A stretch of 64,000 nucleotides of DNA from Limnomonas spitsbergensis (lineage: Eukaryota; Chlorophyta; Chlorophyceae; Chlamydomonadales): the NCBI GenBank assembly GCA_037349105.1, contig JAYJMM010000120.1, forward strand, positions 4,158,001 through 4,222,000, in the 5' to 3' direction. The translations under genes were made by a program, and so were the position numbers. Shown here piece after piece: positions 1 through 64,000 of the stretch (position 1 is the first letter of the stretch; each line of letters opens with the position of its first letter). The notes under the pieces are model-generated. The model did not search any database and was not told the DNA's origin. It was given only the letters and a program-made list of their open reading frames with translations.

Positions 1-2857
1 AATAGTGTGTTCTTCTCACCCCCTCCCCTACAGCCTGAGCCGCAAGGACTGCGAAAACAACAAGCCTGATGTCACCCCTGCGTAATAGTGTGTTCTTCTC
101 TTCCCCTCCCTTACAGCCTGAGCCGCAAGGACTGCGAAAACAACAAGCCTGATGTCACCCCTGCGTAATAGTGTGTTCTTCTCTCCCCCTCCCCTACAGC
201 CTGAGCCGCAAGGACTGCGAAAACAACAAGCCTGATGTCACCCCTGCGTAATAGTGTGTTCTTCTCACCCCCCTCCCCTACAGCCTGAGCCGCAAGGACT
301 GCGAAAACAACAAGCCTGATGTCACCCCTGCGTAATAGTGTGTTCTTCTCTCCCCCTCCCCTACAGCCTGAGCAGCAAGGACTGCGAAAACAACAAGCCT
401 GATGTCACCCCTGCGCAATAGTGTGTTCTTCTCACCCCCTCCCCTACAGCCTGAGCCGCAAGGACTGCGAAAACAACAAGCCTGATGTCACCCCTGCGTA
501 ATAGTGTGTTCTTCTCTCCCCCTCCCTTACAGCCTGAGCCGCAAGGACTGCGAAAACAACAAGCCTGATGTCACCCCTGCGTAATAGTGTGTTCTTCTCT
601 CCCCCTCCCCTACAGCCTGAGCCGCAAGGACTGCGAAAACAACAAGCCTGATGTCACCCCTGCGTAATAGTGTGTTCTTCTCAACCCCCTCCCCTACAGC
701 CTGAGCAGCAAGGACTGCGAAAACAACAAGCCTGATGTCACCCCTGCGTAATAGTGTGTTCTTCTCACCCCCCTCCCCTACAGCCTGAGCCGCAAGGACT
801 GCGAAAACAACAAGCCTGATGTCACCCCTGCGTAATAGTGTGTTCTTCTCACCCCCTCCCCTACAGCCTGAGCCGCAAGGACTGCGAAAACAACAAGCCT
901 GATGTCACCCCTGCGTAATAGTGTGTTCTTCTCACCCCCCTCCCCTACAGCCTGAGCAGCAAGGACTGCGAAAACAACAAGCCTGATGTCACCCCTGCGT
1001 AATAGTATGTTCTTCTCTTCCCCTCCCCTACAGCCTGAGCCGCAAGGACTGCGAACACATCAAGCCTGATGTCACCCCTGCGTAATAGTGTGTTCTTCTC
1101 ACCCCCTCCCCTACAGCCTGAGCCGCAAGGACTGCGAAAACAACAAGCCTGATGTCACCCCTGCGTAATAGTGTGTTCTTCTCACCCCCCTCCCCTACAG
1201 CCTGAGCCGCAAGGACTGCGAAAACAACAAGCCTGATGTCACCCCTGCGTAATAGTATGTTCTTCTCTCCCCCTCCCCTACAGCCTGAGCCGCAAGGACT
1301 GCGAAAACAACAAGCCTGATGTCACCCCTGCGTAATAATGTGTTCTTCTCACCCCCTCCCCTACAGCCTGAGCCGCAAGGACTGCGAAAACAACAAGCCT
1401 GATGTCACCCCTGCGTAATAGTGTGTTCTTCTCACCCCCCTCCCTTACAGCCTGAGCCGCAAGGACTGCGAAAACAACAAGCCTGATGTCACCCCTGCGT
1501 AATAGTATGTTCTTCTCTCCCCCTCCCCTACAGCCTGAGCCGCAAGGACTGCGAAAACAATAAGCCTGATGTCACCCCTGCGTAATAGTGTGTTCTTCTC
1601 ACCCCCTCCCCTACAGCCTGAGCCGCAAGGACTGCGAAAACAACAAGCCTGATGTCACCCCTGCGTAATAATGTGTTCTTCTCACCCCCTCCCCTACAGC
1701 CTGAGCCGCAAGGACTGCGAAAACAACAAGCCTGATGTCACCCCTGCGTAATAATGTGTTCATCTCACCCCCTCCCCTACAGCCGGAGCCGCAAGGACTG
1801 CGAAAACAACAAGCCTGATGTCACCCCTGCGTAATAGTGTGTTCTTCTCACCCCCCTCCCTTACAGCCTGAGCCGCAAGGACTGCGAAAACAACAAGCCT
1901 GATGTCACCCCTGCGTAATAGTATGTTCTTCTCTCCCCCTCCCCTACAGCCTGAGCCGCAAGGACTGCGAAAACAATAAGCCTGATGTCACCCCTGCGTA
2001 ATAGTGTGTTCTTCTCACCCCCTCCCCTACAGCCTGAGCCGCAAGGACTGCGAAAACAACAAGCCTGATGTCACCCCTGCGTAATAATGTGTTCTTCTCA
2101 CCCCCTCCCCTACAGCCTGAGCCGCAAGGACTGCGAAAACAACAAGCCTGATGTCACCCCTGCGTAATAATGTGTTCATCTCACCCCCTCCCCTACAGCC
2201 GGAGCCGCAAGGACTGCGAAAACAACAAGCCTGATGTCACCCCTGCGTAATAGTGTGTTCTTCTCACCCCCCTCCCCTACAGCCTGAGCCGCAAGGACTG
2301 CGAAAACAACAAGCCTGATGTCACCCCTGCGTAATAGTGTGTTCTTCTCACCCCCCTCCCCTACAGCCTGAGCCGCAAGGACTGCGAAAACAACAAGCCT
2401 GATGTCACCCCTGCGTAATAGTGTGTTCTTCTCTCCCCCTCCCCTACAGCCTGAGCCGCAAGGACTGCGAAAACAACAAGCCTGATGTCACCCCTGCGTA
2501 ATAATGTGTTCTTCTCACCCCCTCCCCTACAGCCTGAGCCGCAAGGACTGCGAAAACAACAAGCCTGATGTCACCCCTGCGTAATAGTGTGTTCTTCTCA
2601 CCCCCTCCCCTACAGCCTGAGCCGCAAGGACTGCGAAAACAACAAGCCTGATGTCACCCCTGCGTAATAATGTGTTCATCTCACCCCCTCCCCTACAGCC
2701 TGAGCCGCAAGGACTGCGAAAACAACAAGCCTGATGTCACCCCTGCGTAATAGTGTGTTCTTCTCACCCCCTCCCCTACAGCCTGAGCCGCAAGGACTGC
2801 GAAAACAATAAGCCTGATGTCACCCCTGCGTATTCTTCTCACCCCCCTCCCCTACAG
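1..2857 (+). repeat. 83-bp tandem array; each unit is a 3' splice site plus the start of exon 1
   Basis: About 34 head-to-tail units of 83-84 bp run from the left edge to the true exon 1. Each has a C-rich pyrimidine tract, CCCTACAG and then the first bases of exon 1 (CCTGAGCCGCAAGGACTGCG), followed by non-exonic sequence including GTAATAG. Units differ at a few sites (CGTAATAGTG vs CGTAATAATG; AGCCGC vs AGCAGC). A five-unit pattern carrying the CATCTC variant near 1750 recurs near 2167. The last unit is shortened by about 7 bp just before exon 1. Using an upstream acceptor would give 16 codons and then TAA. Confidence 0.97.
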
Positions 2858-2965
2858 CCTGAGCCGCAAGGACTGCGACATGAACGCCATCAAAGCCGGC
2901 CAAGTGGGTGCCTTGACCACCAGTGCGGAGCAGAAGGAGATATTGCAGGAAATTGAGGCGCTCAG
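2858..2965 (+). CDS. ISE2: Exon 1 in window: helicase motif IV segment
   Basis: The acceptor is TACAG at 2853-2857 and the donor is AG|GTATGC at 2966. The first base completes a codon, after which the frame reads LSRKDCDMNAIKAG. SRKxC is the motif IV region of Ski2-like helicases. The last two bases (AG) join G of the next exon to make Arg. The first 21-22 bases and the acceptor are reiterated about 34 times upstream. Confidence 0.85.
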
Positions 2966-5900
2966 GTATGCATGCCCGCACATTCGACTCGCCCTCCCTC
3001 GGCTTGAGATGTATCGTTTCTTTAAATGCCCTGCTTTCAGGGCGAATACCCAGCCGGAACTCTCGGTTTTTTACTTTGAACTACCGATGAGGGTCGCTCA
3101 CATGGAATGTAACCCTCGGTCCCAAATAGCATGTTGTGACTTGATTTTACAACTTTGTCATGTCTTTATTATGACTCTGCTATGACTTATGACTCCATCA
3201 TGACTTCATTATCACTTCATTATGACTTACGACGTCATGAGGGAGGGTAAGGCCTGAGGGAGGGGACTGAAATAGGCCCCCGGGCCTCATTGTCCGGCCC
3301 AGTCACTGTGTGATAGGGGCACTGGAGTGGGTGTCCTGGTTAACGAGGGGAAGGCTGTAGGTGATCAGGGTGGCCGGGTGGAGAGATGGCAAGGGAGGAG
3401 CGAGGCTGTGGGTTCCCTTGAGGGAGGAGCGAGGCTGTGGGTGCCCTTGCTGCCGACAGGGAGCAGACAGAGGTGTTGCAGGAGATCAGGGGGGACGGGT
3501 CGAGGGATAGGGAGGGCAGAGCCGCTGCCGCCGCCGCTGCTGCCGCCGCCATCGCTGCTTGCCATTCCTGTCCCTGATGAAGCACTGCTGCTGCTGCTGC
3601 AGCTGCTGCTGCTGCAGCTGCTGCTGCTGCAGCTGCTGCTGCTGCAGCTGCTGCTGCTGCTGCTTCTGCTGCTGCCGGACTGACTGTTGCCTTCGCTGCC
3701 CTGTGGGGCTGAATGTTGCTGAATGTTGCAGCTGCTGCAGCTGCTGCTGCTGCCCTGCCGGAATCACTTTTAATGCTGCTGCTGCTCTGTCGGGCTGACT
3801 GTTGCCGCTCTGCTGGGCTGACTGGCTGCCGCTGCTGCTTCCCTTCAGGTTGGACCAGCCTGAGGCGGTGCGCGCCAAGATGGAGCACGCCCTGGTGCAC
3901 GGCTTTGCGTCCCACCACGCAGGGCACCTGCCCGGGTGGAAGTCCCTGGTGGAGCGGCTCTTCCAAAAGGGACTGTGCAAGATTGTGAGCATACCAGGGA
4001 GGGTGGAATTGAGGGGGGACACCTGGGGCCTGGGGGCAGCAAACTAGGACTGCAAGATTGAGAGCATCCCAGGGTGGGGGGACACCTGGGGCCTGGGGGC
4101 ATCATGGAGCTGCCTTTTCCCGATTTCGAGATTTGTTTAAGAGGCGTTTGTTGTTTGTGGGTCTTCTGGTAGAGAGGATAGCTGGTTGAGAAGCCTGTCA
4201 GGCTTCCAGGTTAAAGGAGCTGCCATGTTTCCATTCATTAGAGAGGAATGTGAGTTCCGCGGGAGAGGGAACAGTTGGTTTCGAGCCACCTTTCGCCGCA
4301 TTCCAGTTCGTTTTGACAGGTCTGAAACAAATATTTCGGGCGAGGGTCACAGCTTGCAGTAGATGCTTGTCAGATGACATATTTTTCTGCTCAAAGAGCT
4401 CGGTTAATGAAGGCGTGGGCCATGACCTCTCTGCCCAGTGCCCTTTTTTTCTAGGTGGCTTTGTTGGTTTGAAGGTGTGATTGGGTGTTCCAGTGTGTCT
4501 GTGTGTGTGTGTGCTGGGCCAGCAGATTTCAAGCCCCGATGGCCCTCCTTGCTCCTCTCTGGAAATGAGTTAAAAATTCCAATAACAAAAAGTATTAAAC
4601 CCTGAATATTTTTTCTCCTATCCACGCCTCTCTCGATTGATAGCAGGCACTCTCTAAGGGGACTCTGTCTGCAGGCCGCAAAATGCCAGTTTGACAACCC
4701 TCATCTTGCTCCTCTCTCCGTCCTAGGTGTTTGCGACAGGGCCTCATCATGCCGGCCCTGACTTCCCTCTCCTTGCTCCTCTCCTAAGCTGCCGGCCTCA
4801 GATGGCCAGCTTTGACGACCCTCCTCTTGCTCCTCTCTTCGTCCTTGGTGTTTGCAACAGGGACTCGAGCTGCTGACCTCGTATTGCCATACCTCGACCC
4901 CATGATCAATTTCAGGAAAGTTTGTTGGGCCTAACTAGTAAAACGAGGAGCGAAATCTAGTGGCTTATGCCGGCCCTGACGTCCCTCTCCTTGCTCCTCT
5001 CCCAGGTATTTGCGACAGGGACCCTGGCTGCTGGCCTCAACATGCCGGCTCGCACGACCATCATCTCAGCTCTGGGCAGGAAGACGGACGATGGGGTCAA
5101 GCTGATGCCACACAACGATCTGCTGCAGGTGGGGGGGGGGCGGGTTTAATCACTGGTTTCACTTGGCTCGGCCACAGGTCGGTGTCATTTTAGCTACCTC
5201 GTAGCCTCTGGCCGGAGGCCCCATGCACCCGCAACCATGCTGCGTGGGCCTGTGCCTGTAGGCTGTGAGTGCCTGTGCCTGTAGGGGAGTCAAGTCTTGG
5301 CCCCAATTGAGCCTTCAGTGGATGCGGGGCGGGCTCTTAGCCAGAAAAAATAGGACTGCTGCACAGCCAGTGCACAGAAAGAGGGGCTGGCAGATCCGTG
5401 GTGTCAGCCCGGGTTTGTCAAAATTTGGCACACAGCCGGGCCAGATTATGAAGAGCACAGATGCCTTGGGTTTGCTAGAAGGGAGCACACCCTGATGCAA
5501 GTATAGCTTGCTTTCAGGCGCTGTTGCCCGCGCTTGTTCAATTGTGCTGCACAGACGGCAGGGGGGGGCAGGGTGCTGGCGCTTTGACATGACAAGGCAC
5601 GGCCGACCCTGGCAGGACCATTGTTTTTGTCACATACCGTTAGGCATCGGCAATATACTTTACATGTCCCGCCAATGTCAAGTACACCACATCTATGATA
5701 CCGTGTATGGATCTCACGTGACTGTATGCTGCACAGATGGCGGGGCGGGGCGCCAAGGCTTTGACACGACGAGGCATGGCTGACCCTGCGCTGAACCATT
5801 GTTTGTCACATGCTGTGTGTATGGATATAAACAAGTTTTGGATGTTATTCAACAAACCTTAGGCTTTGGACGAATTTCAAAGCGAGACGGAAGTGGCCCA

Positions 5901-8900
5901 AAACTAGCCCTCTCACCGAAACCCGCTACCCCACATTTGCTGAACCATTGTTTTTGTCACATACCGTGTGTATGGATTTCACGTGACTGTGTGCTGCGCA
6001 GATGGCGGGGCGGGCGGGGCGCCGAGGCTTTGACACGGAGGGGCACTGCGTGGTGTTGCAGAACAGGTGAGTTGGGTCTTGTGGGGCGGAGGGCAGCAAG
6101 GATCTGAACCGCCTCTGCGGATCTAGATCATGTGAACCACCTCTGCAGATCTAGATCTAGGTCCTGATCTGCGATGCTCGCTGCGGCCCAAACCGCTTGA
6201 GACATTGCTTTGAATACATGCTTCATGATACTTTGAAGGATGCAAAGGACGTCCAGATCCAGTCTCTCAGGATCCAGATCCAGTCTCTCAGGGTCCAGAT
6301 CCAGTCTCCCAGGATCCAGATCCAGTCTCTCAGGATCTAGATCCAGTCTCTCAGGAGGCCGCAACATGAAATACTACCCCCCCCCATCCCTCACACGCAC
6401 ACTTTCGTTTTTGAACTTCGACGATACCGTCAGGCCTCCTCTGCCTCCCTGATCAGGTGATTGAGGGCGCTGCATCCTGTAGAGGCCTGTAATCTCCACC
6501 ACTCCTTCTCTTCCTTCCTGCTTCCCCCCTCCCACGCCTCCCCTCCCATGCCCCGCCTCCCCTCCCCTCCCCCACCTCCCTTTCCTGGCCTCCCTTCCCC
6601 AACCTCCCCACCCTCCGCTCCCCTCCCCTCCCCCACCTCAGGTTTGAGGGCGCTGAGGAGGCGTTTAATATCATCAAGGCGGGTCCGGAGCCGCTCAAGT
6701 CTCAGTTTGCCGCCAGCTACGGTCTGGTCATCAACCTGCTCAGCGTATACACGCTGGAGGAGGCAAGGTGGGGGAAATGCAGCTATGCATGGCAGTTCTG
6801 CCCTGAACCTGCATGGCATTGTTGGGATGCACCCCTGTGCATGGCATTGTTCGGATGCACAGGGGTGGGGAACCAGATGCAGGATCAGGGATGACAGCCC
6901 ATAGGTTGATAATGGAGCATACCCACTGGGCCCTGCTGTACGCTCGGGGGTTAGAAATGACACCCCATGGGAGATAGCGGGAGGTACGTGGGGTGAAACG
7001 GTGGTGGCATATTTTGTTGATTTTCAGCATGCACAATGGCACTGTGCTGAAGATGCTTACGACAGTGTTGACCTGATCCTCCAAGGCAGCATTTTCCAGA
7101 TTGTGTATATCGACGTTGTTTAAGCTGGCTGAGGCTGGCAGCTTTTCAGCAACGAGTTCGGCCCAAGTGCGGGGGCAGGCACTGCAGTAATGAACGTGCA
7201 GTGTTTGCCGCTTAGCTCACTCTGAAGCCAGTTGCTCCTGGATCGACCCTGTCCCCTGAAACGAGCGCCTGCCCGACCTGCCCTTGCTTCTCATACCCCT
7301 GGCTTTTCACTTGTGCACAACATGTTTTGTTTGTGCACCTCAGCTACAATTCAGTGCACTTCAGCTACAATTCAGTGCACCTCAGCTACAATTCAGTGCA
7401 CTTCAGCTACAATTCAGTGCACTTAGGCTACAATTCAGTGCACCTCAGCTACAATTCAGTGCACTTCAGCTACAATTAGTGCACCTCAGCTACAATTCAG
7501 TGCACTTCAGCTACAATTCAGTGCACCTCAGCTACAATTCAGTGCACCTCAGCTACGATTCAGTGCACCTCAGCTACAATTCAGTGCACTTCAGCTACAA
7601 TTCAGTGCACCTCAGCTACAATTCAGTGCACTTCAGCTACAATTCAGTGCACCTCAGCTACAATTCAGTGCACATTAGCTACAATTCAGTGCACTTAAGC
7701 TACAATTCAGTGCACCTCAGCTACAATTCAGTGCACCTCAGCTACGATTCAGTGCACCTCAGCTACAATTCAGTGCACTTCAGCTACAATTCAGTGCACC
7801 TCAGCTTTAATTCAGTGCACCTCAGCTACAATTTAGTGCACATCAGCTACAATTCAGTGCACCTCAGCTACGATTCAGTGCACCTCAGCTACAATTCAGT
7901 GCACCTCAGCTACAATTCAGTGCACCTCAGCTACAATCCATTGCACCTCAGCTACAATTCAGTGCACCTCAGCTACAATTCAGTGCACCTCAGCTACAAT
8001 CCATTGCACCTCAGCTACAATTCAGTGCACCTCAGCTACAATTCAGTGCACCTCAGCTACAATTCAGTGCACCTCAGCTACAATCTATTGCACCTCAGCT
8101 GCAATTCAGTGCACCACAGCTACAATTCAATGCACCTCAGCTACAATTCAGTGGACCTTAGCTACAATCTATTGCACCTCAGCTGCAATTCAGTGCACCT
8201 CAGCTACAATTCAGTGCACCTCAGCTACAATCCATTGCACCTCAGCTGCAATCCAGTGCACCTCAGCTACAATTCAGTGCACCTCAGCTATAATTCAGTG
8301 CACCTCAGCTACAATTCAGTGCACCTCAGCTACAATTCAGTGCACCTCAGCTACAATTCAGTGCACCTCAGCTACAATCCATTGCACCTCAGCTACAATC
8401 CATTGCACCTCAGCTGCAATTCAGTGCACCTCAGCTTTAATCCATTGCACCTCAGCTACAATTCAATGCACCACAGCTACAATTCATTGCACTTCAGCTA
8501 CAATTCAGCTACTCCACGGCCCGCGGCTAGGTAGCAAGCCCTGCTGCTTAAGCCTTTTGCTATGAGTGGAACATCGATCAAAAGTTTGATCTCCATCGGC
8601 CCAGTGGTGGCTGCCCAGCGGTGCCCTGGTTTGTCCACTGTGACCGAACACTGGTAATAATCCGCCCTGTAATGCTTCCTTGTTGTGTGGGTCTGCTTGC
8701 GCTCAGGGCTTTCATCCCCCCCCATCCGCCTCAGCTACAATTCAGTGCAATTCAGATACAAATCAGTGCTCCTCAGCTACTACCCGCCCTGCAATGCTTA
8801 CTTGTTCTGTGGTTCTGCTTGTGCTCAGGGCTTTCATCCAGCGCAGTTTCGGGAACTTCCTTCAGACAGAGGGCCAGGAGCGGCGCCTGACTGAAGCGGC

Positions 8901-11900
8901 CAAGCTGCAGGCAGAGGCCAAGCAGCTCATGGCAGAGTATGGCGGGTCGGCAACCTCCGATGCGCAGGAGCTCAACGTGGGTCCTTGTGGCGGCTTGTTG
9001 GCCTTCCAGTCTTGGAGTGCTTGTTGGCCTTGCAGTATTGGGTCCTTCCGGCTTGTTTTCCTTCTGCCTTGTTCCTTCCGCCATCTTTCTTTCCAGTTGC
9101 CTGCCGGTGTAGGTTGCGGTGGATTGGCACTTCATAGACTGCATGCCTGACGAACTGGGTGGGCCTGCCGGGCGGCAACCACTGGGTGGATGGGAACCGA
9201 AGCCATGACCGGCCTGCCAAACGTGCCCCTCCCTCCCAGTCTGTTCCTCCGTCTTGGGCCATTGCCCACTCGGGCTACAAGACCTGTCTTGCTGGGGACT
9301 GGCCTGCCGATCAAGCCCCTTCCTCTTGTATGGGAGGGGCTCGCTTGGCAGGCTGGTCTAGGCTTCTGTGACCTACGCTACTGCCCACTCCTGTCTTGCT
9401 GCACCCGGTCCGCTCCTGTGCACACCTTCCCCAGTGTTGCAGCAAGGTGCTTGCTGCTTGGGCCGCCGGCCATAGGCCAGACAAGGTTGGGTCCTCACCA
9501 GCCTAGTGATGGCTGCCTGGGGGCCCCCAGAGGTGGTCTAGCGCACAGTAAATGAGATCTGCGGTACCCTCCTACTTTAGCAAACTGATGTCAAGCTTCG
9601 CGCCCGCCCAAAATATTAACCTCCAAACCCTTAAGCACGGAACCCTGAGCCCTGAACCATCCCCCCTTCGTCAGCAGGGTGCTGTCAAGCTTCCTCGCAC
9701 CCAAATCATTATAACGCCGAAACACCGAACCCGAAGCCCTGAACCATCCCCCCTTTGTTGGCAGGCTGATGTCATGCTGCTAGCCCCTGACTCCCAGACC
9801 CTAGAACCCTAGACTCTAGAACCCTATACCCTAAAACCCTAGACCCTAAAACCATAGACACTAAAACCATAGACCCTAAAACCCTAGAACCTAGACCCTA
9901 CCACCTAGAACCCTAGAAACGTCCCCTTGAAATACCCTAAAGCCTGAACCCTCAACCATCTACCGCTGTCAAGCTTGCCTGCCCTCGGGTCCGGGACCTT
10001 CAGGCCAAGGCGCCTGCAGAGCAGATGCGGAAAGCACACCAGAGCCCTCACTGGCCCTATCCTTTTGTGTGCAGGCTACTGTGAAGGTAGCACGCACGCG
10101 GCTACGGGGACCTGTTGGCCTAGGCGTGCGTGGAGCAGATGGGGGAAGCACACCACAGCCCTCACCGCCCCTATCCTTTTGTGTGCAGGCTGCTGTGAAG
10201 GTAGCACGCACGCGGCTGCGGGATCTAAAGGCGAAGGCGCTGGAGGAGCGGATGGACGCAGCGCACAAGATCCTTGCCGTCAACGGCCTCCCGCGGCGCG
10301 TCGTGCTCCAGGTAGGCCGTTCATAACGGCACCGGACAATTGTGCTCGCATTCCCGCATTCAACCCGCGTCGTTATGGTTTGTTCAATACTGGCTTTAGT
10401 CGGGGAGTTGGGTCTAGATTTAGCGGCGGTGTTGTTGTTATAAAGGTAACGCAAACACCCACAGACTTTTTCGACAGGGCAAGGCAGAGCAAAACGGGTG
10501 GAAACCTGCAACAGAAAAAACAGAACCAAACCAAAACAGAACCAAACCAAAACAGGATAACACTAAAACAGAACCAAACCCAAACAGGATAACACTAAAA
10601 CAGAACCAAATCTAAATCCAATTCAGTACCTAAAACCCTAAACCCGCAACAACGGCGTGGTCTGCAGATCTCCGCGGCCGAGGACGAGGAGAAGTTCAAC
10701 ACCAAGGGTGTGAAGCAGACGCTGCCAGCGGTGCTGGTCCGGGCCTTGGACGCGGATGAGGACGAGGGCGCACTGGATCTGGGCCGGATGGGAGGCACAG
10801 CAGCGAGCCCGCAGTTTTTCGCATGCCTCGGGGCTGACAACCGGCTCATGAAGGTAGGTGCTGTGTCTAGGCCCTTTAGGTGTGTAGGCCCTTAAGGGCA
10901 TGACCCTGCTGGTAGCTGAGGCGGATGGGGGGGAGGGGTGAGTGGGTAACTGCTGCAGTTGACCTGATAATGAAATGACCTCAGGGCTGACAACCGGCTC
11001 ATGAAGGTAGGTGCTGTGTCTAGGCCCTTCAGGTGTGTAGGCCCTTCAGGGCATGACCCTGCTGGTAGCTGAGGCGAATAGGGGGGGAGGGGTGAGTGGG
11101 TAACTGCTGCAGTTGACCTGATAATGAAATGACCTCAGGGCTGACAACCGGCTCATGAAGGTAGGTGCTGTGTCTAGGCCCTTCAGGTGTGTAGGCCCTT
11201 AAGGGCATGACCCTGCTGGTAGCTGAGGCGAATAGGGGGAGTGGGGGGAGTGGGTAACTGCTGCAGTTGACCTGATAATGAAATGACCTCAGGGCTGACA
11301 ACCGGCTCATGAAGGTAGGCGCTGTGTCTAGGCCCTTCAGGTGTGTAGGCCCTTCAGGGCATGACCCTGCTGGTAGCTGAGGCGAATAGGGGGAGTGGGG
11401 GGAGTGGGTCACTGCTGCAGCTGACCTGATATTGAAATGACCTCGGGGCTGACAACTGGCCAATGAAGGTAGGCGCTGCTGGGGATGATGAAGGTAAAGA
11501 AGGGGGGGGCTGCCGGGCGGGAGCAAGTGCCGCCATGGTAGCACGATACAATGCTGCGCACGCCGTATCGTGCACAATGCTGCGCACGCCGTATCGTGCA
11601 CAATGCTGCGCACGCCGTATCGTGCACAATGCTTCGCCTTTTTAAATATGATTTAAACAATGTGTAGCGCAGGCCGTATTGTACCACCACGGGAGCTTAT
11701 GCAGTGTGATGAGGCACAGGTTTAGCCGGGTTGCGATGCTCTGCGTGCCGCTGGGCCGATTCAGGTGTTTAGGCCCTGCAGGGCATGACCCCTGCTAGCA
11801 GCTGAGGTGGATGGGGGGGGGGGGTAACTGCTGCAGCTGAGGTGGATGGGGGGTGGGGTAACTGCTGGAGCTGAGGAGGATGGGGGGTAACTGCTGCAGC

Positions 11901-14900
11901 TGAGGAGGATGGGGGGTGGGGTAACTGCTGCAGCTGAGGAGGATGGGGGGTGGGGTAACTGCTGCAGCTGAGGAGGATGGGGGGTGGGGTAACTGCTGCA
12001 GCTGAGGAGGATGGGGAGTAACTGCTGCAGCTGAGGAGGATGGGGGGTGGGGTAACTGCTGCAGCTGACCTGATCATGGAATGACCTCGGCAAGCCGGCG
12101 CTGGGTCACGTATCCGCAGTTTCCTTTGAGCACATGATAGTTTCATGGGCTGTGAGGGGGGTGGCTTAGAGGTCAGTGACAGGCTGTGAGGCCTCGGTGC
12201 ATCTTAGGCGACCTCCTTAGTGCGTACCCCTGGATGCTGTTATTTATATGGTTTAGGGTTATGGTTTAGTTATGGTTTAGGGTTATGTTTGAGGGGTAGG
12301 GTGAAGGGGTAAGGATAGATCGAATGAAACAAAGGCGTGAATTACCCAGGCAGATATGGAAGCCTAGTGGTCGGTGGCATAAATAAATTATATGCTTTGA
12401 GGCGTGGATTAAGGAAGCCACTCGTTGGCCGTAGCACTAGGTAGGCTACCAGGTGTGCGGCAAACTAGTGGCTTGGCACGCTGCAGGTCCATCCTGGTAC
12501 CCCACCTGCACTGGTACTGGTACCTGCCCTGATGTACCGCTGATGTACCGCTGATGTGCTGCTGATGTACCGCTGATGTATCCTTTCTTCGTGTGGCAGG
12601 TGTCTCCTATCCACATTGTCAGCATCCTGGAGGGCGTGGAGGGCAGCCTGAGCCCTGAGGAGGAGCACCTGATACAGAGCAGCCACGCGATGGTTCGCGA
12701 CAAGAGCTGGGTCAATGCAGCCAGTGAGTGTGCTGGGATTTTGAATTTGAATTGTGCGTGTGGGTGCTGTCGATGTGAACAATGCAGCCAGTGAGTGTCC
12801 TGGGAATTTGAATTTGAATTGTATGTGTGGGTGCTGTCGATGTGAATGTTGAAGTGGGTGCAGAATTTGTGAATGTTCATGATGTGGATGTGAGTGCCGT
12901 ATTTTGAATTTTGAGTTTTGGGTGAAAGAGCTGCCAGGCTGCGGGCAAGCAGACATGCTTTTGACTGCCCCTTATTACTTTTTCAGTTGCAATCATATGA
13001 CAGCCCTATGCACTACGCCGCTTGAACATGAAACGTTTTCGCAATTGCATGTTTGCATGCGAACGTGTATGGCATGCTCAAACCTCTGCCTGAGGCCCCC
13101 CGCCATGCTGCCACGTTCAGAGGGCCTCGCGACCTGCCTTGCCGCGCCTGGCAACATGAAAACGGCCAAGATCGCGGTCAAGCTTCAATTCAAGCCGAGC
13201 CGGCATTGGCGTATGGTTGAGAATTCAACCGAGGTGGCGAATGAGGTGGTGTCACAGCGGAAGGTATGCTTGGGCTGAAGGAGTGGGGGGGAGGGAGCAG
13301 ATATTGCTCCATAGCGGAAGGTATTCCTGGGGTGGAGGAATGGGGAGGAGGGAGCAAATATGGCTCCATAGTGGAAGGTTCAAGGGGTGGAGGAGTGGGG
13401 AGGAAGGAGGAAGATCAGATGTGGCTCCATAGTGGAAGGTACCAGGGGTGGTGGGGAGCGGGAGAGCGGAGGAGCTTTGTGGTGGACGGTGCAAGTCCCA
13501 TGCTGCCATTAACTCAATGGTTGGGTACCCATCATCCAAAACCCCTGAAATTAAAATTTCTCGACCCTGCTGCGCCCCCTCTGGCCCTCAAGCAGGTGAT
13601 GTAGGATCTGGAGGCGTACTCCCATGCTGACGTCAATGATTTTGTTCCCATTACCCTGAACCCCTGGCATTTAAACCCCTCAACCCTGCTGCGCCCCCTC
13701 AGGCCCTCAAGCAGGTGGCGCAGGATCTGGAGGCGTACTCCCCTGCTGCCATCAACGGAGTGATTGTGTACCCATTACCCTGAACCCCTGACATTAAAAC
13801 CTTCAACCCTGCTGTGCCCCCTCAGGCCCTCAAGCAGGTGGCGCAGGATCTGGAGGCGTACTCCCCTGCTGCCATCAACGGAGTGATTGTGTACCCATTA
13901 CCCTGAACCCCAGGCATTAAAACCCTCAACCCTGCTGCACCCCTCGGGTCTTAAAGCAGGTGATGCAGGATCTTGAGGCGTACTCCCCTGCTGCCGTCAA
14001 CGAAGTGGTTTCGTACCCTGAAGCCTGGAACTCTTTCTTTCTGCTGTGCCCCCTCAGGCCTTCAGGCAGGTGATGCAGGATCTGGAGGCGCACCGTAAGG
14101 CCTCCTCCGCTGGGCAGGACAGCATGACCCAGGCCCGACGCCTGCTCAAGAAGGCCGACACCCTCAAGCGGGAGGTGGACGGCATGGACGGCATGGAGGG
14201 CACGTGGGTGATATTCAAGGTGTGGAGCAGGGGTGTGTGGAGGACGGACCTCGGGCATATGATCAAATGACATGAATATTATTTTAGGGGAAAAAGCAGC
14301 ACCTGCTTCAGGCTTTGTATAGTTACCGGTATCTTCTATTTTATTAATATGAAGGCACAACCGCAATTGCTGGTCCACTAGCAGTATAAATCTTGGTAGC
14401 ACAATCCGGCTGTACCTGCGCCCTATCTCGCCACCTTAGTAGTACTGCAATCCTGCTGTACCTGCGCCCTATCTTGCCACCTTGGTAGTACAGCAATCCT
14501 GCTGTACCTGCGTCCTATCTTGCCACCTTGGTAGTACTGCAATTCTGCTGTACCTGCGCCCTATCTTGCCACCCTGGTAGTACTGCAATCCTGCTGTACC
14601 TGCGCCCTATCTTGCCACCTTGGTGGTACTGCAATCCTGCTGTACCTGCGCCCTATCTTACCACCTTGGTAGTACTGCAATCCTGCTGTACCTGCGCCCT
14701 ATCTTACCACCTTGGTAGTACTGCAATTCTGCTGTACCTGCGCCCTATCTTACCACCTTGGTAGTACTGCAATCCTGCTGTACCTGCGCCCTATCTTACC
14801 ACCTTGGTAGTACTGCAATTCTGCTGTACCTGCGCCCTATCTTACCACCTTGGTAGTACTGCAATTCTGCTGTACCTGCGCCCTATCTTGCCACCTTGGT

Positions 14901-17900
14901 AGTACTGCAATTCTGCTGTACCTGCGCCCTATCTTGCCACCTTAGTAGTACTGCAATTCTGCTGTACCTGCGCCCTATCTTACCACCTTGGTAGTACTGC
15001 AATTCTGCTGTACCTGCGCCCTATCTTACCACCTTGGTAGTACTGCAATCCTGCTGTACCTGCGCCCTATCTTGCCACCTTGGTAGTACTGCAATTCTGC
15101 TGTACCTGCGCCCTATCTTACCACCTTGGTAGTACTGCAATTCTGCTGTACCTGCGCCCTATCTTACCACCTTGGTAGTACTGCAATTCTGCTGTACCTG
15201 CGCCCTATCTTACCACCTTGGTAGTACTGCAATTCTGCTGTACCTGCGCCCTATCTTACCACCTTGGTAGTACTGCAATTCTGCTGTACCTGCGCCCTAT
15301 CTTACCACCTTGGTAGTACTGCAATCCTGCTGTACCTGCGCCCTATCTTACCACCTTGGTAGTACTGCAATCCTGCTGTACCTGCGCCCTATCTTACCAC
15401 CTTGGTAGTACTGCAATCCTGCTGTACCTGCGCCCTATCTTACCACCTTGGTAGTACTGCAATTCTGCTGTACCTGCGCCCTATCTTACCACCTTGGTAG
15501 TACTGCAATTCTGCTGTACCTGCGCCCTATCTTACCACCTTGGTAGTACTGCAATTTTGCTGTACCTGCGCCCTATCTTGCCACCTTGGTAGTACTGCAA
15601 TTCTGCTGTACCTGCGCCCTATCTTGCCACCTTAGTAGTACTGCAATCCTGCTGTACCTGCGCCCTATCTTACCACCTTGGTAGTACTGCAATTCTGCTG
15701 TACCTGCGCCCTATCTTACCACCTTGGTAGTACTGCAATTCTGCTGTACCTGCGCCCTATCTTGCCACCTTGGTAGTACTGCAATTCTGCTGTACCTGCG
15801 CCCTATCTTGCCACCTTGGTAGTACTGCAATTCTGCTGTACCTGCGCCCTATCTTACCACCTTGGTAGTACTGCAATTCTGCTGTACCTGCGCCCTATCT
15901 TACCACCTTGGTAGTACTGCAATTCTGCTGTACCTGCGCCCTATCTTACCACCTTGGTAGTACTGCAATTCTGCTGTACCTGCGCCCTATCTTACCACCT
16001 TGGTAGTACTGCAATTCTGCTGTACCTGCGCCCTATCTTACCACCTTGGTAGTACTGCAATTCTGCTGTACCTGCGCCCTATCTTGCCACCTTGGTAGTA
16101 CTGCAATTCTGCTGTACCTGCGCCCTATCTTGCCACCTTAGTAGTACTGCAATTCTGCTGTACCTGCGCCCTATCTTACCACCTTGGTAGTACTGCAATT
16201 CTGCTGTACCTGCGCCCTATCTTACCACCTTGGTAGTACTGCAATCCTGCTGTACCTGCGCCCTATCTTGCCACCTTGGTAGTACTGCAATTCTGCTGTA
16301 CCTGCGCCCTATCTTACCACCTTGGTAGTACTGCAATTCTGCTGTACCTGCGCCCTATCTTACCACCTTGGTAGTACTGCAATTCTGCTGTACCTGCGCC
16401 CTATCTTACCACCTTGGTAGTACTGCAATTCTGCTGTACCTGCGCCCTATCTTACCACCTTGGTAGTACTGCAATTCTGCTGTACCTGCGCCCTATCTTA
16501 CCACCTTGGTAGTACTGCAATCCTGCTGTACCTGCGCCCTATCTTACCACCTTGGTAGTACTGCAATTCTGCTGTACCTGCGCCCTATCTTACCACCTTG
16601 GTAGTACTGCAATCCTGCTGTACCTGCGCCCTATCTTACCACCTTGGTAGTACTGCAATTCTGCTGTACCTGCGCCCTATCTTACCACCTTGGTAGTACT
16701 GCAATTCTGCTGTACCTGCGCCCTATCTTACCACCTTGGTAGTACTGCAATTCTGCTGTACCTGCGCCCTATCTTGCCACCTTGGTAGTACTGCAATTCT
16801 GCTGTACCTGCGCCCTATCTTGCCACCTTAGTAGTACTGCAATCCTGCTGTACCTGCGCCCTATCTTACCACCTTGGTAGTACTGCAATTCTGCTGTACC
16901 TGCGCCCTATCTTACCACCTTGGTAGTACTGCAATTCTGCTGTACCTGCGCCCTATCTTACCACCTTGGTAGTACTGCAATCCTGCTGTACCTGCGCCCT
17001 ATCTTACCACCTTGGTAGTACTGCAATCCTGCTGTACCTGCGCCCTATCTTACCACCTTGGTAGTACTGCAATTCTGCTGTACCTGCGCCCTATCTTACC
17101 ACCTTGGTAGTACTGCAATTCTGCTGTACCTGCGCCCTATCTTACCACCTTGGTAGTACTGCAATTCTGCTGTACCTGCGCCCTATCTTGCCACCTTGGT
17201 AGTACTGCAATTCTGCTGTACCTGCGCCCTATCTTACCACCTTGGTAGTACTGCAATTCCGCTGTACCTGCGCCCTATCTTGCCACCTTGGTAGTACTGC
17301 AATTCTGCTGTACCTGCGCCCTATCTTACCACCTTGGTAGTACTGCAATCCTGCTGTACCTGCGCCCTATCTTGCCACCTTGGTAGTACTGCAATTCTGC
17401 TGTACCTGCGCCCTATCTTACCACCTTGGTAGTACTGCAATTCTGCTGTACCTGCGCCCTATCTTGCCACCTTGGTAGTACTGCAATTCTGCTGTACCTG
17501 CGCCCTATCTTACCACCTTGGTAGTACTGCAATTCTGCTGTACCTGCGCCCTATCTTGCCACCTTGGTAGTACTGCAATCCTGCTGTACCTGCGCCCTAT
17601 CTTACCACATTGGTAGTACTGCAATTCTGCTGTACCTGCGCCCTATCTTACCACCTTGGTAGTACTGCAATTCTGCTGTACCTGCGCCCTATCTTGCCAC
17701 CTTGGTAGTACTGCAATTCTGCTGTACCTGCGCCCTATCTTGCCACCTTAGTAGTACTGCAATTCTGCTGTACCTGCGCCCTATCTTACCACCTTGGTAG
17801 TACTGCAATTCTGCTGTACCTGCGCCCTATCTTACCACCTTGGTAGTACTGCAATCCTGCTGTACCTGCGCCCTATCTTGCCACCTTGGTAGTACTGCAA

Positions 17901-20900
17901 TTCTGCTGTACCTGCGCCCTATCTTACCACCTTGGTAGTACTGCAATTCTGCTGTACCTGCGCCCTATCTTACCACCTTGGTAGTACTGCAATTCTGCTG
18001 TACCTGCGCCCTATCTTACCACCTTGGTAGTACTGCAATCCTGCTGTACCTGCGCCCTATCTTACCACCTTGGTAGTACTGCAATCCTGCTGTACCTGCG
18101 CCCTATCTTACCACCTTGGTAGTACTGCAATCCTGCTGTACCTGCGCCCTATCTTACCACCTTGGTAGTACTGCAATTCTGCTGTACCTGCGCCCTATCT
18201 TACCACCTTGGTAGTACTGCAATTCTGCTGTACCTGCGCCCTATCTTACCACCTTGGTAGTACTGCAATTCTGCTGTACCTGCGCCCTATCTTGCCACCT
18301 TGGTAGTACTGCAATTCTGCTGTACCTGCGCCCTATCTTGCCACCTTAGTAGTACTGCAATCCTGCTGTACCTGCGCCCTATCTTACCACCTTGGTAGTA
18401 CTGCAATTCTGCTGTACCTGCGCCCTATCTTACCACCTTGGTAGTACTGCAATTCTGCTGTACCTGCGCCCTATCTTGCCACCTTGGTAGTACTGCAATT
18501 CTGCTGTACCTGCGCCCTATCTTACCACCTTGGTAGTACTGCAATTCTGCTGTACCTGCGCCCTATCTTACCACCTTGGTAGTACTGCAATTCTGCTGTA
18601 CCTGCGCCCTATCTTACCACCTTGGTAGTACTGCAATTCTGCTGTACCTGCGCCCTATCTTACCACCTTGGTAGTACTGCAATTCTGCTGTACCTGCGCC
18701 CTATCTTGCCACCTTGGTAGTACTGCAATTCTGCTGTACCTGCGCCCTATCTTACCACCTTGGTAGTACTGCAATTCTGCTGTACCTGCGCCCTATCTTA
18801 CCACCTTGGTAGTACTGCAATTCTGCTGTACCTGCGCCCTATCTTACCACCTTGGTAGTACTGCAATTCTGCTGTACCTGCGCCCTATCTTACCACCTTG
18901 GTAGTACTGCAATTCTGCTGTACCTGCGCCCTATCTTACCACCTTGGTAGTACTGCAATTCTGCTGTACCTGCGCCCTATCTTACCACCTTGGTAGTACT
19001 GCAATTCTGCTGTACCTGCGCCCTATCTTGCCACCTTGGTAGTACTGCAATCCTGCTGTACCTGCGCCCTATCTTACCACCTTGGTAGTACTGCAATTCT
19101 GCTGTACCTGCGCCCTATCTTGCCACCTTGGTAGTACTGCAATTCTGCTGTACCTGCGCCCTATCTTGCCACCTTGGTAGTACTGCAATCCTGCTGAACC
19201 TGCGCCCTATCTTACCACCTTGGTAGTACTGCAATTCTGCTGTACCTGCGCCCTATCTTGCCACCTTGGTAGTACTGCAATTCTGCTGTACCTGCGCCCT
19301 ATCTTGCCACCTTAGTAGTACTGCAATCCTGCTGTACCTGCGCCCTATCTTACCACCTTGGTAGTACTGCAATTCTGCTGTACCTGCGCCCTATCTTACC
19401 ACCTTGGTAGTACTGCAATTCTGCTGTACCTGCGCCCTATCTTGCCACCTTGGTAGTACTGCAATTCTGCTGTACCTGCGCCCTATCTTACCACCTTGGT
19501 AGTACTGCAATTCTGCTGTACCTGCGCCCTATCTTACCACCTTGGTAGTACTGCAATTCTGCTGTACCTGCGCCCTATCTTACCACCTTGGTAGTACTGC
19601 AATTCTGCTGTACCTGCGCCCTATCTTACCACCTTGGTAGTACTGCAATTCTGCTGTACCTGCGCCCTATCTTACCACCTTGGTAGTACTGCAATTCTGC
19701 TGTACCTGCGCCCTATCTTACCACCTTGGTAGTACTGCAATTCTGCTGTACCTGCGCCCTATCTTGCCACCTTGGTAGTACTGCAATTCTGCTGTACCTG
19801 CGCCCTATCTTGCCACCTTAGTAGTACTGCAATTCTGCTGTACCTGCGCCCTATCTTACCACCTTGGTAGTACTGCAATTCTGCTGTACCTGCGCCCTAT
19901 CTTACCACCTTGGTAGTACTGCAATCCTGCTGTACCTGCGCCCTATCTTACCACCTTGGTAGTACTGCAATTCTGCTGTACCTGCGCCCTATCTTACCAC
20001 CTTGGTAGTACTGCAATTCTGCTGTACCTGCGCCCTATCTTACCACCTTGGTAGTACTGCAATTCTGCTGTACCTGCGCCCTATCTTACCACCTTGGTAG
20101 TACTGCAATTCTGCTGTACCTGCGCCCTATCTTACCACCTTGGTAGTACTGCAATCCTGCTGTACCTGCGCCCTATCTTACCACCTTGGTAGTACTGCAA
20201 TCCTGCTGTACCTGCGCCCTATCTTACCACCTTGGTAGTACTGCAATTCTGCTGTACCTGCGCCCTATCTTACCACCTTGGTAGTACTGCAATTCTGCTG
20301 TACCTGCGCCCTATCTTACCACCTTGGTAGTACTGCAATTCTGCTGTACCTGCGCCCTATCTTGCCACCTTGGTAGTACTGCAATCCTGCTGTACCTGCG
20401 CCCTATCTTACCACCTTGGTAGTACTGCAATCCTGCTGTACCTGCGCCCTATCTTGCCACCTTGGTAGTACTGCAATTCTGCTGTACCTGCGCCCTATCT
20501 TACCACCTTGGTAGTACTGCAATCCTGCTGTACCTGCGCCCTATCTTGCCCCCTTGGTAGTACTGCAATTCTGCTGTACCTGCGCCCTATCTTACCACCT
20601 TGGTAGTACTGCAATTCTGCTGTACCTGCGCCCTATCTTGCCACCTTGGTAGTACTGCAATTCTGCTGTACCTGCGCCCTATCTTACCACCTTGGTAGTA
20701 CTGCAATTCTGCTGTACCTGCGCCCTATCTTGCCACCTTGGTAGTACTGCAATCCTGCTGTACCTGCGCCCTATCTTACCACCTTGGTAGTACTGCAATT
20801 CTGCTGTACCTGCGCCCTATCTTACCACCTTGGTAGTACTGCAATTCTGCTGTACCTGCGCCCTATCTTACCACCTTGGTAGTACTGCAATTCTGCTGTA

Positions 20901-23900
20901 CCTGCGCCCTATCTTGCCACCTTGGTAGTACTGCAATTCTGCTGTACCTGCGCCCTATCTTGCCACCTTGGTAGTACTGCAATTCTGCTGTACCTGCGCC
21001 CTATCTTGCCACCTTGGTAGTACTGCAATTCTGCTGTACCTGCGCCCTATCTTGCCACCTTGGTAGTACTGCAATCCTGCTGAACCTGCGCCCTATCTTA
21101 CCACCTTGGTAGTACTGCAATTCTGCTGTACCTGCGCCCTATCTTGCCACCTTGGTAGTACTGCAATTCTGCTGTACCTGCGCCCTATCTTGCCACCTTA
21201 GTAGTACTGCAATCCTGCTGTACCTGCGCCCTATCTTACCACCTTGGTAGTACTGCAATTCTGCTGTACCTGCGCCCTATCTTACCACCTTGGTAGTACT
21301 GCAATTCTGCTGTACCTGCGCCCTATCTTGCCACCTTGGTAGTACTGCAATTCTGCTGTACCTGCGCCCTATCTTACCACCTTGGTAGTACTGCAATCCT
21401 GCTGTACCTGCGCCCTATCTTGCCACCTTGGTAGTACTGCAATCCTGCTGTACCTGCGCCCTATCTTGCCACCTTGGTAGTACTGCAATTCTGCTGTACC
21501 TGCGCCCTATCTTACCACCTTGGTAGTACTGCAATTCTGCTGTACCTGCGCCCTATCTTGCCACCTTGGTAGTACTGCAATCCTGCTGTACATGCGCCCT
21601 ATCTTACCACCTTGGTAGTACTGCAATCCTGCTGTACCTGCGCCCTATCTTACCACCTTGGTAGTACTGCAATTCTGCTGTACCTGCGCCCTATCTTACC
21701 ACCTTGGTAGTACTGCAATTCTGCTGTACCTGCGCCCTATCTTACCACCTTGGTAGTACTGCAATTCTGCTGTACCTGCGCCCTATCTTACCACCTTGGT
21801 AGTACTGCAATTCTGCTGTACCTGCGCCCTATCTTGCCACCTTGGTAGTACTGCAATTCTGCTGTACCTGCGCCCTATCTTACCACCTTGGTAGTACTGC
21901 AATTCCGCTGTACCTGCGCCCTATCTTGCCACCTTGGTAGTACTGCAATTCTGCTGTACCTGCGCCCTATCTTACCACCTTGGTAGTACTGCAATCCTGC
22001 TGTACCTGCGCCCTATCTTGCCACCTTGGTAGTACTGCAATTCTGCTGTACCTGCGCCCTATCTTACCACCTTGGTAGTACTGCAATTCTGCTGTACCTG
22101 CGCCCTATCTTGCCACCTTGGTAGTACTGCAATCCTGCTGTACCTGCGCCCTATCTTACCACCTTGGTAGTACTGCAATTCTGCTGTACCTGCGCCCTAT
22201 CTTACCACCTTGGTAGTACTGCAATCCTGCTGTACCTGCGCCCTATCTTACCACCTTGGTAGTACTGCAATTCTGCTGTACCTGCGCCCTATCTTACCAC
22301 CTTGGTAGTACTGCAATCCTGCTGTACCTGCGCCCTATCTTACCACCTTGGTAGTACTGCAATTCTGCTGTACCTGCGCCCTATCTTGCCACCTTGGTAG
22401 TACTGCAATTCTGCTGTACCTGCGCCCTATCTTACCACCTTGGTAGTACTGCAATTCTGCTGTACCTGCGCCCTATCTTACCACCTTGGTAGTACTGCAA
22501 TTCTGCTGTACCTGCGCCCTATCTTACCACCTTGGTAGTACTGCAATTCTGCTGTACCTGCGCCCTATCTTACCACCTTGGTAGTACTGCAATTCTGCTG
22601 TACCTACGCCCTATCTTGCCACCTTGGTAGTACTGCAATTCTGCTGTACCTGCGCCCTATCTTACCACCTTGGTAGTACTGCAATTCTGCTGTACCTGCG
22701 CCCTATCTTGCCACCTTGGTAGTACTGCAATTCTGCTGTACCTGCGCCCTATCTTACCACCTTGGTAGTACTGCAATTCTGCTGTACCTGCGCCCTATCT
22801 TGCCACCTTGGTAGTACTGCAATCCTGCTGTACCTGCGCCCTATCTTACCACCTTGGTAGTACTGCAATTCTGCTGTACCTGCGCCCTATCTTACCACCT
22901 TGGTAGTACTGCAATTCTGCTGTACCTGCGCCCTATCTTGCCACCTTGGTAGTACTGCAATTCTGCTGTACCTGCGCCCTATCTTGCCACCTTAGTAGTA
23001 CTGCAATTCTGCTGTACCTGCGCCCTATCTTACCACCTTGGTAGTACTGCAATTCTGCTGTACCTGCGCCCTATCTTACCACCTTGGTAGTACTGCAATT
23101 CTGCTGTACCTGCGCCCTATCTTACCACCTTGGTAGTACTGCAATTCTGCTGTACCTGCGCCCTATCTTACCACCTTGGTAGTACTGCAATTCTGCTGTA
23201 CCTGCGCCCTATCTTACCACCTTGGTAGTACTGCAATTCTGCTGTACCTGCGCCCTATCTTACCACCTTGGTAGTACTGCAATCCTGCTGTACCTGCGCC
23301 CTATCTTACCACCTTGGTAGTACTGCAATCCTGCTGTACCTGCGCCCTATCTTACCACCTTGGTAGTACTGCAATTCTGCTGTACCTGCGCCCTATCTTA
23401 CCACCTTGGTAGTACTGCAATTCTGCTGTACCTGCGCCCTATCTTACCACCTTGGTAGTACTGCAATTCTGCTGTACCTGCGCCCTATCTTGCCACCTTG
23501 GTAGTACTGCAATTCTGCTGTACCTGCGCCCTATCTTGCCACCTTAGTAGTACTGCAATCCTGCTGTACCTGCGCCCTATCTTACCACCTTGGTAGTACT
23601 GCAATTCTGCTGTACCTGCGCCCTATCTTACCACCTTGGTAGTACTGCAATTCTGCTGTACCTGCGCCCTATCTTGCCACCTTGGTAGTACTGCAATTCT
23701 GCTGTACCTGCGCCCTATCTTACCACCTTGGTAGTACTGCAATTCTGCTGTACCTGCGCCCTATCTTACCACCTTGGTAGTACTGCAATTCTGCTGTACC
23801 TGCGCCCTATCTTACCACCTTGGTAGTACTGCAATTCTGCTGTACCTGCGCCCTATCTTGCCACCTTGGTAGTACTGCAATTCTGCTGTACCTGCGCCCT

Positions 23901-26900
23901 ATCTTACCACCTTGGTAGTACTGCAATTCTGCTGTACCTGCGCCCTATCTTACCACCTTGGTAGTACTGCAATTCTGCTGTACCTGCGCCCTATCTTACC
24001 ACCTTGGTAGTACTGCAATTCTGCTGTACCTGCGCCCTATCTTACCACCTTGGTAGTACTGCAATTCTGCTGTACCTGCGCCCTATCTTACCACCTTGGT
24101 AGTACTGCAATTCTGCTGTACCTGCGCCCTATCTTACCACCTTGGTAGTACTGCAATTCTGCTGTACCTGCGCCCTATCTTGCCACCTTGGTAGTACTGC
24201 AATTCTGCTGTACCTGCGCCCTATCTTACCACCTTGGTAGTACTGCAATTCTGCTGTACCTGCGCCCTATCTTGCCACCTTGGTAGTACTGCAATTCTGC
24301 TGTACCTGCGCCCTATCTTGCCACCTTGGTAGTACTGCAATCCTGCTGAACCTGCGCCCTATCTTACCACCTTGGTAGTACTGCAATTCTGCTGTACCTG
24401 CGCCCTATCTTGCCACCTTGGTAGTACTGCAATTCTGCTGTACCTGCGCCCTATCTTGCCACCTTAGTAGTACTGCAATCCTGCTGTACCTGCGCCCTAT
24501 CTTACCACCTTGGTAGTACTGCAATTCTGCTGTACCTGCGCCCTATCTTACCACCTTGGTAGTACTGCAATTCTGCTGTACCTGCGCCCTATCTTGCCAC
24601 CTTGGTAGTACTGCAATCCTGCTGTACCTGCGCCCTATCTTACCACCTTGGTAGTACTACAATCCTGCTGTACCTGCGCCCTATCTTGCCACCTTGGTAG
24701 TACTGCAATCCTGCTGTACCTGCGCCCTATCTTGCCACCTTGGTAGTACTGCAATTCTGCTGTACCTGCGCCCTATCTTACCACCTTGGTAGTACTGCAA
24801 TTCTGCTGTACCTGCGCCCTATCTTGCCACCTTGGTAGTACTGCAATCCTGCTGTACCTGCGCCCTATCTTACCACCTTGGTAGTACTGCAATCCTGCTG
24901 TACCTGCGCCCTATCTTACCACCTTGGTAGTACTGCAATTCTGCTGTACCTGCGCCCTATCTTACCACCTTGGTAGTACTGCAATTCTGCTGTACCTGCG
25001 CCCTATCTTACCACCTTGGTAGTACTGCAATTCTGCTGTACCTGCGCCCTATCTTACCACCTTGGTAGTACTGCAATTCTGCTGTACCTGCGCCCTATCT
25101 TGCCACCTTGGTAGTACTGCAATTCCGCTGTACCTGCGCCCTATCTTACCACCTTGGTAGTACTGCAATTCTGCTGTACCTGCGCCCTATCTTGCCACCT
25201 TGGTAGTACTGCAATTCTGCTGTACCTGCGCCCTATCTTACCACCTTGGTAGTACTGCAATTCTGCTGTACCTGCGCCCTATCTTGCCACCTTGGTAGTA
25301 CTGCAATTCTGCTGTACCTGCGCCCTATCTTGCCACCTTGGTAGTACTGCAATCCTGCTGAACCTGCGCCCTATCTTACCACCTTGGTAGTACTGCAATT
25401 CTGCTGTACCTGCGCCCTATCTTGCCACCTTGGTAGTACTGCAATTCTGCTGTACCTGCGCCCTATCTTGCCACCTTAGTAGTACTGCAATCCTGCTGTA
25501 CCTGCGCCCTATCTTACCACCTTGGTAGTACTGCAATTCTGCTGTACCTGCGCCCTATCTTACCACCTTGGTAGTACTGCAATTCTGCTGTACCTGCGCC
25601 CTATCTTGCCACCTTGGTAGTACTGCAATTCTGCTGTACCTGCGCCCTATCTTACCACCTTGGTAGTACTGCAATCCTGCTGTACCTGCGCCCTATCTTG
25701 CCACCTTGGTAGTACTGCAATCCTGCTGTACCTGCGCCCTATCTTGCCACCTTGGTAGTACTGCAATTCTGCTGTACCTGCGCCCTATCTTACCACCTTG
25801 GTAGTACTGCAATTCTGCTGTACCTGCGCCCTATCTTACCACCTTGGTAGTACTGCAATCCTGCTGTACCTGCGCCCTATCTTACCACCTTGGTAGTACT
25901 GCAATTCTGCTGTACCTGCGCCCTATCTTACCACCTTGGTAGTACTGCAATTCTGCTGTACCGGGCCCTATCTTACCACCTTGGTAGTACTGCAATTCTG
26001 CTGTACCTGCGCCCTATCTTGCCACCTTGGTAGTACTGCAATTCTGCTGTACCTGCGCCCTATCTTGCCACCTTAGTAGTACTGCAATCCTGCTGTACCT
26101 GCGCCCTATCTTACCACCTTGGTAGTACTGCAATTCTGCTGTACCTGCGCCCTATCTTACCACCTTGGTAGTACTGCAATTCTGCTGTACCTGCGCCCTA
26201 TCTTGCCACCTTGGTAGTACTGCAATTCTGCTGTACCTGCGCCCTATCTTACCACCTTGGTAGTACTGCAATTCTGCTGTACCTGCGCCCTATCTTACCA
26301 CCTTGGTAGTACTGCAATTCTGCTGTACCTGCGCCCTATCTTGCCACCTTGGTAGTACTGCAATTCTGCTGTACCTGCGCCCTATCTTGCCACCTTAGTA
26401 GTACTGCAATCCTGCTGTACCTGCGCCCTATCTTACCACCTTGGTAGTACTGCAATTCTGCTGTACCTGCGCCCTATCTTACCACCTTGGTAGTACTGCA
26501 ATTCTGCTGTACCTGCGCCCTATCTTGCCACCTTGGTAGTACTGCAATTCTGCTGTACCTGCGCCCTATCTTACCACCTTGGTAGTACTGCAATTCTGCT
26601 GTACCTGCGCCCTATCTTACCACCTTGGTAGTACTGCAATTCTGCTGTACCTGCGCCCTATCTTACCACCTTGGTAGTACTGCAATCCTGCTGTACCTGC
26701 GCCCTATCTTACCACCTTGGTAGTACTGCAATTCTGCTGTACCTGCGCCCTATCTTGCCACCTTGGTAGTACTGCAATCCTGCTGTACCTGCGCCCTATC
26801 TTACCACCTTGGTAGTACTGCAATCCTGCTGTACCTGCGCCCTATCTTACCACCTTGGTAGTACTGCAATTCTGCTGTACCTGCGCCCTATCTTACCACC

Positions 26901-29900
26901 TTGGTAGTACTGCAATTCTGCTGTACCTGCGCCCTATCTTACCACCTTGGTAGTACTGCAATTCTGCTGTACCTGCGCCCTATCTTGCCACCTTGGTAGT
27001 ACTGCAATTCTGCTGTACCTGCGCCCTATCTTACCACCTTGGTAGTACTGCAATTCTGCTGTACCTGCGCCCTATCTTGCCACCTTGGTAGTACTGCAAT
27101 TCTGCTGTACCTGCGCCCTATCTTACCACCTTGGTAGTACTGCAATTCTGCTGTACCTGCGCCCTATCTTGCCACCTTGGTAGTACTGCAATCCTGCTGT
27201 ACCTGCGCCCTATCTTACCACCTTGGTAGTACTGCAATTCTGCTGTACCTGCGCCCTATCTTACCACCTTGGTAGTACTGCAATTCTGCTGTACCTGCGC
27301 CCTATCTTGCCACCTTGGTAGTACTGCAATCCTGCTGTACCTGCGCCCTATCTTGCCACCTTGGTAGTACTGCAATCCTGCTGTACCTGCGCCCTATCTT
27401 ACCACCTTGGTAGTACTGCAATCCTGCTGTACCTGCGCCCTATCTTACCACCTTGGTAGTACTGCAATTCTGCTGTACCTGCGCCCTATCTTACCACCTT
27501 GGTAGTACTGCAATTCTGCTGTACCTGCGCCCTATCTTACCACCTTGGTAGTACTGCAATTCTGCTGTACCTGCGCCCTATCTTGCCACCTTGGTAGTAC
27601 TGCAATTCTGCTGTACCTGCGCCCTATCTTACCACCTTGGTAGTACTGCAATTCTGCTGTACCTGCGCCCTATCTTGCCACCTTGGTAGTACTGCAATTC
27701 TGCTGTACCTGCGCCCTATCTTACCACCTTGGTAGTACTGCAATTCTGCTGTACCTGCGCCCTATCTTGCCACCTTGGTAGTACTGCAATCCTGCTGTAC
27801 CTTCGCCCTATCTTACCACCTTGGTAGTACTGCAATTCTGCTGTACCTGCGCCCTATCTTACCACCTTGGTAGTACTGCAATTCTGCTGTACCTGCGCCC
27901 TATCTTGCCACCTTGGTAGTACTGCAATTCTGCTGTACCTGCGCCCTATCTTGCCACCTTAGTAGTACTGCAATTCTGCTGTACCTGCGCCCTATCTTAC
28001 CACCTTGGTAGTACTGCAATCCTGCTGTACCTGCGCCCTATCTTACCACCTTGGTAGTACTGCAATTCTGCTGTACCTGCGCCCTATCTTACCACCTTGG
28101 TAGTACTGCAATCCTGCTGTACCTGCGCCCTATCTTACCACCTTGGTAGTACTGCAATTCTGCTGTACCTGCGCCCTATCTTACCACCTTGGTAGTACTG
28201 CAATCCTGCTGTACCTGCGCCCTATCTTACCACCTTGGTAGTACTGCAATTCTGCTGTACCGGGCCCTATCTTACCACCTTGGTAGTACTGCAATTCTGC
28301 TGTACCTGCGCCCTATCTTACCACCTTGGTAGTACTGCAATTCTGCTGTACCTGCGCCCTATCTTGCCACCTTGGTAGTACTGCAATTCTGCTGTACCTG
28401 CGCCCTATCTTACCACCTTAGTAGTACTGCAATCCTGCTGTACCTGCGCCCTATCTTACCACCTTGGTAGTACTGCAATTCTGCTGTACCTGCGCCCTAT
28501 CTTACCACCTTGGTAGTACTGCAATTCTGCTGTACCTGCGCCCTATCTTGCCACCTTGGTAGTACTGCAATTCTGCTGTACCTGCGCCCTATCTTGCCAC
28601 CTTGGTAGTACTGCAATTCTGCTGTACCTGCGCCCTATCTTACCACCTTGGTAGTACTGCAATTCTGCTGTACCTGCGCCCTATCTTACCACCTTGGTAG
28701 TACTGCAATTCTGCTGTACCTGCGCCCTATCTTACCACCTTGGTAGTACTGCAATTCTGCTGTACCTGCGCCCTATCTTACCACCTTGGTAGTACTGCAA
28801 TTCTGCTGTACCTGCGCCCTATCTTACCACCTTGGTAGTACTGCAATTCTGCTGTACCTGCGCCCTATCTTGCCACCTTGGTAGTACTGCAATTCTGCTG
28901 TACCTGCGCCCTATCTTGCCACCTTAGTAGTACTGCAATTCTGCTGTACCTGCGCCCTATCTTACCACCTTGGTAGTACTGCAATTCTGCTGTACCTGCG
29001 CCCTATCTTACCACCTTGGTAGTACTGCAATCCTGCTGTACCTGCGCCCTATCTTGCCACCTTGGTAGTACTGCAATTCTGCTGTACCTGCGCCCTATCT
29101 TACCACCTTGGTAGTACTGCAATTCTGCTGTACCTGCGCCCTATCTTACCACCTTGGTAGTACTGCAATCCTGCTGTACCTGCGCCCTATCTTACCACCT
29201 TGGTAGTACTGCAATTCTGCTGTACCTGCGCCCTATCTTACCACCTTGGTAGTACTGCAATTCTGCTGTACCTGCGCCCTATCTTACCACCTTGGTAGTA
29301 CTGCAATCCTGCTGTACCTGCGCCCTATCTTACCACCTTGGTAGTACTGCAATCCTGCTGTACCTGCGCCCTATCTTACCACCTTGGTAGTACTGCAATC
29401 CTGCTGTACCTGCGCCCTATCTTACCACCTTGGTAGTACTGCAATTCTGCTGTACCTGCGCCCTATCTTACCACCTTGGTAGTACTGCAATTCTGCTGTA
29501 CCTGCGCCCTATCTTACCACCTTGGTAGTACTGCAATTCTGCTGTACCTGCGCCCTATCTTACCACCTTGGTAGTACTGCAATTCTGCTGTACCTGCGCC
29601 CTATCTTGCCACCTTGGTAGTACTGCAATTCCGCTGTACCTGCGCCCTATCTTACCACCTTGGTAGTACTGCAATTCTGCTGTACCTGCGCCCTATCTTG
29701 CCACCTTGGTAGTACTGCAATTCTGCTGTACCTGCGCCCTATCTTACCACCTTGGTAGTACTGCAATTCTGCTGTACCTGCGCCCTATCTTGCCACCTTG
29801 GTAGTACTGCAATTCTGCTGTACCTGCGCCCTATCTTGCCACCTTGGTAGTACTGCAATCCTGCTGAACCTGCGCCCTATCTTACCACCTTGGTAGTACT

Positions 29901-32900
29901 GCAATTCTGCTGTACCTGCGCCCTATCTTGCCACCTTGGTAGTACTGCAATTCTGCTGTACCTGCGCCCTATCTTGCCACCTTAGTAGTACTGCAATCCT
30001 GCTGTACCTGCGCCCTATCTTACCACCTTGGTAGTACTGCAATTCTGCTGTACCTGCGCCCTATCTTACCACCTTGGTAGTACTGCAATTCTGCTGTACC
30101 TGCGCCCTATCTTGCCACCTTGGTAGTACTGCAATTCTGCTGTACCTGCGCCCTATCTTACCACCTTGGTAGTACTGCAATCCTGCTGTACCTGCGCCCT
30201 ATCTTGCCACCTTGGTAGTACTGCAATCCTGCTGTACCTGCGCCCTATCTTGCCACCTTGGTAGTACTGCAATTCTGCTGTACCTGCGCCCTATCTTACC
30301 ACCTTGGTAGTACTGCAATTCTGCTGTACCTGCGCCCTATCTTGCCACCTTGGTAGTACTGCAATCCTGCTGTACCTGCGCCCTATCTTACCACCTTGGT
30401 AGTACTGCAATCCTGCTGTACCTGCGCCCTATCTTACCACCTTGGTAGTACTGCAATTCTGCTGTACCTGCGCCCTATCTTACCACCTTGGTAGTACTGC
30501 AATTCTGCTGTACCTGCGCCCTATCTTACCACCTTGGTAGTACTGCAATTCTGCTGTACCTGCGCCCTATCTTACCACCTTGGTAGTACTGCAATTCTGC
30601 TGTACCTGCGCCCTATCTTGCCACCTTGGTAGTACTGCAATTCTGCTGTACCTGCGCCCTATCTTACCACCTTGGTAGTACTGCAATTCCGCTGTACCTG
30701 CGCCCTATCTTGCCACCTTGGTAGTACTGCAATTCTGCTGTACCTGCGCCCTATCTTACCACCTTGGTAGTACTGCAATCCTGCTGTACCTGCGCCCTAT
30801 CTTGCCACCTTGGTAGTACTGCAATTCTGCTGTACCTGCGCCCTATCTTACCACCTTGGTAGTACTGCAATTCTGCTGTACCTGCGCCCTATCTTGCCAC
30901 CTTGGTAGTACTGCAATTCTGCTGTACCTGCGCCCTATCTTACCACCTTGGTAGTACTGCAATTCTGCTGTACCTGCGCCCTATCTTACCACCTTGGTAG
31001 TACTGCAATTCTGCTGTACCTGCGCCCTATCTTACCACCTTGGTAGTACTGCAATTCTGCTGTACCTGCGCCCTATCTTGCCACCTTGGTAGTACTGCAA
31101 TTCTGCTGTACCTGCGCCCTATCTTACCACCTTGGTAGTACTGCAATTCCGCTGTACCTGCGCCCTATCTTGCCACCTTGGTAGTACTGCAATTCTGCTG
31201 TACCTGCGCCCTATCTTACCACCTTGGTAGTACTGCAATCCTGCTGTACCTGCGCCCTATCTTGCCACCTTGGTAGTACTGCAATTCTGCTGTACCTGCG
31301 CCCTATCTTACCACCTTGGTAGTACTGCAATTCTGCTGTACCTGCGCCCTATCTTACCACCTTGGTAGTACTGCAATCCTGCTGTACCTGCGCCCTATCT
31401 TACCACCTTGGTAGTACTGCAATTCTGCTGTACCTGCGCCCTATCTTACCACCTTGGTAGTACTGCAATTCTGCTGTACCGGGCCCTATCTTACCACCTT
31501 GGTAGTACTGCAATTCTGCTGTACCTGCGCCCTATCTTGCCACCTTGGTAGTACTGCAATTCTGCTGTACCTGCGCCCTATCTTGCCACCTTAGTAGTAC
31601 TGCAATCCTGCTGTACCTGCGCCCTATCTTACCACCTTGGTAGTACTGCAATTCTGCTGTACCTGCGCCCTATCTTACCACCTTGGTAGTACTGCAATTC
31701 TGCTGTACCTGCGCCCTATCTTGCCACCTTGGTAGTACTGCAATTCTGCTGTACCTGCGCCCTATCTTACCACCTTGGTAGTACTGCAATTCTGCTGTAC
31801 CTGCGCCCTATCTTACCACCTTGGTAGTACTGCAATTCTGCTGTACCTGCGCCCTATCTTGCCACCTTGGTAGTACTGCAATTCTGCTGTACCTGCGCCC
31901 TATCTTGCCACCTTAGTAGTACTGCAATCCTGCTGTACCTGCGCCCTATCTTACCACCTTGGTAGTACTGCAATTCTGCTGTACCTGCGCCCTATCTTAC
32001 CACCTTGGTAGTACTGCAATTCTGCTGTACCTGCGCCCTATCTTGCCACCTTGGTAGTACTGCAATTCTGCTGTACCTGCGCCCTATCTTACCACCTTGG
32101 TAGTACTGCAATTCTGCTGTACCTGCGCCCTATCTTACCACCTTGGTAGTACTGCAATTCTGCTGTACCTGCGCCCTATCTTACCACCTTGGTAGTACTG
32201 CAATCCTGCTGTACCTGCGCCCTATCTTACCACCTTGGTAGTACTGCAATTCTGCTGTACCTGCGCCCTATCTTGCCACCTTGGTAGTACTGCAATCCTG
32301 CTGTACCTGCGCCCTATCTTACCACCTTGGTAGTACTGCAATCCTGCTGTACCTGCGCCCTATCTTACCACCTTGGTAGTACTGCAATTCTGCTGTACCT
32401 GCGCCCTATCTTACCACCTTGGTAGTACTGCAATTCTGCTGTACCTGCGCCCTATCTTACCACCTTGGTAGTACTGCAATTCTGCTGTACCTGCGCCCTA
32501 TCTTGCCACCTTGGTAGTACTGCAATTCTGCTGTACCTGCGCCCTATCTTACCACCTTGGTAGTACTGCAATTCTGCTGTACCTGCGCCCTATCTTGCCA
32601 CCTTGGTAGTACTGCAATTCTGCTGTACCTGCGCCCTATCTTACCACCTTGGTAGTACTGCAATTCTGCTGTACCTGCGCCCTATCTTGCCACCTTGGTA
32701 GTACTGCAATCCTGCTGTACCTGCGCCCTATCTTACCACCTTGGTAGTACTGCAATTCTGCTGTACCTGCGCCCTATCTTACCACCTTGGTAGTACTGCA
32801 ATTCTGCTGTACCTGCGCCCTATCTTGCCACCTTGGTAGTACTGCAATCCTGCTGTACCTGCGCCCTATCTTGCCACCTTGGTAGTACTGCAATCCTGCT

Positions 32901-35900
32901 GTACCTGCGCCCTATCTTACCACCTTGGTAGTACTGCAATTCTGCTGTACCTGCGCCCTATCTTACCACCTTGGTAGTACTGCAATTCTGCTGTACCTGC
33001 GCCCTATCTTACCACCTTGGTAGTACTGCAATTCTGCTGTACCTGCGCCCTATCTTACCACCTTGGTAGTACTGCAATTCTGCTGTACCTGCGCCCTATC
33101 TTGCCACCTTGGTAGTACTGCAATTCTGCTGTACCTGCGCCCTATCTTACCACCTTGGTAGTACTGCAATTCTGCTGTACCTGCGCCCTATCTTGCCACC
33201 TTGGTAGTACTGCAATTCTGCTGTACCTGCGCCCTATCTTACCACCTTGGTAGTACTGCAATTCTGCTGTACCTGCGCCCTATCTTGCCACCTTGGTAGT
33301 ACTGCAATCCTGCTGTACCTGCGCCCTATCTTACCACCTTGGTAGTACTGCAATTCTGCTGTACCTGCGCCCTATCTTACCACCTTGGTAGTACTGCAAT
33401 TCTGCTGTACCTGCGCCCTATCTTGCCACCTTGGTAGTACTGCAATTCTGCTGTACCTGCGCCCTATCTTGCCACCTTAGTAGTACTGCAATTCTGCTGT
33501 ACCTGCGCCCTATCTTACCACCTTGGTAGTACTGCAATTCTGCTGTACCTGCGCCCTATCTTACCACCTTGGTAGTACTGCAATTCTGCTGTACCTGCGC
33601 CCTATCTTACCACCTTGGTAGTACTGCAATCCTGCTGTACCTGCGCCCTATCTTACCACCTTGGTAGTACTGCAATCCTGCTGTACCTGCGCCCTATCTT
33701 ACCACCTTGGTAGTACTGCAATCCTGCTGTACCTGCGCCCTATCTTACCACCTTGGTAGTACTGCAATTCTGCTGTACCTGCGCCCTATCTTACCACCTT
33801 GGTAGTACTGCAATTCTGCTGTACCTGCGCCCTATCTTACCACCTTGGTAGTACTGCAATTCTGCTGTACCTGCGCCCTATCTTGCCACCTTGGTAGTAC
33901 TGCAATTCTGCTGTACCTGCGCCCTATCTTGCCACCTTAGTAGTACTGCAATCCTGCTGTACCTGCGCCCTATCTTACCACCTTGGTAGTACTGCAATTC
34001 TGCTGTACCTGCGCCCTATCTTACCACCTTGGTAGTACTGCAATTCTGCTGTACCTGCGCCCTATCTTGCCACCTTGGTAGTACTGCAATTCTGCTGTAC
34101 CTGCGCCCTATCTTGCCACCTTGGTAGTACTGCAATTCTGCTGTACCTGCGCCCTATCTTACCACCTTGGTAGTACTGCAATTCTGCTGTACCTGCGCCC
34201 TAACTTACCACCTTGGTAGTACTGCAATTCTGCTGTACCTGCGCCCTATCTTACCACCTTGGTAGTACTGCAATTCTGCTGTACCTGCGCCCTATCTTAC
34301 CACCTTGGTAGTACTGCAATTCTGCTGTACCTGCGCCCTATCTTACCACCTTGGTAGTACTGCAATTCTGCTGTACCTGCGCCCTATCTTGCCACCTTGG
34401 TAGTACTGCAATTCTGCTGTACCTGCGCCCTATCTTGCCACCTTAGTAGTACTGCAATTCTGCTGTACCTGCGCCCTATCTTACCACCTTGGTAGTACTG
34501 CAATTCTGCTGTACCTGCGCCCTATCTTACCACCTTGGTAGTACTACAATCCTGCTGTACCTGCGCCCTATCTTGCCACCTTGGTAGTACTGCAATTCTG
34601 CTGTACCTGCGCCCTATCTTACCACCTTGGTAGTACTGCAATTCTGCTGTACCTGCGCCCTATCTTACCACCTTGGTAGTACTGCAATTCTGCTGTACCT
34701 GCGCCCTATCTTACCACCTTGGTAGTACTGCAATTCTGCTGTACCTGCGCCCTATCTTACCACCTTGGTAGTACTGCAATTCTGCTGTACCTGCGCCCTA
34801 TCTTACCACCTTGGTAGTACTGCAATCCTGCTGTACCTGCGCCCTATCTTACCACCTTGGTAGTACTGCAATCCTGCTGTACCTGCGCCCTATCTTACCA
34901 CCTTGGTAGTACTGCAATCCTGCTGTACCTGCGCCCTATCTTACCACCTTGGTAGTACTGCAATTCTGCTGTACCTGCGCCCTATCTTACCACCTTGGTA
35001 GTACTGCAATTCTGCTGTACCTGCGCCCTATCTTACCACCTTGGTAGTACTGCAATTCTGCTGTACCTGCGCCCTATCTTGCCACCTTGGTAGTACTGCA
35101 ATTCTGCTGTACCTGCGCCCTATCTTGCCACCTTGGTAGTACTGCAATTCTGCTGTACCTGCGCCCTATCTTACCACCTTGGTAGTACTGCAATTCTGCT
35201 GTACCTGCGCCCTATCTTACCACCTTGGTAGTACTGCAATTCTGCTGTACCTGCGCCCTATCTTGCCACCTTGGTAGTACTGCAATTCTGCTGTACCTGC
35301 GCCCTATCTTGCCACCTTAGTAGTACTGCAATCCTGCTGTACCTGCGCCCTATCTTACCACCTTGGTAGTACTGCAATCCTGCTGTACCTGCGCCCTATC
35401 TTACCACCTTGGTAGTACTGCAATTCTGCTGTACCTGCGCCCTATCTTGCCACCTTGGTAGTACTGCAATTCTGCTGTACCTGCGCCCTATCTTACCACC
35501 TTGGTAGTACTGCAATTCTGCTGTACCTGCGCCCTATCTTACCACCTTGGTAGTACTGCAATTCTGCTGTACCTGCGCCCTATCTTACCACCTTGGTAGT
35601 ACTGCAATCCTGCTGTACCTGCGCCCTATCTTACCACCTTGGTAGTACTGCAATTCTGCTGTACCTGCGCCCTATCTTGCCACCTTGGTAGTACTGCAAT
35701 CCTGCTGTACCTGCGCCCTATCTTACCACCTTGGTAGTACTGCAATCCTGCTGTACCTGCGCCCTATCTTACCACCTTGGTAGTACTGCAATTCTGCTGT
35801 ACCTGCGCCCTATCTTACCACCTTGGTAGTACTGCAATTCTGCTGTACCTGCGCCCTATCTTACCACCTTGGTAGTACTGCAATTCTGCTGTACCTGCGC

Positions 35901-38900
35901 CCTATCTTGCCACCTTGGTAGTACTGCAATTCTGCTGTACCTACGCCCTATCTTGCCACCTTAGTAGTACTGCAATCCTGCTGTACCTGCGCCCTATCTT
36001 ACCACCTTGGTAGTACTGCAATTCTGCTGTACCTGCGCCCTATCTTACCACCTTGGTAGTACTGCAATTCTGCTGTACCTGCGCCCTATCTTGCCACCTT
36101 GGTAGTACTGCAATTCTGCTGTACCTGCGCCCTATCTTACCACCTTGGTAGTACTGCAATTCTGCTGTACCTGCGCCCTATCTTACCACCTTGGTAGTAC
36201 TGCAATTCTGCTGTACCTGCGCCCTATCTTACCACCTTGGTAGTACTGCAATTCTGCTGTACCTGCGCCCTATCTTACCACCTTGGTAGTACTGCAATTC
36301 TGCTGTACCTGCGCCCTATCTTACCACCTTGGTAGTACTGCAATTCTGCTGTACCTGCGCCCTATCTTACCACCTTGGTAGTACTGCAATTCTGCTGTAC
36401 CTGCGCCCTATCTTGCCACCTTGGTAGTACTGCAATTCTGCTGTACCTGCGCCCTATCTTGCCACCTTAGTAGTACTGCAATTCTGCTGTACCTGCGCCC
36501 TATCTTACCACCTTGGTAGTACTGCAATTCTGCTGTACCTGCGCCCTATCTTACCACCTTGGTAGTACTGCAATCCTGCTGTACCTGCGCCCTATCTTGC
36601 CACCTTGGTAGTACTGCAATTCTGCTGTACCTGCGCCCTATCTTACCACCTTGGTAGTACTGCAATTCTGCTGTACCTGCGCCCTATCTTACCACCTTGG
36701 TAGTACTGCAATCCTGCTGTACCTGCGCCCTATCTTACCACCTTGGTAGTACTGCAATTCTGCTGTACCTGCGCCCTATCTTACCACCTTGGTAGTACTG
36801 CAATTCTGCTGTACCTGCGCCCTATCTTACCACCTTGGTAGTACTGCAATCCTGCTGTACCTGCGCCCTATCTTACCACCTTGGTAGTACTGCAATCCTG
36901 CTGTACCTGCGCCCTATCTTACCACCTTGGTAGTACTGCAATCCTGCTGTACCTGCGCCCTATCTTACCACCTTGGTAGTACTGCAATTCTGCTGTACCT
37001 GCGCCCTATCTTGCCACCTTGGTAGTACTGCAATTCTGCTGTACCTGCGCCCTATCTTACCACCTTGGTAGTACTGCAATTCTGCTGTACCTGCGCCCTA
37101 TCTTACCACCTTGGTAGTACTGCAATTCTGCTGTACCTGCGCCCTATCTTGCCACCTTGGTAGTACTGCAATTCTGCTGTACCTGCGCCCTATCTTGCCA
37201 CCTTAGTAGTACTGCAATTCTGCTGTACCTGCGCCCTATCTTACCACCTTGGTAGTACTGCAATTCTGCTGTACCTGCGCCCTATCTTACCACCTTGGTA
37301 GTACTGCAATTCTGCTGTACCTGCGCCCTATCTTGCCACCTTGGTAGTACTGCAATTCTGCTGTACCTGCGCCCTATCTTACCACCTTGGTAGTACTGCA
37401 ATTCTGCTGTACCTGCGCCCTATCTTACCACCTTGGTAGTACTGCAATTCTGCTGTACCTGCGCCCTATCTTGCCACCTTGGTAGTACTGCAATTCTGCT
37501 GTACCTGCGCCCTATCTTGCCACCTTAGTAGTACTGCAATCCTGCTGTACCTGCGCCCTATCTTACCACCTTGGTAGTACTGCAATTCTGCTGTACCTGC
37601 GCCCTATCTTACCACCTTGGTAGTACTGCAATTCTGCTGTACCTGCGCCCTATCTTGCCACCTTGGTAGTACTGCAATTCTGCTGTACCTGCGCCCTATC
37701 TTACCACCTTGGTAGTACTGCAATTCTGCTGTACCTGCGCCCTATCTTACCACCTTGGTAGTACTGCAATTCTGCTGTACCTGCGCCCTATCTTACCACC
37801 TTGGTAGTACTGCAATTCTGCTGTACCTGCGCCCTATCTTACCACCTTGGTAGTACTGCAATTCTGCTGTACCTGCGCCCTATCTTACCACCTTGGTAGT
37901 ACTGCAATTCTGCTGTACCTGCGCCCTATCTTACCACCTTGGTAGTACTGCAATTCTGCTGTACCTGCGCCCTATCTTGCTACCTATGCACGTATCCGCC
38001 ATGTGCTTCAAGCCCAATGCTGCCCCCCCTCCCTTCTCATTACCCTTTACCTGCTCCGCTCCCCCCCATCTCCCCCCTTATTCCGCCCCCCTCCCCCTTC
38101 TCATTACCCTTAAACTGCTCCGCTCCCCCCCATCTCCCCCCTTATTCCGCCCCCCTCCCCCTTCTCATTACCCTTAACCTGCTCCGCTCCCCCCCATCTC
38201 CCCCCTTATTCCGCCCCCCTCCCCTTCTCATAACCCTTTGCCTGCTCCGCTCCCCCCCATTTCCCCCCCTTATTCCGCCCTCCTCCCTTCTCATTACCCT
38301 TTGCCTGCTCCGCTCCCCCCCATCTCCCCCCTTATTCTGCCCCCCGTCCCTTCTCATAACCCTTTGCCTGCTCCGCTCCCCCCCCATCTCCCCCCCTTCT
38401 TCCGTCCCCCCCTCCCCTTCTCATTACCCTTTGCCTGCTCCGCTCCCCCCATTCTCCCCCCCCTTATTCCGCCCTCCTCCCTTCTCATTACCCTTTGCCT
38501 GCTCCGCTCACCCCATTCTCCCCCCCTTATTCCGCCCTCCTCCCTTCTCATTACCCTTTGCCTGCTCCGCTCCCCCCCATCTCCCCCCCTTCTTCCGCCC
38601 CCCCCCCTCCCCTTCTCATAACCCTTTGCCTGCTCCGCTCCCCCCATTCTCCCCCCCTTATTCCGCCCTCCTCCCTTCTCATAACCCTTTGCCTGCTCCG
38701 CTCCCCCCATTCTCCCCCCCTTATTCCGCCCCCCCCCCCCTCCCCTTCTCATAACCCTTTGCCTGCTCCGCTCTCCCCCCATTCTCCCCCCCTTCTTCCG
38801 CCCCCCCCCCCCTCCCCTTCTCATAACCCTTTGCCTGCTCCGCTCCCCCCCATTCTCCCCCCCTTATTCCGCCCTCCTCCCTTCTCATAACCCTTTGCCT

Positions 38901-41900
38901 GCTCCGCTCCCCCCATTCTCCCCCCCTTATTCCGCCCCCCCCCCCTCCCCTTCTCATAACCCTTTGCCTGCTCCGCTCTCCCCCATTCTCCCCCCCTTAT
39001 TCCGCCCTCCTCCCTTCTCATAACCCTTTACCTGCTCCGCTCCCCCCCCATTCTCCCCCCCTTATTCCGCCCCCCCCCCCTCCCCTTCTCATAACCCTTT
39101 GCCTGCTCCGCTCCCCCCCATTCTCCCTCCTTCCTACTCCTTACAGTTTCCCATGCCCCAGGCTGTGTTGGACGTCTTAGTGTTTCCCTTATGGCCCCCC
39201 CCAGTCTAAATCTCCCTTCCTTCTGCTTTGGGCTTCAGGCTTTGCTAGACATCTTGATATTCCCCTTATGCTCTCACCCCTTCCCTCCTCCTTGCCCTAT
39301 TTCCGCTCGGCTCCCACCATGCCTCCCCCCCCATCCCATCTCCTGTCCCCTTTGTCTGCCTGTGCCCCCTGGCCGTGCTGGACGTCTTGTTTTCTCCCTG
39401 ATGCCTCCCTCCAATTTCCTCCTTGTTTCTGCTATATATCCGCTCTGTACCCCTGAAGCCCCCATCCTATCTCCTGTCCCCTTTGTCTGCCTGTGCCCCC
39501 CTTGACGTGCTCGATGTCTTCTTTTTCTCATGCTCCCCCCCAATTCCCACCTGGTTTCCACCCTGTCGTCACCCCACACCTGATGCCCCCGTCCCATCGC
39601 TTGTCTCCTTTGTCTACCTGTGCCCCCAGGCCCTGTTGGAAGTCTTGTTGTCTCCCTGATGCCCCCCCATGCCTCCCCCTCTCTCATCCCATCGCCTGTC
39701 CCCTTTGTCTGCCTGTACCCCTGATGCCCCCGTCCCATCGCCTGTCCCCTTTGTCAGCCTGTGCCCCCAGGCCCTGTTGGAAGTCTTGTTGTCTCCCTGA
39801 TGCCCCCCCATGCCTCCCCCTCTCTCATCCCATCGCCTGTCCCCTTTGTCTGCCTGTACCCCTGATGCCCCCGCCCCATCGCCTGTCCCCTTTGTCCGCC
39901 CATGCCCCCAGGCCGTGCTGGACGTCCTGATCACCGTTGGCGCCATCGAGGCGGGTACGCTGCGCATGCTGCCTCTAGGCCTGGTCTCGCGCTCGTTTCA
40001 GGGGCAGAACGAGCTGTGGCTGGCGCTGGCGCTCACGCACCCCTGCGTGTTGGGCCTCAATGGCCCTCAGCTGGCGGCGTTCTTGGGAGCACTGCTCAGG
40101 TGTGTGTTTGTGTGTTTGTGTGTGTGGGATTTAAATAAGGTTGTGATTTTATATTTATAAATGCTGTGTCGGTAGACTAGTTTAGGGTTCAGGGTTCAGG
40201 GTTTATCCTCTCAGAGGATTGCGAATCACTTTGTCGGAGGAAGGATTTTCCCTGGGAGGAGGGTCGCGGGAGGTGGCTTGCCGCAAGCTGGAGGGGAGAG
40301 TGATGGGGTGATGCCTATTTTGGATGTAGGGATGCCTTTAATTACCCCCACTTTTTTATTTCAGGGTGCTGCCCAGTTGTTTGGGGGGGAGGAGGCTAAA
40401 ACTTAAGGCAGATATTGCTTCATAGAAACTAATTACCGGTACACAACGTGCCGTCGAGCCATACCTCGATTTGTCTGAAAGAATTGTCATAACCAGGTAG
40501 ACAGCTACCGGTTGCATGTTTTTCAGATCCCGGTAGTATATATAAAACGGTTGTGCATGTCCGGAGAGTAGCTGGAGGAGGCTTGGGAGCACCTGCTGGG
40601 GGAGGGAGGTCATCGCTGGGGCTGTTTGATGCGCGGCTGGCTCTGATGGCGATCCTTTTCTTAGGGCTCAACACGGCCGGCCATGGTTGAGCCTTTTTGA
40701 GCAGGGCCCAGAGGTGTAACGTTGACCTCGTCTTAGGGCTCAACAGGCCTGCCTCGGGCCCTGTCCTCAGGGCGCGCTGCCTAGTTATGTGTGCAGGAGG
40801 GGCGCAGGAGCGGAGCTAGAGGGCACCTGGGGGGGGAGTGGGGAGATCCATCCCTGAGACCAATTAGTGCAGGTTTTCCCTCGATGCTCGGCGCGCTGCT
40901 CAGGCTTGTATGGAGCAAGCTACAAGACAGACCTGATTGTATCAATATTTAAAGCAAAATACTGACTGGTTTATCTCCTGCAGAGGATTTATAAGATGTG
41001 CGCAGATTTCATGGGTTCCCATGGGTGCAGGAGGGGGGCGGGAGGGTGGCTTGTGGGCACCTGGTGGGGTGTTGTTCATCGCGGGGCTCGACACCTGTTG
41101 CGTGTGCTGCTGCTGCCTCTGTTCACTGCCTCACATGTGCCCCCTGCTGCTGCTGCCTCTGTTCATTGCCTTAGTGGCCTCACATGTGCCCCCTGCTGCT
41201 GCTGCCTCTGTTCATTGCCTCACATGTGCCCCCTGCTGCTGCTGCCTCTGTTCATTGCATAGTGGCCTCACATGTGCCCCCTGCTGCTGCTACCTCTATT
41301 CATTGCCTTAGTGGCCTCACAAGTGCCCGCTGCTGCTGCTACCTCTGTTCATTGCCTTAGTGGCCTCACATGTGCCCCCTGCTGCTGCTGCCTCTGTTCA
41401 TTGCCTTAGTGGCCTCACATGTGCCCCCTGCTGCTGCTGCCTCTGTTCATTGCCTTAGTGGCCTCACATGTGCCTCCTGCTGCTGCTGCCTCTGTTCATT
41501 GCCTTAGTGGCCTCACATGCGCCCCCTGCTGCTGCTGCCTCTGTTCATTGCCTTAGTGGCCTCACATGTGCCCCCTACTGCTGCTGCCTCTGTTCATTGC
41601 CTCACATGTGCCCCCTGCTGCTGCTGCCTCTGTTCATTGCCTAAGTGGCCTCACATGTGCCCCCTGCTGCTGCTGCTGCCTCTGTTCATTGCATAGTGGC
41701 CTCACATGTGCCCCCTGATGCTGCTGCCTCTGTTCATTGCCTTAGTGGCCTCACATGTGCCCCCTGCTGCTGCTACCTCTGTTCATTGCCTTCGTGGCCT
41801 CACATGTGCCCCCTGCTGCTGCTGCTGCCTCTGTTCATTGCCTCACATGTGCCCCCTGCTGCTGCTGCCTCTGTTCATTGCCTCACATGTGCCCCCTGCT

Positions 41901-44900
41901 GCTGCTGCCTCTGTTCATTGCCTTAGTGGCCTCACATGTGCCCCCTGCTGCTGCTGCCTCTGTTCATTGCCTTAGTGGCCTCACATGTGCCTCCTGCTGC
42001 TGCTGCCTCTGTTCATTGCCTTAGTGGCCTCACATGTGCCCCCTGCTGCTGCGGCCTCTGTTCATTGCCTTAATGGCCTCACATGTGCCCCCTGCTGCTG
42101 CTGCCTCTGTTCATTGCCTTAGTGGCCTCACATGTGCCCCCTGCTGCTGCTGCCTCTGTTCATTGCCTTAGTGGCCTCACATGTGCCCCCTGCTGCTGCT
42201 GCCTCTGTTCATTGCCTCACATGTGCCCCCTGATGCTGCTGCCTCTGTTCATTGCCTTAGTGGCCTCACATGTGCCCCCTGCTGCTGCTGCCTCTGTTCA
42301 TTGCCTTAGTGGCCTCACATGTGCCCCCTGCTGCTGCTGCCTCTGTTCATTGCCTTAGTGGCCTCACATGTGCCCCCTGCTGCTGCTGCCTCTGTTCATT
42401 GCCTTAGTGGCCTCACATGTGCCCCCTGCTGCTGCTGCCTCTGTTCATTGCCTTAGTGGCCTCACATGTGCCCCCTGCTGCTGCTGCCTCTGATCATTGC
42501 CTTAGTGGCCTCACATGTGCGCCCTGCTGCTGCTGCCTCTGTTCATTGCCTTAGTGGCCTCACATGTGCGCCCTGCTGCTGCTGCCTCTGTTCAGTGCCT
42601 TAGTGGCCTCACATGTGCCCCCTGCTGCTGCTGCCTCTGTTCATTGCCTTAGTGGCCTCGCATGTGCCCCCTGCTGCTGCTGCCTCTGTTCATTGCCTTA
42701 GTGGCCTCACATGTGCCCCCTGCTGCTGCTGCCTCTGTTCAGTGCCTTAGTGGCCTCACATGTGCCCCCTGCTGCTGCTGCCTCTGTTCATTGCCTTAGT
42801 GGCCTCACATGTGCCCCCTGCTGCTGCTGCCTCTGTTCATTGCCTTAGTGGCCACACATGTGCCCCCTGCTGCTGCTGCCTCTGTTCATTGCCTTAGTGG
42901 CCTCACATGTGCCCCCTGCTGCTGCTGCCTCTGTTCATTGCCTTAGTGGCCTCACATGTGCCCCCTGCTGCTGCTGCCTCTGTTCATTGCCTTAGTGGCC
43001 TCACATGTGCCCCCTGCTGCTGCTACCTCTCTTCATTGCCTTAGTGGCCTCACATGTGCCCCCTGCTGCTGCTGCCTCTGTTCATTGCCTTAGTGGCCTC
43101 ACATGTGCCCCCTGCTGCTGCTGCCTCTGTTCATTGCCTTAGTGGCCTCACATGTGCCTCCTGCTGCTGCTGCCTCTGTTCATTGCCTTAGTGGCCTCAC
43201 ATGTGCCCCCTGTTGCTGCTGCCTCTGTTCAGTGCCTTAGTGGCCTCACATGTGCCCCCTGCTGCTGCTACCTCTCTTCATTGCCTTAGTGGCCTCACAT
43301 GTGCCCCCTGCTGCTGCTGCCTCTGTTCATTGCCTTAGTGGCCTCACATGTGCCCCCTGCTGCTGCTGCCTCTGTTCATTGCCTTAGTGGCCTCACATGT
43401 GCCTCCTGCTGCTGCTGCCTCTGTTCATTGCCTTAGTGGCCTCACATGTGCCCCCTGCTGCTGCTGCCTCTGTTCAGTGCCTTAGTGGCCTCACATGTGC
43501 CCCCTGCTGCTGCTGCCTCTGTTCAGTGCCTAAGTGGCCTCACATGTGCCCCCTGCTGCTGCTGCCTCTGTTCATTGCCTTAGTGGCCTCACATGTGCCC
43601 CCTGCTGCTGCTGCCTCTGTTCATTGCCTTAGTGGCCTCACATGTGCCCCCTGCTGCTGCTGCCTCTGTTCATTGCCTTAGTGGCCTCACATGTGCGCCC
43701 TGCTGCTGCTGCCTCTGTTCATTGCCTTAGTGGCCTCACATGTGCCCCCTGCTGCTGCTGCCTCTATTCATTGCATAGTGGCCTCGCATGTGCCCCCTGC
43801 TGCTGCTGCCTCTGTTCATTGCCTTAGTGGCCTCACATGTGCCCCCTGCTGCTGCTGCCTCTATTCATTGCCTTAGTGGCCTCACATGTGCCCCCTGCTG
43901 CTGCTGCCTCTGTTCAGTGCCTTAGTGGCCTCACATGTGCCCCCTGCTGCTGCTACCTCTATTCATTGCATAGTGGCCTCACATGTGCCCCCTGCTGCTG
44001 CTGCCTCTGTTCATTGCCTTAGTGGCCTCGCATGTGCCCAATGCTGCTGCTACCTCTATTCATTGCATAGTAGCCTCACATGTGCGCCCTGCTGCTGCTG
44101 CCTCTGTTCATTGCCTTAGTGGCCTCACATGTGCCCCCTGCTGCTGCTGCCTCTGTTCAGTGCCTTAGTGGCCTCACATGTGCCCCCTGCTGCTGCTGCC
44201 TCTGTTCATTGCCTTAGTGGCCTCACATGTGCCCCCTGCTGCTGCTGCCTCTGTTCATTGCCTTAGTGGCCTCACATGTGCCCCCTGCTGCTGCTGCCTC
44301 TGTTCATTGCCTCACATGTGCCCCCTGCTGCTGCTGCCTCTGTTCATTGCCTTAGTGGCCTCACATGTGCCCCCTGCTGCTGCTGCCTCTGTTCATTGCC
44401 TTAGTGGCCTCACATGTGCCCCCTGCTGCTGCTGCCTCTGTTCATTGCCTTAGTGGCCTCACATGTGCCCCCTGCTGCTGCTGCCTCTGTTCATTGCCTT
44501 AGTGGCCTCACATGTGCCCCCTGCTGCTGCTGCCTCTGTTCATTGCCTTAGTGGCCTCACATGTGCCCCCTGCTGCTGCTGCCTCTGTTCATTGCCTTAG
44601 TGGCCTCACATGTGCGCCCTGCTGCTGCTGCCTCTGTTCATTGCCTTAGTGGCCTCACATGTGCCCCCTGCTGCTGCTGCCTCTGTTCATTGCCTTAGTG
44701 GCCTCGCATGTGCCCCCTGCTGCTGCTGCCTCTGTTCATTGCCTTAGTGGCCTCACATGTGCCCCCTGCTGCTGCTGCCTCTGTTCAGTGCCTTAGTGGC
44801 CTCACATGTGCCCCCTGCTGCTGCTGCCTCTGTTCATTGCCTTAGTGGCCTCACATGTGCCCCCTGCTGCTGCTGCCTCTGTTCATTGCCTTAGTGGCCA

Positions 44901-47900
44901 CACATGTGCCCCCTGCTGCTGCTGCCTCTGTTCATTGCCTTAGTGGCCTCACATGTGCCCCCTGCTGCTGCTGCCTCTGTTCATTGCCTTAGTGGCCTCA
45001 CATGTGCCCCCTGCTGCTGCTGCCTCTGTTCAGTGCCTTAGTGGCCTCACATGTGCGCCCCTGCTGCTGCTGCCTCTGTTCAGTGCCTTAGTGGCCTCAC
45101 ATGTGCCCCCTGCTGCTGCTGCCTCTGTTCATTGCCTTAGTGGCCTCACATGTGCCCCCTGCTGCTGCTGCCTCTGTTCATTGCCTTAGTGGCCTCACAT
45201 GTGCCCCCTGCTGCTGCTGCCTCTGTTCATTGCCTTAGTGGCCTCACATGTGCGCCCTGCTGCTGCTGCCTCTGTTCATTGCCTTAGTGGCCTCACATGT
45301 GCGCCCTGCTGCTGCTGCCTCTGTTCAGTGCCTTAGTGGCCTCACATGTGCCCCCTGCTGCTGCTGCCTCTGTTCATTGCCTTAGTGGCCTCGCATGTGC
45401 CCCCTGCTGCTGCTGCCTCTGTTCATTGCCTTAGTGGCCTCACATGTGCCCCCTGCTGCTGCTGCCTCTGTTCATTGCCTTAGTGGCCTCACATGTGCCC
45501 CCTGCTGCTGCTGCCTCTGTTCATTGCCTTAGTGGCCTCACATGTGCCCCTGCTGCTGCTGCCTCTGTTCAGTGCCTTAGTGGCCACACATGTGCCCCCT
45601 GCTGCTGCTGCCTCTGTTCATTGCCTTAGTGGCCTCACATGTGCCCCCTGCTGCTGCTGCCTCTGTTCATTGCCTTAGTGGCCTCACATGTGCCCCCTGC
45701 TGCTGCTGCCTCTGTTCATTGCCTTAGTGGCCTCACATGTGCCCCCTGCTGCTGCTACCTCTCTTCATTACCTTAGTGGCCTCACATGTGCCCCCTGCTG
45801 CTGCTGCCTCTGTTCATTGCCTTAGTGGCCTCACATGTGCCCCCTGCTGCTGCTGCCTCTGTTCATTGCCTTAGTGGCCTCACATGTGCCTCCTGCTGCT
45901 GCTGCCTCTGTTCATTGCCTTAGTGGCCTCACATGTGCCCCCTGCTGCTGCTGCCTCTGTTCATTGCCTTAGTGGCCTCACATGTGCCCCCTGCTGCTGC
46001 TACCTCTCTTCATTGCCTTAGTGGCCTCACATGTGCCCCCTGCTGCTGCTGCCTCTGTTCATTGCCTTAGTGGCCTCACATGTGCCCCCTGCTGCTGCTG
46101 CCTCTGTTCATTGCCTTAGTGGCCTCACATGTGCCTCCTGCTGCTGCTGCCTCTGTTCATTGCCTTAGTGGCCTCACATGTGCCCCCTGCTGCTGCTGCC
46201 TCTGTTCAGTGCCTTAGTGGCCTCACATGTGCCCCCTGCTGCTGCTGCCTCTGTTCAGTGCCTAAGTGGCCTCACATGTGCCCCCTGCTGCTGCTGCCTC
46301 TGTTCATTGCCTTAGTGGCCTCACATGTGCCCCCTGCTGCTGCTGCCTCTGTTCATTGCCTTAGTGGCCTCACATGTGCCCCCTGCTGCTGCTGCCTCTG
46401 TTCATTGCCTTAGTGGCCTCACATGTGCGCCCTGCTGCTGCTGCCTCTGTTCATTGCCTTAGTGGCCTCACATGTGCCCCCTGCTGCTGCTGCCTCTATT
46501 CATTGCATAGTGGCCTCGCATGTGCCCCCTGCTGCTGCTGCCTCTGTTCATTGCCTTAGTGGCCTCACATGTGCCCCCTGCTGCTGCTGCCTCTATTCAT
46601 TGCCTTAGTGGCCTCACATGTGCCCCCTGCTGCTGCTGCCTCTGTTCAGTGCCTTAGTGGCCTCACATGTGCCCCCTGCTGCTGCTACCTCTATTCATTG
46701 CATAGTGGCCTCACATGTGCCCCCTGCTGCTGCTGCCTCTGTTCATTGCCTAAGTGGCCTCACATGTGCCCCCTGCTGCTGCTGCCTCTGTTCATTGCCT
46801 TAGTGGCCTCACATGTGCCCCCTGCTGCTGCTGCCTCTGTTCATTGCCTCACATGTGCCCCCTGCTGCTGCTGCCTCTGTTCATTGCCTTAGTGGCCTCA
46901 CATGTGCCCCCTGCTGCTGCTGCCTCTGTTCATTGCCTTAGTGGCCTCACATGTGCCCCCTGCTGCTGCTGCCTCTGTTCATTGCCTTAGTGGCCTCACA
47001 TGTGCCCCCTGCTGCTGCTGCCTCTGTTCATTGCCTTAGTGGCCTCACATGTGCCCCCTGCTGCTGCTGCCTCTGTTCATTGCCTTAGTGGCCTCACATG
47101 TGCCCCCTGCTGCTGCTACCTCTCTTCATTGCCTTAGTGGCCTCACATGTGCCTCCTGCTGCTGCTGCCTCTGTTCATTGCCTTAGTGGCCTCACATGTG
47201 CCCCCTGCTGCTGCTGCCTCTGTTCATTGCCTTAATGGCCTCACATGTGCCCCCTGCTGCTGCTGCCTCTGTTCATTGCCTTAGTGGCCTCACATGTGCC
47301 CCCTGCTGCTGCTGCCTCTGTTCATTGCCTTAGTGGCCTCACATGTGCCCCCTGCTGCTGCTGCCTCTGTTCATTGCCTCACATGTGCCCCCTGATGCTG
47401 CTGCCTCTGTTCATTGCCTTAGTGGCCTCACATGTGCCCCCTGCTGCTGCTGCCTCTGTTCATTGCCTTAGTGGCCTCACATGTGCCCCCTGCTGCTGCT
47501 GCCTCTGTTCAGTGCCTTAGTGGCCTCACATGTGCCCCCTGCTGCTGCTGCCTCTGTTCATTGCCTTAGTGGCCTCACATGTGCCCCCCTGCTGCTGCTG
47601 CCTCTGTTCATTGCCTTAGTGGCCTCACATGTGCCCCCTGCTGCTGCTGCCTCTGTTCATTGCCTTAGTGGCCTCACATGTGCGCCCTGCTGCTGCTGCC
47701 TCTGTTCATTGCCTTAGTGGCCTCACATGTGCGCCCTGCTGCTGCTGCCTCTGTTCAGTGCCTTAGTGGCCTCACATGTGCCCCCTGCTGCTGCTGCCTC
47801 TGTTCATTGCCTTAGTGGCCTCGCATGTGCCCCCTGCTGCTGCTGCCTCTGTTCATTGCCTTAGTGGCCTCACATGTGCCCCCTGCTGCTGCTGCCTCTG

Positions 47901-50900
47901 TTCAGTGCCTTAGTGGCCTCACATGTGCCCCCTGCTGCTGCTGCCTCTGTTCATTGCCTTAGTGGCCTCACATGTGCCCCCTGCTGCTGCTGCCTCTGTT
48001 CATTGCCTTAGTGGCCTCACATGTGCCCCCTGCTGCTGCTGCCTCTGTTCATTGCCTTAGTGGCCTCACATGTGCCCCCTGCTGCTGCTGCCTCTGTTCA
48101 TTGCCTTAGTGGCCTCACATGTGCCCCCTGCTGCTGCTGCCTCTGTTCATTGCCTTAGTGGCCTCACATGTGCCCCCTGCTGCTGCTACCTCTGTTCATT
48201 GCCTTAGTGGCCTCACATGTGCCCTCCTGCTGCTGCTGCCTCTGTTCATTGCCTTAGTGGCCTCACATGTGCCTCCTGCTGCTGCTGCCTCTGTTCATTG
48301 CCTTAGTGGCCTCACATGTGCCCCCTGCTGCTGCTGCCTCTGTTCAGTGCCTTAGTGGCCTCACATGTGCCCCCTGCTGCTGCTACCTCTCTTCATTGCC
48401 TTAGTGGCCTCACATGTGCCCCCTGCTGCTGCTGCCTCTGTTCATTGCCTTAGTGGCCTCACATGTGCCCCCTGCTGCTGCTGCCTCTGTTCATTGCCTT
48501 AGTGGCCTCACATGTGCCCCCTGCTGCTGCTGCCTCTGTTCATTGCCTTAGTGGCCTCACATGTGCCCCCTGCTGCTGCTGCCTCTGTTCAGTGCCTTAG
48601 TGGCCTCACATGTGCCCCCTGCTGCTGCTGCCTCTGTTCAGTGCCTAGTGGCCTCACATGTGCCCCCTGCTGCTGCTGCCTCTGTTCATTGCCTTAGTGG
48701 CCTCACATGTGCCCCCTGCTGCTGCTGCCTCTGTTCATTGCCTTAGTGGCCTCACATGTGCCCCCTGCTGCTGCTGCCTCTGTTCATTGCCTTAGTGGCC
48801 TCACATGTGCCCCCTGCTGCTGCTGCCTCTGTTCATTGCCTTAGTGGCCTCACATGTGCCCCCTGCTGCTGCTGCCTCTGTTCATTGCCTTAGTGGCCTC
48901 ACATGTGCCCCCTGCTGCTGCTGCCTCTGTTCATTGCCTTAGTGGCCTCACATGTGCCCCCTGCTGCTGCTGCCTCTGTTCATTGCCTTAGTGGCCTCAC
49001 ATGTGCCCCCTGCTGCTGCTGCCTCTGTTCATTGCCTTAGTGGCCTCACATGTGCCCCCTGCTGCTGCTGCCTCTGTTCATTGCCTTAGTGGCCTCACAT
49101 GTGCCCCCTGCTGCTGCTGCCTCTGTTCATTGCCTTAGTGGCCTCACATGTGCCCCCTGCTGCTGCTGCCTCTGTTCATTGCCTTAGTGGCCTCACATGT
49201 GCCCCCTGCTGCTGCTGCCTCTGTTCATTGCCTTAGTGGCCTCACATGTGCCCCCTGCTGCTGCTGCCTCTGTTCATTGCCTTAGTGGCCTCACATGTGC
49301 CCCCTGCTGCTGCTGACCTCTCTTCATTGCCTTAGTGGCCTCACATGTGCCCCCCTGCTGCTGCTGCCTCTGTTCATTGCCTTAGTGGCCTCACATGTGC
49401 CCCCTGCTGCTGCTGCCTCTGTTCATTGCCTTAGTGGCCTCACATGTGCCCTCCTGCTGCTGCTGCCTCTGTTCATTGCCTTAGTGGCCTCACATGTGCC
49501 CCCTGCTGCTGCTGCCTCTGTTCAGTGCCTTAGTGGCCTCACATGTGCCCCCTGCTGCTGCTGCCTCTGTTCAGTGCCTAAGTGGCCTCACATGTGCCCC
49601 CTGCTGCTGCTGCCTCTGTTCATTGCCTTAGTGGCCTCACATGTGCCCCCTGCTGCTGCTGCCTCTGTCATTGCCTTAGTGGCCTCACATGTGCCCCCTG
49701 CTGCTGCTGCCTCTGTTCATTGCCTTAGTGGCCTCACATGTGCGCCCTGCTGCTGCTGCCTCTGTTCATTGCCTTAGTGGCCTCACATGTGCCCCCTGCT
49801 GCTGCTGCCTCTATTCATTGCATAGTGGCCTCGCATGTGCCCCCTGCTGCTGCTGCCTCTGTTCATTGCCTTAGTGGCCTCACATGTGCCCCCTGCTGCT
49901 GCTGCCTCTATTCATTGCCTTAGTGGCCTCACATGTGCCCCCTGCTGCTGCTGCCTCTGTTCAGTGCCTTAGTGGCCTCACATGTGCCCCCTGCTGCTGC
50001 TACCTCTATTCATTGCATAGTGGCCTCACATGTGCCCCCTGCTGCTGCTGCCTCTGTTCATTGCCTTAGTGGCCTCGCATGTGCCCCCTGCTGCTGCTAC
50101 CTCTATTCATTGCATAGTAGCCTCACATGTGCGCCCTGCCTGCCTGCTGCCTCTGTTCATTGCCTTAGTGGCCTCACATGTGCCCCCTGCTGCTGCTGCC
50201 TCTGTTCAGTGCCTTAGTGGCCTCACATGTGCCCCCTGCTGCTGCTGCCTCTGTTCATTGCCTTAGTGGCCTCACATGTGCCCCCCTGCTGCTGCTGCCT
50301 CTGTTCAATTGCCTTAGTGGCCTCACATGTGCCCCCTGCTGCTGCTGCCCTCTGTTCATTGCCTCACATGTGCCCCCTGCTGCTGCTGCCTCTGTTCATT
50401 GCCTTAGTGGCCTCACATGTGCCCCCTGCTGCTGCTGCCTCTGTTCATTGCCTTAGTGGCCTCACATGTGCCCCCTGCTGCTGCTGCCTCTGTTCATTGC
50501 CTTAGTGGCCTCACATGTGCCCCCTGCTGCTGCTGCCTCTGTTCATTGCCTTAGTGGCCTCACATGTGCCCCCTGCTGCTGCTGCCTCTGTTCATTGCCT
50601 TAGTGGCCTCACATGTGCCCCCTGCTGCTGCTGCCTCTGTTCATTGCCTTAGTGGCCTCACATGTGCCCCCTGCTGCTGCTGCCTCTGTTCATTGCCTTA
50701 GTGGCCTCACATGTGCCCCCTGCTGCTGCTGCCTCTGTTCATTGCCTTAGTGGCCTCACATGTGCCCCCTGCTGCTGCTGCCTCTGTTCATTGCCTTAGT
50801 GGCCTCACATGTGCCCCCTGCTGCTGCTGCCTCTGTTCAGTGCCTTAGTGGCCTCACATGTGCCCCCTGCTGCTGCTGCCTCTGTTCATTGCCTTAGTGG

Positions 50901-53900
50901 CCTCACATGTGCCCCCTGCTGCTGCTGCCTCTGTTCATTGCCTTAGTGGCCTCACATGTGCCCCCTGCTGCTGCTGCCTCTGTTCATTGCCTTAGTGGCC
51001 TCACATGTGCCCCCTGCTGCTGCTGCCTCTGTTCATTGCCTTAGTGGCCTCACATGTGCCCCCTGCTGCTGCTGCCTCTGTTCAGTGCCTTAGTGCCTCA
51101 CATGTGCGCCCTGCTGCTGCTGCCTCTGTTCAGTGCCTTAGTGGCCTCACATGTGCCCCCTGCTGCTGCTGCCTCTGTTCATTGCCTTAGTGGCCTCACA
51201 TGTGCCCCCTGCTGCTGCTGCCTCTGTTCATTGCCTTAGTGGCCTCACATGTGCCCCCTGCTGCTGCTGCCTCTGTTCATTGCCTTAGTGGCCTCACATG
51301 TGCGCCCTGCTGCTGCTGCCTCTGTTCATTGCCTTAGTGGCCTCACATGTGCCCCCTGCTGCTGCTGCCTCTGTTCAGTTGCCTTAGTGGCCTCACATGT
51401 GCCCCCTGCTGCTGCTGCCTCTGTTCATTGCCTTAGTGGCCTCACATGTGCCCCCTGCTGCTGCTGCCTCTGTTCATTGCCTTAGTGGCCTCACATGTGC
51501 CCCCTGCTGCTGCTGCCTCTGTTCATTGCCTTAGTGGCCTCACATGTGCCCCCTGCTGCTGCTGCCTCTGTTCATTGCCTTAGTGGCCTCACATGTGCCC
51601 CCTGCTGCTGCTGCCTCTGTTCAGTGCCTTAGTGGCCACACATGTGCCCCCTGCTGCTGCTGCCTCTGTTCATTGCCTTAGTGGCCTCACATGTGCCCCC
51701 TGCTGCTGCTGCCTCTGTTCATTGCCTTAGTGGCCTCACATGTGCCCCCTGCTGCTGCTGCCTCTGTTCATTGCCTTAGTGGCCTCACATGTGCCCCCTG
51801 CTGCTGCTACCTCTCTTCATTACCTTAGTGGCCTCACATGTGCCCCCTGCTGCTGCTGCCTCTGTTCATTGCCTTAGTGGCCTCACATGTGCCCCCTGCT
51901 GCTGCTGCCTCTGTTCATTGCCTTAGTGGCCTCACATGTGCCTCCTGCTGCTGCTGCCTCTGTTCATTGCCTTAGTGGCCTCACATGTGCCCCCTGCTGC
52001 TGCTGCCTCTGTTCATTGCCTTAGTGGCCTCACATGTGCCCCCTGCTGCTGCTACCTCTCTTCATTGCCTTAGTGGCCTCACATGTGCCCCCTGCTGCTG
52101 CTGCCTCTGTTCATTGCCTTAGTGGCCTCACATGTGCCCCCTGCTGCTGCTGCCTCTGTTCATTGCCTTAGTGGCCTCACATGTGCCTCCTGCTGCTGCT
52201 GCCTCTGTTCATTGCCTTAGTGGCCTCACATGTGCCCCCTGCTGCTGCTGCCTCTGTTCAGTGCCTTAGTGGCCTCACATGTGCCCCCTGCTGCTGCTGC
52301 CTCTGTTCAGTGCCTAAGTGGCCTCACATGTGCCCCCTGCTGCTGCTGCCTCTGTTCATTGCCTTAGTGGCCTCACATGTGCCCCCTGCTGCTGCTGCCT
52401 CTGTTCATTGCCTTAGTGGCCTCACATGTGCCCCCTGCTGCTGCTGCCTCTGTTCATTGCCTTAGTGGCCTCACATTGCCTTAGTGGCCTCACATGTGCC
52501 CCTGCTGCTGCTGCCTCTGTTCATTGCCTTAGTGGCCTCACATGTGCCCCCTGCTGCTGCCTGCCTCTGTTCATGCCTTAGTGGCCATCACATGTGCCCC
52601 CTGCTGCTGCTGCATCTGTCATTGCCTTAGTGGCCTCACATGTGCCCCCTGCTGCTGCTGCCTCTGTTCATTGCCTTAGTGGCCTCACATGTGCCCCTTG
52701 CTGCTGCTGCCTCTGTTCATTTGCCTTAGTGGCCTCACATGTGCGCCCTGCTGCTGCTGCCTCTGTCAGTGCCTTAGTGGCCTCACATGTGCCCCTGTGC
52801 TGCTGCCCTGTTCATGCCTTATGTGGCCTCACACTTTGCCCCTGCTGCTGCTGCCTCTGTTCATTGCCTTAGTGGCCTCACATGTGCCCCCTGCTGCTGC
52901 TGCCTCTGTTCATTGCCTTAGTGGCCTCCACATGTGCCCCCTGCTGCTGCTGCCTCTGTTCATTGCCTTAGTGGGCCTCACATGTGCCCCTTGCTGCTGC
53001 TGCCTCTGTTCAGTGCCTTAGTGGCCTCACATGTGCCCCCTGCTGCTGCTGCCTCTGTTCATTGCCTTAGTGGCCTCACATGTGCCCTGCTGCTGCTGCC
53101 TCTGTTCATTGCCTTAGTGGCCTCACATGTGCCCCCTGCTGCTGCTGCCTCTGTTCATTGCCTTAGTGGCCTCACATGTGCCCCCTGCTGCTGCTGCCTC
53201 TGTTCATTGCCTTAGTGGCCTCACATGTGCCCCCTGCTGCTGCTGCCTCTGTTCATTGCCTTAGTGGCCTCACATGTGCCCCCTGCTGCTGCTGCCTCTG
53301 TTCATTGCCTTAGTGGCCTCACATGTGCCCCCTGCTGCTGCTGCCTCTGTTCATTGCCTTAGTGGCCTCACATGTGCCCCCTGCTGCTGCTGCCTCTGTT
53401 CATTGCCTTAGTGGCCTCACATGTGCCCCCTGCTGCTGCTGCCTCTGTTCATTGCCTTAGTGGCCTCACATGTGCCCCCTGCTGCTGCTGCCTCTGTTCA
53501 TTGCCTTAGTGGCCTCACATGTGCCCCCTGCTGCTGCTGCCTCTGTTCATTGCCTTAGTGGCCTCACATGTGCCCCTGCTGCTGCTGCCTCTGTTCAGTG
53601 CCTTAGTGGCCTCACATGTGCCCCCTGCTGCTGCTGCCTCTGTTCATTGCCTTAGTGGCCTCACATGTGCCCCTGCTGCTGCTGCCTCTGTTCATTGCCT
53701 TAGTGGCCACACATGTGCCCCCTGCTGCTGCTGCCCTCTGTTCAGTGCCTTAGTGGCCTCACATGTGCCCCCTGCTGCTGCCTGCCTCTGTTCATTGCCT
53801 TAGTGGCCTCACATGTGCCCCCCTGCTGCTGCTAGCCTCTGTTCAGTGCATTAGTGAGCCTCACATGTGCGCCCTGCTGCTGCTGCTCTGTTCAGTGCCT

Positions 53901-56900
53901 TAGTGGCCTCACATGTGCCCCCTGCTGCCTGCTGCCTCTGTTCATGCCTTAGTGGCCTCACATGTGCCCCCCTGCTGCTGCTGCCTCTGTCATTGCCTTA
54001 GTGGCCTCACATGTGCCCCCTGCTGCTGCTGCCTCTGTTCATGCCTTAGTGGCCTCACATTGTGCGCCCTGCTGCTGCTGCCGTTCATTGCCTAGTGGCC
54101 TCACAATGTGCGCCCTGCTGCTGCTGCCTCTGTTCAGTGCCTTAGTGGCCTCACATGTGCCCCCTGCTGCTGCTGCTCTGTTCATTGCCTTAGTGCCTCG
54201 CATGTGCCCCCTGCTGCTGCTGCCTCTGTTCATTGCCTTAGTGGCCTCACCATGTGCCCCTGCTGCTGCTGCCTCTGTTCATTGCCTTAGTGGCCTCACA
54301 TGTGCCCCCTGCTGCTGCTGCCTCTGTTCATTGCCTTAGTGGCCTCACATGTGCCCCCTGCTGCTGCTGCCTCTGTTCATTGCCTTAGTGGCCACACATG
54401 TGCCCCCTGCTGCTGCTGCCTCTGTTCATTGCCTTAGTGGCCTCACATGTGCCCCCTGCTGCTGCTGCCTCTGTTCATTGCCTTAGTGGCCTCACATGTG
54501 CCCCCTGCTGCTGCTGCCTCTGTTCATTGCCTTAGTGGCCTCACATGTGCCCCCTGCTGCTGCTAGCCTCTCTTCATTACCTTAGTGGCCTCACATGTGC
54601 CCCCTGCTGCTGCTGCCTCTGTTCATTGCCTTAGTGGCCTCACATGTGCCCCCTGCTGCTGCTGCCTCTGTTCATTGCCTTAGTGGCCTCACATGTGCCT
54701 CCCTGCTGCTGCTGCCTCTGTTCATTGCCTTAGTGGCCTCACATGTGCCCCCTGCTGCTGCTGCCTCTGTTCATTGCCTTAGTGGCCTCACATGTGCCCC
54801 CTGCTGCTGCTACCTCTCTTCATTGCCTTAGAGGCCTCACATGTGCCCCCTGCTGCTGCTGCCTCTGTTCATTGCCTTAGTGGCCTCACATGTGCCCCCT
54901 GCTGCTGCTGCCTCTGTTCATTGCCTTAGTGGCCTCACATGTGCCTCCTGCTGCTGCTGCCTCTGTTCATTGCCTTAGTGGCCTCACATGTGCCCCCTGC
55001 TGCTGCTGCCTCTGTTCAGTGCCTTAGTGGCCTCACATGTGCCCCCTGCTGCTGCTGCCTCTGTTCAGTGCCTAAGTGGCCTCACATGTGCCCCCTGCTG
55101 CTGCTGCCTCTGTTCATTGCCTTAGTGGCCTCACATGTGCCCCCTGCTGCTGCTGCCTCTGTTCATTGCCTTAGTGGCCTCACATGTGCCCCCTGCTGCT
55201 GCTGCCTCTGTTCATTGCCTTAGTGGCCTCACATGTGCGCCCTGCTGCTGCTGCCTCTGTTCATTGCCTTAGTGGCCTCACATGTGCCCCCTGCTGCTGC
55301 TGCCTCTATTCATTGCATTAGTGGCCTCGCATGTGCCCCCTGCTGCTGCTGCCTCTGTTCATTGCCTTAGTGGCCTCACATGTGCCCCCTGCTGCTGCTG
55401 CCTCTATTCATTGCCTTAGTGGCCTCACATGTGCCCCCTGCTGCTGCTGCCTCTGTTCAGTGCCTTAGTGGCCTCACATGTGCCCCCTGCTGCTGCTACC
55501 TCTATTCATTGCATAGTGGCCTCACATGTGCCCCCTGCTGCTGCTGCCTCTGTTCATTGCCTTAGTGGCCTCACATGTGCCCCCTGCTGCTGCTGCCTCT
55601 GTTCATTGCCTTAGTGGCCTCACATGTGCCCCCTGCTGCTGCTGCCTCTGTTCATTGCCTAGTGGCCTCACATGTGCCCCCTGCTGCTGCTGCCTCTGTT
55701 CATTGCCTTAGTGGCCTCACATGTGCCCCCTGCTGCTGCTGCCTCTGTTCATTGCCTTAGTGGCCTCACATGTGCCCCCTGCTGCTGCTGCCTCTGTTCA
55801 TTGCCTTAGTGGCCTCACATGTGCCCCCTGCTGCTGCTGCCTCTGTTCATTGCCTTAGTGGCCTCACATGTGCCCCCTGCTGCTGCTGCCTCTGTTCATT
55901 GCCTCACATGTGCCCCCTGCTGCTGCTGCCTCTGTTCATTGCCTTAGTGGCCTCACATGTGCCCCCTGCTGCTGCTGCCTCTGTTCATTGCCTTAGTGGC
56001 CTCACATGTGCCCCCTGCTGCTGCTGCCTCTGTTCATTGCCTTAGTGGCCTCACATGTGCCCCCTGCTGCTGCTGCCTCTGTTCATTGCCTTAGTGGCCT
56101 CACATGTGCCCCCTGCTGCTGCTGCCTCTGTTCATTGCCTTAGTGGCCTCACATGTGCCCCCTGCTGCTGCTGCCTCTGTTCATTGCCTTAGTGGCCTCA
56201 CATGTGCGCCCTGCTGCTGCTGCCTCTGTTCATTGCCTTAGTGGCCTCACATGTGCCCCCTGCTGCTGCTGCCTCTGTTCATTGCCTTAGTGGCCTCACA
56301 TGTGCCCCCTGCTGCTGCTGCCTCTGTTCATTGCCTTAGTGGCCTCACATGTGCCCCCTGCTGCTGCTGCCTCTGTTCAGTGCCTTAGTGGCCTCACATG
56401 TGCCCCCTGCTGCTGCTGCCTCTGTTCATTGCCTTAGTGGCCTCACATGTGCCCCCTGCTGCTGCTGCCTCTGTTCATTGCCTTAGTGGCCACACATGTG
56501 CCCCCTGCTGCTGCTGCCTCTGTTCATTGCCTTAGTGGCCTCACATGTGCCCCCTGCTGCTGCTGCCTCTGTTCATTGCCTTAGTGGCCTCACATGTGCC
56601 CCCTGCTGCTGCTGCCTCTGTTCATTGCCTTAGTGGCCTCACATGTGCGCCCTGCTGCTGCTGCCTCTGTTCAGTGCCTTAGTGGCCTCACATGTGCCCC
56701 CTGCTGCTGCTGCCTCTGTTCATTGCCTTAGTGGCCTCACATGTGCCCCCTGCTGCTGCTGCCTCTGTTCATTGCCTTAGTGGCCTCACATGTGCCCCCT
56801 GCTGCTGCTGCCTCTGTTCATTGCCTTAGTGGCCTCACATGTGCGCCCTGCTGCTGCTGCCTCTGTTCATTGCCTTAGTGGCCTCACATGTGCGCCCTGC

Positions 56901-58957
56901 TGCTGCTGCCTCTGTTCAGTGCCTTAGTGGCCTCACATGTGCCCCCTGCTGCTGCTGCCTCTGTTCATTGCCTTAGTGGCCTCGCATGTGCCCCCTGCTG
57001 CTGCTGCCTCTGTTCATTGCCTTAGTGGCCTCACATGTGCCCCCTGCTGCTGCTGCCTCTGTTCATTGCCTTAGTGGCCTCACATGTGCCCCCTGCTGCT
57101 GCTGCCTCTGTTCAGTGCCTTAGTGGCCTCACATGTGCGCCCTGCTGCTGCTGCCTCTGTTCAGTGCCTTAGTGGCCTCACATGTGCCCCCTGCTGCTGC
57201 TGCCTCTGTTCATTGCCTTAGTGGCCTCACATGTGCCCCCTGCTGCTGCTGCCTCTGTTCATTGCCTTAGTGGCCTCACATGTGCCCCCTGCTGCTGCTG
57301 CCTCTGTTCATTGCCTTAGTGGCCTCACATGTGCCCCCTGCTGCTGCTGCCTCTGTTCATTGCCTTAGTGGCCTCACATGTGCCCCCTGCTGCTGCTGCT
57401 GCCTCTGTTCATTGCCTTAGTGGCCTCACATGTGCCCCCTGCTGCTGCTGCCTCTCCTCAGTGCGGAGGTTATCCGTAAGCCAGTGGACATGGTGGCCAC
57501 TTACACTACGTCAGACGAGGTGCGAAGGCTGGATGGGCCGAGTAATAGCACAATAACCAGCATGGCTATCAAAGATCCATCCCTGTGAAGAGTGATCCAT
57601 GTGTTGCCGATATGAGGACGCTCTCAATGCTTGATGGGCGCAGACAAAAGCCTGGAACGGCCCTCAAATGGCCCTCAATCAAAAGCCTGAAATGGTTATG
57701 AGATGGCCCTTAAACAAGTGATGTGCTGTCCTTAAGACCCATTTACCGCTGTTGTCTCCTGGTTGGCCCCTCACCGGTTACCACTCATGTTCTTTACCCA
57801 GGTCGTGAGGGCTGTGGAATCGCTGGAACCCACGAGGATGATGCTTGAGGGACTCCAGTCCGATGGAGGTGATCTCAGGGGCCAGGGGACCCGAAGGCTG
57901 GAAAACATGTATTTTGAACAAGAGACGGGATGGGTACATCCATACGGTATTCGATGAGGGGACTGGACGGGTGAAAAAACCTATTTTGACAAACGGAACG
58001 GATGTTGAGAACACAGTCGCTGGTTTAAGGGTTAAGGGTTGTGCTGCCCTGATGCCCCAGCCGTTCTCTCTGCTTGCGTGCGTTTGTCCCTGACCCCTTC
58101 ACCCATCTGCTCGCCCCCCCCCCTGCCTCTGCCCCTGGCACACACCAGGCCTCAGCAACTGGAACGACTCGCTGCTGGTGGACTATCGCCTGGCTGGGCT
58201 GGTGGAGGCGTGGGCCGCTGGGGCCTCTTGGGTGCAGATCATGGGGGACTCGACGCTAGACGACGGCGACGTGGCGCGCCTGCTGATGCGCACAGGAGAC
58301 CTCCTGAGACAGGTGCGCACGGCGGGGAGGGGGGAGGAGGCAGGGGGCGGGGGTAGGGGCGGGGGCGGGGGCAGGGGCGGGGGCCTGTAGGGGGGCAGCA
58401 GCAGACGTATCTAAAACGGCTGCCTCTTTGGTCCCTTTTCGGGGACATCACAGGTGGCCGTAGGAATCGCATGTTATCGTTAACGGGGTGCTGCATTTGG
58501 CTGTTGTTGTCGCTGTGACGCTGGCGTCCTCTCATGAGTTGATGGCAGACTCACTGCTGGCTCCTGATGACATCATCTTGCGGTTGTTGTCAAGATGTTT
58601 GCGCAGCCTTTCGTTAGCCTAGTTTTCAAAGGGGGGCCCCCTTCACCTCTTCTGTGCCTGATGTCCTCAGTGCTGCAAACTGTTTGTTTAGTGCCTGCAT
58701 GATTCTTTCTTTTGCTCTTCCGCCCTGTCGTAAATTTTAAGCATACGATTTCCTAGGCGCAAAAACTACAAATATTGTTTATTGCTTTTTGAAAGTATTT
58801 TATTTTCTCATAATTTGAAGATGCCTCGCCCCTGTTGTCCCCTTGTTTGCAGATTTCGCGTAATGCTAACCTGCTGCCGAGCTTGAGGTCCTCCGCACAG
58901 GAGGCGCTCTTGGGCATGGACCGCAAGCCGATCGCCGACCCTAATATATCACAATAG
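2858..58957 (+). CDS. ISE2: ISE2-type chloroplast DExH-box (Ski2-like) RNA helicase, 3' portion of a giant gene; 16 joined exons, 5' end outside window
   Basis: Sixteen exons join in one frame (2,026 bp, about 674 codons plus TAG). Visible blocks are motif IV (SRKDC, residues 2-6), the HHAG helix (58-61), motif V (82-96), motif VI (QMAGRAGRRG, 122-131), an insert/beta-barrel region (about 140-480) and a C-terminal DSHCT domain (about 482-674) containing GLVEAWAAGASW and DDGDVARLL. The Walker A and DExH motifs would lie 5' of the window. Ski2/Mtr4 family helicases unwind RNA using ATP. The C-terminal half resembles plant ISE2, which acts in chloroplast RNA processing and translation, more than cytosolic SKI2 or nuclear MTR4. 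That family assignment is from recognition, not a search. Introns make up over 96% of the span and are largely tandem repeats copied from the exon edges. Motif V has Gly (residue 86) where the family has Glu. Chloroplast location is inferred from the family only. Confidence 0.85.
2966..3584 (+). other. Intron between exons 1 and 2, non-array part
   Basis: No gene seen. At 3134-3240 there is a degenerate tract of ATGACTT-type words. At about 3462-3492 a stretch resembles the last third of exon 1 (GGAGCAGA...TTGCAGGA...), probably a decayed exon copy. Two short direct copies of GAGGAGCGAGGCTGTGGGT lie at about 3395-3445. Confidence 0.6.
3585..3850 (+). repeat. CTG-rich minisatellite before exon 2 (15-bp unit, then looser CTG runs)
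   Basis: At 3585-3666 a 15-bp unit made of four CTG plus CAG repeats about five times. It is followed to 3840 by looser CTG and GGGCTGACTGTTGCC words. Reading frames in this stretch give poly-Leu, poly-Cys, poly-Gln or poly-Ala and are not coding. It directly precedes the exon 2 acceptor and supplies part of its upstream sequence. Confidence 0.9.
3849..3984 (+). CDS. ISE2: Exon 2 in window: HHAG helicase segment
   Basis: The acceptor is CCCTTCAG (ends 3848) and the donor ATT|GTGAGC at 3985. It encodes 45 codons after a 1-base split codon, including HGFASHHAGHLPGWKSLVE and FQKGLCKI. GFASHHAGxLPxWK is diagnostic of the region between motifs IV and V in ISE2 and other Ski2-like helicases. It ends on a codon boundary. 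A partial copy of its 3' end follows at about 4048-4062 with the donor GT changed to GA. Confidence 0.93.
3985..4100 (+). repeat. Duplicated exon 2 end with 5' splice site (75 bp apart)
   Basis: The exon 2 end and the intron start at 3985 recur at about 4048-4100 (GGACTGCAAGATT, then GAGAGCATCCCAGGG, then ACACCTGGGGCCTGGGGGCA). In the second copy GT has become GA, so it cannot act as a donor. Confidence 0.85.
4101..4659 (+). other. Intron sequence, no feature recognised
   Basis: I see no gene, RNA or clear repeat in this stretch. It has a short TG run at about 4495-4514 and is less GC-rich than the surrounding introns. Confidence 0.5.
4660..5005 (+). repeat. Three tandem copies of the exon 3 acceptor region
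   Basis: The segment CTTGCTCCTCTC...AG then GTTTGCGACAGGG appears with AG at 4725-4726 (intact), at about 4846 (AG lost, CTTG) and at the true site 5004-5005. The CTTGCTCCTCTC and GCCGGCCCTGAC words are shared among copies. All three have GGG where the motif V Glu codon should be. Confidence 0.85.
5006..5128 (+). CDS. ISE2: Exon 3 in window: helicase motif V
   Basis: The acceptor is CTCCCAG (ends 5005) and the donor CAG|GTGGGG at 5129; the exon is 41 whole codons. It begins VFATGTLAAGLNMPART, which is motif V, but the family consensus is ATETLAAG. Here Glu is Gly (GGG). The exon ends in the Gln that opens motif VI. Two decayed copies of the acceptor and exon start lie upstream at about 4727 and 4847. 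Confidence 0.93.
5129..5540 (+). other. Intron sequence between exons 3 and 4, first part
   Basis: No gene or clear array. It begins with a G10 run straight after the donor. Short direct repeats such as GCCTGTGCCTGTAGG occur at about 5250-5285. Confidence 0.5.
5541..6001 (+). repeat. Copies of the exon 4 (motif VI) acceptor and exon
   Basis: Two upstream copies carry TGCTGCACAG plus a damaged motif VI exon, with exon-like starts at 5555 and 5737 (the true one is 6002). The 5737 copy keeps ATGGCGGGGCGG but has lost 4 bp, breaking the frame. The copies share the following intron words CCATTGTTTxxGTCACATxCxGTGTGTATGGAT. Both acceptor AGs are intact. Confidence 0.88.
6002..6066 (+). CDS. ISE2: Exon 4 in window: helicase motif VI
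   Basis: The acceptor is TGCGCAG (ends 6001) and the donor AG|GTGAGT at 6067; length 65 bp. It reads MAGRAGRRGFDTEGHCVVLQ. With the Gln closing exon 3 this gives QMAGRAGRRG, an intact motif VI including the arginines that contact ATP. Two diverged copies with their own acceptors lie upstream (exon-like starts at 5555 and 5737). Confidence 0.95.
6067..6254 (+). other. Intron sequence with AGATCTAGATC words
   Basis: Short overlapping words (GAACCxCCTCTGCxGATCTAGATC) recur at 6107-6160. No coding sequence was recognised. Confidence 0.5.
6255..6358 (+). repeat. 21-bp tandem repeat, about five copies
   Basis: Units built from GATCCAGATCCAGTCTCTCAG repeat five times with 1-2 changes each. Because 21 is a multiple of three, both strands stay open here by chance. 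Each unit ends in a pyrimidine-AG that resembles a weak acceptor. Confidence 0.93.
6446..6641 (+). repeat. Decayed exon 5 acceptor copy followed by a C-rich pyrimidine tract
   Basis: At 6452-6500 GATCAGGTGATTGAGGGCGCTG and the following bases resemble the true exon 5 start (CTCAGGTTTGAGGGCGCTG) 185 bp downstream. Between them (6520-6640) is a CCCTCCC/CCTCCC-rich tract that forms the long polypyrimidine run of the true acceptor. Confidence 0.7.
6642..6767 (+). CDS. ISE2: Exon 5 in window: post-motif VI segment
   Basis: The acceptor is CACCTCAG (ends 6641) and the donor AG|GTGGGG at 6768. It reads FEGAEEAFNIIKAGPEPL, then SQFAASYGLVINLL. This is the block after motif VI in ISE2-like proteins, where the start of the winged-helix region follows a conserved FxASYGxVLNLL-type segment. 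Both flanking codons are split and restore Arg. A diverged copy of the acceptor and exon start is seen at about 6452-6500. Confidence 0.92.
6768..7333 (+). other. Intron sequence between exon 5 and the 21-bp array
   Basis: No gene. At 6785-6870 GCATGGCATTGTT and GATGCAC(A/C)CCTGTG-type words occur twice, one of them partly inverted. The remainder is unique. Confidence 0.5.
7334..8515 (+). repeat. 21-bp tandem array (about 56 copies)
   Basis: The unit is CTCAGCTACAATTCAGTGCA plus C. Variants include TTCAG for CTCAG, ACGATTCAG and ACAATCCATTGC. One unit near 7475 has lost a base. Period 21 leaves a frame open for about 400 codons (LSYNSVH repeated), but the substitutions change the amino acids freely, so I read it as non-coding. 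Every unit carries two pyrimidine-AG acceptor-like words. Confidence 0.97.
8516..8828 (+). repeat. Duplicated exon 6 acceptor region (122 bp apart)
   Basis: CCGCCCTGxAATGCTTxCTTGTTxTGTGGxTCTGCTTGxGCTCAG followed by GGCTTTCATCC occurs twice, with AG at 8705-8706 and 8827-8828. The second is the true exon 6 acceptor. A few decayed 21-bp units (8725-8780) lie between them. Use of the first site would shift the frame. Confidence 0.9.
8829..8976 (+). CDS. ISE2: Exon 6 in window: winged-helix region
   Basis: The acceptor is GTGCTCAG (ends 8828) and the donor AAC|GTGGGT at 8977. After the split Arg codon it reads AFIQRSFGNFLQTEGQERRL and continues through a helical, charged stretch to QELN. ExxRxFIxxSFGxFL is the expected continuation in Ski2-like helicases. 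A copy of the acceptor and exon start (AG at 8706) lies 122 bp upstream. Confidence 0.9.
8977..9794 (+). other. Intron sequence between exons 6 and 7, decayed duplications
   Basis: No gene. At about 9585-9790 two segments share GAACCATCCCCCCTT followed by xGCAGG(G/C)TG(C/A)TGTCA; these resemble very old copies of the exon 7 acceptor and start. At 9160-9360 GGCCTGCC and GCCCACTC words recur. Confidence 0.5.
9795..9960 (+). repeat. Degenerate interstitial telomere-like tract (CCCTAAAA/CCCTAGA)
   Basis: The tract is built from ACCCTAAAACC, ACCCTAGACC and ACCATAGAC words in tandem. CCCTAAAA is the complement of the chlorophyte telomere unit TTTTAGGG. It is imperfect and interstitial, so it may be a simple intronic repeat rather than a telomere remnant. 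Confidence 0.7.
9961..10188 (+). repeat. Two upstream copies of exon 7, the second with an intact acceptor
   Basis: A diverged copy at about 9966-10040 still reads AVKLACPRVRDLQAKAPAE in place of AVKVARTRLRDLKAKALEE, but lacks an AG acceptor. A closer copy starts at 10075 after TTTTGTGTGCAG and preserves the first 12 codons almost exactly. The copies share the following CCCTATCCTTTTGTGTGCAG. The spacing between the last two acceptors is exactly 114 bp. Confidence 0.9.
10189..10311 (+). CDS. ISE2: Exon 7 in window: helical/insert region
   Basis: The acceptor is TGTGCAG (ends 10188) and the donor CAG|GTAGGC at 10312; 41 whole codons. It is strongly helical and basic (AAVKVARTRLRDLKAKALEE), ending NGLPRRVVLQ. 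An intact acceptor copy exactly 114 bp upstream (AG at 10073-10074) leaves the frame open between the two sites, so a 38-codon-longer exon is possible. A more diverged copy lies at about 9966-10040. Confidence 0.85.
10312..10667 (+). repeat. Intron between exons 7 and 8 with a CAGAACCAAA(C/A)-type repeat
   Basis: At about 10508-10622 words such as AAAACAGAACCAAACC and AACAGGATAACACT repeat several times. CCTAAAACCCTAAACCC at 10629-10645 is telomere-like. The stretch 10312-10507 is unremarkable. Confidence 0.75.
10668..10853 (+). CDS. ISE2: Exon 8 in window: insert/beta-barrel region
   Basis: The acceptor is GTCTGCAG (ends 10667) and the donor AAG|GTAGGT at 10854; 62 whole codons. It contains an acidic linker (DADEDEGALDLG) and ends PQFFACLGADNRLMK. 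The last part matches the xVxLGxDNxW strand found in this region of ISE2. The exon end and donor are repeated four more times downstream at 153-154 bp spacing. Confidence 0.87.
10830..11480 (+). repeat. 154-bp tandem array; each unit is the exon 8 end plus its 5' splice site
   Basis: GGGCTGACAACxGGCxxATGAAG|GTAGG(T/C)GCTG occurs with donor GT at 10854 (true), 11007, 11161, 11315 and 11469, at spacings of 153-154 bp. All five keep GTAGG. The intervening intron (TGTGTAGGCCCTT(A/C)AGGGCATGACC, GCTGAGGCG, TAACTGCTGCAG) is copied too. Use of a downstream donor would meet a TAA 13 codons past exon 8. Confidence 0.96.
11549..11633 (+). repeat. 26-bp tandem repeat (about 3.3 copies)
   Basis: The unit contains GCTGCGCACGCCGTATCGTG plus CACAAT, repeated almost perfectly. 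No coding potential is indicated. Confidence 0.92.
11634..11789 (+). other. Intron spacer between two repeat arrays
   Basis: Unique, with a decayed 26-bp-like piece (GCAGGCCGTATTGTAC) and one part-copy of the 154-bp unit (AGGCCCTGCAGGGCATGACC) at the right end. Confidence 0.5.
11790..12085 (+). repeat. 34-bp minisatellite nested in a decayed 154-bp unit
   Basis: About eight units of GGATGGGGGGTGGGGTAACT plus GCTGCAGCTGAGGA, some shortened. The sequence is a local amplification of the GCTGAGG...GTAACTGCTGCAG part of the 154-bp unit, and the array ends with that unit's own GACCTGATxATGxAATGACCTC. Confidence 0.92.
12086..12599 (+). other. Intron before exon 9, with TTTAGGG words and a TGATGTACCGC repeat
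   Basis: At 12248-12300 TATGGTTTAGGGTTATG recurs two to three times. At 12529-12583 a 12-bp word (CTGATGTACCGC) repeats about five times just before the acceptor. The rest is unique. Confidence 0.65.
12600..12723 (+). CDS. ISE2: Exon 9 in window: insert region
   Basis: The acceptor is GTGTGGCAG (ends 12599) and the donor GCCA|GTGAGT at 12724. It reads VSPIHIVSILEGVEGSLSPE, then EEHLIQSSHAMVRDKSWVNA. It follows the LGxDN strand of exon 8, as expected. It ends one base into a codon, so another exon is needed before exon 11. The end and donor are duplicated 67 bp downstream (GT at 12791). Confidence 0.82.
12712..12860 (+). repeat. 67-bp duplication of the exon 9 end and 5' splice site
   Basis: CAATGCAGCCA|GTGAGTGT followed by GGxATTTGAATTTGAATTGT and GTGTGGGTGCTGTCGATGTG occurs twice, with donor GT at 12724 and 12791. 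The second donor is intact. Confidence 0.93.
13121..13263 (+). CDS. ISE2: Exon 10 in window (tentative): poorly conserved linker exon
   Basis: Exon 9 ends at phase 1 and exon 11 starts at phase 0, so an exon of length 3n+2 is required between them. An acceptor CGTTCAG (ends 13120) and donor AAG|GTATGC at 13264 give 143 bp, which restores frame and has no stop. The donor is supported by three downstream copies of the exon-end/donor motif at about 57-61 bp spacing, the same pattern seen at recognised exons. The encoded sequence (ending RHWRMVENSTEVANEVVSQR plus K) is not recognisably conserved. An alternative acceptor ending at 12937 also fits the phase. Confidence 0.45.
13254..13445 (+). repeat. 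57-61 bp array; each unit is an exon-end-like CGGAAG|GTA donor
   Basis: CAxAG(C/T)GGAAG|GT recurs with GT at 13264, 13321, 13378 and 13439, followed by GGAGTGGGGxGGAxGGAG words and TGGCTCCAT. This is the pattern seen at recognised exon ends, which supports 13263 as the end of a real exon. Confidence 0.9.
13446..14057 (+). repeat. About 120-bp array; each unit is the exon 11 acceptor plus exon start
   Basis: CCCTGCTGxGCCCCCTCAG|GCCCTCAAGCAGGTG...CAGGATCTGGAGGCG recurs with junctions at about 13583 (AG lost), 13702, 13825, about 13948 (AG lost) and the true 14057. Units at 13703 and 13826 have intact acceptors; translation from them hits TGA after 26 codons. Copies read ALKQVAQDLEAYSPAA, while the true exon reads AFRQVMQDLEAHRKAS. 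Confidence 0.94.
14058..14219 (+). CDS. ISE2: Exon 11 in window: coiled-coil-like helical exon
   Basis: The acceptor is CCCCTCAG (ends 14057) and the donor AAG|GTGTGG at 14220; 54 whole codons. It reads AFRQVMQDLEAHRK, then a charged helix (ARRLLKKADTLKREVDGM) and GTWVIFK. ISE2 has a comparable helix rich in Lys, Arg and Glu before a Gly-Trp that opens the C-terminal domain. Four copies of the acceptor and exon start precede it. The downstream intron is 25,692 bp long. Confidence 0.85.
14220..14392 (+). other. Start of the 25.7-kb intron before the array
   Basis: Unique and A/T-richer than the surroundings. No feature seen apart from the donor GTGTGG at 14220. Confidence 0.5.
14393..37986 (+). 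repeat. 46-bp satellite-like array inside an intron (about 23.6 kb, roughly 510 copies)
   Basis: The unit runs GGTAGTACTGCAATTCTGCT, GTACCTGCGCCCTATCTTAC, CACCTT, and is highly homogeneous. Recurrent variants are TTCTGC/TCCTGC, TTACC/TTGCC, CTTGG/CTTAG, CTGAACC, TTCCGC and a 45-bp unit with CCGGGCCC. Variant order recurs as larger blocks; CTTAG units fall 11, 15, 11 and 15 units apart at the left end. Each unit has a small inverted repeat (TACCA-CCT-TGGTA). No stop-free frame crosses the body of the array. Copy number is estimated from length divided by 46. Confidence 0.98.
38020..39130 (+). repeat. C-rich minisatellite, unit about 60-68 bp (about 17 copies)
   Basis: The unit is CCTTCTCATAACCCTTTGCC, TGCTCCGCTCCCCCC, then ATTCTCCCCCCCTTATTCCGCC with variable C-run lengths. 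The + strand is almost purine-free except for short words. Long open frames on both strands (Pro/Leu-rich or Gly/Arg-rich) are composition artefacts. Confidence 0.96.
39131..39911 (+). repeat. Array of exon 12 acceptor copies (six upstream, last period 141 bp)
   Basis: Words like GCCCCCAG|GCC(C/G)TG(T/C)TGGA(A/C)GTCxTG recur with junctions at 39161, 39238, 39371 (AG lost), about 39502 (badly decayed), 39629, 39770 and the true 39911. The last three are exactly 141 bp apart. Four upstream copies keep a usable AG. Translation from 39771 stops after nine codons. Confidence 0.93.
39912..40099 (+). CDS. ISE2: Exon 12 in window: start of DSHCT domain
   Basis: The acceptor is TGCCCCCAG (ends 39911) and the donor CTCAG|GTGTGT at 40100. 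It reads AVLDVLITVGAIEAGTLRML, then PLGLVSRSFQGQNELWLALA and LNGPQLAAFLGALL. The G(Q/E)NELWLA and LxxPQLAA segments are close to the ISE2 C-terminal half. Six decayed or intact acceptor/exon-start copies lie upstream between 39160 and 39780. Confidence 0.95.
40100..41100 (+). repeat. Start of the 17.4-kb intron; decayed units of the exon 12 donor region and a dispersed repeat
   Basis: Four blocks (about 40225, 40565, 40785, 41020) share GGAGGxGGC and GCACCTGxxGGGG words. A GCGCGCTGCTCAGGCTTGT stretch at 40890-40909 resembles the exon 12 end and donor. At 40689-40722 a 34-bp segment is the exact reverse complement of 59445-59478. TTTAGGGTTCAGGGTTCAGGG at 40182-40202 is telomere-like. Confidence 0.6.
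41101..57455 (+). repeat. 49-bp satellite-like array inside an intron (about 16.35 kb, roughly 330 copies)
   Basis: The unit is GTGGCCTCACATGTGCCCCC, TGCTGCTGCTGCCTCTGTTC, ATTGCCTTA. Variants include GTTCAGTGCC, CTACCTCTCTTC, TGCATAG, GTGCGCCC, and a short unit lacking TTAGTGGCC. Larger blocks recur: the same variant string begins near 43397, 46129, 52181 and 54939. The array ends directly at the exon 13 acceptor, whose CTGCTGCCTCTCCTCAG|TGC is a variant of the repeat's own CTGCTGCCTCTGTTCA(T/G)TGC. Short open frames (Leu, Cys and Ala runs) are not coding. Confidence 0.98.
57462..57519 (+). CDS. ISE2: Exon 13 in window: DSHCT domain, short exon
   Basis: The acceptor is CTCTCCTCAG (ends 57461), directly at the end of the 49-bp array, and the donor GAG|GTGCGA at 57520. 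The split codon with exon 12 gives Ser, followed by AEVIRKPVDMVATYTTSDE. The preceding intron is 17,362 bp long. The pyrimidine tract of the acceptor is itself part of the last repeat unit. Confidence 0.85.
57520..57801 (+). other. Intron between exons 13 and 14
   Basis: 282 bp, mostly unique. AAAAGCCTGxAA and ATGGCCCT words recur at 57645-57715. Confidence 0.6.
57802..57868 (+). CDS. ISE2: Exon 14 in window: DSHCT domain, short exon
   Basis: The acceptor is TTTACCCAG (ends 57801) and the donor GGAG|GTGATC at 57869. It reads VVRAVESLEPTRMMLEGLQS plus DG and ends with one base of a Gly codon completed in exon 15. The phases on both sides agree. The introns on both sides are short (282 and 280 bp) and largely non-repetitive. 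Confidence 0.82.
57869..58148 (+). other. Intron between exons 14 and 15
   Basis: 280 bp. CCTATTTTGACAAACGGAACGG at 57979-58000 loosely repeats TGTATTTTGAACAAGAGACGG at 57908-57928. GTTTAAGGGTTAAGGGTT at 58022-58039 is telomere-like. The acceptor is preceded by a C-rich tract. Confidence 0.55.
58149..58312 (+). CDS. ISE2: Exon 15 in window: core of DSHCT domain
   Basis: The acceptor is CACACCAG (ends 58148) and the donor CAG|GTGCGC at 58313. It reads GLSNWNDSLLVDYRLAGLVE, then AWAAGASWVQIMGDSTLDDG and DVARLLMRTGDLLRQ. The WAxGxSW and DxGDxxRLLxRTxDLLxQ elements are hallmark DSHCT residues of Ski2/Mtr4/ISE2 proteins. Confidence 0.96.
58313..58852 (+). other. Last intron (540 bp)
   Basis: It starts with a GGGGGCGGGGGC-type G-rich run (58320-58400) that could form a G-quadruplex, then turns A/T-rich. 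No exon copy was seen, unlike most other introns of this gene. Confidence 0.6.
58853..58957 (+). CDS. ISE2: Exon 16 in window: terminal coding exon with stop
   Basis: The acceptor is CTTGTTTGCAG (ends 58852); 34 codons are followed by TAG at 58955-58957. It reads ISRNANLLPSLRSSAQEALL, then GMDRKPIADPNISQ. This matches the family C-terminus, where a helix of small residues is followed by MDRxPI. Termination here fits the usual ISE2 end point. Confidence 0.92.
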   Translation: MSRNANLLPSLRSSAQEALLGMDRKPIADPNISQ

Positions 58958-59600
58958 ATCGCAGTGGCCCGAATTACCGGCAAGGTGCCCCTGTACTGGA
59001 AGTTGCAGCCAGAACTAGCCACCGCATGGCTCAAGCACTGGGTGTTCGCTTGGTAGTGGGGATGGTGTGGGGATTGCGTGTGTGCCAGACATTACACCTC
59101 TTGGCCCTGCTGAACAGGCCCGGCTCCGTGGGCGCCCGATAATTAAGTCGGGGAGGGGAAAGTGAAGGTGCTAGTGATACAAAGCGATGTGGCTTGACGT
59201 TTCCCATGTGCTCTCAAATTATTTGATTTGCCTAGGTACCTGTGATCTACCGGTGCCTTTGGCTTTTTTCGATGACGTGTAGTGTGGCGCTGTGAGGACA
59301 CATCAATTGGGTTCTCGTGCAGGCTGTGCCCCTTAGGTTTTATATAAAAACATCAAGACATGTCCGCTAGCTTTCCTCTTTACCTGCACTGGCACTGCCA
59401 GTGGAAGCTGTGAAATATGGGTCCTGGGAGGTCACAAGTCAATGACGTTACACCTCTGGGCCCTGCTCAAAAAGGCTCGGCCGGGAGGTCAGGTGACAAC
59501 TAGTCCTGTCCCTTGTAAAAGACTTCATCGCTGATGACCAGGAGCCCCTTTCCTTGAAGACATAGTGAACAACCACCACATCATCAACGCCCCTGGTTTT
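58958..59600 (+). other. 3' untranslated/flanking sequence with a dispersed repeat
   Basis: No coding sequence. ACGTTACACCTCTGGGCCCT and the following 14 bp (59445-59478) are an exact inverted copy of 40689-40722. A weaker third copy lies at 59091-59126 (ATTACACCTCTTGGCCCTGC). TTTATATAAAAACAT at 59338-59352 is also weakly echoed near 40541. This may be part of an unclassified transposon. Confidence 0.5.
59514..59518 (+). promoter_or_regulatory. Possible green-algal polyadenylation signal TGTAA
   Basis: This is the first TGTAA pentamer I see on the + strand after the stop at 58957, about 557 bp downstream. TGTAA is the usual chlorophyte poly(A) signal. A five-base match is weak evidence on its own, and the site lies just past a dispersed repeat. 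Confidence 0.2.
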
Positions 59601-60280
59601 GGATGCCTGGCGTGATCTGCTGGGCCTTGTGAAGGCGGGACACCTCCTCTCAATGCAAATAATGGCAATGCTGAAACTGCCAGGCCTGCTGCTCTCATGG
59701 GCCTGAATTGACCATGCTGACAATCACCCTATGAAGGCAGTACCTCTTGCCTCATGCAAATAATGACAAAGCGGAAGCAGCCAAGCCAGCTGTTCTCCTG
59801 GGCCTGCATTGACCAGGTCTGGGGGACCTGGCTGACAATCACATAAAGCAATGAGGCATTGACGCGGAATGACCACCTTGCCTGAAGTGACAGATCTCTG
59901 CCATCATATAATCATAATTCATGATATAATAAGGGCGCATGAGGACCTCTCCAAGGGAGATTGGGGTTACTACGTGTATGCAGGGATGCTGATCTCAAGG
60001 GTTGCCTTGGACGTTAAGATACGAGTTTGCGTGAATAGGACATGAAGGGTGCTTTGCGTGGGCAAAACTAAATGTGCCTTGGGTGAACCTGTGCCAGTTT
60101 CCCTTCTTTATCCTTTGGTTTTGCCTCAGCAAGCCTACTGGATTCAAGACTCTTGAGAATTTCCCAGCGAACGGGCGGTGTAGGCACCATGTGCGAGTAA
60201 AGAGCATGATACATGCATGGCTCTTAGCGGAGGAGGATCTACGTTACAAATCGGAGCATGATATCAATCAGATCCGTCGG
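59601..60280 (+). repeat. Diverged tandem duplication (about 120 bp) and unique flank
   Basis: Two segments (about 59630-59735 and 59736-59850) share GAAGGCxG, ATGCAAATAATG, GGGCCTG(A/C)ATTGACCA and GCTGACAATCAC. The remainder to 60280 is unique, with no recognised gene. Confidence 0.7.
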
Positions 60281-60284
60281 AAAA

Positions 60285-60600
60285 AGTGCACGTGGGGGAC
60301 ATTGGTGTGGCGCCGGCCACCGTGGGCCGCCCCACTGGGAATTGGCCAAACCCAGTGGGTATCCCCACCGTGGGGATACATGTCGTAGGGCTCCGTCATG
60401 GGTTGGCATCAGTGGGGTATGTCTGATGGGATACTCCCACGGTGGGTCCAAGTGAGAGGATTCCCCCACACTGGGCTTTCGCGATGGGCCGTACCACTCA
60501 TGGTCCCATATCGTGGGGATCCCCACATGGGGGGGACCCACAGTGGGACATCAACGATAGGCTGACCCACGGTCTTCTGACTATCACGGGGATCCCCACA
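60285..60600. repeat. Palindrome-rich stretch of CCCAC/GTGGG words
   Basis: Perfect inverted repeats include TATCCCCAC-C-GTGGGGATA (60360-60378), CCCAC-G-GTGGG (60437-60447) and the 14-bp GTGGGGATCCCCAC (60512-60525). Similar CCCAC or GTGGG words recur every 20-40 bp. I see no coding sequence. Confidence 0.8.
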
Positions 60601-62035
60601 GAGACAGCAAAAGCTACTGAAAGCTCTATTGATGCCGCTGCCAATATAGAGGGGGGCCAGACAGAGACTGCAAAAGCTACTGAAAGCTCTATTGATGCCG
60701 CTGCCAAAAATCCGTGGGGCCAGACAGGGACAGCAAAAGCTACTGAAAGCTCTATTGATGCCCCTGCCAATAATCCGTGGGGCCAGACAGGGACAGCAAA
60801 AGCTACCGAAAGCTCTATTGATGCCGCTGCCAATATTCCGTGGAGCACAGAGACAGCAAAGCTACTGAAAGCTCTATTGATGCCCCTGCCAATAATCCGT
60901 GGGGCCAGACAGGGACAGCAAAGCTACTGAAAGCTCTATTGATGCCCCTGCCAATAATCCGTGGAGCCAGACAGGGACAGCAAAAGCTACTGCAAGCTCT
61001 ATTGAAGCCGCTGCCAATATTCCGTGGGGCCAGACAGGGACAGCAAAAGCTACTGAAAGCTCTATTGATGCCCCTGCCAATAATCCGTGAGGCCAGACAG
61101 GGACAGCAAAAGCTACTGAAAGCTCTATTGATGCCCCTGCCAATATTCCGTGGGGCCAGACAGGGACAGCAAAAGCTACTGAAAACTCTATTGATGCCCC
61201 TGGCAATATTCCGTGGGGCCAGACAGGGACAGCAAAAGCTACTGAAAGCTCTATTGATGCCGCTGCCAGTAATCCGTGGGGCCAGACAGGAACAGCAAAA
61301 GCTACTGAAAGCTCTATTGATGCCCCTGCCAATATTCCGTGGGGCCAGACAGGGACAGCAAAAGCTACTGAAAGCTCTATTGATGCCCCTGCCAATATTC
61401 CGTGGGGACAGACAGGGACAGCAAAAGCTACTGAAAGCTCTATTGATGCCCCTGCCAATAATCCGTGGGGCCAGACAGGGACAGCAAAAGCTACTGAAAG
61501 CTCTATTGAAGCCCCTGCCAATAATCCGTGGGGCCAGACAGGGACAGCAAAGCTACTGAAAGCTCTATTGATGCCCCTGCCAATATTCCGTGGGGCCAGA
61601 CAGGGACAGCAAAGCTACTGAAACCTCTATTGAAGCCCCTGCCAATATTCCGCGGGGCCAGACAGGGACAGCAGAGCTACTGAAAGCTCTATTGATGCCC
61701 CTGCCAATAATCCGTGGGGCCAGACAGGGACAGCAAAAGCTACTGAAAGCTCTATTGAAGCCCCTGCCAATAATCCGTGGGGCCAGACAGGGACAGCAAA
61801 AGCTACTGAAAGCTCTATTGATGCCGCTGCCAATAATCCGTGGGGCCAGACAGGGACAGCAAAGTTACTGAAAGCTCTATTGATGCCGCTTCTGAAAATC
61901 CGTGGGGACAGACAGGGACAGCAAAAGCTACTGAAAGCTCTATTGATGCCGCTGCCAATAATCCGTGGGGCCAGACAGGGACAGCAAAGCTACTGAAAGC
62001 TCTATACCGCTGTCAAATATCCGTGGGGCCAGACA
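60600..62035 (+). repeat. 63-bp minisatellite (about 23 copies)
   Basis: The unit is GACAGCAAAAGCTACTGAAA, GCTCTATTGATGCCCCTGCC, AATAATCCGTGGGGCCAGAC plus AGG. Some units have AAA for AAAA (62 bp), which shifts frames. Period 63 keeps long frames open on both strands (TAKATESSIDAPANNPWGQ on +, SIELSVAFAVPVWPHG on -). The common variants (CCC/GCC, AAT/ATT, GAT/GAA) change amino acids, so a protein is unlikely. Confidence 0.96.
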
Positions 62036-62400
62036 GCCAGGGGGAGGAGGAAGAAGGGGGAGGAGGATGGAGGGGGAGGAGATGAGACAGTAGGACAGAT
62101 GTGTAGCGGAAGAGAGGGAGATGGGATGTTTATGACGGACAAGGCGCCTTTGTGCTTTCGGTGGGAGGATGAAGGATGAGCGGAGACGGGGAGGGGGAAG
62201 GGAAGGAGGAGGAGGAAGGGGAGGGAGGAAGGGGAGACGGAGAAGATGAGACAGTAAGACAGACTGGGAGGGGGAGGAGGAAGAGGAAGAGGAAGTGGGA
62301 GGAGGAAGGGGAGAGGGAGGAGATGGAGACAGTAGGTCAGATGTGTAGGGGAGAGGGAGGAAGGAGACATAGAGGACAGTAGACGGTAGGACCCAGATGA
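62036..62400 (+). repeat. Purine-rich GGGAGGAGG(A) tract
   Basis: GGAGG/GAAGG/GGGAG words fill most of the stretch, in diverged direct copies (GATGAGACAGTA(A/G)GACAGA(T/C) at about 62081 and 62242; GGAGAxAGTAG later). The strong strand asymmetry could support triplex or R-loop structures, which is inference only. Confidence 0.8.
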
Positions 62401-62719
62401 TGGGACGTATGATGGGACGTACGTAACAAATGAACAAATGCGCAATCAATCAAGCAGCTGACCAGCAAAGATGAACATGTGCGCATGTTCAGCCAGCCCG
62501 TACAGCCTGCTTCATACTACATGCCAATGGCACTAGTATGGTGCAGGCCTCGGTCCCTGCACAAAACAGATTAAGGTGGCCATGGCATGGCTGCAGTAGA
62601 GCATTATGGCCCATGGTAGTCACGGTTACGAATCACAATGAAAACGCGCATTACAACAAAGCACCCGTCCAGCCATAATGACCAGGTGCATATGTCCAGC
62701 CTACCAGCATCGAGCATAC

Positions 62720-62959
62720 CTGGCATGTACCCTGGCTCGTTGACTGGCATTGCCCGCAGCAACACCATACTGTCCGGTGGCAGGACTGCCTGCTTCGTAG
62801 TTAAACATCATGGCGGCACCCTTGAAGGGAGGCATGGCGGGTGCAGCTGCTGACCTGGTGTGTAGATAACTGCCTGGGATGAGGTCCATGGAGGCTTGAA
62901 CCTGAATGCCGGCATTGGCGCCCATTAACCAAGAAGCACCTGCATGGGGCAGGCCACCA
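62720..62959 (-). pseudogene. Broken exon-like segment on - strand
   Basis: It has the same 240-bp length and the same splice signals (TTGTGCAG and CCAG|GTATGC) as 63686-63925. In the shared frame it carries TAA soon after VACPMQVLLG and TGA after PSRVPP, then resumes KQAVLPPDSMVLLRAMPVNE. The two stops make it a probable pseudo-exon. Confidence 0.35.
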
Positions 62960-63162
62960 CTGCACAAAACAGGAAAGGGTGGTCTGTCAACACAGCAAAT
63001 TGGCCTTCACTTGCCCTGGCATGACTTGAACTGAACAGTATGGCCCGAGGTATGGCCCATGGTAGTCACGGTGACAAATGGAGGAATTGCGCAAAAATAT
63101 CCATCACCTGTCTAGCCACGATGAACCTGTGCGCATGTTCATTCGACAAGCTTGAAGCTTAC

Positions 63163-63260
63163 CTGGCATGTCACCTGGCAAGTTGACTGGAGCTACCCGC
63201 AGTGATGCCGTCCTGTTCGGCCGTAGCACTGACAGGTTCAGCATGGTGCATGCCATCCCA
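63163..63260 (-). pseudogene. Shortened exon-like segment on - strand
   Basis: It reads MACTMLNLSVLRPNRTASLR, then VAPVNLPGDMPG, and ends CCAG|GTAAGC (donor at 63161-63162). It aligns with both ends of the 63686-63925 segment but lacks its middle. Where the related copies have CAG acceptors it has TGGG, so splicing into it is doubtful. Confidence 0.3.
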
Positions 63261-63685
63261 ACACACAGCAGAAATGGGTGCCAAGTCAGCACAGCAAAAT
63301 GGGTATCACTGGACCTGGCATGGCTGCAGTAGAGCAGTATGGCCCATAACAGACACGGTAACAAATGAACAAATGCGCAATCAATCAAGCAGCTGTCCAG
63401 CAAAGATGAACATGTGCGCATGTTCAGCCTTCCTGCACAGCATGCTTCATACTACATGCCAATGGCACCAGCATGGTGCAGGCCACGGTCCCTGCACAAA
63501 AGAGATTAAGGTGGTCAGGAAGCACAACAGATTAGCAAGCAGTGGCCATGGCATGGCTGCAGTAGAGCATTATGGCCCATGGTAGTCACGGTTACGAATC
63601 ACAATGAAAACGCACATTACAACAAAGTACCTGTCCAGCCATAATGACCAGGTGCCTATGTCCAGCCTACCAGCATCGAGCATAC

Positions 63686-63925
63686 CTGGCATGTACCCTG
63701 GCTCGTTGACTGGCCCTGCCGGCAGCAACGCCATACTGTCCGGTGGCAGCACTGCCTGCTTCGTGTTCCAACAGCATGGCGGCACCCTTGAAGGGAGGCG
63801 TGGCGGGTGCAGCTGCTGACCTGGCATGTAGATAACTGCCTGGGATGAGGTCCATGGAGGCTTGAACCTGAAAGCCGGCATTGGCGCCCATGTACCAAGA
63901 AGCACAAGCATGGGGCAGGCCACCA
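63686..63925 (-). CDS. Possible exon on - strand within the 0.95-kb repeat (product unknown)
   Basis: On the - strand, TTTTTTACAG precedes a 240-bp open segment that ends CCAG|GTATGC. The frame reads VACPMLVLLGTWAPMPAFRF, then KQAVLPPDSMALLPAGPVNE and PGYMPG. Related segments at 62720-62959 and about 63163-63260 keep the same frame words (VACPM/MACTML and PVNxPGxMPG), which suggests repeated exons of a gene lying to the right. I do not recognise the family. It could equally be decayed repeat sequence. Confidence 0.3.
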
Positions 63926-64000
63926 CTGTAAAAAACAGGAAAGGGTGGTCAGTCAACACAGCAAATTGGCCTTCACATGCCCTGGCATGGCTTCAATTGA

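Follow-up and report, generated by a model that had tools for sequence, protein, structure and literature searches.

A gene of the green alga Limnomonas spitsbergensis raises the question of how introns lengthen. The introns beside most of its exons appear to hold extra copies of the exon edge together with its splice site. An earlier note on this DNA reported such copies beside 13 of 16 exons. It proposed that tandem duplication across splice junctions is a self-sustaining route to intron growth, and that the process is genome-wide. Until now, boundary-spanning duplications were known from a few lancelet genes, where they were reported gene by gene as oddities. Craig and colleagues describe the introns of Chlamydomonas reinhardtii and of species close to it as unusually long, and leave the driving mechanism open (PMC8226300).

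We analyzed a stretch of 64,000 nucleotides (the window, C120:4158001-4222000) in a genome of 260,226,709 bases in 124 contigs. The published description of the assembly gives 124 contigs, 260.248 Mb and 54.15% GC, and places L. spitsbergensis in a clade with Chlamydomonas eustigma (PMC11228838).

Gene structure

The gene in the window encodes a plastid DExH15/ISE2-type RNA helicase. A profile search found the Pfam domain DSHCT, with Helicase_C just at the cut-off. The closest relative is a C. eustigma protein (69% identity over 99%), and proteins of other chlamydomonad algae come next. The 16 exons, located at 2858-58957, form one open frame, and all 15 introns have GT-AG ends. Aligned with the C. 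eustigma protein, 14 of the 15 exon joins are gap-free; the relative has four additional residues near the join of exons 7 and 8. The exons sum to 2,026 bp and the intron DNA within the window to 56,931 bp.

2858..2965, +, exon 1 (first in the window) of the DExH15/ISE2-type RNA helicase; frame, splice sites and alignment with the relative
3849..3984, +, exon 2
5006..5128, +, exon 3
6002..6066, +, exon 4
6642..6767, +, exon 5; 12-bp exon-side match at 6461, no junction-spanning copy
8829..8976, +, exon 6
10189..10311, +, exon 7
10668..10853, +, exon 8
12600..12723, +, exon 9
13121..13263, +, exon 10
14058..14219, +, exon 11
39912..40099, +, exon 12
57462..57519, +, exon 13
57802..57868, +, exon 14; no copies
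58149..58312, +, exon 15; no copies
58853..58957, +, exon 16, including the stop codon; no copies

Two other repeats are found in the window. Intron 6 contains an interstitial ACCCTAAA-like repeat (9796-9917), which we take to resemble the plant-type telomere repeat. Downstream of the gene, a 63-bp array of about 23 copies (60598-62036) has long open frames on both strands.

Junction-spanning copies

Each junction in the window was searched with a 60-bp probe centred on it, against the adjoining intron only. A match was taken as a spanning copy if it scored at least 38 and extended at least 6 bp beyond the junction on both sides. Spanning direct copies are present at 11 of 31 junctions, affecting 11 of 16 exons. 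They are found at the acceptors of exons 1 (34 copies), 3 (2), 4 (2), 6 (1), 7 (1), 11 (4) and 12 (5), and at the donors of exons 2 (1), 8 (4), 9 (1) and 10 (1). The exon 1 array continues past the upstream end of the window for at least another 77 bp, giving 35 copies altogether.

1..2857, +, 83-bp array with 34 copies of the exon 1 acceptor and 21 bp of exon
4051..4082, +, exon 2 donor junction copy, 88% identity, GT changed to GA; exon-only probe not significant
4692..4875, +, stretch with two diverged exon 3 acceptor copies (4692-4741, 4813-4875); junction probe
5543..5762, +, stretch with two exon 4 acceptor copies (5543-5585, 5707-5762); junction probe
8679..8717, +, exon 6 acceptor junction copy, 92%; junction probe
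10045..10103, +, exon 7 acceptor junction copy, 95%; junction probe
10979..11478, +, four copies of the exon 8 donor junction spaced 154 bp; junction probe
12780..12820, +, exon 9 donor junction copy, 95%, 67-bp unit; junction probe
13310..13350, +, exon 10 donor junction copy, 83%; exon-only probe not significant
13567..13977, +, four copies of the exon 11 acceptor junction about 120-130 bp apart; junction probe
39150..39788, +, stretch with five diverged copies of the exon 12 acceptor junction; junction probe

Exon-only probes, which sidestep the C-rich acceptor tracts, were compared with shuffled introns, a check that the earlier note had itself named. They exceed the shuffles at 8 of the 11 spanning junctions (P 0.01-0.05). 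At the exon 2 donor (P 0.23), the exon 10 donor (P 0.26) and the exon 6 acceptor (P 0.07) they are not significant, and these three cases therefore depend on the combined exon and intron match. Over all genes examined, local block shuffles of the introns gave 0/730 spanning matches, and reversed or reverse-complemented introns gave none at 44 helicase junctions.

The donors of exons 1 and 12, absent from the earlier list, have weak exon-only matches above all shuffles (score 29 each); the 60-bp probes found no spanning copy at either. Introns 13-15 (280-540 bp) have none at their six junctions. The exon 5 acceptor is without a spanning copy and has a 12-bp exon-side match only (score 24, above 100 shuffles). 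The exon 13 acceptor, considered as a junction duplication, was rejected: the array abutting it matches the intron side but just 3 bp of the exon.

41128..57455, +, 49-bp array (about 335 copies) that ends next to the exon 13 acceptor; 3-bp exon match

Thus 11 of the 13 reported cases stand as junction-spanning copies, and the two that fall, exons 5 and 13, are those already flagged as the weakest. The functional site had been described as always the exon-proximal copy, and in 11/11 confirmed cases the exon-proximal site keeps the protein frame. An intact protein requires this position, which is therefore not separate evidence of mechanism.

Other introns and genes

Eight further helicase introns, and the full intron before exon 1, are located in 20 kb upstream of the window (stretches L058 and L057); seven of these nine have copies. 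The first intron and a 4464-bp intron have weaker models here, and the modelled exons start at residue 128 of the related protein. Over the part of the helicase gene covered by the models, spanning copies are found at 17/48 junctions and in 15/24 introns. The 4.5-kb upstream intron (14840-19304 of the joined 20 kb) contains a donor-junction array of 27 copies that, unlike the other arrays, has mostly lost GT.

Dynein heavy-chain genes were sampled through 83 exon matches to PF08393, from which 17 genes were taken. Introns were modelled by profile position, frame and splice motif. Exon pairs with non-adjoining profile positions were skipped, and 4 of the 51 adjoining pairs gave no model, leaving 47 introns. 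The residual gap at the join is none in 41, 1 residue in 1, 2 residues in 3, 3 residues in 1 and 4 residues in 1. Spanning copies are present at 25/94 junctions, in 21/47 introns and 13/17 genes; the matches are partly non-independent, as the paralogs L052 and L053 have two copies in common. Pooled with the helicase, the count is 42/142 junctions (20 donors, 22 acceptors), 36/71 introns and 14/18 genes.

A chaperonin gene, the sole other class tested, has no copies in 3 usable introns. Of its 6 exon pairs, 1 was skipped and 1 yielded no model; among the 4 introns that could be modelled, 1 received a nonsensical score, and this model is still counted in the totals of 146 junctions, 75 introns and 39 introns without copies. 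In control searches the junction probes found 0/146 spanning matches in the reversed intron, 0/146 in its reverse complement and 0/146 in a foreign intron, with one foreign intron per junction. Two very large introns (4 junctions) were excluded from these controls and from the shuffles.

The copies are real, direct and local, and they are present in 13 of 17 dynein genes at other loci. Therefore the genome-wide process suggested in the earlier note is likely, on evidence from two gene classes in one genome.

Duplication at junctions and in intron interiors

We consider it probable that the copies reflect frequent local tandem duplication that is purged in exons and tolerated across junctions, with the decoy sites bypassed by exon definition. 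Short segments would often be duplicated in tandem within the introns of this alga. Copies landing inside exons would be removed by selection. A copy spanning a junction could survive because one complete junction still adjoins the exon, while the spare junction would pass to the intron. Repeated events, with array expansion of some units, would produce a longer intron with decoy splice sites. The spliceosome would pair the nearest acceptor and donor across the exon, so that the true site is chosen by position. The copies, their direct orientation and spacing, their excess over controls, their presence at many loci, the strength of the decoys and the background duplication of intron interiors are observed directly. 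The mutational process, the selection in exons and the splice choice by exon definition are what we infer.

Duplication is not confined to junctions. Across 46 dynein introns, a 60-bp window has a second copy in the intron with a probability of 0.26 at donors, 0.28 at acceptors and 0.47 in the interior (1,671 windows at least 100 bp from a junction; one intron above 3000 bp excluded). It declines into the exon, reaching 0/46 on each side at 90 bp. We also compared 53 helicase and dynein introns, excluding those below 300 or above 5000 bp, with equal one-sided search ranges. Nearby copies are then slightly commoner at junctions, with 18/53 donors and 20/53 acceptors against interior means per intron of 0.26 and 0.25. 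On average the difference is 0.10, and its 95% interval (-0.006 to 0.213) includes zero.

This slight excess leaves room for an alternative, in which splice junctions are favoured for duplication. Transcription- or splicing-linked breaks at exon edges would lead to tandem duplication there and drive intron growth. A placement model lends it weak support, with 11.2 junction-spanning families expected and 13 seen of 48. That event-level count used ungapped families, a less sensitive method that classed known spanning families, such as the exon 8 donor, as interior. Old junction copies, one half of which matches conserved exon, are detected more readily than old copies in the interior, and the largest array in the window, with a 46-bp unit, is interior. 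Together with the interval that includes zero, these points make a preference for junctions unlikely. Since interiors are duplicated similarly and the conserved exon half helps junction copies to be recognized, we regard these copies as the part of a general duplication process that can be seen.

14402..37985, +, 46-bp array of about 513 copies in the interior of intron 11, not a junction copy

The 46-bp array occupies most of the 25.7-kb intron 11. Relatives of its unit, with 69-77% identity, are found in arrays on at least C97, C114, C111, C92, C87 and C83 and elsewhere on C120, and the unit is therefore a member of a dispersed family. Junction copies were rejected as the chief source of intron DNA in the window: the stretches reaching from the first junction copy to the junction itself account for 10.7% of it, and the 46-bp and 49-bp arrays for 70.1%. 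Counting the 49-bp array next to exon 13 as junction-born would raise the junction share to about 39%. Tandem Repeats Finder marks 34% of stretches L039-L059, which include the helicase upstream stretches; the published repeat table for L. spitsbergensis lists 0.10% satellites and 22.78% unclassified repeats (PMC11228838). A 1.6-kb dynein intron (L055, profile position 314) consists mostly of a 46-bp array of about 30 copies, and blastn found no match between it and the 46-bp unit of the window.

The proposal that duplication across junctions is a self-sustaining route to intron growth is thus borne out in part. The copies are real, direct and local. The data do not single out junctions, as interiors are duplicated almost as frequently. 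A junction-driven route of intron growth is possible, but general tandem duplication surviving at junctions suffices.

Choice of the splice site

The AG or GT is intact in 101/132 junction copies. With the exon 1 array and the upstream introns excluded, GT is kept in 23/25 donor copies (20.2 expected from overall identity) and AG in 26/33 acceptor copies (25.8 expected). AG is kept in 34/34 copies of the exon 1 array, and GT in just 7/27 copies of the upstream donor array. Sites were scored with a matrix trained on true sites. Of the 37 junctions that have an intact copy, 22 have a best copy that equals or exceeds the true site (donors 11/17, acceptors 11/20). True donors score slightly above the best copies (medians 10.6 and 9.8, P = 0.06), and true acceptors do not (P = 0.41).

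Many decoys are therefore about as strong as the true site, which is probably chosen by position. Local strength does not clearly mark the true site, whereas exon definition, favouring the shortest exon, would. Site strength may still matter, as true donors are slightly stronger and one array is mostly without GT. Judging from the conserved reading frame, the copies would leave regular splicing undisturbed.

The near-equal strength of many decoys could also indicate selection in favour of decoys or spare sites that help, for instance, to tune splicing or gene expression. However, retention of the dinucleotides is near the expectation from overall identity, and one array mostly lacks GT. We regard such selection as very unlikely.

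Content and origin of the copies

General tandem duplication, the reading preferred here, is consistent with the content of the copies. They are direct repeats that carry the unspliced junction, exon together with neighbouring intron. At 36 dynein and window junctions, the spacing to the nearest copy ranges from 45 to 265 bp, with a median of 120, and the copied part of the exon measures 7-80 bp (median 29). In 13/36 the spacing is divisible by 3, which is the share expected if no coding constraint acts. Intron length is greater where copies are present than where they are absent (medians 744 and 373 bp, n = 36 and 39, P = 0.0009). Equivalent introns of the dynein paralogs L052 (646 bp) and L053 (998 bp) have a donor copy and an acceptor copy in common. 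The L053 intron has a further acceptor copy, located within an insertion relative to the shorter L052. The comparison is direct, if unpolarised, evidence of introns differing in length through junction copies. An acceptor copy is also present in L051, a more distant paralog.

The copies could instead be traces of intron birth, in which an exon segment holding AGGT is duplicated in tandem. This route has been published for other genes, and it resembles the algal copies in that the tandem duplication touches splice signals (PMC4974935, PMC2891723). In those accounts the duplication makes a new intron; in the alga, existing introns gain spare junctions. Because the copies hold exon together with neighbouring intron, and joins of exon n to exon n+1 with at least 10 bp on each side are found in 0/75 modelled introns, we judge intron birth to be extremely improbable. 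RNA-mediated copying was rejected too. Three looser spliced-like matches among 62 introns rested on 6-8 bp of CAG-like sequence, and they disappear at 10 bp or more per side.

Chance likeness between C-rich or repetitive intron sequence and acceptors could be invoked where intron-side matches lack exon (exons 5 and 13) and at the 3 of 11 spanning junctions with non-significant exon-only probes, but for the spanning copies taken together it is refuted by the 8 of 11 significant exon-only probes and the controls (0/146 each), and it is almost certainly wrong.

Discussion

The proposed process, frequent tandem duplication tolerated at junctions, has a close parallel in the mirages of amphioxus. 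These are minisatellite-like duplications of intron-exon boundaries, described in the globin genes BflGb6 and BflGb9 and in Adh3, TnC (troponin C) and PGBD5 (PMC3087553, PMC3902484). In these reports either boundary is affected, splicing is normal, the units measure 10-72 bp in Adh3 and 150-160 bp in the globins, and many copies contain AG or GT. Like the algal copies, mirages are tandem direct repeats across donor or acceptor junctions, with similar unit lengths. Three mirage features are found in the alga: boundary-spanning direct repeats (42/142), involvement of both boundary types (20 donors, 22 acceptors) and AG or GT in the copies (101/132).

There are also differences. Mirages are reported from single genes of one animal lineage, whereas the algal copies are present in 36/71 introns and 14/18 genes. 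Normal splicing of the amphioxus globins is supported by RT-PCR in those reports; for the alga it is predicted from the conserved reading frame. Mirages are described as unstable in copy number between haplotypes, and the alga is represented by a single assembly in which two paralogs (L052, L053) differ in copies. The best reading is that the algal copies match mirages in the three features tested, differ in lineage and frequency, and are far more pervasive. Among the matches listed from the open-licence PubMed Central literature, none reports boundary duplications in algae.

Introner elements (see PMC4457414) share with the algal copies that they add intron DNA. Introners are similar introns at many sites. 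The algal junction probes match a foreign intron in 0/146 cases, with one foreign intron per probe, and the 46-bp array in the interior of intron 11 has distant relatives at other places in the genome.

The observation in the earlier note is largely right, and it is more general than could be seen from the window. Between roughly a quarter and a third of the algal junctions examined, in two kinds of genes, have copies. If one in four junctions or more is affected in a green alga, boundary-spanning duplication would be a general way for introns to lengthen. The genome would then offer a natural experiment in how a splice site is chosen when several are nearly identical. Our findings suggest that, in such genomes, exon edges may be misplaced by gene-finding and RNA-mapping programs.

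Tandem duplication would also be a testable mutational source for the long introns of C. reinhardtii and the species close to it, though this alga belongs to another clade of the same order. A bolder reading is that junctions are preferred for tandem duplication in this algal lineage, so that introns extend from their own ends in a ratchet shared by the whole lineage, and that the spliceosome tolerates dozens of equally strong decoys by choosing nearness across the exon rather than strength. We find this unlikely; if true, the ratchet could help to explain why chlamydomonad introns are unusually long.
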